A stretch of DNA of 64,000 nt from assembly GCA_004194705.1 (NCBI GenBank), contig SADC01000847.1, positions 62,001 to 126,000 of the forward strand, given 5' to 3'. Position numbers and translations under genes: made by a program. Of the stretch, positions 1 to 64,000 are shown in pieces; positions within the stretch are counted from its first letter, which is position 1; every line of letters begins with the position of its first letter. The stretch is from Ditylenchus dipsaci. Its lineage: Eukaryota > Nematoda > Chromadorea > Rhabditida > Anguinidae. The notes beneath the pieces were generated by a model. That model saw only the letters and a program-made list of their open reading frames with translations. It was not told the DNA's origin and made no database searches.

Positions 1-252
1 AAGTGGGAAGGCTGTGAGTGGAACAAGGCACTAGTATTGCTGCTATCCCAGATTGTAGCTAGACTTGGGCGAGCATAATAAATCTCCGGGTCAAAGGCTT
101 GTCTGTTGGTCAAACTGGCTGCGTCAGTGGCCATGCATCCTAAATTGACCGTGGAAATTATAAAGATCCATTTTTACAGTCTTTGGTTTTAGGACAATCC
201 CAAAAAAAGTTACAATAAGAGCATATGAGAGTTAGATTTTTGCGAAAAACAG

Positions 253-434
253 GTACAGTCGAGTCTCGATTTAACGTACCCCTAGAGACCGGCCCTAGGG
301 GTACGTTAAATCGAGGGGTACGTTATATCGGGGGTAAATTTGACGGAGTTTATTATTGGAGGGACCGGCCCTAGGGGTACGTTAAATCGAAGGGTACGTT
401 AAATTGGGGTACGTTAAATCGAGACTCGACTGTA
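253..434. mobile_element. TA-flanked MITE, CAGTCGA..TCGATTTAACG type
   Basis: A palindromic element flanked by TA. It begins ACAGTCGAGTCTCGATTTAACG-like and ends with the reverse complement. The word CGATTTAACGTACCCC, or its complement, recurs several times inside. The ends resemble pogo/Tigger-type MITEs. Relatives with different internal words lie near 15.55, 20.11, 23.04 and 50.71 kb. It has no coding capacity. Confidence 0.7.
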
Positions 435-1282
435 GCAATTGCACTTCATTTGATATGAGATATCACAAATTTTTTGGAAAGGATTTTCGGGTACATAAAA
501 ACTCCCAGAATTTGCTAAGCTGGGGTTCTATTTTTATATTTATAAAGTTTGTTAGACTGTCTGTCGATTATAGTGATGACTAAAAAATTAGCTAAAATAC
601 TGACCAAGTTTAAGGCCCATCAAACTGATGAGGATGAGCAACCAGGCAAGCACCTCTGAAAATATGATGAACATAGGATCTCTAGAAATTAAGTAGTAAA
701 TATTTTTATAAAATCAGCAAACGAAATGAACTTACCCCACCCTGGACACTCCACCACTACCCACTATTATGAGGGCACTGTGTAAGATCATGATCAAGGC
801 AAGCAAATGAATAGAGCGGACAATACCCAAATGTATTTCCTGAAAACGCAAAAACTACTCAGTGATACACAGATAAATTTTTTTAGTATATCTGTCAGGC
901 CCTTTTGATCTCACAAAAGTATGTGTAAAAATGACTGAAAAGTGCCTTTTTTGATTTTAGTCAAAGAGGCAAATATCTAAAAAATTCAAAGTGAAAAAAC
1001 TTTAACTGGGACACGGACGTTTCCCTGTAAAACCGTTTCCCTGTAAGCCGTTTCCCTGTAAGCCGTTTCCCTGTAAGGGACGTTTCCCTGTAAGGAACGA
1101 CAAGGAACTGTAGCGTGTAGGAAAATTTTGTAGACTCAACTTTTGATGAGGGATCGAACTATATCTGAAATAATACCCTTTGGGTATCCAAATGGTAGTA
1201 GGGAAGTATTATTACCCAGAAAGTAGCACTCAGATCATAGTGCGGTTAGATCAAGAGGTATCCATGTGAGGTTGCAGTGACG

Positions 1283-2121
1283 AATCCCCCCCCCCACGGG
1301 ACTGATCAGGTGGAGGAGATAACTTCGTATTCGTGTTTCTCGACCCCGATTTCATGAGAAAGCCGCGCGTTTTTTTGGTTCTGAGAAAAAAATTTTTTTC
1401 GAACCACAGGGGGGTATCATGGTTTTTTAGTCAAAATTTGAAAAATTTAAATTGGCGCCTTTTGAATTTTAAAGGGATAAAGGGCTGTATTGGAGGGAAG
1501 GGAAAAAAAGGGGGCCACTTTTATGGCAGAACAATATAAAAGTAAATGTATGTATTCTTCGACTGCCTCACCATGTTTTTCAACTGGGCCGTGGCAAAAA
1601 CAGACTCTATATGCATTTTATGGTCAAGAGTACTTCTCGGAATCATGTCTAAGGTAAGTGTGTGCGCGCATCTCTAACTCTCAAGCCCCCTGCGCCCCTT
1701 CGGGGGCGCAGGGGCTTGGGGGCTTGGAGTTGAGATGCGCACACCCACATACCTTAGACACAAATCACTCGAAAGTGACTCTGGATGCATAAAAACAACA
1801 TGCATACCAGAGTTATTTATGCGGTAGGCCCCAGTATTCAAAACTATGTTCAACATCTTCTTGTTAGTGGGCCCTCTATGATTAGTGGCCCCTTTTTATT
1901 CCCTTCCCCTCCCTATACAGCCCTTTTTCCCTTTTAAATTCAAAAGGCGCCAATTTAAATTTTTCAAATTTTGACTAAAAAACCATGATACCCCCCTGTG
2001 GTTCGAAAAAAATTTTTTTCTCAGAACCAAAAAAACGCGCGGCTTTCTCATGAAATCGGGGTCGAGAAACACGAATATGAAGTTATCTCCTCCACCTGAT
2101 CAGTCCCCGTGGGGGGGGATT
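1283..2121. mobile_element. Nested inverted-repeat element with about 220-bp arms
   Basis: The sequence from about 1283 to 1510 is repeated in reverse complement at about 1890-2121, including a run of Cs, GACTGATCAGGTGGAGGAG and the AAAAAAATTTTTTTC tract. It lies inside the 1008-3028 element. The loop contains a GC-rich hairpin that recurs elsewhere in the window. Open frames across the arms are not thought to be genes. Confidence 0.75.
1562..1858. repeat. GC-rich hairpin repeat, copy A
   Basis: Contains AAGCCCCCTGCGCCCC followed by its complement, within a longer conserved unit (GGAATCATGTCTAAGGTAAGT...ACCTTAGACACAAATCACTCG). The same unit recurs near 20.86, 22.47 and, partly, 28.25 kb. Function unknown. 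The conserved AAGGTAAGT looks like a splice donor, but no gene context supports splicing. Confidence 0.75.
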
Positions 2122-3125
2122 CTGAACTCAAGCCCATGTGATGGTACCAGTGTCGAGGTACACAGGTAGTGGGGCCTGATTGTTAGTACTTGTTGGTAGT
2201 ACTAGTTGGTGGCACCCACATGGTGGTACCCAGTTAGTTGAACTTAGTTAATGATACTTATGGCTGCAACTTTCGTTGTAGGTGTAATTAAGAACAACCG
2301 CCCCCCCCTTGACGGGTGAAATTAATATATTCAGGTCGTACTCGAGCCTAAAAGTTGAAGCGCACCCCCACTGCAAAGAGTATGAGTTCTCTTGCCGTAA
2401 AACAGAGCGGTGCATATTCAGAAAACCCAATTCCTTGCACTGTGGAGTGTGCTGGTCTTTCGACGCGAAGCGGCGAAATACGCTCCGCATTTATACAAAA
2501 AAGTTAAAATAATAAGCGCAACATACCCAACTCACACCCCTCGATTTTAATACTCTTTGGAGGGGGATGCACTTCATATACTGTCGTACTCGAGTCATTC
2601 GCATGGTGATACCCAGTTGATTGTGTTATCCAGGTGTTATCCAGGTGGTGGTACGGAGGATTTAGTATAATAGACCTTTTTTAATGCGCATAAGACTATT
2701 TGATAAGGTGTATCAGACTGTATTGGCAGGCGGATCACTACTTGGGTAATACCTAAGCACCTCAGTACCACCACAACCAGTACTTCCACGTACTTCCTTC
2801 GCTTTCCTTTCGGGCGTTGCATTTTACACTGAAAATTACATTAAAACGTGAAAAATAAAGCGCGGACTAAAAATAAATTGAAGTCGCGTTCTATTTTACG
2901 AGAAACTGTTTTTACAGGGAAACGTCCCTTACAGGGAAACGGCTTACAGGGATACCGCTTACAGGGAAACGGCTTACAGGGAAACGGCTTTACAGGAAAA
3001 CGGTTTTACAGGGAGACGTCGCGTACCCACTTTAACTAAAACCCGACTAGGGTTGTCGACTTTTAAGTCGAAAGGTCGAGCGAAAATCTGATTTTACAAC
3101 ATATACTCAGAATTAAAAGTTGGAT

Positions 3126-4080
3126 ATACAGGGTGATCCAACTTTTTTACCCATATTTGTTTTGCCCGTAACTTTTTTTATATTCATTGAGATTTTTTGT
3201 ACGACAACTCATTTGAAAGCCCTGTTTCTACCATTTCGTTTAAAAATAAGATTGGCTCAGTTTGATTACTCTGAGCCGAGTTACGGACATTTTTATTTAA
3301 TTACTGGAAACCGACAAATTTATTCAACAAATTCAACAAAAAATCAACAACAATGTTTCTTATCTTGTCTCGACGCTCCTTCCATTCCTTTCAACGCAAA
3401 TTTTCAGACGACGGCGAAAATCATTCATTGCTCTCTCGATCATGGCTAGCGGCAACTGTCCCATTTCTTCGACGATCTTTTCACGCAGTGCAATCAAAGA
3501 GGCCAGAGGCTGATCCGTGTAGACCAAACTTTTTATGTAACCCCAACAGAAAAAGTCCATCCAGGTTAAGTCAGGCGATCGAGGTGCCCATAAGATTGGT
3601 GCAGGATTCCGACCAATCCACCTATTCGGAAATGAAGATTCAGCAGAGCTCGAACCTCAATTCCCCAATGTGGCGGAGCCCCATCATGCATGAACACCAG
3701 TTGACCAAAATTTGGCCATTGCTGGAGGCCGGAATCACATTCTGTTGGAGCATTGCCAAATATCGCTGAGCATTAACGTTTCCATCAAAGAAAACTCGTC
3801 GAACGAACTGGGCATAACTGTCGCCACACTCTGTCATCCAGATAACGAATTGAGCCTTTTGCTGATTGTTGTATGTCATCTAAAGTGCTCTTTCCAGTAA
3901 TTAAATAAAAATGTCCGTAACTCGGCTCAGAGTAATCAAACTGAGCCAATCTTTTTTTTATTAAACGAAATGGTAGAAACAGGGCTTTCAAATGAGTTGT
4001 CGTACAAAAAATTTCAATGAATATAAAAAAGTTACGGGCAAACAAATATGGGTAAAAAAGTTGGATCACCATGTACATTG
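3126..4080 (-). mobile_element. mariner-like element, decayed
   Basis: The ends are matching inverted repeats built on CAGGGTGATCCAACTTTTTT and the following CCCATATTTGTTT..GCCCGTAAC. Between them, minus-strand segments encode pieces of a mariner-type transposase at about 3360-3900. A C-terminal piece contains WAPRSPDLTWMDFFCWGYIK, the usual last-catalytic-D motif region of Tc1/mariner enzymes. A piece upstream reads FDGNVNAQRYLAMLQQNVIP. The reading frame is broken between the pieces, so the enzyme is inactive here. Confidence 0.8.
3360..3879 (-). pseudogene. mariner transposase remnant
   Basis: Two minus-strand open segments (about 3640-3879 and 3360-3560) line up in order with the DDE-domain half of a mariner transposase, but in different frames and with stops between them. 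The RSPDLTWMDFFCWGY stretch corresponds to the family's PDL-P-DF-LW motif. The conserved H and D motif before it is disrupted (LVNWCSCMMG). The N-terminal DNA-binding part was not recognised. Confidence 0.7.
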
Positions 4081-4205
4081 TAAAATCAGATTTACACTCC
4101 GGTAAAAAAAATCTGCCTTAAAAAAATTTTCGACCTTTCGACTTTCGACTTAAAAGTCGACAACCCTACCTGGGACTCTATGCTAATTTTTTGCCTAACA
4201 GCATG

Positions 4206-4450
4206 CTTTAAAGGACCATACTTAAAGGGGCATATTAGCGTGTTTCAAAAAGTTAAGGCGGAAAGCAGCAATTTTTTTTTGAATCGTCCCATTTTTTACT
4301 CGTTTCGAGTCAAATCTGATATTGATGACCTATACTACTTTTGAAAACTAGGCAGAAAACTTAAAAAGTCTAGACAAGAACGAATGTGAAAGTTTGTCGA
4401 GAAGGATGAGAAACGCTGGTCCCCGGCCTTTTCTCCGTATCAGATTCAAC
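4206..4450. repeat. AAAGGGGCAT-type interspersed repeat
   Basis: Begins TTAAAGGGGCATATTAGCG, followed by GTTAAGGCGG..CAGCAATTTTTTTT and TTTTTTACTCGTTT. A close relative lies at about 29990-30237. Related ends (AAAGGGGCATGCCC) border the repeats near 12.1, 23.55 and 28.73 kb. Confidence 0.55.
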
Positions 4451-4582
4451 GCGAAACGAGTGAAAAATTGCGACGGGTGTAACAGGCTGTTATGCTCATG
4501 AATGAATTCCCGGGGTATAGACGTTTGGCTACAAATGTAACATTTTTGGCGTTCGGCCCTATGTTCTGTTTTAGCCACTTAG

Positions 4583-4640
4583 GCCTACTTAGGCTTAGGC
4601 CTTAGGCTTAGGCCTTAGGCTTAGGTTTAGGCTTAGGGAC
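4583..4640 (+). repeat. Interstitial telomere-like (TTAGGC) array
   Basis: A degenerate run of TTAGGC and CTTAGG units. TTAGGC is the canonical telomere repeat of most nematodes. The run is the loop of an inverted repeat whose arms (about 4521-4582 and 4678-4751) share GCTACAAATGTAACATTTTT and TATGTTCTGTTT. A shorter complementary GCCTAA run is near 56049-56080. Confidence 0.7.
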
Positions 4641-4859
4641 CAAAAAAATGTCTTACGAACTACAAAATGGCTGAAAAAATAAGCCTAAGTGGCTTAAACA
4701 GAACATAGGGCAGAACGCTAAAAATGTTACATTTGTAGCCAAACGTCTACTCACCGAATTCCCGGGCTTATGAATTCCCGGGCATCGCCTCTTATTAGCG
4801 TGGGCATGAGCCTGTAATAAACTTTTGCTTAACCGACGAAAAAAGCATTTTCCAATAAT

Positions 4860-5740
4860 TTCCAACATAAAGATGTATAAAAATAAAAAATTCGAAAAAA
4901 GAACTATTTTTAAGTAAAAAAAATTAAGTACGATAATAATTGAATTTGAAAACGAGTGCTGAGATAACTTAAAATAAATTTTAGAAATTTTACCTGAAAG
5001 GATAGATTTTTAGCATCAAATTGTGGGTTGCCGTGATTCGCCCTTGTTCGCCCATACGGCAATCGATCAAGTGCTATGTTTTATGGGAAAGAAGCTTAAA
5101 AGTGTGAAGACAACACTTTAATAACCAGTAACCTTCTCTTTTGCCAATAAGATCTAGCTGAATGACATAAGTAGGAAACCTTTGAAAACAATTTTACTTT
5201 TTATGGTTTCTTCGCCATTTTGCTGTCCTTTACAAAACTTGGCAAGCTTGTAGACAAATTTGGCAATCCGCAAGTACTAAAGGAGACATGTGTGTTTGTG
5301 TGTCTGTGTGTCTGTTCGCTTTCGTTTCAAACGTTCTTTTCTGTTCGAGACAAAACATTTCTTTTCTTAGTCATTTGGGCTATATAAGCAAATCTTTCAG
5401 TCATTTCATCCATTATTATGTTTTGTTGCTTGACGGGCGGTCGTGTCTGCTCTCTCCTCTCCAAGCTCAATGGTCAGTGGCTTGGAGTGGAGGGAGCAGT
5501 CATCGGGCCTACATTCAAACCAAATTTCAACTCATCTCGAATCATTTTAACTTTTTTTTAAATTTTTTCAAAATTTTCAAATCGATCTAAAATGCCATGA
5601 TTAAATCTATCTCAACGCGCTGATTTGAATCGATTCAACTGGCTTGATTGGTCAATTGATCCATTTGAATCGTTTCAACTCGCTGAATTGTTCAATCCAT
5701 CCATTTGAATCGTTTCAATTGGCTAGATTGGTGAATCTAT
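4860..5740. other. No gene recognised
   Basis: AT-rich sequence. A TGTGTGTTTGTGTGTCTGTGTG microsatellite-like patch is near 5288-5315. A loose tandem repeat (ATTTGAATCGTTTCAACT and variants) runs at about 5600-5730. Nothing else could be supported. Confidence 0.5.
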
Positions 5741-5741
5741 C

Positions 5742-6991
5742 GGGTAATCTTTTTTTTTGGGCAAATATACTTTTTTTTGGGGCAAATATACTTTTTCTTG
5801 GGGCAAATATACTTTTTCTTGGGGCAAATTTACTTTTTCTTGGGGCAAATTTACTTTTTTTGGGGCAGATGGGTTTGGGGCAGATATACTTTTTTTTGGG
5901 GCAAATTTTTTTGGGGCAAATATACTATTTCTTGGGGCAAATTTACTTTTTTTTGGAGCAGCTTCTCTTAAAAGAAATGTACTTTTTTTGTCAGAAGAAA
6001 GATGCTAATTTCAGGTGAAATTTCTGTTTTTCACACATATTAAACCGAAATAGTTCACCTTTTGCATTTTTTAGTAAGACTTTTATTTTTTTATTAGAAA
6101 TCAGCAGCAAAATTTACCGGGAAGCTTTTCATTTAAAAGAAATTCAAAACAGCTAATAATTTGTGATATCTTTTTTTTGAATTATCTTTGTAAAGCAAGG
6201 GTCATCTTCGTCTTTGGACGACCTGGCGTTTGCTTATGAGTAAGAGGCAGCTGAGTTGCGGAGACTTGGTAGCTAGCTAGTTTTAGTTGGCACATAATCA
6301 TTACACTATGTTTGCAGTGCTGTTTTTTTGAACTATTTTTTTTTTCACATACGCTCTAGTATTAAGAATGTTCACCACTTTTGGGCGTACTCTTTCTTTT
6401 AAATGAAAAGCTTCCCGGTAAATTTGCTGCTGATTTCTCGAAAAAGTGCTGGTGTCTGAAAAACCCCTTTTCATTATCTTCCGAAAACTATTGAAAACCT
6501 GATATTCTGGACGCACTGACCAATGGTGCACTGTTTTTTCAGCGGGGTTACTAATAAGGAGAGGGTTTCCATCAGAATAACTACGGTGATCATTATTTAA
6601 TTATCTAGCTTCCAGGTTTTTTTGGGTTTTAATATGTAATGTTAAGCTTTCAATGTGACATTTCAAATGGTTGAGAATAATTGATATAAAAAAATAAAAG
6701 TCTTACTAAAAAATGCAAAAGGTGAACTATTTCGGTTTAATATGTGTGAAAAACAGAAATTTCACCTGAAATTAGCATCTTTCTTCTGACAAAAAGAACA
6801 TTTCTTTTAAAAGAAGGTGCTCCAAAAAAAAGTAAATTTGCCCAAGAAATAGTATATTTCCCCAAAAAAAATTTGCCTTAAAAAAAAGTATATCTGCCAC
6901 AAACCCATCTGCCCCAAAAAAAGTATATTTGCTCCGAGAAAAAGTAAATTTGCCCCAAAAAAGTATATTTGCCCCAAAAAAAAGATTACCC
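5742..6991. mobile_element. Foldback element with TTTTTGGGGCAAATATAC sub-repeats
   Basis: The left arm (about 5750-5960) carries around ten tandem copies of TTTTCTTGGGGCAAATATAC-like words. The right arm (about 6820-6985) carries the same word in reverse complement. The inverted match continues inwards through GATGCTAATTTCAGGTGAAA (6001 and 6760), giving arms of about 330 bp. The extreme ends are GGGTAATC and GATTACCC. No target duplication is evident. Open frames such as 5644-6018 are just the repeat translated. Confidence 0.8.
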
Positions 6992-6999
6992 ATTTTGGC

Positions 7000-7780
7000 C
7001 GAGCGGATTTTGTCCCCGAACGGATTTTGGCGCGAGCGGATTATGTCCGTGTCCCATTTTTCATTCCAAATTAGACAAATTTTGCATTTTAAGTCAGAAT
7101 TTTGAGGATTAACTATATTCTCCACACGTTTTTCCTCGAAATCTTGACTGAAAATGCGAAATTTGTCCAATTTGGAATGAAAAACGCCGTTGTCCATTGG
7201 CGTCGTCGTTGTCGTTGGCGTTATCGTTGGATTTTTCATAAATAGGTGGTCGTTGTCGTCGTCGATGGCAAAAAAACAGTTTTATAAAAAAAATATTCCA
7301 ACGACAACGCCAACGACGACAACGTTTGTGAATGAGCCATCAGGGTTTTTGGCGCTACTTGGATATACCCCCCCCCCCTAAATCAACTTTTTTTTAATAT
7401 CAATCAACCCAGTCAAAGAAAAACCCAAAATTAAAGAAATTAAGAAGGTTTCAGCTGTAAATCAGCTTCAGATGCTGTGAAACCCTGCGCTGATGATTTC
7501 GTTGGATAGTCAAGGGTGTGAGTATTATTTTGACGACAAACATCAATTTACAAAAAATGGGTTCACCGCAGGGCTGCCATACGTCCTTTTTAAAAAGATT
7601 TGTCCTTTTTCTGGGACCCCAAATCTTTTTTTATTTTTGAAATTCAAGTCAAAATCTTTTTTTGCTTCAAAATGGCAATAAGCACTGGAGAAAATGCACT
7701 TTTCCTTCAAATTCCTATTTTTTGACCAAATGTCCTTTTTAAATTTTGAGATGGCATCAGGCATCTATTAAGGACGGAGC
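7000..7780. repeat. Inverted-repeat patches, no gene recognised
   Basis: ATTTTTCATTCCAAATTAGACAAATTTTGC (about 7058) recurs inverted at about 7145-7180, around a GTCGTTGTCGTTGGCG patch. A second inverted pair spans about 7555-7765 (CCTTTTTAAAAAGATTTGTCC). A similar CTTTTTAAAAAGTACA inverted pair spans about 32930-33122. These look like small non-autonomous elements. Confidence 0.5.
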
Positions 7781-8078
7781 TTCAATTTAAGTAAATACGG
7801 TAGCAATTATTTCTGGCTCTTTTGGAAAATTTTAGAAAAGTGTGACTGTGACTTAGCCTCATTGATAAGTAGTGCTACAAAATTTACAAAAATTTAAAAT
7901 TTTATTTGATGTTAGTATAAAAATTTATTTGTAAACATAAAAATTTTTAATTTTTTATTAAAAATTTATCTGCTGTTAGGTTTACATAATTTTTATGTTT
8001 ATTTTCACCTACAGTTTTTTGATGTCATATACTGTCCGCATAGATAATTTGTCATTGAAATTATGTATATTTCTTTCC

Positions 8079-8528
8079 CTATTGTTTAGACACTTGTAAA
8101 TAAGTGATTTTATCAAAAGTTTTATCTTCCTCCGACTTCCTCTTGACCAACAATTTTTGTCGTTCACTTTCGATGAGATGTTCATCAAGTGGCGTTTCTT
8201 CTTCGTGTTCATCATCCCCATCCTCATCTTCTTCTTCGTCCGATGTAAACAGTTGAGTTTGTCGGTCATACTCAGCTCCATATTTCTTCAATTTCTTCTC
8301 CAAGTAGATTATTCTGTCCTGTAATTTTGTTTCAGTGTTGGTGTGCTCAGCTGTTAATCTGGCTATTCTGAAAAATATTAGTGACTTGACGGAAAATTTT
8401 CTGCAGTCAAACCTTGTCTGAAGAATACGAACAGAGGACTGCAGATCCTCAGACATCTCTTCCACAGTTTTGTTGTCCTCAGAGGCGGTCTCATCCAGCA
8501 GATTGTCTTTGCGCAACAGTTCTCTACC
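8079..8528 (-). CDS. CNG channel exons: C-terminal leucine zipper and acidic tail
   Basis: Exon 8413-8528 reads [20 protein letters not shown] then [18 protein letters not shown]. Exon 8079-8367 reads [20 protein letters not shown] then [10 protein letters not shown], an acidic stretch rich in E and D, and a stop at 8079. The coiled coil is the CLZ domain that sets alpha-subunit stoichiometry in CNG channels. The 45-nt intron between the exons starts GTTTGA and ends TTTCAG. Confidence 0.9.
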   Translation of the reverse strand, partial: GRELLRKDNLLDETASEDNKTVEEMSEDLQSSVRILQTRFDCRKFSVKSLIFFRIARLTAEHTNTETKLQDRIIYLEKKLKKYGAEYDRQTQLFTSDEEEDEDGDDEHEEETPLDEHLIESERQKLLVKRKSEEDKTFDKITYLQVSKQ

Positions 8529-11500
8529 CTGAAACATGCGCCACCATGATTTAGTGGTCTTTGTTAGGTCAGCTCTCAAGCAAAAATTAGGTATCATACC
8601 CCAACTGGTTAATGCTCAGAACTTCGCCAGAACGTTTCTTATTGGGTTTTAAGGGCGGTGATTTATCTGAATAGGCCTTCCAACCCGATAAGTACCCCGT
8701 AAGACTATATACTTTTTTAAATGTTTTTTGCTAAAATAAGCCTTAAAGGGGGGACTTATATGCGCATCGTCTTTTGTCGAAAGTTCCAGTACCTCTGGGG
8801 TGTTTTAATTTACTTTTTTAGTAAATTTTTCGACTATTAGGTCCGAAAATCATCGAGCAATCGATTGCAACCATTTTCAGCACTGCTTTGCTGTCATAAA
8901 CTGCCTCAATTTTGCAATTTTTGGCAAGGACTACCAAAATCAAAGGAAACCAGCCAAAATGATGCGTACTAGGGACTGAGATTTTTTGCGGTTTCAATTT
9001 ACATTATTTTATACAACCGTATACCGTATTTCCTCTAATAAGCGCCCCAGGGCGCTTATTTTTCAAACCCCCGAAAATTGGAAATTTGGAATTCGATTTC
9101 GAGATTTTTGGGTGTTCAACCAAAATCTGAAAAGTGGAATCGGTAGAGCTCGTGGGAGTTAAGAAAACGTATCAAACAGCTTTGCAAAATATTGCTTTTA
9201 CACTGAGATCCAGACCCTCAAAGTCGAGGGGGCGCGCTTATTAGAGGAAATACGGTACTGAAAATGACGGCAAGAAGCAGCGGTACATTTTGAGTGTAAG
9301 GTTGCAAATGAGTATGTAAATTAAAATTAGGAAAAAACGTCAGTTCCAGGATACTACCGAAAATTACTGGTATAGTCCTATTGAGGATTTCATCGAATTG
9401 GATTTTTTATATTTTAGCTCTAACTTTATACCAACTTGTCATCTGTATGATAGCTCAAATGAAAGCCAGAAGCTTGGCTACATTTTGACACTAAACTTGT
9501 AAATAAAAGGAGAAAAAAATTAGGTCTGCAGCCAGTGGTAGTCGAACCTGTGACCTAAGGCGATGCGTATATAAAGTTTCACCCCCCTTTAAGCACAGGG
9601 TATGTCAGCGCAAGTGACTAAACGTGTGCCAGAAACAAATTAAAAACGGCGCAAACTTAAAAAAGGTGGAAATAGGTGACAAAAGGCTACGACCCCTTTT
9701 TGTACCACTTTGGGAGACTGTACTATTAAAACAAGCATTTATAGTCGAATACTCAAAGCAAAGTATTCAACCCAGATCAAATTTGTGAAACTACCTTTGA
9801 ATGAGAACTTTTCTAGCTTCTGGATATTCTGTAATTTTTAAAGTAGTTGTTGAAGTATCTAGTCTTTACCAACCTCTAAGAGCAATCCACAAGTCGTCTT
9901 TGTTGAGTACAAATAAGTCAGTGTAGCCAACTGAGCGCACATTTGCTGTTCTTCTATTTCCGTTTTACTGCCTTTAGTAGAAATAAAGATATTTTCCTTT
10001 TTTATGCCAGAATAGTTTTACCTGCAATGTTCAGAATACTGAGCTCTCCGAATACGGCACCCTCGGATAGGGTAGCAAACACTTTGCCTCCATCATCCGC
10101 AACCACCTGAATTAGATTTTTGGCTAGATTAGTTGTCGATTGCAATAAATTGTGCGTTCCGCTCACAAGAATCCTTTAACTATGAAAAAAGTACAAATTT
10201 CTCTTTTTTCAATTTTTTTTATTTCCGCGGCAATAAGCGCAAAATAAATTAATTCTGGTGGTTTAGTGTTCGATAACCTGGCATATTTTTCATTAAAATC
10301 TTTAGCATCTGAACTTTTTGAACTTTATTGCATGGTAGCTAAATTTACTACGTGGTGTCTGATTGGTTTTTGATTTAGGTGCCCCGTACAGTCATTTCAC
10401 AGCTATCAATATATTATTTTAAAGAATGTTACCTGGAGCATGCCTCTTTTCACAATGTACCTGCATACACACACGATTTTAGAGCGAAAACTTGATTATT
10501 TTTAATTTACTTACATCTCTCTTCCAATATCCTGAACAAATTTCAGTACTATATTTTATTTATTTTAAGTTTTTAATTTTCAAAGAGTTAAATGTTAGAG
10601 CTTAAGACAATCTTTTTACACACTGAAGGGCATTTCTCAGCTTTCTATATTCTTGTTTTTTTTATTGAAAATTTAGCTAAGACCCTAAGCTACACTTCGA
10701 GGAGGTAGGCGGTAATCGCCATTTTGGGATTTTATCCGGCAAATTATTCAAACAATTATACAGAGTGCGGCGTTGGCCATTACTTTGGCCTTTTTGGCCA
10801 TTTTAATTTTGTTTTAATTTTTGTTTTTTGCCTAAATTTTTATTTTATTAAAAAGAGGACAAAATCAGCAAGAGAATGACACCAAATGTGCATAAAAACG
10901 CTTTATTTAACACATTAATGTTTGCAAGAATCAAATTAATTTTGCAAGAATCGAACTACAGGGTGCGTAAAAAGTTCTGACAACTTTTTTAAACTCAAAA
11001 TTTTTAACCATATTTCGTTTTATGAGTGAAAATGGTTTTACCAGTTTTTTTCTACGTTAAATTCCATAAAAGATAGTTGTTTTACTTTTTGTTTTTCCAG
11101 AAATCATGGTACCCAACGATCAGCGAATTGAAGTAGTGCGAATGCGTCAAAGAGGGAAGACTATCACGTAAATTGCAAGGGAACTTCATTTGGACAAGAG
11201 CAATGTGGATCGAACTCTGCCATACAGTCCTGATCTCAATCTGCTCGACCACTCAATCTGGGGTATTCTGGAAGCAAAAGTGAACAACAGACGCCATAGG
11301 GGATCGCTCAACTCAAGACCACACTAAAGAAGCATGGAAGAAATCGACAAAGAAGTGCTCGCCTTGGTGGTGGATAATTGGCGAAGAAGATTGAATGCCT
11401 GTGTCCAAGCAAATGGCGGCTATATTGAAAAGTGATGAAGCTATCTTGTTCAAAATTTTTCGCTCTTGCTCGTGGTGTTATTTGTTTTTTGATGTTATGT

Positions 11501-14500
11501 TACAAACAATAAAAGTTTTGAGTTTAAAAAAATTTGTCAGAACTTTTTACGCACCGTGTATCTAACATCAATTTCGACGTTTCACTGATCAACTGGTAAG
11601 TGTAGCAGCCTATTTGGAGAGTGACTTACATATGTTCAACGTTATACTTGAAATTTTAGTTGCGTGATTATATTTATGATATATTTGCGTATGAAATAAA
11701 TTTAAATAAAATCAATTAATTAACATAACAGACAACATAAAAACAACAAATTTCAACAAAACCAACCTGAAATACCCAATCATCATCGCCGAAGGGACAG
11801 GATCATGGAGACAGGAAACCTCAACAGAGAAAAAGACAATGCTAAAATTTGATGACCTTTTTTTCTTTCTTTGTCTCAGATAGGTTCGAAGTGAGCTGAC
11901 AGAAGCCGAAATGATTGCCAGATTCAGGGAATCGAGAATTAGAATTAGAATTTGTTGCTATTTTTGTTGCCTGTTTTGTTGGTGTGTTGAATAAAGTGTT
12001 GTTATGCAGGTTTTTTTGTCATTCTCTCGCCTATTTTGACCTCTTTTGGATAAAATAAAGATCCCGTCAAGACGACAAAAATTAAAAAAGTTATGGCCAA
12101 AATAATGCTTCCACTAAGAATGCCGCACCTTGTATTAAAAAGGGCGTGCCCGCGCTAATGAGAGGTGGTGCCCGCCAATTCAAAATTTTCCCAAACCATT
12201 GGACTTCTGTACGGATTTTTCAACATGATTTTTAACAAAACCACACCTAACATTAAGTTCTAGGCCTTGTTTTGTTAGAAGCCAAATTTAAAAATGCGTA
12301 CAGAAGTTCAATCATTAGGAAAAAAATTTGATTTCCCGGGCACCACCTCTTATTAGCGTGGGAATGCCCCTTTAAAAGAATGTTATTTTCTTATTGATTG
12401 CCAGATTCAGGGAATCGATTATACTTTAACACTGAGAAGGCGAACTGCACTAGAGGTAGCGTCTTGTCCCGAAGTTCATGCTTATTACGTTCGCGCTGAT
12501 AAAACCTCGAATTTTCTCTCTAGGCCATGGAACTAGGCAAGTGTAAAAAATAAGCGAAAATCTGAAAAGAGAGATTTTCGCCGCGGTTAAAATACCGAAA
12601 AAGGATTTTCGTAGCGGATAATATCTTAAAAATAGGATTACGAAAAATGGCTCCCATTTCGATTGGTTTCACATTTCCATTGCAAAATGTTCTATACTAA
12701 AGGCACAGAAAAATAAAACTTTCAGAAACTCTGTCTTTCCAGCCATCGTTTTCGACCCATTTGACTATTTTGTTGATGATTCTTCATGAAAAATGTTAGT
12801 AAAAACAAAAATATTAAAAATTAATCAAATTTTTGGTAAAAAATTTGGGCGCTGGTATAGAATACGCCCTCCCCTAAATTCGACCTTTTCAAAATCGCTG
12901 TAACTACTCTTTAACAAAACAACAAGTTTAGGATTAGCTATTAGGCTTGAAGGTAAGCCAGCATATGGAAGTTGTGACTAATAAAAGTGTTACGCACTTC
13001 TTCCGGATCTGACACATAAATCTGGGTACTCTTTACTTAAATTTTGAAAGAAAAATTCATGGGGGGGGGGGTGTATTCTATACTAGGGTCAAAATTTGAT
13101 TTAAAATAAATCTAACCGTAAAATTAGTTATGTATTTTTGGAAAAAAATATTTTTTTACCAAATACTTTTTGAAAATCTTGTACCCCTTTACGGCACACA
13201 TAATCCATAGGGCTGAACACTTGCAACTGTAATTTGAGCACCAATTCCGCCAAAAGACCTGCTTCACAATCCTAAACACCATATGGCTGTTCTAAAGTGA
13301 TTTAACTCATTAACAGGGTGTCCCAGAAAAAAAAGCTTCTAAGCTTCTAGAGGGCCGCTAGACCATTTTTATTAAATTCCCCACCAAATTCAAATTCGTT
13401 CTAAAAATAGTGAATTTCACCACCAAAACTGTGAAATTCTCCACCAAATTTTTTATTTTATTGTCTGTGCTATTTATCGTGTATAAAAAGTCGAGCATGG
13501 TCTCTTTTTTCGTTCAATGAAGGCAGTTCTAGTAATTATGCCGCCGGAATTTCGTTTTCTCATGTTTTCATCACATGTTTGAAAAATCGACTGGGCGAAT
13601 CAGAATTCCAGTCAGATTGGCTTAATCGCTCAGAATTCCAGGTTTAGGATGATTTTGAGTGGTTCAGGGTGGAGTTCTGAGCGATTAAAAAAGTTTACAC
13701 ACCTTTAGTAAACCCCCAAAAACCAACTTTCATGGGCTTCTGGCCATTCCGGGGTGGGATTCTAAGCAATCCAAGTCATTTTCAGCCTAAAAAATTTGAA
13801 TTCTTGCAAAATTATGCAAAATTTGGTTGTTCTTGGACAGAAAAAGGCATAAATAATTTTTTAAAAAATTTGGTGGTGAATTTCATAATTTTGGTGGGGA
13901 AATTCACTATTTTTAGAACGAATTTGAATTTGGTGGGGAATTTAATTAATTTGGTGGGGAATTTCACACTTTTGGTGGGGAAATTCAATTTGATCCATAC
14001 AAAAATTATGGATAACAAAAGTTAAAACCTCAATTTTAAATTCCGGAATTTCCAATTTTCGTTGAAGTGTTTAATGTAATAAAAAAATTTCATAAAGCTG
14101 TAAATTTTGTGGTGAAGCGCAGATCAAGAGCTACAACTTTTTGTTTACAGGAAAGAAAATTTAAATTTCAGTTTTAAGCAGTTTTTTTTCCATTTCTGTT
14201 TGGACAGTCTGGTCGCAAATATCGCAAGGATTCTGATTTAGCCGATCATTTTTGCAAAAAACAATGATTTTGACATTTAAAAAGCAAAAATTCCCATTAA
14301 CATACACCTGTTTTGGATTTCGGTATATATTAATGGGAGATTTTGCTTTTTAAATGTCAAAATCATTGTTTTTTGCAAAAATGATCGGCAAAATCGGAAT
14401 CCTTGCGATATTTGCGACCAGACTGTCAAAACAGAAATGGAAAAAGTTTGAAAAAACGGGGCTAAAAAAGTGTCGAACCCTAGGCGGAACGAACTTTTGG

Positions 14501-17500
14501 GTGTATGTTATTGGGAGCGTCGACTGTACGGCAGCCCTGGTTTTAAGATATTGCTTTCTGAAAAAAAAACTCAGAATGAAAAATCCAAGTTTTCAAAATG
14601 CTTGTTATCTTCAAAATCTGTTAGAACTTCTAATCAATTGGTGACTTTTATAAGAGAAAATTGAAAACGTTTTATGTATCAATCGAAAGAGCAAAGCGAG
14701 AGCTACAAGACTATGTGTCCAAAACATTTCTGCTAAAAAAATGTTGTTATTAAAATTCGCCTAAACATTAGTTACCGATTTTTTACATTCAACAAAAATT
14801 GGAAATTGAGGGATTTGAAATTGACGTTTTAAGTTTTGTTTATCCATAATTTTTGTATTAGCAATAAAAATGTATATACCATTTCATAGAGAATTGGCAA
14901 GGCTACAAAATGACATGAAGTTTAATATAAAAAAAAGAGTAATATAAAAATGGTCTAACGGCCTTCTTGAAGCTTAGGGGCTTTTTTCTGTGACACCCTG
15001 TATAAAATTTACTTACTTGGAAAATCCTCACTTTTCTGAGGGTTTCAAAGTGGACGTGCTGGAATTCAATCCTGTTGTAATCTTTAACAATAAATTAACT
15101 CCAAATTCACCATGGCTATTTCTGCTTGTAATTTGTCAGGAAGCACTTTTAGAGTCTAGATTTCCAATTTCCGTTACAATGCACAGTAAATTTAAAAATA
15201 TGTCCTACCGCCTGGTCAGTCAGACTTTGTTTGTTGGCCCAAAGGTAATCGAACCACTTGATCACCCTGGTTTCTAGCTAAACATTTTTTCGGATTTAAA
15301 GCAGTACAACCAAATGTTAGATTACTTGTTTGCCTACTCTCCTTAACTCCATGTATTGCTTGATGCTATCAATGCGGTTCTGGAAATCGGCTCTGGCTGC
15401 GCCCATGTTGGATATCATGCTGAAATACAACTCTCAGCAAATAGTTTTTCTAAAGTCAGCAGCTATGTAAAAATGTGTAATAAGGTATTGAAAAAAGTTT
15501 TTTTTTAAGTAGAATGACCAAAAACAACGGATGAAAGATTTAAAAAAGCTAGTACAGTCGAATCTGGGTAAGCCGACACCTCCGACAAACCGACGCTTTC
15601 TAAAAATTTGGTTGTCCGGCAAGGAAACAAGGCAAAGGTTAGCATTGATAAACCGACCCTCGACAAGCCGATGCTCTCAATAAATCTACACTTACTCTCC
15701 ATAAGCCGACACCTCCCAGTTTTTTACAATATTTTTAGTCATTTTTTAATTTCTGCGAAAATTTGTTGCTTTTTTGTCATTTTTTTGTTTTCTGCACCAT
15801 GTGTCGTTTGTGTCTTGCTTTTACCTAGCTTTACAATTGCACAGAACAACAACAAGACGAAGCTGGGCGAGCAGTTGAACTGTGTCAAAGAGTGTTAAGG
15901 CGCATTCACAATGAGGAGTCTGTTTGCGGATGCTAAAACAGACTACTCACTAAGAATCTGCGAAACAGAGTCCTCACTTTTTTTGCTGTTTTCGCAAAAA
16001 TAATTCAGTTGGTGTAGTGTTTTTTATTTTCTAGTTCCTTATTTGGCTTCTCACATCATATAGTTGAGGTTTAGGGCTATCAAATAAGCTATTGGCTGAG
16101 TGAAAATTGCTTCAAAAACTCAGATAAAATTTTAAGAATTCGCCCAATAATTCTGACTCAAATTTGAGTGCTGATGCTTGGGCGGAGTCTTTCTTTTTTA
16201 ACTCAATTTTTTCAACAGCATCTACTTTATCAATAGCTTATCTGGTAGCCCTGAATTTACAAGATGGCACCAAGAGAATAATTTTTGAAAAATAAAAAAA
16301 AGTTATGGCCATTTCCGAGTGTAAAGTCTGGTTTAGCATCGCAAACAGCCTCTTTATTGTGAACGTAGCTTTATAATTGATTTTCGGTTGCAGAATTCTC
16401 ATTCTAGAGTAAAAACTAAGCTTTTTTGGTACTTATTGGGTTGGGGTCACACCTCATATTTTTGGTGTATGATCAATTTTTTAACGTCTCTTTCCTTTTT
16501 ACGGCTTTATTATTTTCGTGTAAACTGTTTTCTCTATTTTTTCTCGATATTTAGAATTAAAATGGAGGAGTTTCAAGTTTAAATGGAGAAGTACGTTATA
16601 TGGTACAGCCCGCTCCCACTTAGTCAGTTACATTGAAGAATTCCTATGGCGAAAATTATTTGACGGTCCTGATGTGTTCTATCATTTTTGGAAGCAAGTA
16701 TCTGAATATTATGTGTGCGAAAAGTGATATATAAGCTCTAGTAAAAGGGGGCAAACTTCTGCAAACTTACTACAAACGCTATTTTATACCATTTATATTA
16801 TTTTATACTAATTTTTTAGTTATCAAGAAAAAATAAAACAGAAATTTAAAAAAAAAGCAAATCACAGAAAGAGTAAGACAATTTTTGGTAGGAATTCCTT
16901 CCAACCGGCATATATCGGTTAAGAAACGCAATAAGTCGACACCCTTAAAGGACCATGGTTTTTGGGCGCAGCGGCACACGCAAAATTTGAATTGACGGGG
17001 GACACTTCTCTTTCGTCTATCCCTGTACTCTTTAGAGTCGTTTGGAATGACTCCAAAGATTACAGTGCCAGACGAAAGAGAAGTGTCCCCGCCAATCCAA
17101 ATTTTGATCATGCCGTTGCGCGCAAAAACCATGGTCCTTTAAAAAACCATCGCCATTGATGACAATGTGCATTTCCAGTTTTTTGAATTTGCGAGGGACA
17201 GCTCTTTAATTGCGAAAATATATTTCAAATCATTTTTTGTTTGCGATTGAAATTTGTTCAAAATCAAGAACCGTTTACTAGTCGAGCCCAATGTTTGTTG
17301 ACAATGCCAGATCATACGACTTAGCCGACTTTTGGGACGCTGTCCTCCCATTCATCTATAACCTATTATTGGTAACTGTTGATTTGCCTCATCTAATAAA
17401 TAATATTTGAATTTTAGATGCAAATAAAAAAATAATTCGCAAAAACATTTTCAGCATTTTCGGCTGTCCCCCGCGAATTCAAAAACTCGAAATTGGAATT

Positions 17501-20500
17501 GTCACCAATGGCGATGTTCCTTTACGATGAACATGAATATTTACTCTGGATAAGCCGACACCAAGGTGAACCGACACCCCGGTAAGCCGTACCTAAGCCT
17601 ATCACGGAGGGGTGTTGGCTTATATAGATTGGAATGTATCGGATTGGCCATGACCATGGTCGGGTTCAACAAAATACCAGATTTGGCACTTTCTGTCAAT
17701 TTTTTTGGCACTTTAAAAAATGTTGTCCCCAGGCGTTAACATAACTGTGGACACAGCTATTATCTCTAATAACATCACTCCACGCCTCCCCCTCCCGCCC
17801 CCAGTGTTTTGACTTATTTTTGAAGACTTTTTTTAAGCAAGTTACCACTCGAATTGTAGCCAGTGAGATGTACTATAATTTGAGTTTTCAAAAAGTGGGT
17901 CAAAACACAAAGCCACGAGAACGATTAGGCCTTAGGTGGAGTTATTAGAGATAATACGGCAATTAATTTAGAAATCTAACTCACCTTCCCACGTTACCTA
18001 AAATGAATTATATACATAGTTGTTTTAATTTTTAAATGCCTACCGACGATAGTGGCGAATATCAAAACACCACACATCAGGTCTAAGGTTACAAAGGCAA
18101 ATTCTATGTTTTTCTGAGGGCCTAAAATACAGTAAGTTTCTTGATCTTTTAATTGTGAAAACACCTCAAGTTCAACCCATCCCCCTTTGGTTCAATGACT
18201 TCTAGTCAGAATTTTTACATTGAACAATGTATCCAGTTATAATATTTCAAAAAAACAAGACAGCTAGCATCTAAGAAATATAGAAACTGGTGACCTATCA
18301 AAGTAGAAAAATGTGGAACCCTAGACGAAATCGAACTTGAGTGTGATGCACCATTCAAAGATTACCGGGAACTTCTCCAATGGTTGTTAGGATAAGTGTG
18401 GACCAGTAGAAGCTGTAGATGTACCGCCTTCAAAACAAGGCTAATTGTGAACAGAAAGCTAAAAATATCCAACCTGGTGAGTGTGTCATTAACTCCACTA
18501 AAATGGTTGGCTTTGGCGTGGATTTCTGATTTAGAAAAAAAACTTACTCTGGCAAACTCTGTGTGTTTCGCTCACCATAAACCCAGGCATCGCTGCCCAG
18601 GCCGATCCACTCAGAGATCCAAAAGTAGAAACAGGCATTCCAGTGAATAATTACGGCTAAATTAAATATACATTTTATTGAAAGAGCATACCAATGCGTT
18701 ACATGAAAATAAACATGAAAATAAAGGTTACAATGGTTACTTACCAATATACCACACGACCACTCCAACACGAAAGGCGTTTGGCTGAAACATGTGTTTT
18801 GGTAATTACCCGCAAACTCGTCAACAATATTTATTGGAAATTTAAACTAATTTAAACCTACGAAAGAACTCCTGGTTTCAGTCTGTTCCATAAACTTTTG
18901 GATGCGTTCCTGCCTCAGCAGTCGGTTGAAGCGTAAAGCTGAATGTCGTTTGAAGAAAATAAGACTAAAAACGTAGTCTAGGGGCAGAATACTGGCCAAA
19001 TCCATCTGCAAAATGTTGAGAATTAAAAAAGGAAGACAATTAAAAATTGCCCCATTTGCCGGAAAAGTTGCCCCATTTACCATAAAAGTTGCCCCATTTG
19101 CCACAAAAGTTGCCCCATTGGCCGGATTTCAAATTCACGATCTTTTATACTGTCATTACATTGTTTTACATACTAGTAGCTCTCAAAGTTTTACAGCACC
19201 ACTCAAAACAACAACTGACTTTATTCAACAACAATTGACAACACTTCAAAGACAACAAATTCAATAACATAAATCAGTCAATAACCAGGGCGCTTCCCTC
19301 TCTTGCCCTGCGCTTTCTTCCTCGCTTCCTCTTCTCTCCTAGCGGCACATCGGTAATTTCTTCTGGATACTCCTGCAGTCCATCTCTGCACATCATCATC
19401 AGGGAATGTTTGCAGAAGAAACGATCTTTCATCCCTTGGAAGCTATTGCATTTATACAGCCCTGAATAGAGAGTGGACGGCTCGACCAAATAAGCACACG
19501 TTCGAAGTTCTTTGTAGCGCTCCCACCCGTCAGCAGCTGAGAAGTTTGCCAGATCCTGCACCATCTGCCAGTCAATCGCCTCCCCGATGCGGTAAATGAG
19601 GTAAAACGACGCAACAACAACGAAAAACGAACAACGCCAACGTAAACAAGATGGCAAAACAACATGAAATGTCCAAATGGGGCAACTTTTCTGGCCAATG
19701 GGGCAACTTTTCTGCTTTTTGACTGGAAATTAGAAAATGGGGAGACTTTTGTGGCAAATGGGGCAACTTTTATGGTAAATGGGGCAACTTTTCTGCTTTT
19801 TGATTGGAAATTCGAAAATGGTGCAACTTTTCTGGAAAATGGGGTAACTTTTCCGGCAAATGGGGCAATTTTTATTATATTTCCATTAAAAAAACTATTT
19901 TTTAAAGATTTTCGAAAAAATTAGCCCTTTTTATTTTTTTAATCCAAAAATCAGAAAAAACTTTGGATTTAGGTCAGTTGAACTAAAATTTTCAAAACTT
20001 TGTGTTTTTCGACTTAGTTTCCAAAAATTTTGGGATTTCGAAATACGGCGATACCCGTATTTCTAGATAATTAGGTATAGACAAGATTTAGGTATAGGAG
20101 GTTCTGGTATACAGTCAAACCTCTATATTGCATCCCGCGAGGGACCAGCCCTGCCCGGATGCAATATAGAGGTGGGTTCAATAAAGAGGGTTACTATATA
20201 GAGGTTCGACTGTAGTTAATAGGTGTAGTCGAAGATTTGTGACAGTGTTTAACCCTGAGAATGAGTTGATTATTACCTTGAACTGGGGTTTGGTGAAGTA
20301 AAGTGATCGGGTTTTCTTGATATCGCGAATCAAAATGCCCTGTTCGAGGTAGCCGGTTCTGGCTCGAAATAGCATGTCCAGAAAATAGATGAAATCCACA
20401 AGAATATCAAGGCACAACCACAGGATCCATAAGTAGCCGGATGCGAGGTGGATCTATAAGTCAAACAATTTTGAATGGAATGAGAGAAAATTTTGTTGAT

Positions 20501-21850
20501 AAATACTTACAAAAACACTTCTTGCAATTACAACCTGCAAAAAATCGACTAATGACTAGAATTTTTTCTGGATATGCTAGAAAAGTCAAGAAAAAAAAGT
20601 ATATTGGTGATATGCCGGAACTTATCGGTTGGGGGGGGGGGGGGTTGGTTGTTGTTTGCGGATTTTTCACTTATTTAAAAAAAGTGTTTAAACGACTTTT
20701 AAGTAAATTTTATATGCTTAAAACGATAAAAAAAGTTATTTTCTAACAATTTTCCACACAAAAAATGGATTTTTAAAAAAAATTTTTACCAAAATTTGGC
20801 TTTTTGCCTTGGGGTACCAAGGTAAACTACTTTATATTAGGGTGTTCTACCCCGTTTTGGTCACTGGAGCTTGGCAAAAAGAGTCTCTTTATGAATTTTT
20901 GATTAAGAGTCTTGCTCGGAATCATGTCTAAGGTAAGTGAGTGCGCGCATCTCTAACTCTCAAGCCCCCTGCGCCCTCTTCGGGGGCGCAGGGGGCTTGG
21001 AGTTGAGATGAGCACACCCACATACCTTAGACACAAATCACTCGAAAGTAATTTATGCGGTAGGCCGCAGTCAACAAAACTATGTTCAAATTATATCTTT
21101 TTGGGGTATCCAGGTACCCTTTCAGGTTGGATTGCCTTGGGAACCAAGGCAAAAGTCAAATTTTGGCCAATAATTTTTTTCAAAAAAATTCATTATTTGT
21201 GTTGAAAAGCGTCAGAAAATTACTTTTTTCATCGTTTTAGGCATATAAAAATTACTTAGGAGCATAGTTGCACGGGCGCCGGCGCCGGTGTGCGCCCCGA
21301 AAATTTTCAGAAAATAAGGGCGCCGGCGGCGCCAAAAAAATTTTGCGTGCAACTATGCTTAGGAGTCGTTTAAAGACTATTTTTAAATAATTGAAAAAAA
21401 ACCCCGCCAGCTCCCCCTCCCCCCAACCCAATAAGTGCCGATATGCCTACGGACCACTTTCTTTATGGATCATTTTCTAGAAACTTTTGGACGGAAGTTT
21501 GTTTATATGCCCTTCGCTCGAGCTAGTTTGTATAAAGTAAGGTTGAAAAAAAATGCGATTCACTTCATAAATTTAGCAAAAAAATTTTTATCTGCATTCC
21601 TTCTTCAGTGAAAGAAAAAAACAAAAGTAAATGTAAGTTTACAAAGTACATTGACAATACTTTCTGTAAACGTAAAAGAGCCGGTTTGGACGGTTTTTTC
21701 GAAACACAAAAATTTGTGATATTTACCAGTAAATTATAGACGTAGGCAGCAGAGACAACAGCTAAACCAATTTAATCTTTAAATTCACAGCAAAAATTAC
21801 TTAGAAATACCTAGCCAATAGTAAAAGTAGTTTGCACTAGAGTCAAACAC
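8079..21850 (-). CDS. Cyclic-nucleotide-gated cation channel, CNGA/TAX-4 type (5' end missing)
   Basis: A channel of the plasma or ciliary membrane opened by cGMP or cAMP, central to sensory transduction in nematodes. Exons recognised, 5' to 3' on the minus strand: 21811-21850, 21727-21761, 20277-20453, 18862-19005, 18745-18784, 18548-18656, 18366-18427, 18044-18121, 17985-17997, 15326-15419, 15209-15277, 15111-15155, 15017-15058, 13185-13271, 10515-10531, 10433-10460, 10022-10106, 9874-9971, 9795-9828, 8413-8528, 8079-8367. They cover S1 through the pore, C-linker, nucleotide-binding domain and C-terminal leucine zipper. Phases agree at most junctions; the exceptions are one missing linker exon after 21727 and two apparent 1-nt losses at 9874-9971 and 9795-9828. 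The C-terminal zipper places it in the alpha class. Introns hold many transposons. Confidence 0.9.
9024..9255. mobile_element. TA-target MITE, CCGTATTTCCTCTAATAAGCGCC type
   Basis: TA duplicated at both ends (9022-9023 and 9256-9257). Inverted ends are CCGTATTTCCTCTAATAA. The internal word AATAAGCGCCC occurs directly and inverted. It lies in a CNG channel intron. Relatives with the same ends but other core words are at 31069, 39097, 39695 and 46879. Confidence 0.85.
9795..9971 (-). CDS. CNG channel exons with two apparent 1-nt deletions
   Basis: Exon 9874-9971 encodes [20 protein letters not shown] then KDDLWIALR, the second half of the binding domain with the nucleotide-contacting R-R-T. 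The family reads G-S-K-x-G-N-R-R-T, and only four As stand where five are needed (GGCAGTAAAACGG), so the frame is lost by one base. Exon 9795-9828 encodes [10 protein letters not shown] and ends CAAAG where CAAAAG would keep frame with the next exon. All other residues are intact, so these are either very recent lesions or assembly errors. Confidence 0.8.
10022..13271 (-). CDS. CNG channel exons: cyclic-nucleotide-binding domain, first part
   Basis: Exon 13185-13271 reads [20 protein letters not shown] then PMDYVCRKG. Microexon 10515-10531 (17 nt) gives D-I-G-R-E plus AT. Microexon 10433-10460 (28 nt) completes M and gives YIVKRGMLQ. Exon 10022-10106 gives [20 protein letters not shown] and ELSILNIA, including the FGE of the phosphate-binding cassette. 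The usual SPGDYICRKG is [10 protein letters not shown] here, a glycine-to-methionine change in a strongly conserved turn. Confidence 0.9.
10961..11567 (+). mobile_element. Internally deleted Tc1/mariner-like element
   Basis: Inverted ends ACAGGGTGCGTAAAAAGTTCTGAC. Inside, 11106-11435 reads as an N-terminal helix-turn-helix piece ([20 protein letters not shown], then a stop, then [15 protein letters not shown]). It joins straight to a C-terminal catalytic piece ([19 protein letters not shown]). The middle of the transposase is missing, so it is non-autonomous. It sits in the CNG intron between exons 13185-13271 and 10515-10531. Confidence 0.85.
12125..12374. repeat. MITE-like repeat, AAAGGGGCATGCCC family
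   Basis: Palindromic unit with GGCGTGCCCGCGCTAATGAGAG at one end and CTTATTAGCGTGGGAATGCC at the other, around CTAGGCCTTGTTTTGTTAG. Copies are at 23551-23775 and 28727-29985. This copy keeps the uninterrupted TTTTGTTAGAAGCC that is split by an insertion at 28867. Confidence 0.75.
13312..15002. mobile_element. ACAGGGTGTC inverted-repeat element nest
   Basis: The ends ACAGGGTGTCCCAGAAAAAA.. (left) and ..TTTTTTCTGTGACACCCTGT (right) match as inverted repeats. They continue through AAGCTT..GGCCGTTAGACCATTTTTAT. It fills nearly the whole CNG intron between exons 15017-15058 and 13185-13271. Nested inside are a foldback with CCACCAAATTC/GGTGGGGAATTTC sub-repeats (about 13370-13990) and a palindrome around 14170-14440. 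No transposase was recognised. Confidence 0.75.
15017..15419 (-). CDS. CNG channel exons: end of S6 and C-linker
   Basis: Four short exons separated by introns of about 48-53 nt. Exon 15326-15419 reads [20 protein letters not shown]. Exon 15209-15277 reads [19 protein letters not shown]. Exon 15111-15155 reads [15 protein letters not shown]. Exon 15017-15058 reads [14 protein letters not shown]. These match in order the C-linker that couples nucleotide binding to pore opening. All junctions are in frame. Confidence 0.92.
15895..16376. mobile_element. Foldback element, AAGGCGCATTCACAATGAGG type
   Basis: The left end TTAAGGCGCATTCACAATGA is matched by the right end TTATTGTGAACGTAGCTTTA as an inverted repeat. 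GAGTCTGTTTGCG sub-repeats lie inside the left arm. The end sequence matches that of the larger element at 26283-27978. Confidence 0.6.
16943..17525. repeat. Two adjacent inverted repeats (AAAGGACCATGGTTTTTG)
   Basis: AAAGGACCATGGTTTTTGGG at 16946 is inverted at about 17110-17140, with GACACTTCTCTTTCGTC inverted inside. A second palindrome runs from about 17145 to 17520 (CATCGCCATTGATGACAATG against CATTG..ACCAATGGCGATG). Non-coding. Confidence 0.6.
17985..17997 (-). CDS. CNG channel 13-nt microexon in S6
   Basis: The 13 bases GTAACGTGGGAAG lie between a TTTTAG acceptor and a GTGAGT donor. With the preceding G and following C they encode G-N-V-G-S. This is the family's invariant VGNVGSMISNM segment, which is otherwise missing between exon 18044-18121 (ends IFATIV plus G) and exon 15326-15419 (starts C, then [12 protein letters not shown]). 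Both phases fit exactly. Confidence 0.88.
18366..19005 (-). CDS. CNG channel exons: S3-S4, S5 and pore
   Basis: Exon 18862-19005 reads [14 protein letters not shown] and [20 protein letters not shown], the S4 voltage-sensor-like region and the ERTETR-type motif. Exon 18745-18784 reads [13 protein letters not shown]. Exon 18548-18656 reads [20 protein letters not shown], the S5 HWNAC signature. Exon 18366-18427 reads [20 protein letters not shown], the pore helix and filter with the cation-binding glutamate kept. Junction phases all agree. Confidence 0.92.
19040..19875 (-). mobile_element. MULE-like element with GGGGCAACTTTT sub-repeats and SWIM gene remnant
   Basis: The left arm (about 19040-19120) has tandem GCCCCATTTGCCGGAAAAGTT units. 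The right arm (about 19670-19875) has the complementary AATGGGGCAACTTTT units. The extreme ends share TAAAAATTGCCCCATTTGCC. Between the arms a minus-strand coding stretch (19274-19600) resembles the C-terminal end of Mutator-like transposases. It is inserted in the CNG intron between exons 20277-20453 and 18862-19005, starting about 35 bp upstream of the latter exon. No clear target duplication. Confidence 0.85.
19274..19657 (-). pseudogene. MULE transposase C-terminal remnant with partial SWIM zinc finger
   Basis: Reads [40 protein letters not shown] and a basic tail [20 protein letters not shown] before the stop. SWIM fingers have C-x-C...C-x-H. The second pair (FCKH) is present but the first is only a single C (YKCNS). 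The basic KRKRGRKRR tail is paralleled at the end of the MULE fragment near 62.8 kb. No catalytic DDE domain is present. Confidence 0.7.
20112..20216. mobile_element. Small MITE, CAGTCAAACCTCTATATTGCATCCC type
   Basis: A 105-bp palindrome beginning ACAGTCAAACCTCTATATTG and ending AGAGGTTCGACTGTAG. The word TATATTGCATCC / GGATGCAATATAG is repeated within it. Same terminal template as 253-434 but a different internal word. Confidence 0.75.
20277..21850 (-). CDS. CNG channel exons: S1 to S3
   Basis: Exon 21811-21850 gives [13 protein letters not shown] and 21727-21761 gives [12 protein letters not shown], the family's S1 entry and helix. Exon 20277-20453 (59 codons, phase 0 to 0) reads [20 protein letters not shown] and then [17 protein letters not shown]. 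This matches S2, S3 and the well-conserved FLEQGLLV linker of CNG channels. About ten residues of the S1-S2 linker (usually ..GRAVF..) were not found between 20.45 and 21.73 kb, so at least one small exon is missing or diverged. Confidence 0.85.
20853..21090. repeat. GC-rich hairpin repeat, copy B
   Basis: Contains CGGAATCATGTCTAAGGTAAG, then AAGCCCCCTGCGCCC / GGGGGCGCAGGGGGCTTGG, then ATACCTTAGACACAAATCAC. It shares the whole unit with 1562-1858. Confidence 0.75.
21263..21357. mobile_element. 95-bp hAT-like MITE with GGCGCC sub-repeats
   Basis: Inverted ends CATAGTTGCACG / CGTGCAACTATG, with exact 8-bp duplications CTTAGGAG at 21255-21262 and 21358-21365. Eight-base duplications and CATAGTTGCA-like ends fit hAT elements. 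Nearly all of the interior is GGCGCCGGCG and its complement. It lies in a CNG channel intron. Confidence 0.88.
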
Positions 21851-22469
21851 CTGCAAAATTAGTTAAGATTAACAGTAGTGAGGTATAAGTGCTGATCTAT
21901 GTGGATTGCTATAACGACGACTCGATACACATTGTGTCCCGATACTGAGACTCGATACAGTTGCGAGTCGATACACCGCGTCTCAAGTTCGACCCCCACC
22001 AAATGTAATTTTTACGTTTTGTAATATTTTTTGATGTGCAGTGGCCTTTTATGCTTTTTGTGTCTCTGAATACTTCATTCTCATTGTCGTTAGGGCGTTT
22101 GGTTCATTCATAACATTTTTTCAATTCGCCCTTTTCAGATTGGACTATACGTGAAAGTGCTGACGTTTGGGGAAAAAGTGCTTGCTTTATGTGAAAAAGT
22201 GCCCGCGTTTTTTCGTTTTAGTGAAAAAGGCAAAAAAATGCCCGCTTTTTGTGAAAAAGTGTCCGCTTTTGGTTATAATCCACGACTGCCAACCGATTTG
22301 TTACAAATACTGACTCGTTACACGGACTCGTTACATTGACGACTCGTTACACTTTTCCAATTATTTCCAAATCTTTAACAAAACAAACGACTGTTCGCTA
22401 CTAGCGCCGAAGTTCTATAAAAGTCTATCTTTTGGCACTTTGAAATTTCGTCTTTTTGTCTGTTTTACT

Positions 22470-22750
22470 ATGTTTTTCAACATGGGCCGTGGCAAAAAGA
22501 GACTCTATATGCATTTATGGTCAAGAGTACTTCTCGGAATCATGTCTGAGGTAAGTGAGTGCGCGCATCTCTAACCAACCAAGCCCCCTGCGCCCCTTCG
22601 GGGCGCAGGGGGCTTGGGGGCTTGGGGTTGAGATGTGCACACCCACATACCTTAGACGCAAATCACTCGAAAATGACTCTGGATGCATGAAAAAGCATGC
22701 ATACCAGAGTTTATTTATGCGGTAGGCCGCAGTTAACAAAACTATGTTCA
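22470..22750. repeat. GC-rich hairpin repeat, copy C
   Basis: Same unit as 1562-1858: GGGCCGTGGCAAAAAGAGAC, CGGAATCATGTCTGAGGTAAG, the CCCCTGCGCCCC hairpin, then ATACCTTAGACGCAAATCAC and GTAGGCCGCAGTTAACAAAAC. It lies inside the 22141-23502 element. Confidence 0.75.
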
Positions 22751-23038
22751 ACACCTTTCTTTTACACTAAATTGGCCCCCTTTTTGGTCCATATCCGCCC
22801 AATACATCCTTAAATCCATTTCAAATGGTCGAAAAAGTACTTTTAGGTGGCCTCAAAACTCAGCTTTTATGGGTCACAATTCAAAAGTAATGTTATCTAG
22901 TTTGTTTAAAAATTATGGTAGTTTTATTAAAATCAATAAACAATAGTATATTTGAAAAAATTGCAAACTTAAAAAAAGTGTAACGAGTTGGTGTAACGAG
23001 TCGTCAATGTAACGAGTCAGTGTTTGTAACTAGTTGGT

Positions 23039-23231
23039 TGTACAGTCAACCCTCGATTTAACGAGGTCCCTGGGGATCAACTTAAGGTGTCGTTAAATCG
23101 AGGGTGTCGTTAAATCGGGGGTTCACTTTAACTACATTTTAGTCAAAGCCAACCAAATGGGCTCATTTTCTGGTGTCGTTAAATCGGGGTGTCGTTAAAT
23201 TGGGTATCGTTGAATCGAGGGTTGACTGCAT
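23039..23231. mobile_element. TA-flanked MITE, TCGTTAAATCG type
   Basis: Begins TACAGTCAACCCTCGATTTA and ends AATCGAGGGTTGACTGCA. GGTGTCGTTAAATCG occurs several times inside. Same template as 253-434 with a different internal word. Confidence 0.75.
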
Positions 23232-23550
23232 ACCATAATCCACTTTATCAACGGCTAAATCGGCATATTTTAGCGACCGTATGATACAGCACCCCTTCAC
23301 TAAGATTTCAGCTTGAATAATTACACTTTACAAACAGCAAAAAAATTACAAAGTATTACATATTACAGGTATCCATAAGCGGGTACATTTCACTAGAAGC
23401 CGGCATATTTTCACAAAAAGCGGGCACTTTTTCGGCTTTTTGACTAAAACGAAAAAACGCGGGCAGTTTTTCCCCAAACGCGGGAATTTCTCCGTTTTGC
23501 CCTTTCAGATTTTTAAAGCCATTTAATTATTTTTTAAATTATCTCTTAAA

Positions 23551-23775
23551 GGGTCATGGCTACGTGTTCTGGGTTTCCCCGCCAATTCAAAATTTTTTCC
23601 TAATTATTAAACTTCTGTACGAATTTTTCAAAACAAGGCCTAGAATTTAATTTTAGGTATAGTTGTGTTAGAAACCTAATTGAAAAATCCGTACAGATGT
23701 TTAATGACTAGGAATTTTTTTTGAATTGGCGGGGGACAACAGTTGTCGGAGACGGCAATGGCCCTTATAGGGGGA
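23551..23775. repeat. MITE-like repeat, AAAGGGGCATGCCC family, copy 2
   Basis: A variant copy: GCCAATTCAAAATTTTTTCC..ACTTCTGTACG, AACAAGGCCTAGAATTTAAT and TTGTGTTAGAAACCTAATTG, ending AATTGGCGGGGGACAAC. It provides an uninterrupted TGTGTTAGAAACC site for comparison with the insertion at 28867. Confidence 0.65.
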
Positions 23776-23779
23776 GGGG

Positions 23780-26280
23780 AACTTAATATACACATCATTG
23801 TTGAAAGTTCAAGTCTCTCTAGGGTGTCTTAACCCGTATTTGCCCACAAGTATTTTTCCACAAAACTTTGAAGCAATGAACTTTGAAGCAATTTTTCCAC
23901 TAAATTTTCATCATATACCAAATCTTTATATACTATTTTGTAGCCTTTGAAATAAACCACAAAATGGTATTTTTATTTGTGTAAAATAAATAAAAAAACT
24001 AAAAAGATATAACCTCTTAAAATTAGTTGAAAATTCATTTTTCAATATTTTTATTGTTTTTTTCATTTGAAAATTAAATTTATTTTAATCTAAAATAGTC
24101 TAAAAAGTATCTGTTTTATGATCATAATAGGGAGAACAAATGCTCTTTAGAAAGCTACTATATGAGTATGAGACGTATTTCAGTATTTTACTTTGCTAAT
24201 AATACTGACATTTCAAAAAATTAACCATTGCTTTCAAAATTTGAGGTCATTTTAAGAAGTTGGCGAGCAATTTTATACTTTGAATGGTCAAAAGTTAAAT
24301 TCAGAGTATGCCGCTCGAGCAATATTTTAGCACTGTGTTGTGACGCAATTCAAGAGCTACAAGAATTATCACGCTTAATAATTTTTTAAATCTGTGTGTT
24401 GAGATATGATCTTTTGAATGCCGAATGTAAGTAGGTACCCAGAAGGGACACAAGACAGTTGGCATCGATGCCAACTGTCCGCTTAGTTATGTTTTGATGA
24501 CAATATTTTTTTTCAAGCGATCATAGTAGCCAAAATTTCTTCAGAAATCTGAATCACTCAATAGAATTTCAAAAAATGCTTAGTTCTCGAGATGTAAGCT
24601 AAAGTTGGAAAACAGACAGCTTTTACCTGTATTTTTCTAATTTTGATCATATCTCGATGGCTCTACCCTGTTTGCGCCCAAATTGTTTGCGCCACAAATC
24701 GTTATAGCCAAAACCGTTACATTTTCAATTAATTAACTTGCTACATATGGTTTTTGTAAGTGATTTCATGTATATTATCATTTAAAAGTTATTACTGAAA
24801 GTGATGCCAGAGAAAAGGGCTACATTTTGAGCATAAAGTTGTAAATGACCATATTTGCAAAATTTACTATAAACCCCAAAAGTTCTCAAAAAAGTACAGG
24901 ATTCCGGAAATTTAGGGATTTTTAGTAAATTTTACAAACATGGTCATTTACAACCTTATTCTCTTTGGCATTAATTTGAGTATTCACTTGTAAATGAGAA
25001 TATTCATGAAATCACTTAGAAAAACCATATGTAGCAAGCTAATTTATTAAAAATGTAACGGTTATGGCTGTAACGATTTTTGGTGCAAACAATTTGGGCG
25101 CAGAGCCATCTCGACAGCTGAGTATTTTTTTGAAATTCTTTTCAGTAATTCAGATTTCTGGGGAAATTTCAACTACAAATCCGAGCTCAGATTTTTAAAA
25201 AATTGCATCCCTGATTGGTGGGCAAAATGGGTTAATTGACTTTTCCAGTAAGTTTGATGACTTCTATGGCTAAAAATCATCGAGCAATCGATTGCAACCA
25301 TTTCCAGGACTGCTTTCCTGTCAGCAACTGCCTCAATTTTGCGACTTTTGGCAAATGACCACCAAAATTAAATGATGCGTATTTATATAGCCTGAGCCTC
25401 CACTGGTTCTATTTTTTTAACGCGTTTAGTGACTTTCTCAAACGGGCTCAAACGTGTTTCCCAAACTTTAAAGGAGGGGTGAAAGCTGTTAAGGAGATAG
25501 TCTTGACACGAAAGGATTATACCAAGTTATGTGTCTTTTCATGTGGTTTTTGAGTCATATTTTGTCGAAAACTCGGTGTTACGATCTCAGACAAACTTGT
25601 GCCCAATGAAAAGTTGAATTAGTATGATTGATATCAGAATTTCTAAATTCCTTCAAAAAATGCCCTATAAATCCAAAGAAATGGAAGACTAATCAACTTT
25701 TCTCAGTGGTTTTTTCCCTATTCCATTCCGATTTTCAGAGCATTTTTTGAAAGAATTTAGAAATTCTGATATTGATGATGCTAATTCAACTTTTAATTTT
25801 GCACAAGTTTGTTTGAAGTTGCAACACTGAGTTGTCGACAAAATATGGCTCTGAAGCTACATTTCATAAGCACAAATCTTGCATTAATCCTGTCGTGTCG
25901 AGACTATCTCCTTAAAGGGGCATGCCCGTGCCCGACACGGTGAAATTTGAATTACCAAAAGGCGGGGAATCTAACCACTTTAATGCGTGAGACCAAAAAA
26001 ATTCAAATTCAAATATTCATTCCTGCTGTAACTGCTGTTGTAGGATAGACGTATGTTGCGTAATTCTCACGCTATTTTTATTATCCTGTTGTGTCACAGC
26101 CGATATATAAAAAAGTCCATTGTGTGTCAAGTCTGTGTTTTGCTTCTTGCTCCTAATAAAGCAACTTGGAGCTGTTTATGACGAACGGTGTTTAGTAAGG
26201 TTTCGTAAAATCTCAAGCTTCGTCCGGGCATGCCCTTTAACAGCTTTCAGCCCTCCTTTAAAACGGCTCTAACAAAGTAA
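23780..26280. repeat. Non-coding tract with two large inverted repeats
   Basis: About 24655-25110: TTTGCGCCCAAATTGTTTGCG with AACCGTTACATTTTTAATTA-like sequence and CATATGGTTTTT are inverted around a CTCATTTACAACCTTAT loop. About 25490-25925: AAGGAGATAGTCTTGACACG is inverted, with CAGAATTTCTAAATTCTTTC arms. The remainder is AT-rich and no gene was recognised. Confidence 0.55.
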
Positions 26281-26282
26281 AG

Positions 26283-27978
26283 GCACGTTCACATAAAAAC
26301 AAAATCCCGCACCCACACTCTCTATTGTGAACACTCAAAATCTCGCACCCACACTCGTGTTCACAATAAGCTTTGAAAATCCCACACCCACACCCTGTTC
26401 ACAATGAGGAGTGTGGGAGCGGGTGTGGGTGCGGGCAAATCTCACACTAGTTGCAAATCTCACACCCAGTTTTCGATCCTGACTACTTATACTGCTTCAA
26501 ACAGTACTCTTTTCAACAATTTATAACCCAATTGACTTCAAACATCATTATATTGTTGTGTTCTTGTTCTTATATTTATTTTCTGAGCTTCATCTTCTCA
26601 GTGTAGCTCAATTAAGTTGATTCAAACCGATTGCTATCCCCAGACTACCCCGGTTGTCTACCCGAACTACCCAGATTTTTTCTGTCAACAAACGCAATGT
26701 CAGATTACCAATTGTTCAGTTCAATATTTTATCCGTGGTATATGTCGCAGTACCCAGTTAGTAGTACTCAGTTTATGTTAAGCAAGTTTCGATACCGAGG
26801 TATTTCGCAATCGGTGGTACCTTCGTAGTGGTAGTACGTCGGTAGTCGTAGTAGTACCTTGATGGTGGTACCAAGTCGTTTCCAAACCACCCAAAACCAC
26901 CTAAAATCAACCGAAACCACCAAAAACCACCCATACCACCCAAAACTACCGAAAACCATCCTAAACCACCCAAAATGTGTGTCTCTAAGTAATTTCGGGT
27001 GGTTCGGATGCTTTTGGATGTTTTTTTGTGTTTGCGATGGTTTGGGGTGTTTGGGGTGGGTTAAGGTGGTTCGTGGTAGTTTGGGCTGGTTCGAGGATGC
27101 TTGGGGTGCTTTCGGGTCGTTTTGGGTGGTTTTTGTTGGTTTGGGATATAATATAATTGTGGCCGAAAATCCCTTTTTGTGGCCGAAAATCTTTTTCTTG
27201 TCGCCGAAAGTTGGTCTCGACACGAAATTTACAATTTTTGAATTTTTTTGCGGGAAATTCAGGGGTGGGGAAAGACCAGATCGCTCAGGACCCACTCCGG
27301 AATGGCCAAAAGGCCGAAATAATTAGTTTTCTGGCGGTTTACTAAAGGGGGAGTCAACTTTTTGAGAAAAATCGATTGAGCGGATCAGATTTCGGGTCCG
27401 ATAGGCTTAATCGCTCATAATTCCAGGTTTATGGTGGTTTTGAGTAATTCAGAGTGGAGTTGTGGGCGATTAAGCCCATCGGACCCGAAATCTGATCCGC
27501 TCAATCGATTTTTCTCAAAAAGTTTACTCCCCATTTAGTAAACCCCAGAAAACCAATTATTTCGGCCTTTTGGCCATTCCGGAGTGGGTCCTGACTCAGG
27601 ACTCCTGAGCCATCTGGTCTTTCCTCACCCCTGAATTTCACTCAAAAAATTTCAAAAATTGTTAATTTCGTGTCGAGACGAACTTTCGGCGACAAGACAA
27701 AGATTTTCGGCCACAAAAAAAGATTTTCGGCAACAATTTTTTTCGGCCACAAAAAAAGTTTTGCCCAAAAAATATATGAATAACAAAAAAATCAAGGACT
27801 TGCTGGGTGTGGTGTGGGTTTTCAAAGCTTATTGTGAACAGGGTGTGGGTGCGGGTGTGGGTCTGAGTGTGGGTGCGGGATTTTCAAACCCTATTGTGAA
27901 CACGAGTGTGGGTCTGGGTGTGGGTGCGAGTGTGAGTGCGGGTGTGGGTGCGAGATTCTGGGATATGTGAACGTAGCT
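26283..27978. mobile_element. Foldback element with GGGTGTGGGTGCGGG sub-repeats
   Basis: The left arm (about 26283-26465) carries CCCGCACCCACAC units, partly also inverted. The right arm (about 27805-27960) carries GGTGTGGGTGCGGG units. The outer ends share GCACGTTCACATA / TATGTGAACGTAGC as inverted repeats. Inside lie a foldback with GTGGCCGAAAATCTTTTT sub-repeats, an ACCACC/GGTGGT palindrome (26860-27145) and a palindrome centred near 27430. At least three nested events. Confidence 0.7.
27243..27655. repeat. Palindrome GGAAAGACCAGATCGCTCAGG, copy 1
   Basis: Inverted arms of about 180 bp share GGAAAGACCAGATCGCTCAG, CCACTCCGGAATGGCC and GAGCGGATCAGATTTCGGGT. Copies lie at about 41985-42420 and, partly, 13560-13780 and 63890-64000. 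The window ends inside the last one. Confidence 0.7.
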
Positions 27979-27999
27979 TAAATGCGCAATTTCAAAAAT

Positions 28000-28641
28000 G
28001 GATAATATTTTTTTTCTACCCGCGAAATATTCCTTTCTACCCGCAAAATTTTTTTTCTACCCGCAAATGAGAAATACCGCAAAATATTTTTTCTAGCCGC
28101 AAAATATTTCTTTCTAACCGAAAATTTCTTCTTTTTTACCCGCAAATTTCTTCTTTTCATTGTTATGTCTTAACTATGTTTTAAATCACAACTTTATCTT
28201 CTACAAAATACAATATGGTATGCTACTCGTAATGTGGGAATAAATTTGTGTCTCAGGTATGTGTGTGTGCAGCCCCTTCGAGGGCGCAGGGGGCTTGGTT
28301 GGTTAGAGATGCGCGCACGGACTTACCTTAGACATAATTCCGAGCAAGAATCTTGATGAAAAAAGAGTTTAGAGAGTCTTTTTGCCCAGCTCCAGCAAGA
28401 AAAATGTGATAAATAAGCCGAAAATGATGGGGATGGGGGGGGGTGGGTAGGTGGTGCTATAAAAGTACCCCTTTTTTATTCCCACATTACGAGTAGCATA
28501 CCATATTGTATTTTGTAGAAGCTAAAATTGTGATTTTAAACATAGTTAAGACAAAACAATGAAAAAAAGAAATTTGCGGGTAGAAAAGAATAAATTTGCG
28601 GGTAGAAAAGAATAAATTTGCGGGTAGAAAAAATATCATCC
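28000..28641. mobile_element. Foldback element with TTTCTACCCGCAAA sub-repeats
   Basis: The left arm (28000-28150) has TTTTCTACCCGCAAAAT units. The right arm (28560-28641) has TTTGCGGGTAGAAAA units. Ends GGATAATATTTTTT / AAAAAATATCATCC are inverted repeats. Flanks TTCAAAAAT (27991-27999) and TTAAAAAAT (28642-28650) look like a 9-bp duplication with one mismatch. A partial GC-rich hairpin repeat (28247-28390) lies inside. Confidence 0.8.
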
Positions 28642-28726
28642 TTAAAAAATATCACAAAAAGTCAACAAAATTCCTATTGTCAGTCTAAATCGCGACCAGT
28701 CTAAATCGCGAGGGGCTTCAAACTTA

Positions 28727-29985
28727 AAGGGGCATGCCCACGCTAAGAAGAGGTAGTGCCCGGGAATTCAAATTTTTTCCTAATCATTAAACTTCTGTAC
28801 GGATTTTTCAACTTGGTTCCTAACAAGACCATACCTAAAATTGAATTTTAGGCCTTGTTTTGTTAGGTCATTTGGTCACCGGTCATTTGGTCACCGGTCA
28901 TTTGGTCACCGGTCATTTGGTCCCCGTCATTTGATCCCCGGTCATTTGATCCCCTGGTCATTTGGTCCCCAGTCATTTGGTTCCCAAAAGCCGCCAATTT
29001 AAAATGTTCGAACAGGTTCGAGTCCTGGCTATAGCAAAGAATTGTTTTCTACCATATATTATCCCGAATAGGTCTCATTCACTTGTGGAATCGGAAATTG
29101 AAAAATTTTGGATTTAGAAAGAAATATTTAAGACTATATGGGAGGGGAAGGGAATACTGAAGACCACTTGGCGATCCCTTATTCATCCTCAATGATCCAG
29201 ATCCACCCTCAGTGGTTCAAGTCCACCCTAAATGGTTCAGATTGACTTTTAGTGGTCCTGACCCACTTTCAATAGTCGGGATCCACTACCAATGGTTCAG
29301 ATCCATCCTCAATGGTCTTAATTCAACCTGTATGTGGGTGAATACAGTCAACTCTCTTCGTAATAAAAAATTTTATTTAATCTTTTTTCCATGTGAAAAA
29401 CTCCTATCATTTAATTTTTATATAATTTAACCTCAGTTCTAATGGATGATCGATTAACCTGACATTTGCATGGGTTTTCAATACTTTTCCAGGTCATTGT
29501 CCACTTTTTTTAAAGCGTTGACATTCCCGGTCACATTCATTTGAGTATGTATGTATTTCACTCATTTTGGGGATCGTAGTGGGTAGTCTATTTTTTGTTT
29601 ATTTTTTTCCAACTATTTAAGATGACTTTACGGAAACGGACCTTAATTATTGGTAAATCCTTTTACAATATAAAAAATCTTCAAAACTCCATTCAAAACT
29701 CCATCCACCTCGATTTGCAAGTCTCAAAATTGGATCGACATAGGTTTCGTTCAAGACAACACGGAAAAACATTTAAAAAATTTAAACTGGCGGCTTTGGG
29801 ACCAAATGACCGGGATCAAATGACCGGGATCAAATGACCGGGGACCAAATGACCGGGGACCAAATGACCGTCGCCCTTTGTTAGAAACCAAGTTGAAAAA
29901 TTCGTACAGAAGTTTAATAATTAGGAAAAATTTTTGAATTCCCAGGCGCTACCTCTTATTAGCGTGGGCATGCACCTTTAAAGGA
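28727..29985. mobile_element. AAAGGGGCATGCCC-family element split by a foldback element
   Basis: The two halves, 28727-28866 and 29877-29985, match as the two ends of the family seen at 12125 and 23551 (AAAGGGGCATGCCCACGCTAA and TTAGCGTGGGCATGC). The join TTTTGTTAG..AAACC is interrupted here and continuous in the other copies. Confidence 0.8.
28867..29876. mobile_element. Foldback element with GGTCATTTGGTCACC sub-repeats
   Basis: The left arm (28867-28985) has eight or so GTCATTTGGTCACCG units. The right arm (29795-29876) has ACCAAATGACCGGGG units. TTTGTTAG flanks both ends (28859-28866 and 29877-29884), so the insertion made an 8-bp, perhaps 9-bp, duplication in another repeat. A loose GATCCACCCTCAATGGTTCA-type repeat lies inside (29180-29320). 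No transposase was recognised; short open frames inside have no recognisable domain. Confidence 0.9.
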
Positions 29986-30455
29986 GCATACCCGTGCGTT
30001 TTGAAAAAGTTAAGGCGGGACCAGCAATTTTTTTTGAATCGTCTCGTTTTTTACTCGTTTTGCGTCAAATCTGGTGTTAATGACCTTACGCTACTTTTAA
30101 AAGCTAGAAAGAAAACTTAAAAAATTTAGATGTGAAAGCATGTGAAGACTCTTCGAGAAAGGAAATAACTGCAGTGCTGGTCCCAAAGTGCTGGTCCCCC
30201 CGCTTTTTCCCGTGTCGCGCGCGGGTATGCCCCTTCAAGGTAGTTCACATAATCAAAAAATTCCGCATCCACACCCACTCTCACATCCGCTTCGGTTCCG
30301 GCTTGATGTGAACACCAGAAAATTTGGTAATTAACAACCCTGCGCAAAATACTTTGAAATAAATAAATTACCAAAAATTGCCATGTCGCAAGATATAGCC
30401 GACTACAGATTTTTTAGATATTCAAAAAATTGCCATTTTCTTCCAAAAGTAATAC

Positions 30456-30874
30456 AAGCGCCCTCTGTTTTGGTCATCATCCACTGCCAATTCCGGTTTT
30501 ATCTGGTCTGTCTGCTCCACTAAGCCAGCGGAATCCCCCACTCTATTGCTACGAAGCCTAGCTATCCTCTAAAAATTTGGTTTTGAAAATTTTTGACACG
30601 GTCAACTATAAAGCCCTACCCTAGTGATTCTTTTATAAATGGACCTTTCAGCAAGTTCGGGCAAAGCAGAACCAGATGGATCGCCTATTGTCCCATTCTC
30701 AACAATGGCTGTGGTGGCAGTTTCATTATTGGGGTTGGTTGATAGTGCAGTAGAATTGCTGATGTGGTTACCTGCAGGTGGGATAGGAACAACAATCACT
30801 GTTTCATTTAAGGTTTGCACTGGAGATGGCTCTCGCTCCACTACTGCAAGGATAGGCAGCACTGGCTCGTCAGG
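30456..30874 (-). CDS. Two coding-like exons of unknown protein (possibly CNG 5' exons)
   Basis: Exon 30645-30874, after a TTACAG acceptor, reads PDEPVLPILAVVEREPSPVQ and on to SALPELAE, rich in P, E, T and N. Exon 30456-30557, after a GCTAG acceptor, reads LRSNRVGDSAGLVEQTDQIK then PELAVDDDQNRGR. Phases agree between the two exons and with the upstream exon ending at 40359. Composition fits a disordered cytoplasmic N-terminus, as expected before S1 of a CNG channel, but the link to exon 21811-21850 was not found. Confidence 0.4.
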
Positions 30875-31068
30875 CTGTAATAAAATGTATTTTTTATGTT
30901 TGATTCCACGGCTTTTATTACTGTTATCGACGGTAAAATCGAGTAGCACTTATTTTTGTGTTTCAGAAGAAATTCAGAGAAAACAGTCTTTTAAAACCAG
31001 AAATGTTTCAAGATAGGACTAAAGTAAATTTCCACATTTTCGCTCGTTAAACCGATTACCGTATTCAC

Positions 31069-31301
31069 TCTATTAATCGCCCATGGGCGTTTATTTTTCA
31101 ACCCTTAAAAAATCGGAAAAAAAATTCGATTTTGAGAATTTTGGGTGCTCAACCAAAATTTAAAAAGTGGAATCAGGTAAACTTGTGGTAACTAAGAAAA
31201 CGCAAAAAAAAAGATTTGCAAAATAATTTTTTTAAACTGAGAGATAGGTTCTTAAGGGTGGGCGTTTATTAGAGGGTGGGCGATAAATAGAGTGAATACG
31301 G
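31069..31301. mobile_element. TA-target MITE, CCGTATTCACTCTATTAATCGCCC type
   Basis: TA duplicated at 31067-31068 and 31302-31303. Ends are CCGTATTCACTCTATT / AATAGAGTGAATACGG. The core word is ATCGCCC / GGGCGATAAAT. Same template as 9024-9255 with a different core word. Confidence 0.85.
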
Positions 31302-31434
31302 TATTTCCAGCTACTTTCTGTAGTCGGATGACCTCGTGATTGATAGTCGATAGTCGACTAGATCGTGTTGACTGTTTGTTCAGAAAAAAAAGATATACAA
31401 CATTCTAAAGCGTATATATTTTTTGGGTTTTCAG

Positions 31435-32671
31435 CAACTCGATCCTTGAAGAAAAGCTTTCAAATGGATGCTTTGTGGAACAGTGCGCAATTTATGAATC
31501 TAGCGAGTGGGGCATCCCATGAATACAGAGAGCAGTATTCAAGAAAGGTCTTCATCGGTGGCCTTCCGATCGATATTACTGATTCCGAAATCAACAATAC
31601 ATTCGCCAAATTCGGTCGACTCTTCGTAGACTGGCCCCGTCGCTCCGAAATCATCAACAAAGAACGAAGAGGTTAATTTATTAACTGGAATATTCATTGC
31701 CTTCGATTTAACAAATCTATGATTGCAGGCAAGAATGTCACCGGCTACGTGTTCCTCATCTATGAAAGTGAGCCTTCCGTTCAAGAATTGATTAAGAAGT
31801 GCTATTGTGATGCTGGCCGCTATTACCTGTTGATCTCAAGTCCAACTATGCGTGAGAAGCCTGTGAGGGCCTATTATAGTAGCTTAGTCTTTGATCCATA
31901 CACTTCTTCAGGTTCAAGTGCGTCCCTGGTGCCTAACGGATATGGACTACATGCCTCGCCCGAACTTCTATCTTGAGCCTCGCCGCACAGTATTCATCGG
32001 TGGAGTTCCTCGCCCTACAAAAGCTAGTAAGTCATTTGAAGCTTCGTTCAACTTTCCGTCTTCAAACTTACTTTCAGGTGAAATCGCGTTCGTGCTGGAA
32101 AGCCACTTTGGAAGCGTTTGCTACGTGGGAATTGATATCGATCCGGAGCTGAAGTATCCCAAAGGAGCTGCTCGCGTCACCTTCAACACGACCAAGTCTT
32201 TTGTGGCAGCTATTAGTGGCAAATTTGTCAACATCCCTCATGGTTGGAAGTTTCTATCCTAATGTCTCGAATTTAAATATTTTCGTTTCAGGTGATGGAA
32301 GCAAGCGAGTTAGTTTTTTCTGACAGACTGAGTTCTAATTTGTCTGATAAATCTTATTTTCTAGGTGGAAATAAAGCCTTACGTCATGGATGACCAGCCG
32401 TGTGATCAATGCCTTGGGAAGGTGTGTAGCTTACCTTTCTCTTTTTTTCTTTGGCTTACTAAAAGTTTTAACACAGATGTGCAGTGATCGCTATGCTCCC
32501 TACTTCTGCGGTGATGTCTCTTGCCTGCAATATTACTGTGAGGTCTGCTGGGACTTGATGCATTGCAACAGTTTTGCTATGAAGAAGCGCAGTTCTCACA
32601 AGCCGTTTGTCAGATTGGGAGATCAAACAAAGTTGCTGCAGCGTCTGCCTCATCATCAGAATAATGTCTAG
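31435..32671 (+). CDS. Cytoplasmic polyadenylation element-binding protein, CPEB2-4/Orb2 class (C-terminal part)
   Basis: Binds U-rich elements in mRNA 3' ends and controls poly(A) length and translation, mainly in germline and neurons. Exons: 31435-31671, 31729-31862, 31912-32026, 32078-32242, 32292-32308, 32365-32421, 32477-32671, all in phase. RRM1 starts [20 protein letters not shown] and carries [21 protein letters not shown]2 starts [15 protein letters not shown] and carries [18 protein letters not shown]. The CPEB zinc-binding (ZZ-like) domain reads [10 protein letters not shown], then [20 protein letters not shown] and later a conserved SHKPF. Introns are 49-57 nt. N-terminal exons, usually disordered and poorly conserved, were not found upstream. 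Confidence 0.95.
32292..32308 (+). CDS. CPEB 17-nt microexon in the RRM2-zinc-finger linker
   Basis: GTGATGGAAGCAAGCGA lies between TTTCAG and GTTAGT. It completes the G of the preceding PHG and adds D-G-S-K-R before V-E-I-K-P-Y. This matches the family's HGDIDKRVEVKPYV segment. Without it the frame would break. Confidence 0.9.
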
Positions 32672-33198
32672 TGTTCCCTTGTTGTGTTTGATGTAGTTGT
32701 TAACGGCAAGATTATTATCAAAGTTTATGTATATGGCTGGTATGTTGTGTGATGGATGGAATAAATATATTGCTTGTGCTGGACTCTTATATTTTTTGAA
32801 GGTTTTGTTGGCGCTATCGGAGAATCTGTTTCCCCTTTTTGCCTTGGTCCCCTCTGCTTATTTTTGGTGGAAAATACTTTGGCCTCCTCTGTTGTTTTTT
32901 AATTTTATTTTAATGCAGGGATGATATCTCAAAATTTCGAAAAAAAGTACATTTGGTCAAAAAAAGTACAATTTGGTCATTTTTCGTCAAAAAGTGCAAT
33001 TTTATCCAGTGCTTATTGCTATTTTGGAGCGAAAAAAAAAGATTTTGACTAAAAACTTCAAAAATAAAAAAGATTTGGGGTCCCAAAAAAGTACAAATCT
33101 TTTTAAAAAGTACATATATCATCCCTGTTTTAATGTGATTATGGTGATTAAAGTGATCATGCTAACCATAATCATCTTAGTCACCACAATCTCCCCAA

Positions 33199-33604
33199 CA
33201 GTGCTGTAAATTTTGGAATTTCGGCACCGGCACCGCACCGGGCACCGGCCTGGAAAATTTTGGCACCGGGCACCGCACCGGGCACCAGCCTTCGAATTTT
33301 CGGCACCGGGCACCGCACCGGGCACCAACGGTGCCGGTGTCGGTGTCGCACCGGACATTTTTTTATATATCTTAAAAAAGTTATCAATTTAATTTTGAAT
33401 TTTTTCAGCTAAATTGCAAAAATGAACAATGTTATTGGCATTATTGTGTTGTTTCGAGGCGAATTATAACTTAGTTAGCTGTTGCCGGGTATGATACATA
33501 CCACACGCTGGTGCGGCACCGGTTCGGCACCGACCTCTAAAATAATGGCACCGCACCGGGCACCGACCTCCGAAATTTCGGCACCGGTGCCATTTACAGC
33601 ACTG
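33199..33604. mobile_element. hAT-like MITE with GGCACCG sub-repeats
   Basis: Inverted ends CAGTGCTGTAAA / TTTACAGCACTG, with exact 8-bp duplications CTCCCCAA at 33191-33198 and 33605-33612. Both arms are filled with CGGCACCGGGCACCGCACCG-type units. Ends and duplication length are those of hAT elements. No coding sequence. Confidence 0.9.
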
Positions 33605-34309
33605 CTCCCCAATCACCATGATAACATTGAAAAAACGGCGTATAGACGTTTCGCAAATTTAGTAATTCTACTATTTTTGCGAAACGTTTCGCAAATTTAG
33701 TAATTTTACTATTTTTGCGAAACGTTTCGCAAATTTAGTAATTCTATTATTTTATATATGTATTTGCGCAAATTCAAATATTTTTCATCTACGACCACTA
33801 ATCGTATCTACAGTAACTGCACTTCGGTTGTAAATTCAGTTATCTGTTCTTTGGTTTGCATTGCTTTAATGAGGCATTGATGAAGGATCCTTTTTCATGG
33901 ATTATTTGTTTAGTGCTCATCATGAAGGTCTGGACTAGAGCTGACGATTTGGCTTGTTGCGATATATTTTTGCGATATTTTTGTTCACGATCAAATGCGA
34001 TATGCGATATATCCAAAATGATGATGCGATATATCGCTGCGATATGCGATATTTTTCCACAGAGGTGAGCAAAGCCTTAAAAAAATTCTGCGGCGGCCAA
34101 GCCGCCGCAGAATTACTATTTATTTGTGACTATTCAAGCAGACTAACTCCAATGAACAATTTTATTTAACATTATTTTTCACATTTCACCTTGCATCCAT
34201 CATCATCCTCACATAACATCACCTAATACTTAAAATTCAATTCTTTTAGATTTTTGTTCAAAAAGAGCAACATCTCCGCATTCTGTTTCAGTTTCCACAG
34301 CAGGCTCCG

Positions 34310-35445
34310 TTGCTACTCATTTGCGCCCAACTCATTTGCGCCCACTCATTTGCGCCCACTCATTTGCGCGCAACTCGTTTGCGCCCACCTCGTTTGCGCA
34401 CAACTCGTTTGCGCCCACTCATTTGCGCTCACTCATTTGCGCCCAATCATTTGGGCCCGCTTCATTGTTTTTCAAAATTTTGAATTCGTGGTTTTGATTT
34501 TTTGGATTTCCGAATTTTTCACCACTCGTCTGTATTTTCCTCACCTTGTATTATTGTGTTGAGTTTTGTCGATGTCTTTCAATGTGGATAACGTCTGGCT
34601 AGCTAATGTGCTTGCTCAAACTCAGAAAACACTTCAGACAGCTAACCAGGTATGATAATTTTGTTAAGCTTCATATTTTCACTAAACCTCTAATCTTTAC
34701 TCTTTTTAGGGTGTTTTGTCGCTATCAAACAAAGAAGAGCAATGCCTAATCGTCAACAGCTACGAATACAGAAAGGGCCGCGCCATCAATTCGGGAACGG
34801 TTCAGAAGTGGAGATGCATAAATCGAGCGTGTAATGGAACTGCAAAAACAAGCTTCGGCTCTCTGGAAAATTTGCTCCTTCTCAATCCACATGTTTGCAG
34901 ACAAAGTCCTAATGCTTTTGTGGTATTTTTTGTTCCTTTTCACTGCAGTAATTTTAAATTAACAGCGACGTGATATCATAGCCAGAAGAAGAGAACCATG
35001 AGGACGAAGATCTCTAAATTGATGTTATTTTTCTGTTGGCGTTATTGAGTTCTTTTGCTTTTGAAATAAAAGTCTGTTATTTGTGGGAAAAAAATTCAGC
35101 TTCAACTTTTTTAAATTCAGGTCGATAAGTACTAAACTCGAGAAGACCGCGAGGTCATACTTCCTATTCACCAGAATTTCTAAAAGTCTTTATTCTTGAT
35201 CTTTCTTATCTCAATAAAAAATTAATATTCTCAATAAAGCAACCAGAAAGTTATTATAGTCCACTATCTGTTTTTCATGATATAATATGTTAAATGGAGG
35301 CGGGCACTCATGAGTTGCGCGCAAATGAGTGTGCGCAAATGAGTGGGCGCAAACGAGTTGGGCGCAAACGAGGTGGGCGCAAACGAGTTGCGCGCAAATG
35401 AGTGGGCGCAAATGAGTGGGCGCAAATGAGTTGGGCGCAAGGCTC
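34310..35445 (+). mobile_element. Foldback element with CTCATTTGCGCCCA sub-repeats carrying a FLYWCH gene
   Basis: The left arm (34314-34455) has about ten CTCATTTGCGCCCA units. The right arm (35305-35440) has the complementary GGGCGCAAATGAG units. Monomers alternate ATTTGCG and GTTTGCG in similar order on both arms. Between them is an intron-containing FLYWCH-domain gene. No unambiguous target duplication was seen. Nested in 33936-35826. Confidence 0.85.
34572..35017 (+). CDS. FLYWCH-type zinc-finger protein, transposon-borne
   Basis: Three exons in phase: 34572-34649, 34710-34922, 34982-35017, about 108 residues, with introns of about 60 nt ending TTTTTAG and TCATAG. The N-terminus is MSFNVDNVWLANVLAQTQKT. 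The FLYWCH finger runs SYEYRKGRAINSGTVQKWRC, INRACNGTAKTSFG and ends with H at LNPHVCRQ. The short tail is acidic (PEEENHEDEDL). FLYWCH fingers bind DNA and are often associated with MULE transposases, so a terminus-binding role is possible. The last exon is the least certain. Confidence 0.75.
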
Positions 35446-35837
35446 ATCTAGAAATATATGCCCTCAACACGCTGCCGACAAACATCAAAAGAAAATTGCA
35501 CAGAAGAGAAAAAATCACAGACGCAGAACAGCACAGGACAATAGAAATAGCAATGCGGCGACACTAGGCGAAGATTTCGCCAAAATTCGCTCAAAACAAA
35601 AAAAATTCGGCAAAAAATCGGGCGAAAATCTAAAATTTTCACAAAATCGTGTCAAATTTTAGGCGAAAAATGTCAAAATCGGCTTGCGATATATCTCACC
35701 TGATGCGATGCGATATGCGATATTTTCAAAATGGCCGGTGCGATATTTGCAATCGATATTTTTGGCTAAAATTTGGTGCGATCGATCGATATTTGCGATG
35801 CGATATATCGATCGTCGTCAGCTCTAGTCTGGACTAA

Positions 35838-37030
35838 CGAGTGTTGGACAAATGATCCCGATGTCGTCTATTGGCTGGAGGAAGTGCTTGATAAGAAGCT
35901 GAAGCAGAATGACGTTGCAGCAAATATTCTCAGGGATTTCGGTCGTAAATTTTCTCAGAAGGCTATCTCAAACCATGTTCCCACGGCCGGAGGGATTAAG
36001 AAGGAGCAGCAAAAAATCATGTAAGGCATTGTTTATATTCACGAAGACTAGCTCGATCAAGTCCAAGCAGTTTGGGAAGATGAAGGCAGTGCAAAGGGGT
36101 GAGCATGGTTACCACACTTTTCGCATCAGCAATGATCAAACAGAAAGGAAGAACTACTACATATGCTATCACTGCGGCGAGTAAGTGATCTTATATCTTT
36201 GCTCTCGTGTCTTGTTGTGAGCGCTGCGCACGTTTAGAATCAAGCGCAATCTGAAAAAGGTGGGAGGTGAGCCGTTTCGAGTGCCAACGCTGCACGAAGC
36301 TACTGAAACCGGGGAATGCATCGTCTTTGGCTCCCACCACGCCAATGCAAGGTCTACAAGGAGAGTGAAATCCTCGCCATGAATCTGGATAGGGAGTGCC
36401 GCCAAGAAGTCAGGACGCAAGCAGGAGCTCAGCCACAGACAACATTCGAGAAAGTAGGTTGTTTGACATTTAATTGTTTGATCGGGTTTAAGTGGTTGCT
36501 TGTCTTAGTATCATGAGAAAGCGCTGAAGATGTCTCAGGCGAAAGATGAGGGTATTCAATCCTGCCTCTGTCAATATGCAATTCGGCCCGTATGAGGAGA
36601 AGAGGCAACAGTTATTCCGTCATCGACGCCAAGGAGTACTAGTGGTGGACGACCCGTTCGACTTGCCCGGCAAGGGCCTGTGGCAATGTCAAGATGGGTC
36701 GAGCGGGTGGACTTGTTCAAGGCCAACATAATTCTGTTCCCAATTCATCATCCAGAGCATTGGTGCTTGGCGGTAAGAATCTTTGTGTTTTCGCTTGTCG
36801 GGAATTTGTGGGATTATAGGTTGCTCATGTGAAGGAAGGAAGCATCAACTACTACGACTCACTGCAAGGAGATGACAATGGATGCATTCGCCGACTGCAG
36901 TAGCCTTTAATCGTTTATTAGCCATATTTATCCAGCTTATTTTCTTTCAGAAAGTTTTTCGATTGTGAGGCAAAGCTGAGAAGAGAAGATGCGGCGCCAA
37001 TGGGCTGGACTCCCTCAGTGCTAAGAGTAT
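35838..37030 (+). pseudogene. Ulp1-like (C48) cysteine protease gene, decayed
   Basis: The clearest part, about 36690-36899, reads SRWVERVDLFKANIILFPIH then HPEHWCLA. A 46-nt intron (GTAAGA...TTATAG) follows, then VAHVKEGSINYYDSLQGDD. The HW and YYDSL motifs are the Ulp1/SENP catalytic-His and catalytic-Asp regions. A segment at about 36958-37030 reads DCEAKLRREDAAPMGW; the catalytic Cys (DCG) motif was not found. Upstream pieces (EVLDKKLKQNDVAANILRDF near 35880, NYYICYHCGE near 36150) are coding-like but in shifting frames. Ulp1 domains are frequent passengers of MULE-type elements. Confidence 0.65.
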
Positions 37031-37288
37031 TATCCAAAATCCTTCGATCTGTACATTAAAATTTCGCTATTTATAAGATATTCCCGTGCAAACGAGTGCA
37101 AACGCCCAGGCCGACATGAAGAAAATCAGAAAAAATATGATGGATGAAATCACGGATCGCCTTTTGCTTTAACCGTTGCTTAACAGTTGTTATGTTTGTT
37201 CGCTGAGTTGATTTGAATAAAGCTAGGTTTTTGCATTTCGTAGTGCTGGTTGCTATAAGATATCCCGAAGCACATCGGCCTTTCTGGA

Positions 37289-38259
37289 GGTTCCTACACA
37301 CTTTGCCGCATGGCACTTTGCCGCAGACACTTTGCCGCAGACACTTTGCCGCATGACACTTTGCCGCAAGACACTTTGCCGCATGACTATTTGCCGCAGA
37401 CACTTTGCCGCCGACACTTTGCCGCACTTTTGTGTTCTCAAAAAAACTTTAAAAAACTCATTACCCGAACAAGTTATCAACCACCAATTTATCGACAAAG
37501 GCAACAAAATTAAATAAACAATGTGAGATCAACAATTAATTCCAATATCATCTTCTTCTTCAACAGAATCTTCATTGACAGCTTCATCGCCATCGGCTCT
37601 GTCTCTAACGAAAGCAAACTCAGACAAGTGGTGTTGCACAGCTTTCGGGATTCAATAGTCGTATGTTTTTCGCTGAGCAAGCATCTGTCTTAGCAGTTCC
37701 ACGACACCGAACTTTCATGCAGCGCCAATTCCGGATTTGTCCCATGTTTACGAGTCTATCTTTTTTGTATTCGAAACCACCGGAAATTAGCAGCTCATTT
37801 CCCTTGCTCGATTTTGTAAGCTTTCCCTAAAATTACAGGTGAGCAAAAAAACCCTCAAATAAACAATCGACCTGGAGAGAAGTTTGCGGAGGACCTATTT
37901 GAGTATCCACGAGATCAAACATATTAGCAAGCCAATTGAAATCAACACCGAAAGCCATTGTAACTTCTGTAAGAAGTATGGTTGAAAGGAAGAAAATGGT
38001 TAAGCGCATAAAGAGAGCAGCTACATTTCTGACCAACAAAATTTTTTATTGAATAAAAGAATGAAAAATCAAAAATTTCAACAAGATAGTATGCAGAAGA
38101 CAGATTTAAATTCAAAAAAAACCTTGTGAAGGAAGACTCATAATAATTGTGCGGCAAAGTGTCATGCGGCAAAGTGTCTTGCGGCAAAGTGACTGCGGCG
38201 AAGTGTCATGCGGCAAAGTGTCTGCGGCAAAGTGCCATGCGGCAAAGTGGTTGTGTACG
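37289..38259. mobile_element. Foldback element with CACTTTGCCGCATGA sub-repeats
   Basis: The left arm (37300-37425) carries about nine CACTTTGCCGCA units. The right arm (38152-38250) carries about eight TGCGGCAAAGTG units. TTTCTGGA occurs outside both (37281-37288 and 38260-38267), a likely 8-bp duplication, though the outermost bases of the two arms match only loosely. The interior is AT-rich with no recognised domain. Confidence 0.75.
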
Positions 38260-38620
38260 TTTCTGGATGTACCGTTTGAACCAGGAAGATGTAAAAAATT
38301 TGGCCTGGGAATGCGGGGCGGTTTGCGGTTACCCGCGCCTTAAAAAACACGCGGTTACCTGCAAAAATATTTGAATTTGCGCAAATACATGTATAAAATA
38401 ATAGAATTACTAAATTTGAGAAACGTTTCGCAAAAGTAGTAGAATTACTAAATTTGCGAAACGTCTACGCACCGAAAAAACAACAGGGGGACCAAGGCAA
38501 AATATGGAAAAAATCAACAGGGGGGACCAAGGCAAAAAGAGGAAACAGATTCTCCGATAGCGCCTATTATCCGTGGAAGAGTGATCGTGATCCCTGACAG
38601 TAATCCAGACCAAAATTGTG

Positions 38621-39534
38621 CGGTACCGGACAATATTTCGCCGACAATTATTTCGCCGACATTATTTCGCGCGACATTATTTCGCGGACCATTATTTCGC
38701 CGCGACAAAATTTCGCCGATATTCTAATTGTCGTTTTTTCTAGTTCGCGCCTTTTTTTCTGGCTGATTTTACGGCACGAATCTTCACAACCATCTGCGAG
38801 AAGAGTAATTATTCGACCGCTATGACTCAGATACGCAGTTTTCTCATGAGGTACCTTTTCTTCAGCTATTTCAAATTGGAAGATTTTAGTGCCGCAAAAT
38901 CGTGGCGTTGGCATGTATTCCAATCAGAAATCTGGACACATTGATTGTTGAGAAATAATAAAGATAAATTTTAGGGTCTATGAAATACCTCTATGCAGTA
39001 CCTCTATGCTGACGAACGAATAAAACGACATAACATCGTTTCTTTCGAATATCTTGGTGCGATCGCTTCCAACTTCAGAATGGCTCAAGGTACTCACCGT
39101 ATTTATTCTAATAGAACACCAGTCTCTAATAGAGCACCACCTCTTAAGGCCAAAACTAGGTGGTAAACCATGTTTTATTGCATTTTTAACACGAAGTCAA
39201 AAATTTTTTGGAGGTTGAAAAATAGAGCACTATGGTGTTCTATTAGAATAAATACGGTACATTAAAGCCGGCGCGCCAGAATTCTCTGATGAAGAAATTT
39301 CGGATCTGGATGGAGAATAATAAGAATGTTTAAGTCTTTGTTGTTATTTGCTTCTCTTATTTGTTGTTATTTGCTTCTCTGATTTGTTGTTATATGACTT
39401 GAGTCAATAAAACTTTGTGTTGGATTCACTTGAAAAATGTCTGGCATGTAATCAATGAAATTAGTAAAAATAAATAATGGCGGCGAAATTTTGTCGCGGC
39501 GAAATAATTGTCGGCGAAATATTGTCATGTACCC
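38621..39534. mobile_element. Foldback element with ATTATTTCGCCGAC sub-repeats
   Basis: Ends GGTACCGGACAATATTTCGC and the complement of GGTACATGACAATATTTCGC are inverted repeats, with ATTTCGCCGAC units inside both. AAATTGTG flanks both (38613-38620 and 39535-39542), an 8-bp duplication. The interior has coding-like scraps (ending GAPEFSDEEISDLDGE at about 39280-39320) interrupted by a TA-family MITE. Confidence 0.85.
39097..39257. mobile_element. MITE, CCGTATTTATTCTAATAGAACACC type
   Basis: Inverted ends CCGTATTTATTCTAATAGAA / TTCTATTAGAATAAATACGG. The right side is followed by TA, the left preceded by CA. Core word AGAGCACC / GTGTTCT. It is inserted in the 38621-39534 element. Confidence 0.8.
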
Positions 39535-39694
39535 AAATTGTGGGAATTACCACGTTTGGGTCAGCTTTGCGAGAGGGTGCAGAATTTAGGCGAATTTTTC
39601 GGTTGTCACTTGTTAAAAATTTTAGTTTTTTATCGAAATTTCGGCGCTACTGTAATATAACCCCCCCCCCCCCCCAAAACGCTACTGTAATATA

Positions 39695-39808
39695 CCGTCC
39701 CCTCAAATAAAGCCCAATAAGGCCAAAAAGACATCTTCTAATAAGTCCCCACCTCCAAAGAGGGGTTGAAAAATAAGGCCCCATGGGTCCTCATTTGAAG
39801 ATATACGG
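39695..39808. mobile_element. MITE, CCGTCCCCTCAAATAAAGCCC type
   Basis: TA at both ends (39693-39694 and 39809-39810). A diverged member of the same family, with AAATAAAGCCC and AAATAAGGCCCC words. It follows a C15-17 run. Confidence 0.65.
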
Positions 39809-39997
39809 TATATTCGTTTTATGTTTTGAAACGGCTGACCTTATGTAAGATCGGGTTTGTGGTAAGATTCTTTGGTACTATTCCATTGTACCGCCCCCCC
39901 CCCCCAAAAAAAGCTATTCCCGTGAAAAAAAGTGGCCCCTGTATTATTCCCTTCTCCTCCCAATACAGCCCATAATCCCTTTTAAACTGCTTTTCTG

Positions 39998-40282
39998 TAG
40001 AGATGGCCTCGGGACGGGACGGGAATCCCGTCCCGTCCCGAAGGGATTTTAGGGCTTGTCCCGTCCCGGTGTCCCGTCCCGGAAAAAAATTCTAGTGTGT
40101 CCCGTCCCGGAATGATTTTCCGATTTTTCCTTCATTTTTCCTTTATTTTACCTTATTAATGGGTCGGGACGTCCCGTCCCGAAGGGTTTTTAGGCCTTGT
40201 CCCGTCCCGATGTCCTGTCCCGAAATTTTTTAAAGTAAATTTTGTCCCGTCCCGTCCCGAAATAGGCCATTTGCCATCTCTA
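39998..40282. mobile_element. hAT-like MITE with TCCCGTCCCG sub-repeats
   Basis: Inverted ends TAGAGATGGCC / GGCCATTTGCCATCTCTA, with exact 8-bp duplications CTTTTCTG at 39990-39997 and 40283-40290. Nearly all GC-rich sequence inside is GGGACGGGA or its complement. Non-coding. Confidence 0.9.
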
Positions 40283-40358
40283 CTTTTCTGGTCCTTTTAT
40301 GGCAAAATTATTGCATAAAAATCTGACAGTAGCGTCGAAATTTCTAAGTAAAAGCCAC

Positions 40359-41320
40359 CTTTATGACAGGATCTTCTTGTACCACCTGGACGACTTTCTC
40401 ATCTTTATACAGTTGGGGAGCCAAGTCTACATCCATCTGCGGAATATAGGCCTCATCCAGATGCTTGGTCTCCACATCTTCAGGCACTTCTATAGTTTGT
40501 TTGGGTTTAATGTACAAGTCTTCTCCACTTTTCTCTGCTTCCAATACAACATTTTCCGGCAAGGAGACGTTGCGTCTATTTTTCGTTCTGTGTCGAAAAC
40601 GTTGGAAGCGTTGAGTTTTGATGCTGGAGGGTCGGTGGATAAACTGTCTAGACCTGTTTTTTGCTGAGAGTGGTCTTGCAAACACATCCTCCCTTACTTC
40701 AGGCACTTGGTCGTCTTCAAAACCGATGTCTTCAATGTCGCTGTAGGCTTGGGGGTCATCGGTGGAGAAGGTGATATTTGCTGGTTTTTGGACAAGGTAA
40801 TCAGGCTTAAATTGTAGGTAAATGAATTGTTTGATTCACTGTTCAACCGTGAGTTTACTAAACTTTTTTAAAACTTTTTTAAACTTCTTTAAAGATTATG
40901 AACCCCAACTAAAGTACGATTATTTGAACCCTGTCTTAGATTAATACCACGATCTACTACTCTCTCAGTACGCCTTAAAAAGATCACCTCATTTTGAGAA
41001 GAACTCTGTAGAGATTTAGTGTCCTCATCTTCTTGTTTGGTATATGCGTTGGGCGCCTTTTTGGTCACCCTTTTATCCGCATTTTGATTACTATGTGGAG
41101 TGGCGGAGTCCACATCAGCCAAAGTAGACCTGGTTTGTGTTGCTGTCCATGGTCTAGCCGAGCTAGTTGGTCTATTGTTGGTACGTTGTCTACGAAACAC
41201 ACTAGAGGTGCCCTTGCTTTGAGGATTGCCAGATTGAGCGGAAGTGGATGGTCCAGAAACTTCGGAGTCTAGAGTGTCTGGAAAAGAGGCATTTTTTGGT
41301 TCTCTGTTGCTACCAAACAT
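40359..41320 (-). CDS. Two-exon coding segment, unknown protein (possible CNG 5' end)
   Basis: Exon 40910-41320 starts with ATG (MFGSNREPKNASFPDTLDSE) and continues rich in S, T, N, R and Q. Exon 40359-40805 reads PDYLVQKPANITFSTDDPQA, a basic patch FQRFRHRTKNRRN and an acidic C-terminal half. The intron is 104 nt and phases are 0/0. The second exon ends in phase 0 at a GTGGCT donor, compatible with the exon at 30874. No domain was recognised. Long open frames of low-complexity but non-repetitive composition suggest a real protein. Confidence 0.55.
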
Positions 41321-41329
41321 AGCTCTGCT

Positions 41330-41740
41330 AACATCTGCAACCGATAAAAAATCAGTTAGTTGTGTTTAATTTTTTTTTTGGAAAAATTGTAATTAATGAG
41401 ATTATGCTAGTTGAAGATCAGTAATTTTTTCTTGTTTTTGGTGGAAGTAGTATATAATTTTTAAAAATAAAATACTCAACAAATTTTAGCTCAAGAACTG
41501 GATTCGATTTAAACAAATGTAATAAAAATTATTGAATCAATGTTCAGTATTTCAAGGCAGAATTGTTGTACTTTTAACTATAACATTAATCTTAACTATA
41601 ACATTCTTGATCCTCTGGGGTGGATCACTTTTACTACAATATTCATGCATGTTCATTGGTATAAACATCATAAGCATCATGAAATGACCTTTTTTATTTT
41701 TTAGACAATCGATTACAGATTTTAAATTCTTTTCAAATTT
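41330..41740. other. No gene recognised
   Basis: AT-rich sequence directly upstream of the minus-strand ATG at 41320. It could hold the promoter or 5' untranslated region of that gene. AACTATAACATTAATCTTAA near 41575 is partly repeated. No defined promoter motif could be supported. Confidence 0.4.
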
Positions 41741-41859
41741 TTTAATTTGATTGAAACATCAGAATTAACATAAAAACTTCGAAAAATTGAGAAAAAAAAT
41801 GGCTAGACCCTTGAAGGGCCATTGCCGTCTCCGACAACGGGGAAAACTTGTTCTTGTCA

Positions 41860-42420
41860 TTGAAAGACTGATTATTGTCACCGAAAGTCTGATTGTTGTC
41901 ACCGAAAAACTTATTCTTGTCACCGAAAGTGGTTCTCCACACGAAATCAGCAATTTATAAATTTTTTGGTCACTCTTGTGTGGAATTCAGGGGTGGGGAA
42001 AGACCAGATCGCTCAGGTCCCACTCCGGAATTGCCAGAAGGCCAAAATAATTAGTTTTTTGGGGCTATATTAAAAGGGGCGGTAAAGTTTTTGAGAAAAA
42101 TTGATTGAGCGGATCAGATTTTGGGTCAGAAGGGCTTAATCGCTCAGAATTCCAGGTTTATGGTGGTTTTGAGTGGTTTCGGGTGGGGTTGTGGGCGGTA
42201 AGCCCAACTGTAAGCCCATTAAGCCCATCTGACCGAAATCTAATCCGCGTAATCGATTTTTTTCAAAAAGTTTACCCAACCCCCTAATATACCCCAAAAA
42301 ACCAATTATTTTGGTCTTTTGGACGTTCCGGAGTAGGTCCGGAGCCATCTGGTCTTTCCCAACCCTGAATATCACACAAAAATGACCCAAAAATTCAAAA
42401 TTCAAAACACGTGGCAACGG
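41860..42420. repeat. GTCACCGAAAA sub-repeats and palindrome copy 2
   Basis: TTGTCACCGAAAGTCTGATT units at 41860-41935 form one arm of a foldback whose partner was not seen. About 41985-42420 is an inverted repeat of GGAAAGACCAGATCGCTCAG and ACTCCGGAAT, a copy of the palindrome at 27243. Confidence 0.65.
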
Positions 42421-42429
42421 CCCTTTAAC

Positions 42430-43600
42430 TGAGGTTTAAACCTTTAACCGATTTCTTCTGTGCTTCACAATTTAATGCTTTTCAAAGGTAGGCAAAGATC
42501 AGATCTGATCAAGATCACTAGTAGTTTTTCCAGCAAAATTTTTTTTACAATTAGGCTAATTTGAAAAAAAGAGAAAGATATTGTGATTTAGTTCTGGTCA
42601 TTCCAATTTACAGTAAAAAACAAATGTGAGATGAAAAAATATAGCCGGGCTAGACCACCCCGGGTACGCCTACGCTCACGCGTCGTTCAAAAAAGATACC
42701 ACCTGCAAAAATTTTAAAAGTTAGCTTAAAGGCTTAAAAAATAATAAAGCTCTAGTTGGAGTTAAATTTTAGGTTGATCACTAAACAGGCATATATAAAC
42801 TAATGTGAAAATTGGCACAAGACCACTCCAAAGTGATCGCATATTTGGTAGGATCTGCACTTTATTAGAATTCATTTGAGAAACCCTATTCTTAGCTATA
42901 GTATCTAATTGTCACCTTAGAAAGAAAAAATACATAATTCACAAATCAATAAAGAAATAGATTTGCTAACCAAAAATGTGTAGTGAAAAGCAGGAAAAAG
43001 TTTCTTGAAAGAGAATAATTCTTGAAATAAACTTCTAATTACTGACACACGGCTTCCAATACAGAAGTAGCAGGCAATTGATTGCATCCTCCACCCCCAC
43101 TTAGCATACTACTGGTGTCTATATGTACATACATACTAGTCAGACAACACACCACTCCCTTGGGGCAATAGATACCTGGCTTAGGGCAGCAAAAAAGCAA
43201 AAGAAGAAGACCATTTAGCAGCAGCAGGCATGCGTGGAGAAGAAGCTCTAATACCTTTTTTTAATAACAAATTTTTTAATTTCCACTATTACTGGCTGTA
43301 GCGCTAGTTTTACAAGCTAAAAAGGGACAGTAGTCAATAATCTGAGTGTTGGAAAAGAAGGGAAGCAAGAAGAATTAACTAATGAAGAGGAGGAAATTGG
43401 CATAATCCTGTCTTTGAGCAACAGATATTGGCATATCTTTCGAGTTTTTTTATTATATAAATTGGTTCTTGGAGGGAAAAAGTTATCTTGGGGGAAATTA
43501 GTAAAAACAATGGACTAGGCTGAAGAAGTAAAGAAAAGACAACTTTCATTATCATACTTTTTTCGTGTTTCTGACTATTCTTACGACAAACATGATACCT
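42430..43600. other. No gene recognised
   Basis: Relatively repeat-poor AT-rich sequence with no long open frame on either strand and no protein motif recognised. GTCTATATGTACATACATAC near 43117 is a short repeat-like patch. Confidence 0.4.
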
Positions 43601-43614
43601 TCAGGAGAGTAAAG

Positions 43615-43980
43615 CCTTGCATCCATTGACTGAAAGTAAATCCCATGTTTTTAACGCGGGAAGGGCTGTAAATTTTTTTGTCCAGAATTTTTTTTCTGGG
43701 TTACCTAAAAAATTCCAACCACAAATCTCTGAAAAGGGTTTGATAAAAATGCGATACTCTCACTCTGCCTTTCACTCTGCTTTTATTCAAATTACTGAAA
43801 GGCAGAGTGAGAGTAAACGCATTTTTTATCAAAGTTTTTTCATAGATTTATGGCTGGAATTTTTTTTTGGGTAGACCTGAATCTTAAAGTGGCACCAAAA
43901 AAAATTTTTTTATGAACAAAAAAAGTTTACAGGCCTTCCCGCGTTAAAAATCATGAGATTTACTCTCAGTCATTATGTAC
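43615..43980. repeat. Palindrome with about 120-bp arms
   Basis: TTGACTGAAAGTAAATCCCATG at 43625 and TTTTTAACGCGGGAAGG are inverted at about 43940-43972. CACTCTGCCTTTCACTCTGC is inverted in the centre. Non-coding. Confidence 0.65.
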
Positions 43981-44189
43981 GAAGCTTGAAGGACCTGTCT
44001 CTTCCTTATCATGGCAATTCGAAAAGTTTGAATGCGCGCGGGACCACACACATTTTGTCAATAATATTTTCGAATTGTTTTTTGTTTGCGCTTATTGTCT
44101 AGAAAATAAATTTGTAAATTTGTCGAACCATTACCAGTGTTTTTAAAAATCACAGTCACATCTCACACTCACACATAGCGGTCCGTGAC

Positions 44190-44360
44190 ATTTGGCCTCC
44201 GCGACCGTTTGGCCCTCGGGACGTTTGGCCCCCTCCTATGAAAAAGGGACGTTTGGCCCCATCTACATAAAACGAGACATTTGGCCCCCTCCTATCAAAA
44301 AGGGACTTTTGACCCTTCAAATGAATATGGGACATTTGGCCCCCTCAACACTTAAAAGAA
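44190..44360. repeat. GGACGTTTGGCCCCCTCC sub-repeat arm
   Basis: Five to six GACRTTTGGCCCCC units spaced by about 30 bp. The complementary arm was not seen, so this is one arm of a foldback or a degraded copy. GACCGAGTACA / GACTGGGTACA repeats follow at 44420-44470. Confidence 0.6.
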
Positions 44361-45169
44361 GCAATTTATTGTCATTAATATCAATATGTAAATCAAAATT
44401 GGTACCCTAAACGGTATACCAACGACCGAGTACACATTATGACCGGGTACAACGACTGGGTACAGTGCCAAATTTAACCTTGGTCCCCCTGTTAATTTTT
44501 TAAATTTTTTTCGATTTTTTTATTTTTTTTTACGCACTTAGACTAAAGCTTAGGCAAGGGTAGGCCAGCGCCCGTTAGGACGGACTCAAACGTGTGATTT
44601 AAGCATACTTTACTTTAAATTATGATAATATTAGCTTGTGTCTTAAAAGAACTGTATTAGAGGGAGCGCGTTTATCAAAGGCATCACAAGAAATGCTGTC
44701 GGTTTTTCTTGCTCCATGGATAAATTCCGGCATGGAGACGCTGCAACTAATCCACCACCATTATGGGTTGCTTAAGTCAATGGTCTACTAAAAGTGGATG
44801 ACTGTTTTCTTATTCGAATTATTGAACAACCTTTGGTACAACTATTGCCTTGATGTATTGTCCTTCCCCGGGAAGTAATTGCGGCACAAATAAGAACGTC
44901 CCAACCACTTCAAAATATAAAATCACCTTGAATGTAAAATACACGCTAAATTTCATTCTACTTCAAACCAATAACAACTATCAACAGTGGGCTAGACAAC
45001 AAACATTTCTAAACTCTTTATCTTTTATTATTTCTTTGTTCGGCTCACATTATCAAAGTGGCTGCGCTGGTAGCGGATGATATAAGTAAGACCTGACACC
45101 AAGGGAGTCTTCATCTCAAATAATTACAATCATAGCCATCAATTATCAAACGCACTAAAAAACTTGCAT

Positions 45170-45450
45170 TTAGATCCAATTTGTCCACTTTTCAGTGCAA
45201 TTTTCGTCCAGATGGCTCATCAGCTCTTGAAGCACTCTTGTCGGTTCATTCTCTTTGCCATAGACAAAGAGCGTAATCGACCTGAACAATCAAATTAGCA
45301 CACAAAAGTGTGAAATTGAGTCATACCCGTAGAAACAGTAACCGTTGGGTTTCATGGGAGGAATTCTGCCTTTGAAGTAATAAAACTAAAAGCTCGAACT
45401 CACTCCACAGTTCATCAAGTGCTTCATGTAGTTCATGAATCTTGAACATC
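45170..45450 (-). pseudogene. OTU-like cysteine protease fragment
   Basis: Three minus-strand exon pieces in phase: up to 45404 (IHELHEALDELW), 45327-45369 (RIPPMKPNGYCFYG) and 45170-45281 (SITLFVYGKENEPTRVLQEL, then MSHLDENCTEKWTNWI and stop). NGYCFYGSI..YG.E.....VL..L resembles the catalytic-Cys block of OTU deubiquitinases (DGNCLFRS...). The usual D before G is N here. The 5' side is cut by the foldback at 45453-46214. OTU domains occur in MULE-type elements. Confidence 0.55.
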
Positions 45451-45452
45451 GG

Positions 45453-46214
45453 CATGGCGAGATTTGCGGATAAACATTTGCGGCAGGTCATTCGCGGACG
45501 TAACATTGCATAAAGACTTTTGCGAACTTACATTTGCGTACGCAGATTTGCAGAAGGGCATTTGCGACCATAAAATTTGCGAAGACGACTATTGCAGACC
45601 GTCATGAGCGGCAGGACATCTGCAGAGCGACTTATGTGGAACGACATTAGAAGAGCGACGTTAGAGGAAGCATATTTACAGACCGACATTTGCGGCAGGA
45701 CATTTGCGGAAACGACATTTGCGGAAATAATTTTGCGGAGCGTCATTTGCGGAAGGACATTTGCGGAAACGACATAAGACCCAAAATTTTAATGACTTAC
45801 TTATTCTTCACTGAATAAATTTGTTATCTTTCGCTGTTATACTTCAATAGGACTACTGAAAATGGTATTTTTTAAAGACTTTCTATAGAGTATACGGTTT
45901 TTTATGTGATTCCGCAAATGTCGCTCCGCAAAAGTTGTTTCCGCAAATGTCGCACCGCAAACGTATTTCTGCAAATGTCCTGCCGCTAATGTAGTTCTGT
46001 AAATGTTATTTCCGCAAATATCGCATCCGCAAATGTTGCGGCGCAAAAGTCATTCCGCTAATATCCCTCCGCTTAAGTCGCTCCGCAAATGTCGGTCTGC
46101 GAATGTCGTTCCGCAAAACTCCTACCGCAGATGTAGGTCCGCAGAAGTTGTATCCGCAAAATCACTCCACAAAAGTGGTATACGCAAATGTTTATCCGCA
46201 GATCTCGCCATAAA
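45453..46214. mobile_element. Foldback element with ACATTTGCGGAACG sub-repeats
   Basis: About 15 units on the left (45453-45772) and about 15 inverted on the right (45907-46212), with a small unique centre. Ends ATGGCGAGATTTGCGGATAA / TTATCCGCAGATCTCGCCAT match. Individual units vary (CATTTGCGG, GATTTGCAG, CATCTGCAG). It interrupts the OTU-like fragment. No target duplication was seen. Confidence 0.85.
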
Positions 46215-46552
46215 ATCTTACACATGACATTTGTCACAAAAACCGCTAAACGCCCCTATGCCTACAAAACTACAATGTGAAACAACAAGTTTAGGCTTAG
46301 CTTCTAGGATCAGGGGTAGGTCAGCGTACTGAAGTTGTGTGACGAATAAATAGTTTACGTACTTTTTGTGGACTCTACACATATATTTGGATAGTCTTTA
46401 CTTAAGTTATAGAAGGGAAAATTGGGGGGGGCAGTATTGGCTACTAGTGTCGAATTTTTTTTATAAAAATAGAGAACAATTTATTAAACCTGAAAATGTT
46501 GGCTCAATTCGACTTTTTATAATGATGTCTAAAAATGCCGAAAATATTACAG

Positions 46553-47174
46553 GACTAACCAGTGATAACATCAAATACACAGTAACTGGTGGAGGTGCCA
46601 GAAAAGCAGCTGACAAAGTCATGCAATTTAATGGAAAAGGCACCGCTACAATCACTAATTTTTGGTTATTTCCCCACTAATCCAACTTTTGTATACAAGC
46701 GGTTCATTAGGTAGACACATTCACCCGATTCATTCGGACATGTGGCAACTGTCCTAACCAATTTAAACGAACAAGTGTAATCAAAAATTTGACGGCTCTC
46801 AATGGCGCTTCCGGTCAGTACATAGCCGGGATCAACTTCAACTATGGAGACTCAGCCACTCTCACCCAAATCAAATTACCGTAAATCCTCTAATAGAGCC
46901 CCCCTCTCTAATAGAGCCCCCCCCTCGATTTTTGACTAGAGTTTCAGAGTTAGCACCATTTTTGATTGACAATTTCAAGATTTTTCAGGGATTGAAAAAT
47001 AAAGCCCCCGGGGGCTCTATTAGAGGATTTATGGTAGGAGGATCTACTGCTAAAAAAGTGAATCCTTGCAAGCGATTTATAGGTGTGACCAGTGGAGAGT
47101 CCAAGTCTAATGGAACCTATCCTGATGGCAAATACTGTATTTACAAGACTTCAGACATTATTTATTTAGCGTAA
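46553..47174 (+). pseudogene. Polysaccharide lyase family 3 pectate lyase, truncated and interrupted
   Basis: Secreted PL3 enzymes cleave de-esterified pectin in plant cell walls. Exon 46553-46664 reads TGGGARKAADKVMQFNGKGT then ATITNF. Segment 46711-46878 reads FIRTCGNCPNQFKRTSVI and IAGINFNYGDSATLTQIKL. Segment 47037-47174 reads GGSTAKKVNPCKRFIGVTSG then PDGKYCIYKTSDI. These match the C-terminal half of PL3 in order, including the conserved RSCGNC and GIN.NYGD motifs. A 156-bp MITE splits the coding sequence at a TA. The join near 46665-46711 does not splice in frame. The N-terminal half (signal peptide, first catalytic blocks) is absent. Animal PL3 genes are best known from nematodes, where they were acquired horizontally. 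Confidence 0.85.
46879..47034. mobile_element. TA-target MITE inside pectate lyase, CCGTAAATCCTCTAATAGAGCC type
   Basis: TA at 46877-46878 and 47035-47036. Inverted ends CCGTAAATCCTCTAATAGAG / CTCTATTAGAGGATTTATGG. Deleting the MITE and one TA rejoins A-A-A-T-T-A and G-G-A-G-G-A in frame, giving the expected Q-I-K-L-G-G-S. The ends offer a GT and a TAG, but splicing there would shift the frame by one. Confidence 0.92.
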
Positions 47175-47179
47175 GACCG

Positions 47180-48380
47180 TTCCAAAATAAATTTTGAAAA
47201 GCTTTATTCAACTTCGATTCCGCCTGATGTCCAATAAATTTTTTGACCGCAATATCGTTGTCTCTTGCCAATTTATATATTTAATACAAAAATTATGTGG
47301 AAAAAAGTGAGTTTAAAAATATGCAAACAAAGGGAGGGATCTAATTTTAGATTTCGGATGTTGAAAATAAAATTTTTATTGACCAAAATATAATATGTGA
47401 ATGAATACAGCAAGTTGGTAAAAGTGACAACATCGAATTAGAACAAAAAATTTATACAAAAACATAGCCCAGTCGACTTTTAATACAATGTCATCAATTG
47501 GGACCGAGGAAAGTGATGTTACTTCAAGAGTGACGCTGAATCAAAGATAAAGTGTAATTACTTTTTTCGTCAGGCGAATAAAAAATTGGACTGAGGTTGA
47601 CGTTGTATAGAGTAGAGAGAGTCGACTGTATAGAGAGTCGACTGTAAAATAATGACAGTCGTGAACAGGTTAGATATAGTCGATTTGGTTTGGAGGAGTA
47701 CCGAATGAAAGGATCGGCGAATTACCATTATGTCCAATAACTTTCCGCCGTTTTTCAAAATTTCACTCATAATTTGCTTTTTAATTTTTACTTTTTTTAT
47801 TATGTTCTTAGGACAAATTTTTACGCTGAGTCCGATTATCAACTCAGAATTGCTTGTTTTGTTAATGTTTTTGATTTTTAGATGCCTCGAAATCAAGGAA
47901 TTAAGGAATTATGAAATAGTTGAAGCCGAAATTGTTGTTATGAGGGTGTTATGCATTGTTTTGAATAAAGTCTTCGTTATAAATTTCGAAATTCTGAATT
48001 GATAATCACACTCAGCATAAAAAATCGCCCCTGAGAGTATAATAAAATAAAAGAAAGAATTAAAAATCAAACTATGAGTAAAATTTACAAGAACGCCGAA
48101 AAGTTATTGGATACATTGGTAATTACTCAAATCACAAAAAAATTGGACCACTAGTAGACCAGTTATAAGTAATATATACACAAATAGATGCTGCTGAACT
48201 TAGGCTCGATGGTGATAATTTGCGACAATCCTGGTTCTGGCCCAGGGGCAGAGTACACAGGTTAGGCTTTTAAAAGCGATATTTGAATGTTAAAAAACAA
48301 AAATTTAAGTGGTGCGCAGGCATTTCATCCACTTTACCTCTTTCGGAGTTCGTGGTTTTTTATTTTAGTACTTTGTAGTT
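47180..48380. other. No gene recognised
   Basis: AT-rich tract. Short stretches of the TA-MITE type (CAGTCGACTCTCTCTACTC near 47617-47645) occur. The open frame at 47730-48002 is hydrophobic and low in complexity with no recognisable motif, and is not called a gene. Confidence 0.4.
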
Positions 48381-48752
48381 TAGGAAGCACGTTTGAGTCC
48401 GTCCTTCCGTGCGCTGGCTTTAGTAAAGGTAAATGATATAAAAACAATGCGAAAAAACATCCAAAAAAGCTCGAAAAGGCGCGAATTCAAAAAATGAGAA
48501 AAGTGGGCCAAAACTGACCAAACAGGCAGTTAAATATTATTTTCTACTTTCGATCCAACCAAAATAGTATCTTGAATGCAGATTGAGTAAAAATTGTTAT
48601 TTTGTTCACTGGACAGTTCGCCTGCCATTAGATTCCGATAGAGACTGACTGGTGGTTGGATTATACTTCTTTGAAAGTCTTCATCATGCTAACTGATTGC
48701 AATCCCACTCCTACCTACCAAAACATCTAGTAATTCAATGTCAATGGGATTA

Positions 48753-51700
48753 CTAATAAAAGATCACCATGTTTCTATGAATAGTGTTGGCCGAGGGCGG
48801 GGTCACTTCCGCTTCGCTCAAAAACCTCTGCAAGTCCACCACTTTGTCGTTGACCCGGTCCTGAAAATATATGTAATCTGTAAAAGAAGCTAAATAATAT
48901 GACCAACCATGGAATGCGTGAATCGACTTCTGTGGATCAAATAGGATATGACTATGAATGCAATAAACACAGGCACTGAAACACATGCATATATTTTGGA
49001 TACTTACGATAAATTGCTATGGTTTTTTATAAAATTTTCTCTCAGCCATTTCTTTTTTTGGTTAATCGAAATTTTTTCTGTGCGCTGGGTTGGTCATTAT
49101 TAGGAATAAATAATTGGATTTATTATGAAAATGCGGTTAAAAAGGATTAATATTAGGGTTGTCGTCGTTGTATTCGTCACTTTTGGACCTTTTCTGAATA
49201 TTAGCTCCAAAAATAACCTGCATTTTTGCTCGGTGATACCTTTTTCAAAATTCGACGATAATTATAACATGATGGTATATTAAGCGTCATAATTAGTTTA
49301 GAAAATTTTCATGCACGTGGCTGTTCTTTTCGACGTGGGCTGCGAGAAAAGTGTATTTCGACGTTGCCCCAAGTCGAAAAGAACAGCCACGTGCATGAAA
49401 ATTTTCTAAACTAATCATGACGCTTGATATACCGTCATGTGGAGATATCGCCGAATTTTAAAAAGGTATCACCTAGCAAAAATACAGATAGCTTTTGGAG
49501 CTAAAATTCGAAAAATGTCCAAAACTGACCAATTCCACTTCGACAACCTTAGTTAGGATGATGAAAATCTCGAAATTTCGACAATTTTAGAAAGGGGTTT
49601 TGTCGCCCTCTTCTGGATTTTGGCATTAATTTTTGTGCGTAATATTTGACCGAGTCACCACTCAGAATGTAGCTTATTGTCTCAACTATCATTCAAATAA
49701 AAAATTACAATAAGATTGTTAGAAAAAGGTAGGTAAAAACAGAATGCCATTCAAACTAGTATAGCTTTTGCTTTTCGACTTGTTCATTTGTACTTTTGTA
49801 AAAAATTAAATTTTCTTAGATTTGTGAAAGGCAAATCTGACAGCCAAAATGAAGAGCTACAAAACAAAAGACAGCACAAAGTCATTTGAAAAAAACCTGT
49901 ATAAAAAAGCATTAAAGTACACATCGATTAATCAACGCATACTGAAATGGGTTTACACAACTTAATTGTAACCTTTTTTTAACACATTTTTCGGTTTTCG
50001 AAATTTTTCAATTTTTTCCCGTCAAACTTGGAACGTAGGACTTACCCAGCATAGCAGTTGTGATATATCCACCCAGATCATAGCCAATAGCATTAAATTT
50101 GACAAAGAAAATGACTCCGATTTCCAACAGAAATAGAAGCAGGCCAATGCAGGTGGAGAACAGCCAGGACAGCTCTATGTAGAATCTGAATACCAAATAT
50201 TTTCGCATGTTACATATATATCTAGACTTACTTCAGCTTGATATGTGGAGAATCTTGGGTACACCCATTGGCTTCAATGTAGGGCAGGAGGCTAAAATTA
50301 ACCTTTGTTGTTAAGTAAATCTATGGTAAACGATAAAAATGCTTGAAAAATAGAAATAATGTCCGCTCCTATACCAAAAGCCACAGGTCCTTTTCTTTTT
50401 ATGACCTGGCAAACTTGTGTATGCCAACTTTAGAATAATACCCTGGCTTTGTTTCTAGCCAGTTTGATTTCATTTTTTTAAAGTAAAAAATAAAAAAATA
50501 TATATATATTACAAAAAAATTACTTTTGACTTCTTGAAGAAAAAGGTAATTTTATCTAGTGCTCGTTAGCTTGTTGATGTGAAAATAACTTTGACGTGAA
50601 GTTTCAAAATAAAAAAATCTTTTGAGTTTCAAAATAAAAAAAATTAAAAATTTACATATTGTGGCCATGATCTATATCTTAACGCACTAGAATTTAAAAA
50701 AAAAGTGTTAGCGATACAGTCGACCCTCGATTTAACGGCACCCCTAGGGACCGGGTCCGGGTGCCGTTAAATCAAGGATGCCGTTAAATTGAGGGGACGT
50801 TAAATCGAGGGTTGACTGTAACAGAATGCAGTAATCGAATCCGCACAAAATTTTCAAAGATATCGTGGAAATTTAACTACTAATAAACAAAAAGGATGTT
50901 TTTGTGCTTTAGAGTGAGGGTATCTTACACCAGCTAAGGAAGTGCGTAACTAAAGCATTATGCAAAAGAACAAATTGAAATGTACCGCCTAATGTGTGAA
51001 ATTGGCCGCCTTTTTTTTTTTTTAAATTGGCCGCCTCTTTTGAATTTCAAAAAAAAATATTAAAATTGGCCGCCTTTTTTTCTTGTTAATCATGTTTTTC
51101 AAATTTTAGCCTTAATTTGATGGTAATTTTGCTCTTAATGATAGCGAAAATGAAAGCCCAGAATCCTGGCTACGTATTGGTGAAAAACAATCGTGAACTT
51201 ATAGGAAAAAGTTAGAAAATGTAATCGAAAACACTTAGACGGCTATTTTGGCCTCTACCTGCTAAATGGTTTTTGTGAAATTTCATAATTTTACTTTACA
51301 AATTGACACTTTTTCAAATTAGTGAGTGGCCAAAGTTCTGGGCTTTCATGTTTGCTATCATAGAAAAAAATGCCAACTCGTAAAAGCTGAAATTCAAAAA
51401 ACGTTCAAATTACACAAAAACCATTAACAGGTAGAGGCCGAAATAGCCGTCTAAGTGTTTTCGATTACATTTTCTAACTTTTTCCTATAAGTTCACGATT
51501 GTTTATACCAATACGTAGCCATGATTCTGGGCTTTCATTTTTGCTATCATTAAGAGCAAAATTACCATCAAATAAAGGCTACAATTCGAAAACATGAATT
51601 AACAAGAAAAAAGGCGGCCAATTTCAATATTTTTAATCGAAATTTAAAAAGGCGGCCAAATTAATTTAAAAAAAGCGGCCAATTCCACACATTAGGCGGT

Positions 51701-53161
51701 ACCTTTCAGATACAGCCTTATGCAAAATGAACCATCTATTATAAAGGTGACCGGTAAAAAGCTATCCTAGTTCTAGACCACCCCTTCTGGAATCCGAACA
51801 CCTAGTGTTATAAATCGGGTGAATGTGGGTAAATTTTTATTATTAGCGGCGAGACCGCTTCGCACCATTTGTGATTCAAGAAGATTGTGAAATTTGGCCG
51901 TAAAAGTAAGACAACCGGTTGTTGCCAATTAAGTTTGCGTGTCTAAGGAAACGTCTTTGGGAAATGGTCAAGCGTGTAAGGATCTTTTACAAAACCCTAC
52001 CAAGTAGACATCATGAGGGCTAGCAAATGGACAGAAACCAGCAAGGTTGTCTAAAACATAAAATTATAATCACACAAAAATAATTTTTAAAGTTAAAACT
52101 CCAACCACAACGCCTAACAAAATTAAAAGAGGTTTAGGTGTTTCATTAGCATATTGCAGTTCAACCAGAGCCACCTAAAACACGATTTACAATAATAGAA
52201 ATCAGTCAATTAAATAAAGCCAACCATAGCAAACCCTGAAAGAAGAGCAGATGTCCTGCTAGAAGCTTTGAGTTGGGCCCTGCTCAAGTCATACCTGTAC
52301 TTCTCGTGAACTGAAAGCTCTCCTCTATGCCTGCAAAACTGACTAGATTAGTTGCAACAATAAAAAAATTTGACATTCTTTACTACTAGTTACCGTGCGG
52401 TTGAAAACCGACATTTTTCGGTTTCTGGCTTAGATTCAAGTCGATTCAAGAAAGTTTCGATTTAGGATGGTCAATAGACTACCAGTTTTGAAAAGTCTGT
52501 CTCTAACCATTTTTTGACCGAAAATTTTGGCCTAACTCTGAAAGGGGTGGATGGTGGTATGTAGGATATTATTCTGACAGGGTTTATGGATCATCCCTAA
52601 TAACTTATACCAATACTCTTTTCAACCTCTTGCATCATCCAAAAGTCATCACCTATGCAGTCCGTTTAAATGATGACTTTCGAAGCCTCCTCTCATATTG
52701 AGTCTAGCTGCTCCAGGCCCAGCATGTCCAGTTGTGGAGTCCTGACCACCTCCCAGACTGTCGCACACACTAGCCCCACTGCCTGGAACTGCTGCTGCAG
52801 GTGGACCACTAGCTACAGTGTGTGTCATCGCAAGGGCCGTTGTTGCGCTCATCATGTTTAGTGCTAGCCTACTGCCAGCCAGTTGCTTGTTGACTTTAGT
52901 AGGAATAGGATCCAATCCACTGGAACTTGAGGGAACAGCTTCACTTACATTTTGGGGGTAGAAACAGGTCATTGGGGTCTGGAGGGTGGGGTATGGGCAC
53001 CGCTAAGACCGGCCAGAGATCTCTTAGGTTGGGGAGTGGATGGTAGAAGGGTTGATGGTGATGGTCTTTGGCAGTGGAGAAGGGTGGTTGCCTAGCTGTT
53101 TGCAACATTCTGGAAACAAGGCACTCGCTAGACTGGTTCAACTGAGGGTATTCAGGGGCGG
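48753..53161 (-). CDS. orai-1: Orai store-operated calcium channel (CRAC pore subunit)
   Basis: Plasma-membrane Ca2+ pore opened by STIM when ER stores empty. Exons, 5' to 3': 52949-53161, 52653-52893, 52225-52330, 52106-52174, 52001-52050, 50232-50291, 50046-50185, 48908-48975, 48753-48860 (stop), all in phase. TM1: SRAQLKASSRTSALLSGFAM (gating Arg of the human R91 position) then VALVELQYANETPKPLLILL with the selectivity-filter Glu. TM2: TTLLVSVHLLALMMST. Loop and TM3: LLPYIEANGCTQDSPHIKL, FYIELSWLFSTCIGLLLFLL. TM4: PVFIAFIVISYLIHRSRFTH. C-terminal STIM-binding helix: DRVNDKVVDLQRFLSEAEV. The wording of TM1-TM3 is close to nematode ORAI. The N-terminal two exons are low-complexity and less certain, but their phases fit. 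Confidence 0.94.
49160..49555. repeat. Palindrome in Orai intron
   Basis: AGAAAATTTTCATGCACGTG and GCTGTTCTTTTCGAC are inverted around about 49350, and the arms extend to TTTTGGACCTTTTC / CATTTTTCGAATTTTAGCTC. Non-coding, in the intron between exons 50046-50185 and 48908-48975. Confidence 0.65.
50712..50822. mobile_element. TA-flanked MITE, TCGATTTAACGGCACCCC type
   Basis: Begins TACAGTCGACCCTCGATTTA and ends AATCGAGGGTTGACTGTA. GGTGCCGTTAAATC units lie inside. Same family as 253-434 and 23039-23231. It lies in an Orai intron. Confidence 0.8.
50982..51712. mobile_element. Foldback element with AAATTGGCCGCCTTTTTT sub-repeats
   Basis: Ends GTACCGCCTAATGTGTG are inverted at 50983 and 51705. 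AATTGGCCGCC units are in both arms, and long inner arms share TTTTCGATTACATTTTCTAA. The arms together form an almost complete palindrome of about 730 bp. It sits in the Orai intron between exons 52001-52050 and 50232-50291. Confidence 0.8.
52653..53161 (-). CDS. orai-1: Orai N-terminal exons (disordered region)
   Basis: Exon 52949-53161 follows TTTGCAG and reads APEYPQLNQSSECLVSRMLQ then a H/P-rich stretch, ending at a GTAAGT donor. Exon 52653-52893 follows CTAAAG and reads NKQLAGSRLALNMMSATTAL and on to ESHHLNGLH, ending at GTGATG. Joining gives no frame break into HRGELSVHEKYR of exon 52225-52330. Vertebrate and insect Orai also have long Pro/Ser/His-rich N-termini. Confidence 0.65.
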
Positions 53162-54079
53162 CTGCAAACACAGGGTTAATGGAGGACTGAAGAGGAATTT
53201 TACTGGATTTGGAGATTAGCAGATAGATTTAATCGGGGTAACCAAGCAGTATGACTCTTTCAATATAACTTTTTTGAAAAATTTGTCAAAATGCAGCATT
53301 TTACATGCATAACTCTAGGTTGGAATCCTGTTAGAATTTTTTTTCAACCCTCGCTAAAGGATACCCAACCATTTCGCTCTGACCCACTTTTACCTTGTAT
53401 TTTTGCAGATTTTATCATTAATGTCGCTGTGAAAAAATGGAAGGAATATAATTTTGCACTGTTATATTTAAAAACTTAATTTTGATACATAAACCCTGTG
53501 GTTTAGAAAGCCGGGACACTTAATTAAAGATATGTTTTTATGGTCAAAATGTTTAGGAGTTTTTGAAACAATAAGCAAAACACAATCATCGCACTTCTCC
53601 AGTATAGAATCATCCATTCAGAAATTTGCGAAAGACTAATAAATTGACGAAAAAGTGGCTGGGCCCTAGGTAGGGTCAAACTTGATTGATTGGTGTACGT
53701 CATAATTTGCAGAAAATCGGTGCGTAGGCGTTTAGCTATTTTCGTGAGATTTTTTTTGAATTACCGCTTTTTTAAATTTCAATGTTTTCTGCAGTATGGG
53801 ACACACGTCTTTCCGTTCCTCCCTTCTATGTTAAAAAATTAAAAAACCTAACAACCAAAAAAATTGAAAAGGCGCGAATTCAAAAAATGTCCAATTCCCT
53901 CAAAACGCATCTATGCCATAAAATATTCCAAGACGCTTTAGAAAGCTGGGACATTCAATTAAGGATATTGAATTTTCGGACTCTCAGAAAATCCCTTCTC
54001 AACACCAAATCCAGTCAATTCCCTTATCCTAGTTAGTACCACGATCGTAAAACCATCACGCCAAAATATCAAAAAGCAC

Positions 54080-54290
54080 CTCGAGCTATGTTGTCAGTGC
54101 CCCAAGGTGGTGAATCCGAGTACACCTGGTCCAGTGAATTTGAAGACTTAGGTGTGCTGAAACAGTCCTCTTCTGCCTCCAATGAACAGGAAGAGGAGGA
54201 AGAACACGAGGCTTGCTGCTTGCAATAATAGCTGTCTGTTCCTGGTTGTTCTTCACAAAATGAAGAAGAAGAAGAAGCTGGTGCGGTCAT
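54080..54290 (-). CDS. Coding-like exon, possible Orai 5' exon
   Basis: Reads a S-rich start, then EEQPGTDSYYCKQQASCSS, an acidic patch and SSNSLDQVYSDSPPWGTDN. It ends at CTCGAG|GTGCTT in phase 1, which is compatible with the Orai exon at 53161. No recognised domain. The true 5' boundary of the exon is unclear. Confidence 0.4.
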
Positions 54291-56119
54291 TCAAGAACAC
54301 AATATAGGCAGCAGCGGGGGTGGTGATTCCCCTTGTTTTATTCTTCTCTAGCTGGCTGGATGGTTGCTGGCTGTAATTGACATTGAATAGATAAGGCCAC
54401 ATAGACCTTTCGATCGGGGGCAAGGCAAGGGGATTGGTGCAGCAAGAGGACAATAACACTCGTCTGTTTTTTGCTTGTTTGCTTGTATGTTTTAATGCAG
54501 TGGTCCAGAAGGGTGACAATGGTGGAGATTAGATAAGCAACATCGCAATTTACTGTTGGTTTATTATAGTTTGTCGGCAGATATAAATACTTCAAAGAGG
54601 TGTTGACTATGGTTTTTTTAGTAATATCTAGCGTTATTATGTGTTTTGGTTGATGAATAAGATTAGAAAAGTGACGTTTTCAGACTAATATAACAAGATA
54701 CCCTGATTCAGCGTAGAAATATGAAGTGAAAGTCTTAAAAGTTTGTACAAATATACTCAAAATATTTATTTGTATAATCTGATGATTATAAAAGTTGGAT
54801 TCAGAATGGCACATGAAGGGTTTACAGCCATGATTTTTCCTGACACAAATTGTAGTTTAACCAGGGATGTCGAGTAATTAACCTCAGGTTCTGGCCAGCA
54901 TGAGCAATCTTTTTTAGCAAACAAATTCCAAAAATCATAGCAAATTTACCAACATTTTTGTATAATTCTCTGTTTACTTAAACCGCAAGTCTTTTATTGA
55001 TAAAACTGTTAATAACAGCCGAATTCATCTTAAATCTCTATAATTTTAAAAGCTGCCTGTTAGAACTCTGCCAGAGGTCCATGCCAATATCCACTACTGG
55101 GTTCAACTTATCCCACCCTTCTGCTAATTTCTACAACAACAATGTTCAATAAAACTCCCTCTTCCCCACTAAAAAGAAATAAATGGGCATTTTTGAGATA
55201 TCTGCAAACACTTCTTTTTTTTACCTAAACAAAGTTCCCGCCGTTTTCGCCCATTGCCAAATTGCAGGTTAGACATTTAGGAAGAGGGGGACAAGAGGCA
55301 CATCAACAATATATACACATATATACATTAACTCCCCCTTCTTTACAGCCCCCTAACTAAATGCAGTAGCAGCATAGGGTGTCTTCGATCAATAAGGGCA
55401 AGAGGAGCAGCAAATCAAAGAAGGGGTGGAGGAAGAAGACTGTAGACAGTCTCACACTCTACCAGATTAGCCGTTTCACCTGCCTTCAATGCTGTCTTCT
55501 AAGCCACTTAGCAAAGCAATCTGTCCCATTGATTCAGATATACTTTTTGATGCGAGAATTGATATTTACTTTGACAAATAGCTAGGTAATCAGTATTCGG
55601 TGGATTAAGAATATTAAATTTTTATCGATTTGGAACGTTGTTTTTTCAAAAATTGTGTCGCTGAATTGGCCAAATTTGTTAAGGCAGGCTACATTGATGT
55701 ACGTGGCATGGTTTATATTAAAAAAAATATTGTCAACAAGAAAAATTTATCTGTAAAAACATAATTTTAAAAACGACGTACGAAAGACGTTATGGTCACT
55801 TCAAAACTTGTTAATTTCATAATACACCCTGTAGTGTCATGTATTTTTTACTCACTTATTGAGAAATAAGGGTACCCGAAATAGGAGGCTTTCGACAAGC
55901 CTAACATTTGCTTTTACTCAAAAATTGACGCTACTGGAATATACGCCTCCCAAAAAAGCTAGTGGAATATATCCTCCCCAATAATTTTGGAGCGTACCTA
56001 AAATCACCATTTTTGAAAAAAAAACAAAAAGTAATGGCTAGGCGCTGAGCCTAAACCTAAGCAGGCCTAAGCCTAAATTATTGGGTAAGATATATTCCAG
56101 TGGCACTTTTTGGGAGGGT

Positions 56120-56375
56120 ATACAGGGTAATACAAAAAAGCAGTCACATTTTGAAAAAGTTAATGAATCAAATTTCTTGATATTTTTTGGAATGGGTTTG
56201 CTTGAAAAGTATCTGTTTTATTCACATACTCTTGTTCGTAGGATGAAATTACGGATCGAAGAGCTTCCACGTATCCTTACTACCGTCATCGATTTTCTTG
56301 GGAAATCGATGGAGCAAGTAGGACCCTTGACAAATTTTTCAGAAATGGGACTGTTTTTGTGTGTCACCCTGTTAT
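56120..56375. mobile_element. Small MITE, ACAGGGTAATACAAAAA type
   Basis: Left end TACAGGGTAATACAAAAAAGCAGTC and right end GGGACTGTTTTTGTGTGTCACCCTGTTAT are inverted repeats. The ends resemble the ACAGGGTG family of mariner-type elements. A GCCTAAACCTAAG patch lies just upstream (56049-56080). Confidence 0.55.
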
Positions 56376-56423
56376 TCCAGCCCCCAAAGATCTTTATTTT
56401 CTTTAAGTAAAACCAAAACTCAC

Positions 56424-56930
56424 TGTTTTCTGTAGTGTGTTTTAGGTTGGAAGTAGGTAGGAGGCAAAGAATTTAGGTCGACCACTCGATGACCTCCACG
56501 AATAGCCGAGTGAACCAGGTTGGATGAAGAGCTGGTTGAAGCAGTTAGATGCGCAGCATTTTGTTGCTGAATAGCTAATAAAATAGCTGCGGAATGCTGA
56601 GAGCTAGCCAACGATGAGTTCCTTGGGCTGTGGAAGCATCTGGATTGGTCGTACTCAAGTACATACTCGGCATTCTCTCGGATTGGCCTCCATGACTAGG
56701 GTGCAGTGTAAAACATGGACCTGGAAAAAGATAAACAGTAGACTGGACAAGTGGATGACGACAGACTTGAGTTTATAAGCTCACCTGATCCAGCATTAGT
56801 AACACTACTTCCAGAATTTTTATATGGCATAGAAGGAACAGTAATAGAAGGTTCCGGGGAGGATAGATTTTGTTCGCTGAGTGACTGCCTCATATTTCTT
56901 TGTTTCTGAATACTTAAAAATCTATAGAAA
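56424..56930 (-). CDS. Coding-like exons of unknown protein
   Basis: One segment (about 56424-56695) reads WRPIRENAEYVLEYDQSRCF, then SSLASSQHSAAILLAIQQQN and RGGHRVVDLNSLPPTYFQP, ending at a GTGAGT donor. A second (about 56785-56925) reads QKQRNMRQSLSEQNLSSPEP then SITVPSMPYKNSGSSVTNAG, ending at GTGAGC. Both look like genuine protein, but the phases between them do not fit directly, so the exon chain is incomplete. They could be 5' exons of the Orai gene or another gene. Confidence 0.45.
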
Positions 56931-57507
56931 ATAAATTTCAGATTCAGAAAAAACAAAATATTTAGCACAAATAAAAAAAATGTAAACAACGAACACAACT
57001 CTGCAGGGTATTACATAATACGGTGCCCACAAAGGAGGTCGGATGTCAAAGTCAGTGAACTCTGGCATTTTTCAAGATTTTTAGTCCTGGAAAGTGATTT
57101 TATCTATTCTCAAGGTCGCAAATACAAACGAAATGGGGAAAATGTGGACAAACGCCTTGACGCTGTTTTTCACCAAATTTTACCAAAAATTCAAATAAAT
57201 TTCAAGTTTATTCAAGTTCAAGTGCTCCTAGAGAGCTGTTCCTGCACCGAAAATCTTACCGGAATATTTTGGTGACTGCATAAGAATACTTTTTAAGCCA
57301 TCAGTCTTGGCCACTAGAAAGTAGTCATGATAAATGTGAAAAAAAAACATTTGCAACGTCAAAAATATCAAAGTTCACTGATGATGACAAATCCACTTTC
57401 TAACCAACAAATCAATCAGCAAAAAAGTGAAAGTGGAACAACAAACCAAAAATATTTGTTCTTGGCTGAGCAATAATATCAAGGTGTAAGTAAGACAACA
57501 GCAGCAC

Positions 57508-59163
57508 AGCCTTTCAAAATTTGAATTTCCTTGTAGTTCAACTCAAACAAAACGCCAAGATTAAATTGCCGTTTTTATGCGCCTTTTTAAATTTTTTATG
57601 TTTTCTTCACCGAAATGTATTTTTTTTGCAGAAAGCACACGGTCTTTTACTCCAAAATATTTTTTGTGTAGAAATTACATCGTATACCTTTTTCAAAATC
57701 TTGCTTGTCCGTAACATGAGTTCTATTAGACTGAATCAAGAACTTTTTTTCAATGTTTTGGTGAACAAATAGACTTTTGAAAAAATATTGGTATTGGGCA
57801 ATATATTGAGGTCCACAACTTTGAAATGTTGGTATTGGGTCTGGAGAGGACCAAAAAATATCGGTATTAATATTAGGGAAAGGGAAATGCCCATCTCTAG
57901 TTAAGAACGTAATCAGCTTTATTTAAAACTTCAACATCTCAAACCTTACGAATCAAAGATTTTTGTCCTTTAGGGGAGAAGAGAAGGGATCTAAATCTCG
58001 TTCACTATGACATGATCCTGACAATCCACTTGACTGCCTCACCTTATAACACAGAGAAAGTAAGAATACGAGTACAAAAACTACAGAATAAATGCGTTTA
58101 TTCAGAACAACTTATGAGAAAGACAAAAACAAAGTGGTTCTTAGAAGAACCTTTGGGGTAGTTGTAAAGAGTATGACTGTGTAACGATTGTGTTGCAATT
58201 CCTTCCAAAGCCTCAGCATGAAGTTGACCACGAAGACGACGAGCCAGATGAAGATCCTTGCACATGACGGTGACCCGCTTGCATGGATCATCCATGATGG
58301 ATGGCACACAAATTGCTGTCTTCGAAGAGGCCTGTCAAATACATTTCCGTGGTTTTCTGAAGAGAAAGAACGGCAGAAGCCCTAAAAACAAATAGATTAT
58401 TAAAGGACATATCCGGAGTCGCAAAAGTAACGTACCGATATCGAAGAACTGTCTTGAACTCTTGCGCAATTTCACGGACAAGGCGCTGGAACGGAAGCTT
58501 ACGGAGCATCAAATCAGTCGACGAAGAGCAACAGTGCCAGGATGATAGCGACGCGCCTTCTAGATTCCACCATCAACTCCGGCACGAGCATCTGTCTTGA
58601 CACCTACAGACTTTTTCGGAGCTTTTCCGGCCACAGTCTTATGCGCAGTTTGCTAAAGTAAAAAATAAGTGTGATCACTGAAGTAGCAAATTTACTTCTT
58701 TATCGAGTCTCCGGTTTTCTTTGAGAAAATTTGACAACAAAATAGTGCTAGGATCTCAATCGAGTCTGCTAGATGAAGAAAATTCCTTGGAAATTTTCAC
58801 AGAAATCAATCGAGATTTTGAAATTTTATGTGTTTTAAGGACAAGTGATGGCTTATTCGAAAGCCCCTACTGTGAGAAATTTTTCGGCAACAATCATGCG
58901 AAAACCGAAGAAAAAAAGCCAGATCAGAGGCATGAAACAAAAAAGGCTTCAATTAGACTATTTTTGATAACTTTTTGTTTGGCGCCAAATATCCCTAATA
59001 CACTAAGATTCAAATTTTGAAAGGCTGTGGTGTGCTTTCTGCAAAAAAAATACATTTCGGTGAAGAAAACATAAAAATTTAAAAAGGCGCATAAAAACGG
59101 CAATTTAATCTTGGCGTTTTGTTTGAGTTGAACTACAAGGAAATTCAAATTTTGAAAGGCTGC
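57508..59163. mobile_element. Element with about 150-bp inverted repeats enclosing an H3 pseudogene
   Basis: AGCCTTTCAAAATTTGAATT and the next 130 bp, including CGCCAAGATTAAATTGCCG and TTCTTCACCGAAATGTATTT, are repeated inverted at about 59010-59160 with few changes. No transposase lies between. The arrangement is like a Pack-type element that has captured host DNA. Flanking GCAGCA on both sides might be part of a target duplication but is not conclusive. Confidence 0.75.
58131..58660 (-). pseudogene. Histone H3-like pseudogene with an intron
   Basis: In order: QTAHKTVAGKAPKKSVGVKT, then [13 protein letters not shown], then [21 protein letters not shown] 54-nt intron follows (58382-58435, GTACGT..TTTTAG), then [20 protein letters not shown] and DSNLCAIH, then, in another frame, CKRVTVMCKDLHLARRLRGQ. 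This covers most of H3. Defects: an in-frame TAG at 58560-58562, a lost segment before RKLPFQ, and a frameshift after NLCAIH. Retention of an intron means it derives from genomic DNA rather than a processed transcript. The initial MARTK was not found. Confidence 0.85.
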
Positions 59164-59737
59164 GCAGCAAATGTCACTACTGTTTGAAAAATCAAATTTC
59201 AGTCAACAAATTAAATTTATGTGTGATTTATTAGAAACCATAAAAACGTGGACTGATACAGCACAACTAGGCAATGAATTAAATTACATCCCATACCATG
59301 GTTTTGGGGGGGGGGATTCGGAGGTAACTTTCTCACAAATTAGTGCTTATGAGAATGCTCACCGTAGTGGTAGCACTTTATTACATAACGCTGGGTGCTC
59401 TACATGAATATGAAAAAATATTAGATGAGGTCTTTCGAAAAACACCAATGAAGATTCCCTGGTAAGACTGAACATGTATTGATCAGATTTCAAAAGTTAA
59501 AAAAATTATATGATGACCATAAGTAAAAAGTTCCAAATCAATACACCAAAGAAGAGAAACCAGAGAAAGGCTGAATTGCATGATTGCAACCTTATATGTG
59601 TCTTGCCGTTCAGTCAACCCACCCTCGCTTTGTGTTACAATGATGAATTATAGGTTGATATTGTTGTGCAGTCGAAATCACCTTTATTTGCTATTGGTTC
59701 TTTTAGTATACGAAAAGGACATTCAGGAGCGGTAGGA

Positions 59738-60900
59738 ATAAGCTTTTTTACCCTTACCTTAACCTTTTACCGCTCTCTTTACCCGTAGGAATAAGGTATC
59801 TAGAGGTAAAGGCTAGGGGAAACTTGCCGAAAACGAAATTTGCCAAATACGAAATTTTCCAAAACGAAATTTGCCAAAACGAAATTTGCCAAATCGAAAT
59901 GCGCCAAAACGAAATATGCCAAAGCGAAATTTGCCAAAACGAAATTTGGCCAACGAACCAACAGGGGGGACCAAGGTAGTTTTTACGTTTTTTTCGAAAT
60001 TTTCGAAACTGTGTCCTAACCACCTAAAACCACCCAAACAACCAAAAACCACCAAAAACAGCAAAAACCAGCCAAATCACACTAAACAACCCAAAACACC
60101 CCAAACCACCCGAAACCATCCAAAACTACACCAAACAAAAATTTTGCGGGAATTTGAATTTTTAGTCTAAACCAACCAAACCAAGTGGTCGTCCACTTGG
60201 ATCAAAATTTTTTTTTTACGTTTTTGGGTTCTAAAACCAGTTTTCTAGACTAATTCGTGAACGCTTAACATGGTTTGACAGTGGCAAAATGCCGTTTTCT
60301 CAGTTATTTTTTGAGTTTTGGCAAATAATTGATTTTACCAAAATCAATTATTCCCCAAAACTCAAAAATTTCTTCATAAAACGTGATTTTACCACTGTCA
60401 AACCATGTTCAGCGTGCACGAATTAGTCTAGAAAATAGGTTTTGGAACCCAAAAACGTGAAAAAGAATTTTTTGATCCAAGTGGACGACCACTTGGTTTG
60501 GTTGGTTCAGACTAAAAATTTAAATTAAATTTATAAATTTAAATTTTTGTTTGGTGAAGTTTTGAATGGTTTCTGGTGGTTTTTGGTGTTCTGGGTGGTT
60601 TGGTGTGATTTTGGGTGGTTTTTGGTGATTTTGGATGGTTTTCGCTGGTTTGGGGTGTTTTTAGGTGGTTAGAACATAATTTCGAAAATTTTGAAAAAAA
60701 CGTAAAAACTGCCTTGGTCCCCCTGTTGGTTCGTTAGCCAAATTTCGTTTCGGTAAATTTCGTATTGGCATATTTCGTTTTGGCGCATTTCGATTTGGCA
60801 AATTTCGTTTTGGCAATACATACGTTTGGCAAATTTCGTTTTCGGCAAGTTTCCCCTAGCCGAGTAAACGTAAGGGTAACGGTAAAAACAACAGGGTATC
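59738..60900. mobile_element. Foldback element / 1.1-kb palindrome with CGAAATTTGCCAAAA sub-repeats
   Basis: Both arms carry GGCTAGGGGAAACTTGCCGA, CGAAATTTGCC units, ACCAACAGGGGGACCAAGG, an ACCACCCAAA tract and CCAAGTGGTCGTCCACTTGG, meeting at a centre near 60345 (TTGATTTTACCAAAATCAAT). The arms are about 500 bp. ACCCTTACCTTAACC-type sequence outside the left end is also echoed on the right. Confidence 0.85.
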
Positions 60901-61639
60901 ATGGAATTTTTACCCTGCTCGTGAGCAGGGTAAAAATTTTACTTTTAGCTATGTGTCTTTCTATCTATGCTCTTTGATGCTCACTAAGGTAACGAGAGAA
61001 AAAAAACGCGAAACACGCGTCAGTCTGATTCACACCTGAATTCACGTGTCAGTCTGAATCACACGTAAAATGATTCACACGTAAAACGAAAACTTCAGAA
61101 ATACCATTTAAACGTAGTTTCACTACTGTCAAACCATCTTTAGTATGCTCTAATTGGTGCAGAAAACAAGTTTTGGAACCCAAAAACGTAAAAATTGGGT
61201 ATCCAGGTCGAGCTCAGCTTCTTGTACCTAGGTATCGGTACTTAGGTATGTGTGCCTGGGCAGTAGTACCCCAGGTATCTGATGCTCAGATAGCTTAGGT
61301 GAAGAAAGATATCCAAAGATGGATAGATATAATAAAACACACCAAATCGACGAACCACGACTAATTGGTTTGGGCATCTGGACGGTTTAGGGTAACCCCC
61401 AATGGTCCTGACTCTCCTCAATGATTTAGGTTACCCTCAAAATGTAGGGTAACCTAAATCATTGATGGAGAGTCAGGACCATTGTGGCGAACCATCGCGA
61501 TTCAGTAAAACTAACTTTTGATCATAATTTTTTAGTTATATTTATTTGTCGATCAATTGTTCTTAACCTGTTCCTTGTTCATAGATTCAATGGAAAAGGT
61601 CATTTTTGGCTGTACACCGAAATATAAGCGCCGATTTGG

Positions 61640-61735
61640 TAAGATGTCGTTTTGTAAGAAGTCGTTTTGGTAACAAATTTTTTGGTACGCGGTTTATTTG
61701 GTAAGAAACTTTCTGGTACGCGGTTATAGGATGGC
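61640..61735. repeat. TTTTGGTAAGAAG / TTTGGTACGCGG sub-repeat arm
   Basis: Five units of TTTGGTAAGAAR or TTTTTGGTACGCGG in one orientation, 200 bp upstream of the MULE transposase fragment. The complementary arm was not found, so it may be the left terminus of a truncated autonomous element. Confidence 0.55.
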
Positions 61736-61929
61736 CTGAAAATTAAAAGTTTTTAATTTTTTTTAACAAACCATTAAAAACAAACCTATCATATGCAAGA
61801 TAGTGTGAGGAATTGTGTTTTTCAAGATGAAATTCCCGATTTTCCACACCGAAACCCCAAAATCTGGAGTAGGTACCACCTGACCAAGTGGATATCCACC
61901 TGAACGGCCTTAAAATTAAAGCTTAATAC

Positions 61930-62818
61930 TTGAATTAAAACTTGATAAAGAGCAAGAGCAAGGAAGACGCTGATCAATGGCTGACCGAAAACAAAGAGCT
62001 TTGGATATAGTAAGTGATTGAGGTTGAATTGAGATGTATCGGATACCTGCCTTTCAGCCATTACAGCAGTGAAACCTTTAAGTATGCCAATCAAATCTTC
62101 TACTGTGATCATTCCAAGAAAAATCGCCCATGAAATTAAGTACAAATGAAGGAAGTACAATTGGTCTGTCGATGTCATCGATATCAACAAACAATGGATT
62201 GGAGGGCACTAACAACATGATAAAGAAGGACTACACACAAAGGGAGTTGCTCGGGGTCTCCAGATTTCTTCTTCTGGTTGAGCAATATATGCGGGATCGA
62301 AGCATGGATCCAAAAAGAAAGGTACCTTTTTGGTAATTGTACTTCATACTTTTATCATATACTCCAGGAGCCGCTACGGGTGCCAACTGTTCCAGAAGCC
62401 TCAATTGCAACAAAGCTATGGAGAGTCTTAAGAAAGAAAAGCGACCTTCTCTGTATTTCCAATATGTAAATGAATATATCTGGTTAATTGGTGCTAGCAG
62501 CTACAAAGGGAACGCTGAGGGTTTAAAGAAGCTCTGGGAAGAATTGGAAGGAGCAAAGCGTTCAGAAAAAAGAGGGTTTGTCTACACCAATTGGGCTCAA
62601 TAAAATATGTTGCGTTCGTCATTCTACACAATGAAGAAGTCATCTTGCTTTGAAGGCTATATATCCTGCACGTGTCCAATTGGAATCAAAGACGAAGTTT
62701 GCAAGCACTCTCTGATGATAATGGAGTCGAAAACCTTATTGATCCTTTGCCGCAGCCACTGGAGGGCAGACAAAAGAGAGGACGAAAGCGAAAAGTAGGA
62801 CATGCATTAGAGAGAACA
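61930..62818 (+). pseudogene. Mutator-like (MULE) transposase C-terminal fragment with intact SWIM finger
   Basis: Pieces in order: SKSKEDADQWLTENKELWI (near 61940-62010), STNNGLEGTNNMIKKDYTQR then ELLGVSRFLLLVEQ (62175-62290), and NEYIWLIGASSYKGNAEGLK (62470-62530). The finger YISCTCPIGIKDEVCKHSLM (62660-62722) is C-x-C...C-x-H, complete for SWIM. A basic tail GRQKRGRKRK follows in a shifted frame. NN-EGTN and the W-x-A...F spacing are typical of the region after the MULE DDE domain. A TAA at 62601-62603 and frame changes make it non-functional. The DDE catalytic part is absent. Confidence 0.8.
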
Positions 62819-62829
62819 TGATTTATCAA

Positions 62830-63310
62830 TGTTGTTGTTATTTCTGCTGTTGTTATTGTTTTTATCGCTGTTTATAGCTGTTTCTGCTCAAAAGGCATGA
62901 ATAAAATGGAGGATGCAGTCTAGGCTAAGATTTTGAATTCACATACAGGGATGGGCACGGGCCAGTATCGGAGCCGGGCTATCTGGAAAAATATTATCAA
63001 AAATTAAGTTTCTTTGAAATTAAACTACGAACTGCTGAAATTCAGTAATTTACTGATGAAATTCAGTATTTTTTTGTAAAAATTGAAACCACTGATTCGG
63101 TCGTCGCTTTTATGCCTCGTACATAGAGGAAGAAAAACGTAACTTCATAAACAAAAATCAGCAAACAAATGATTAGCTGACGAAATTTATAAATTAGAGG
63201 GTGAAATTCAGAAATTAGAGGGCGAAATTCAGTATTTTGATCGAAATTTGAATTAGAGGGTAAAAAAAATAATTAGAGGGCGAAATTCAGACTTTAGAGG
63301 GTGCATTTCA
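62830..63310. repeat. GCGAAATTCAG sub-repeats, no gene recognised
   Basis: TTAGAGGGYGAAATTCAG units at 63190-63310 form one arm of a probable foldback. ACTGAAATTCAGTAATTTACTG units near 63030 are similar. GTTGTTGTTATTTCTGCTGT is a simple patch near 62830. Confidence 0.5.
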
Positions 63311-63740
63311 GTTACAGCCATTTTTGTACGGATTTTGTTCATTTTTGTACATTTCGCTTAGTCAAAACGCCAAAGCATTTTTGTACGAATGTACCGTTTT
63401 TGTACGATTTCCTCACCATGACTGCACGCCGTGTGTTGGTGTGTTCATCGATCATTCATTTTTTGATCGATCTTTTGAACAGTTTGACGAATCTTCACTT
63501 TTGGCGTCATCGCTGAATTTTTAACATCGTCTATTTTTGTACAGTGCGTATCATAATGATAGGAAAACATGATTTTTTGCGTAATTGTTAAGTTTTTTAT
63601 TCAAAAATTCCTACTTTTCAAACACAATGTTGAATTACATCAAAATAATGCTATTCGCAATGAAAAAAAATCGTTTGTTTTGACTGGAAATTTTTTACGC
63701 ACCATAAACCGAAAAAATGCCGTATCATAATGATAGGAAC
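63300..63740. repeat. TTTTTGTACGG and ATCATAATGATAGGAA repeats
   Basis: TTTTTGTACRAW occurs five times between 63325 and 63415. CGTATCATAATGATAGGAAAA occurs at 63547 and 63720, a symmetric word typical of MITE ends. No gene recognised. Confidence 0.5.
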
Positions 63741-63774
63741 TTTTTGTAAAATGAACTTTATTGATGTGATAACT

Positions 63775-64000
63775 TTTTTTTGGGTAAAACGGAATTTTGC
63801 AGCTAATTCTCGTAATTTTGCAGATAATTCTCGTAATTTTGCAGCTAATTCTCGTAATTTTGCAGCAAATCCTTGTAATCTTGCAGCAAATATGAGTGAA
63901 TTTTGCGGGAATTCGAATTTCCTAGTCAAAAGATGAATTGGATCGCTCAGAATCCCAGCCCGGAGTGGTCAGAAGCCCCTGAAAGTTGGTTTTTTGGGGG
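63775..64000. repeat. TTTTGCAGCTAATTCTCGTAA sub-repeats and palindrome copy
   Basis: Five tandem TAATTTTGCAGCTAATTCTCG units (63790-63890). They run into GCGGGAATTCGAATTT and GATCGCTCAGAATCC..CGGAGTGG, the family of the palindrome at 27243. The element is cut by the end of the window. Confidence 0.65.

What the first reader, a model, noticed from the sequence alone, without database searches (positions are those of the whole stretch)
1008..60900. A whole guild of foldback elements: each has its own tandem sub-repeat word, shared by both of its arms
At least fifteen elements have the same architecture (outer inverted repeat, arm of 5-15 tandem words of about 12-25 bp, centre, mirrored arm), yet almost every one uses a different word: GTTTCCCTGTAAGCC, GGGGCAAATATAC, GGGGCAACTTTT, GTGCCCGCTTTTT, TCTACCCGCAAAA, GGTCATTTGGTCACC, CTCATTTGCGCC, CACTTTGCCGCA, ATTTCGCCGAC, ACATTTGCGGA, AATTGGCCGCC, CGAAATTTGCC. 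Left and right arms agree within an element. So the word diverges between elements but is kept uniform within one, as expected if sub-repeats are co-evolving transposase binding sites or are homogenised by conversion. Foldback/MULE elements are known; this breadth of parallel families in 64 kb looks unusual.
Basis: partly seen in the sequence, partly recalled or inferred. Interest (0 to 1): 0.88.

Follow-up and report, generated by a model that had tools for sequence, protein, structure and literature searches.

The report
Foldback transposons with private binding words
A nematode genome carries dozens of related cut-and-paste transposon families, each ending in tandem copies of its own short DNA word, and one base of that word tracks one amino acid of the DNA-binding domain that the same transposon encodes, which would make it a natural lock-and-key library for a poorly understood zinc finger.

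Summary
In detail: 12 of 12 named words cluster in both inverted arms (0 of 240 shuffled words), and left and right arms agree (mean 0.94 against 0.54 across elements). No MULE match lies in the window. Elsewhere in the genome, probably Ditylenchus dipsaci, 54 of 60 fetched MULE-transposase loci carry 13-18 bp arrays, 25 of 40 read on both sides as an inverted pair; 19 of 34 elements have a perfect 8-9 bp target duplication at GG tips, control 1 of 1122. This is the Tm1/Phantom type of foldback Mutator element (FLYWCH plus MULE), already known from Meloidogyne and mosquitoes. The 14-17 bp words are variants of one grammar, NNC[A/G]WWW plus a variable part. New here: word base 10 tracks the FLYWCH residue before the first zinc cysteine (E/Q/D/S/A/G with C; K/R/H/M/L with T or G) in 29 of 31 families; Pagel p 1.5e-5, family-wise p 0.007 on a phylogenetic null. 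A second pairing is only suggestive. Arms mirror each other unit by unit, so arm-to-arm copying also acts. DNA binding is inferred. The 20-22 bp word elements remain unexplained.

The parts
1008..3028 (.). E1, foldback element, word GCCGTTTCCCTGTAA (15 bp), tips GGGACACG / GGGTACGC, no transposase found inside
   Evidence: arrays; tips and 9-bp duplication; 201 exact word copies in the genome, reversed control 0
999..1007 (+). E1 target site duplication ACTTTAACT, left copy
3029..3037 (+). E1 target site duplication ACTTTAACT, right copy
5749..6982 (.). E2, 20-21 bp word CTTTTTTTTGGGGCAAATATA in both arms (second class)
   Evidence: no transposase identified
19028..19887 (.). E4, 21-bp word AAATGGGGCAACTTTTATGGC in both arms (second class); interior open frame on the minus strand without a Pfam match over cut-off
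22184..23481 (.). E5, irregular 21/39 bp word GTGCCCGCTTTTT in both arms
28004..28636 (.). E8, 20-22 bp word TCTACCCGCAAAA in both arms (second class)
28867..29876 (.). E9, word GTCATTTGGTCCCCG; 8-bp duplication TTTGTTAG at 28859-28866 and 29877-29884
   Evidence: not among the GG-tip hits
34315..35440 (+). E10, word CTCATTTGCGCCCA in both arms, carries a FLYWCH exon, no MULE match
   Evidence: 214 exact word copies in the genome
34719..34901 (+). FLYWCH exon inside E10
   Evidence: Pfam PF04500 E 2.6e-5, 24.7 bits, cut-off 23.6
37298..38249 (-). E11, word GACACTTTGCCGCA in both arms, carries a FLYWCH exon on the minus strand, no MULE match
   Evidence: 217 exact word copies in the genome
37638..37814 (-). 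FLYWCH exon inside E11
   Evidence: Pfam PF04500 E 6.2e-7, over cut-off; 109 matches in the genome with E <= 0.001, 150 of 193 candidates scored
38622..39534 (.). E12, word GACAATTATTTCGCC, 9-bp duplication with one mismatch AAATTGTGC / AAATTGTGG, tips GGTACC / GGGTAC
   Evidence: not among the perfect GG-tip hits
45445..46211 (.). E14, word GACATTTGCGGA plus 2-3 bases; much of the element is word array
50956..51729 (.). E15, AATTGGCCGCC three times in each arm at irregular spacing, inside a 788-column imperfect palindrome
59811..60861 (.). E16, word AACGAAATTTGCCAA, tips GGCTAGGGG on both ends

Best explanation
The 14-17 bp word elements are foldback-type Mutator-like transposons of the Tm1/Phantom kind. 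[quoted passage not shown] Each arm is an array of binding sites for the FLYWCH domain of its own family, set in phase behind short tips (GGGTAC at one end, GGGACA or a variant at the other), with cleavage at the tip and an 8-9 bp target duplication. Word and FLYWCH diverge together, so that each family keeps a private lock and key; non-autonomous copies keep the arms and are moved by their own family's enzyme. The residue just before the first zinc cysteine most likely reads word base 10. Shown: arms, words, phase, tips, duplications, co-location with FLYWCH and MULE, covariation. Inferred: DNA binding, transposition in trans, private specificity, arm-to-arm copying.
For: FLYWCH lies upstream of MULE on the same strand in 52 of 52 loci where both were found. 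Of 60 MULE loci fetched (best-scoring or next, not a random sample), 54 carry a 13-18 bp array: 40 of 40 read on both sides, 14 of 20 read only upstream; 25 of the 40 show a called inverted pair at word similarity 0.6 or more. FLYWCH was found in 34 of the 40. Of 91 FLYWCH loci, some of them overlapping reads of one place, 78 have an array 50-800 bp upstream. Perfect 8-9 bp duplication at GG tips in 19 of 34 elements, control 1 of 1122. Near-constant phase from tip to first word, by inspection of the printed ends. Residue X+16 against word base 10: table 16,1 / 1,13, Fisher 9e-7, Pagel LRT 27.5, p 1.5e-5; top of 510 column-by-position tests with words permuted within clades, above the null at all three stratifications in a 23-family subset; family-wise p 0.007 against simulated words on the FLYWCH tree, the only one of 500 tests to pass. 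Within arrays base 10 is nearly fixed: 125 of 132 units C in the E/Q/D/S/A/G families, 112 of 122 units T or G in the others. The close relatives L011 and L037 differ there (R with G, L with T) and their words differ at that base only, though their FLYWCH domains differ at other residues too.
Against: Binding was not measured. Overall word distance correlates as well with MULE (Mantel 0.49) as with FLYWCH (0.50), partials 0.19 and 0.22, so only the single-site signal points to FLYWCH itself. MULE columns also passed the null in coarser stratifications: six tests at 2 clusters, one at 4, none at 6. In one search four further pairs passed its null (X-14 with bases 5, 6 and 7; X with base 6) and none of these survives. 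The pairing of X with bases 6-7 has exceptions (L071, L013, L038). For base 10, L115 and L028 are exceptions, and of three loci outside the test set L119 and E10 fit but E11 does not. The residue grouping was chosen after seeing the data and the word phase was set by hand. Six of 20 upstream MULE pieces had no array, six of 40 MULE loci no FLYWCH found. The listed E10 and E11 words lie near no listed MULE.
Confidence: 0.8

Rival explanations
1. Words and transposases merely share descent: each lineage drifted, arms stay alike because the element is copied as a whole, and no reader-site co-adaptation is needed.
For: Word distance correlates with MULE distance as strongly as with FLYWCH distance, and MULE columns pass the null in coarse stratifications; X against word bases 6-7 is not significant family-wise on the tree.
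Against: Base 10 shows no phylogenetic signal (its fitted rate ran to the upper bound) yet follows one FLYWCH residue, family-wise p 0.007 and Pagel p 1.5e-5.
Confidence: 0.15
2. Uniformity within an element is only arm-to-arm conversion or fold-back copying; the words have no binding function.
For: In 25 elements, some of one family, units are no more alike within an arm than between arms (0.902 and 0.904; within higher in 8 of 25), and same-ordinal units match better across arms than other units (0.932 against 0.905, higher in 19 of 25, p 2e-4).
Against: Explains agreement of arms but not the shared grammar across families or the link to the encoded FLYWCH residue. I regard it as acting together with the best explanation.
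Confidence: 0.08
3. The arrays serve the host or expression (enhancer-like sites, or long hairpins that feed small-RNA silencing), not the transposase.
For: Long inverted repeats can form hairpins; nothing here tests expression.
Against: Phase to the tip, duplications at the tip and the tie to the element's own DNA-binding domain.
Confidence: 0.04

Closest known systems
Tm1 of Meloidogyne (Mutator/foldback; PMC3169594, abstract, passages and section 9 read)
   Same: Composite arms of mostly 14-bp tandem units, two different 7-bp end motifs, GGA inside them, mostly 9-bp target duplications, transposase with FLYWCH and MULE. Its unit CGATTCAGTATCGC fits the grammar seen here.
   Different: One family described there; here about 30 parallel word families in one genome and a residue-base covariation. 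[quoted passage not shown]
Muta1 and other Aedes MULEs (PMC5225508, passages read)
   Same: FLYWCH predicted in 13 of 14 families; 10 of 12 long-TIR families have 9-15 bp subterminal tandem repeats; 8-9 bp duplications.
   Different: No link between repeat sequence and FLYWCH residues in the passages read; fewer families.
Phantom subclass of Mutator (Marquez and Pritham 2010; not held; known here through passages of PMC6446971 and PMC3169594)
   Same: FLYWCH plus MULE domain in animals.
   Different: Tree placement of the present elements within Phantom was not tested.
Galileo (PMC3688188, abstract and passages read)
   Same: Works alike: a zinc-finger domain of the transposase binds several sites, including in the tandem repeats of long foldback arms; subfamilies bind selectively.
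   Different: P-element superfamily with a THAP domain, not FLYWCH-MULE.

Membership tests
Tm1/Phantom FLYWCH-MULE foldback | MULE transposase domain inside the arms | tested here: met
   23 families have FLYWCH, word and MULE, the MULE of three of them taken from a sister copy; inside the window's own elements no match to a locally built MULE profile
Tm1/Phantom FLYWCH-MULE foldback | FLYWCH zinc finger N-terminal to MULE | tested here: met
   upstream on the same strand in 52 of 52 loci with both; found in 34 of 40 MULE loci read on both sides; FLYWCH also in window E10 and E11
Tm1/Phantom FLYWCH-MULE foldback | 8-10 bp target site duplication | tested here: met
   perfect 8-9 bp at GG tips in 19 of 34 elements, control 1 of 1122; among the 7 window elements in that set only E1
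Tm1/Phantom FLYWCH-MULE foldback | arms of 13-15 bp tandem units, variable number | tested here: met
   periods mostly 14-17 bp, copy numbers variable
Tm1/Phantom FLYWCH-MULE foldback | different end motifs at the two ends, GGA inside | tested here: met
   GGGTAC-, GGGTCC- or GGGTAT-type against GGGACA-, GGGATC- or GGGAAT-type tips, followed by GGAC or TGAC in many, read by eye; not in every element (E16 has the same tip on both ends)
Tm1/Phantom FLYWCH-MULE foldback | transposase falls in the Phantom clade | not tested
   no tree with reference MULEs was built
Tm1/Phantom FLYWCH-MULE foldback (20-22 bp word elements E2, E4, E8) | associated FLYWCH-MULE transposase | tested here: inconclusive
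   no Pfam match over cut-off in E4's open frame; no SWIM match in the genome at E <= 0.001; partner not found

The most novel reading that the evidence does not exclude
The genome holds a natural recognition code: dozens of transposon families each display, on both ends, many copies of the site that their own FLYWCH finger reads; the residue before the first zinc cysteine sets word base 10 (E or Q with C, K with T, R with G or T), and further residues (the W of F-L-Y-W; X+2) set neighbouring bases. Families escape each other's enzymes by changing lock and key together. Small FLYWCH-only elements such as E10 and E11 would be extra players, as competitors or helpers.
Probability: 0.6. Interest if true: 0.85.

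Novelty: new variant of a known kind. Interest (0 to 1): 0.74.

Why it matters
How FLYWCH fingers, relatives of plant WRKY domains, choose DNA is little known to me: the Tm1 paper could not say whether its transposase binds DNA, and my search for papers holding FLYWCH, DNA-binding specificity and recognition listed 4, whose titles and abstract beginnings show none devoted to it (passages of one read). Here each transposon carries reader and site together in about 30 families, so a recognition code can be read from genomes and tested with simple binding assays. It also gives a worked case of how transposon families in one genome may stay functionally separate.
Full report
What was checked. Ten elements have arrays called in both arms; own-arm word similarity averages 0.94, cross-element 0.54, and the own partner is the best match in 10 of 10. 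In the genome the words GTTTCCCTGTAAGCC, GACACTTTGCCGCA and CTCATTTGCGCCCA occur exactly 201, 217 and 214 times, their reversed controls never.

Which organism. The genome has 226,978,389 bases in 1359 contigs and 58 exact copies of the nematode SL1 leader, reversed control 0 (the leader was recalled). A protein search with one transposase piece returned UniProt entries of Ditylenchus dipsaci. The MULE stretch of L074 is identical to P0001 over all 78 residues, that of L014 to P0004 over a run of 56 of 78, that of L018 to P0002 over a run of 43 of 78. The published D. dipsaci assembly is 227.2 Mb in 1,394 scaffolds with 37.5% GC (PMC6929663, passages). I take the window to be D. dipsaci; this is an inference.

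Two classes in the window. Seven elements have 14-15 bp words (E1, E9, E10, E11, E12, E14, E16). Three have 20-22 bp words (E2, E4, E8). E5 and E15 have irregular spacing. Only the first class is explained here.

The transposase. The genome has at least 115 MULE and 144 FLYWCH matches (150 of 504 and 150 of 429 candidates were scored). I fetched 60 MULE loci, the best-scoring 30 and 30 from further down the list; they are not a random sample. Forty were read on both sides: 40 of 40 contain a 13-18 bp array and 25 of 40 a called inverted pair with word similarity of 0.6 or more. Twenty were read only upstream: 14 have an array, 6 (L084, L085, L086, L087, L090, L092) none. FLYWCH was found in 34 of the 40; L016, L017, L025, L073, L076 and L078 show none, and L016, L025 and L073 are among the 25 with an inverted pair. 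Where both domains were found, FLYWCH is upstream of MULE on the same strand in 52 of 52 loci; in the genome-wide lists C197 shows the opposite order. Of 91 FLYWCH loci, at least seven pairs of which overlap, 78 have an array 50-800 bp upstream. Thus most of these word families belong to FLYWCH-MULE elements. The window itself has no MULE match, but E10 and E11 carry FLYWCH exons above the Pfam cut-off.

Ends. By inspection of the printed arms, many elements have a tip of GGGTAC type at one end and a different one (GGGACA, GGGATC, GGGAAT) at the other, and the first word follows at a nearly constant distance, often as GAC[A/G]WWW. Of 34 elements with enough flank, 19 have a perfect 8-9 bp duplication exactly at a GG tip; pairing left ends with right ends of other elements gives 1 of 1122. 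E1 in the window has ACTTTAACT on both sides; it is the only one of the seven window elements in that count. Gene orientation relative to the two tips differs between families: L011 and L036 carry closely similar words and FLYWCH domains, but the tips are exchanged relative to the gene.

One grammar, many words. Read from the tip inward, the words fit NNC[A/G]WWW followed by 7-10 variable bases, with exceptions at single positions. Published Tm1 units (CGATTCAGTATCGC in M. incognita, CGTTTCAGTATCGC in M. hapla; PMC3169594 section 9) fit it too.

Reader and site. I set the word phase by hand, from the tips, for 33 loci chosen out of 78 with FLYWCH and array; L116 was dropped as frame-shifted and L070 merged, leaving 31 families, or 29 after collapsing at 80% identity. 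A scan of 510 pairs of FLYWCH column and word position, permuting words within clades, put residue X+16 (just before the first zinc cysteine) with word base 10 at the top (z 7.5; 95% of the null maximum 5.9); four other pairs passed too, X-14 with bases 5, 6 and 7 and X with base 6. A different null, simulating words along the FLYWCH tree (31 families, 500 tests), leaves only X+16 with base 10 significant family-wise (z 6.98, 2 of 300 simulated maxima as large, p 0.007). With residues grouped after seeing the data, E/Q/D/S/A/G go with C in 16 of 17 families and K/R/H/M/L with T or G in 13 of 14 (Fisher 9e-7; Pagel LRT 27.5, p 1.5e-5). Prediction from other families with the same residue is right in 24 of 26, base rate of C 17 of 31. 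Inside arrays base 10 is almost fixed: 125 of 132 units and 112 of 122 units follow the rule. L011 and L037, close in FLYWCH but not identical elsewhere, have R with G and L with T, and their words differ at that base only. L054 and L059 have Q with C and H with T, though their words differ at further bases too.

Results against. Whole-domain distances do not single out FLYWCH over MULE. MULE columns exceed the null in six tests at 2 clusters and one at 4, none at 6. The pairing of residue X (the W of F-L-Y-W) with AAA or TTT looks striking (table 7,1 / 2,19 over 29 families, Fisher 1.7e-4; within-clade p 0.0007-0.004; Pagel p 0.005) but is not significant family-wise on the tree and not among the passing pairs in the 23-family subset at 4 or 6 clusters. 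Outside the test set, L119 fits both rules, E10 fits both, E11 fits the first but not the base-10 rule. Binding itself is not shown.

Structure. The E11 FLYWCH model (pLDDT 75) places residue X in its second strand (residues 14-22) and X+16 in its third (27-32), next to the zinc cysteine (positions counted by me from the alignment). Its best solved match is a human FLYWCH domain, with WRKY domains further down among unrelated chains. That X would sit at the R of WRKYGQK is my reading from recall of WRKY sequences.

Arms. Over 25 elements, some of one family, the units are not more alike within an arm (0.902) than between arms (0.904), and units of the same rank from the tip match better across arms than others (0.932 against 0.905, higher in 19 of 25, p 2e-4). 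So arms are copies of each other as wholes; arm-to-arm conversion or fold-back copying fits.

FLYWCH-only elements. The E11 FLYWCH has 109 matches in the genome (150 of 193 candidates scored). Of 107 places compared, 2 lie within 2.5 kb of a listed MULE, both on contig C419; 5 lie within 1 kb of listed E11 words and 8 of listed E10 words, and no listed MULE lies within 3 kb of those words (word lists thinned and cut at the first 100 places, MULE list partial). For comparison, 18 of the first 46 places of the Pfam FLYWCH list lie within 1.5 kb of a listed MULE. Copies with E10 words 2-2.6 kb apart exist and could not be read. Whether these are deletion derivatives or elements with their own regulator is open.

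Literature. Foldback-type FLYWCH-MULEs are known: Tm1 (PMC3169594, abstract, passages and section 9), Muta1 and relatives (PMC5225508, passages), Phantom group (PMC6446971, passages). Galileo shows that a transposase finger can bind the tandem units of foldback arms (PMC3688188, abstract and passages). My searches (several lists capped at 10-20 of more papers) listed no paper whose title or listed abstract start reports a link between arm words and FLYWCH residues; the library holds open-licence papers only.

Noticed in passing
window 36528-37056: Pieces of open frame between E10 and E11 look like a Ulp1/C48 protease by eye (HW...YYDS); the two pieces scanned gave no Pfam match, so unconfirmed.
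   Followed up: partly
window 4588-4637: About eight copies of CTTAGG/CTTAGGC, like the nematode telomere repeat (recalled), inside the contig.
   Followed up: no
window 8082-8615: Minus-strand frame with the C-terminal leucine zipper of cyclic nucleotide-gated channels (E 1e-12): probably an ordinary host gene exon.
   Followed up: no
window 3048-4168: Inverted repeats around a frame whose minus strand resembles a Tc1/mariner transposase by eye; the plus-strand frame 3275-3766 had no Pfam match over cut-off, the minus strand was not scanned.
   Followed up: no
window 1282-2122: A second large palindrome nested inside E1; a GC-rich hairpin that looks like its core by eye also lies inside E8 (28268-28425), which matches 20834-20990.
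   Followed up: no
window 13362-13992, 63181-63301, 63793-63914; L016, L022, L032, L055, L066: Further arrays of about 21 bp, so that the 20-22 bp class may be widespread; its transposase is unknown.
   Followed up: partly
L080, L081, L083, L088, L089, L091: MULE loci with 15-bp arrays (TTTAGCAAATGTGAC and TTACCAAAAGAAATT types) and no FLYWCH found or only a weak match: further MULE lineages with arrays.
   Followed up: no
window 34719-35030, 37510-37651, 39261-39320: The small frames in E10, E11 and perhaps E12 seem to end in an acidic tail (EENHEDEDL, EEEDDIGINC, DEEISDLDGE), read by eye across assumed introns and a frame change.
   Followed up: no
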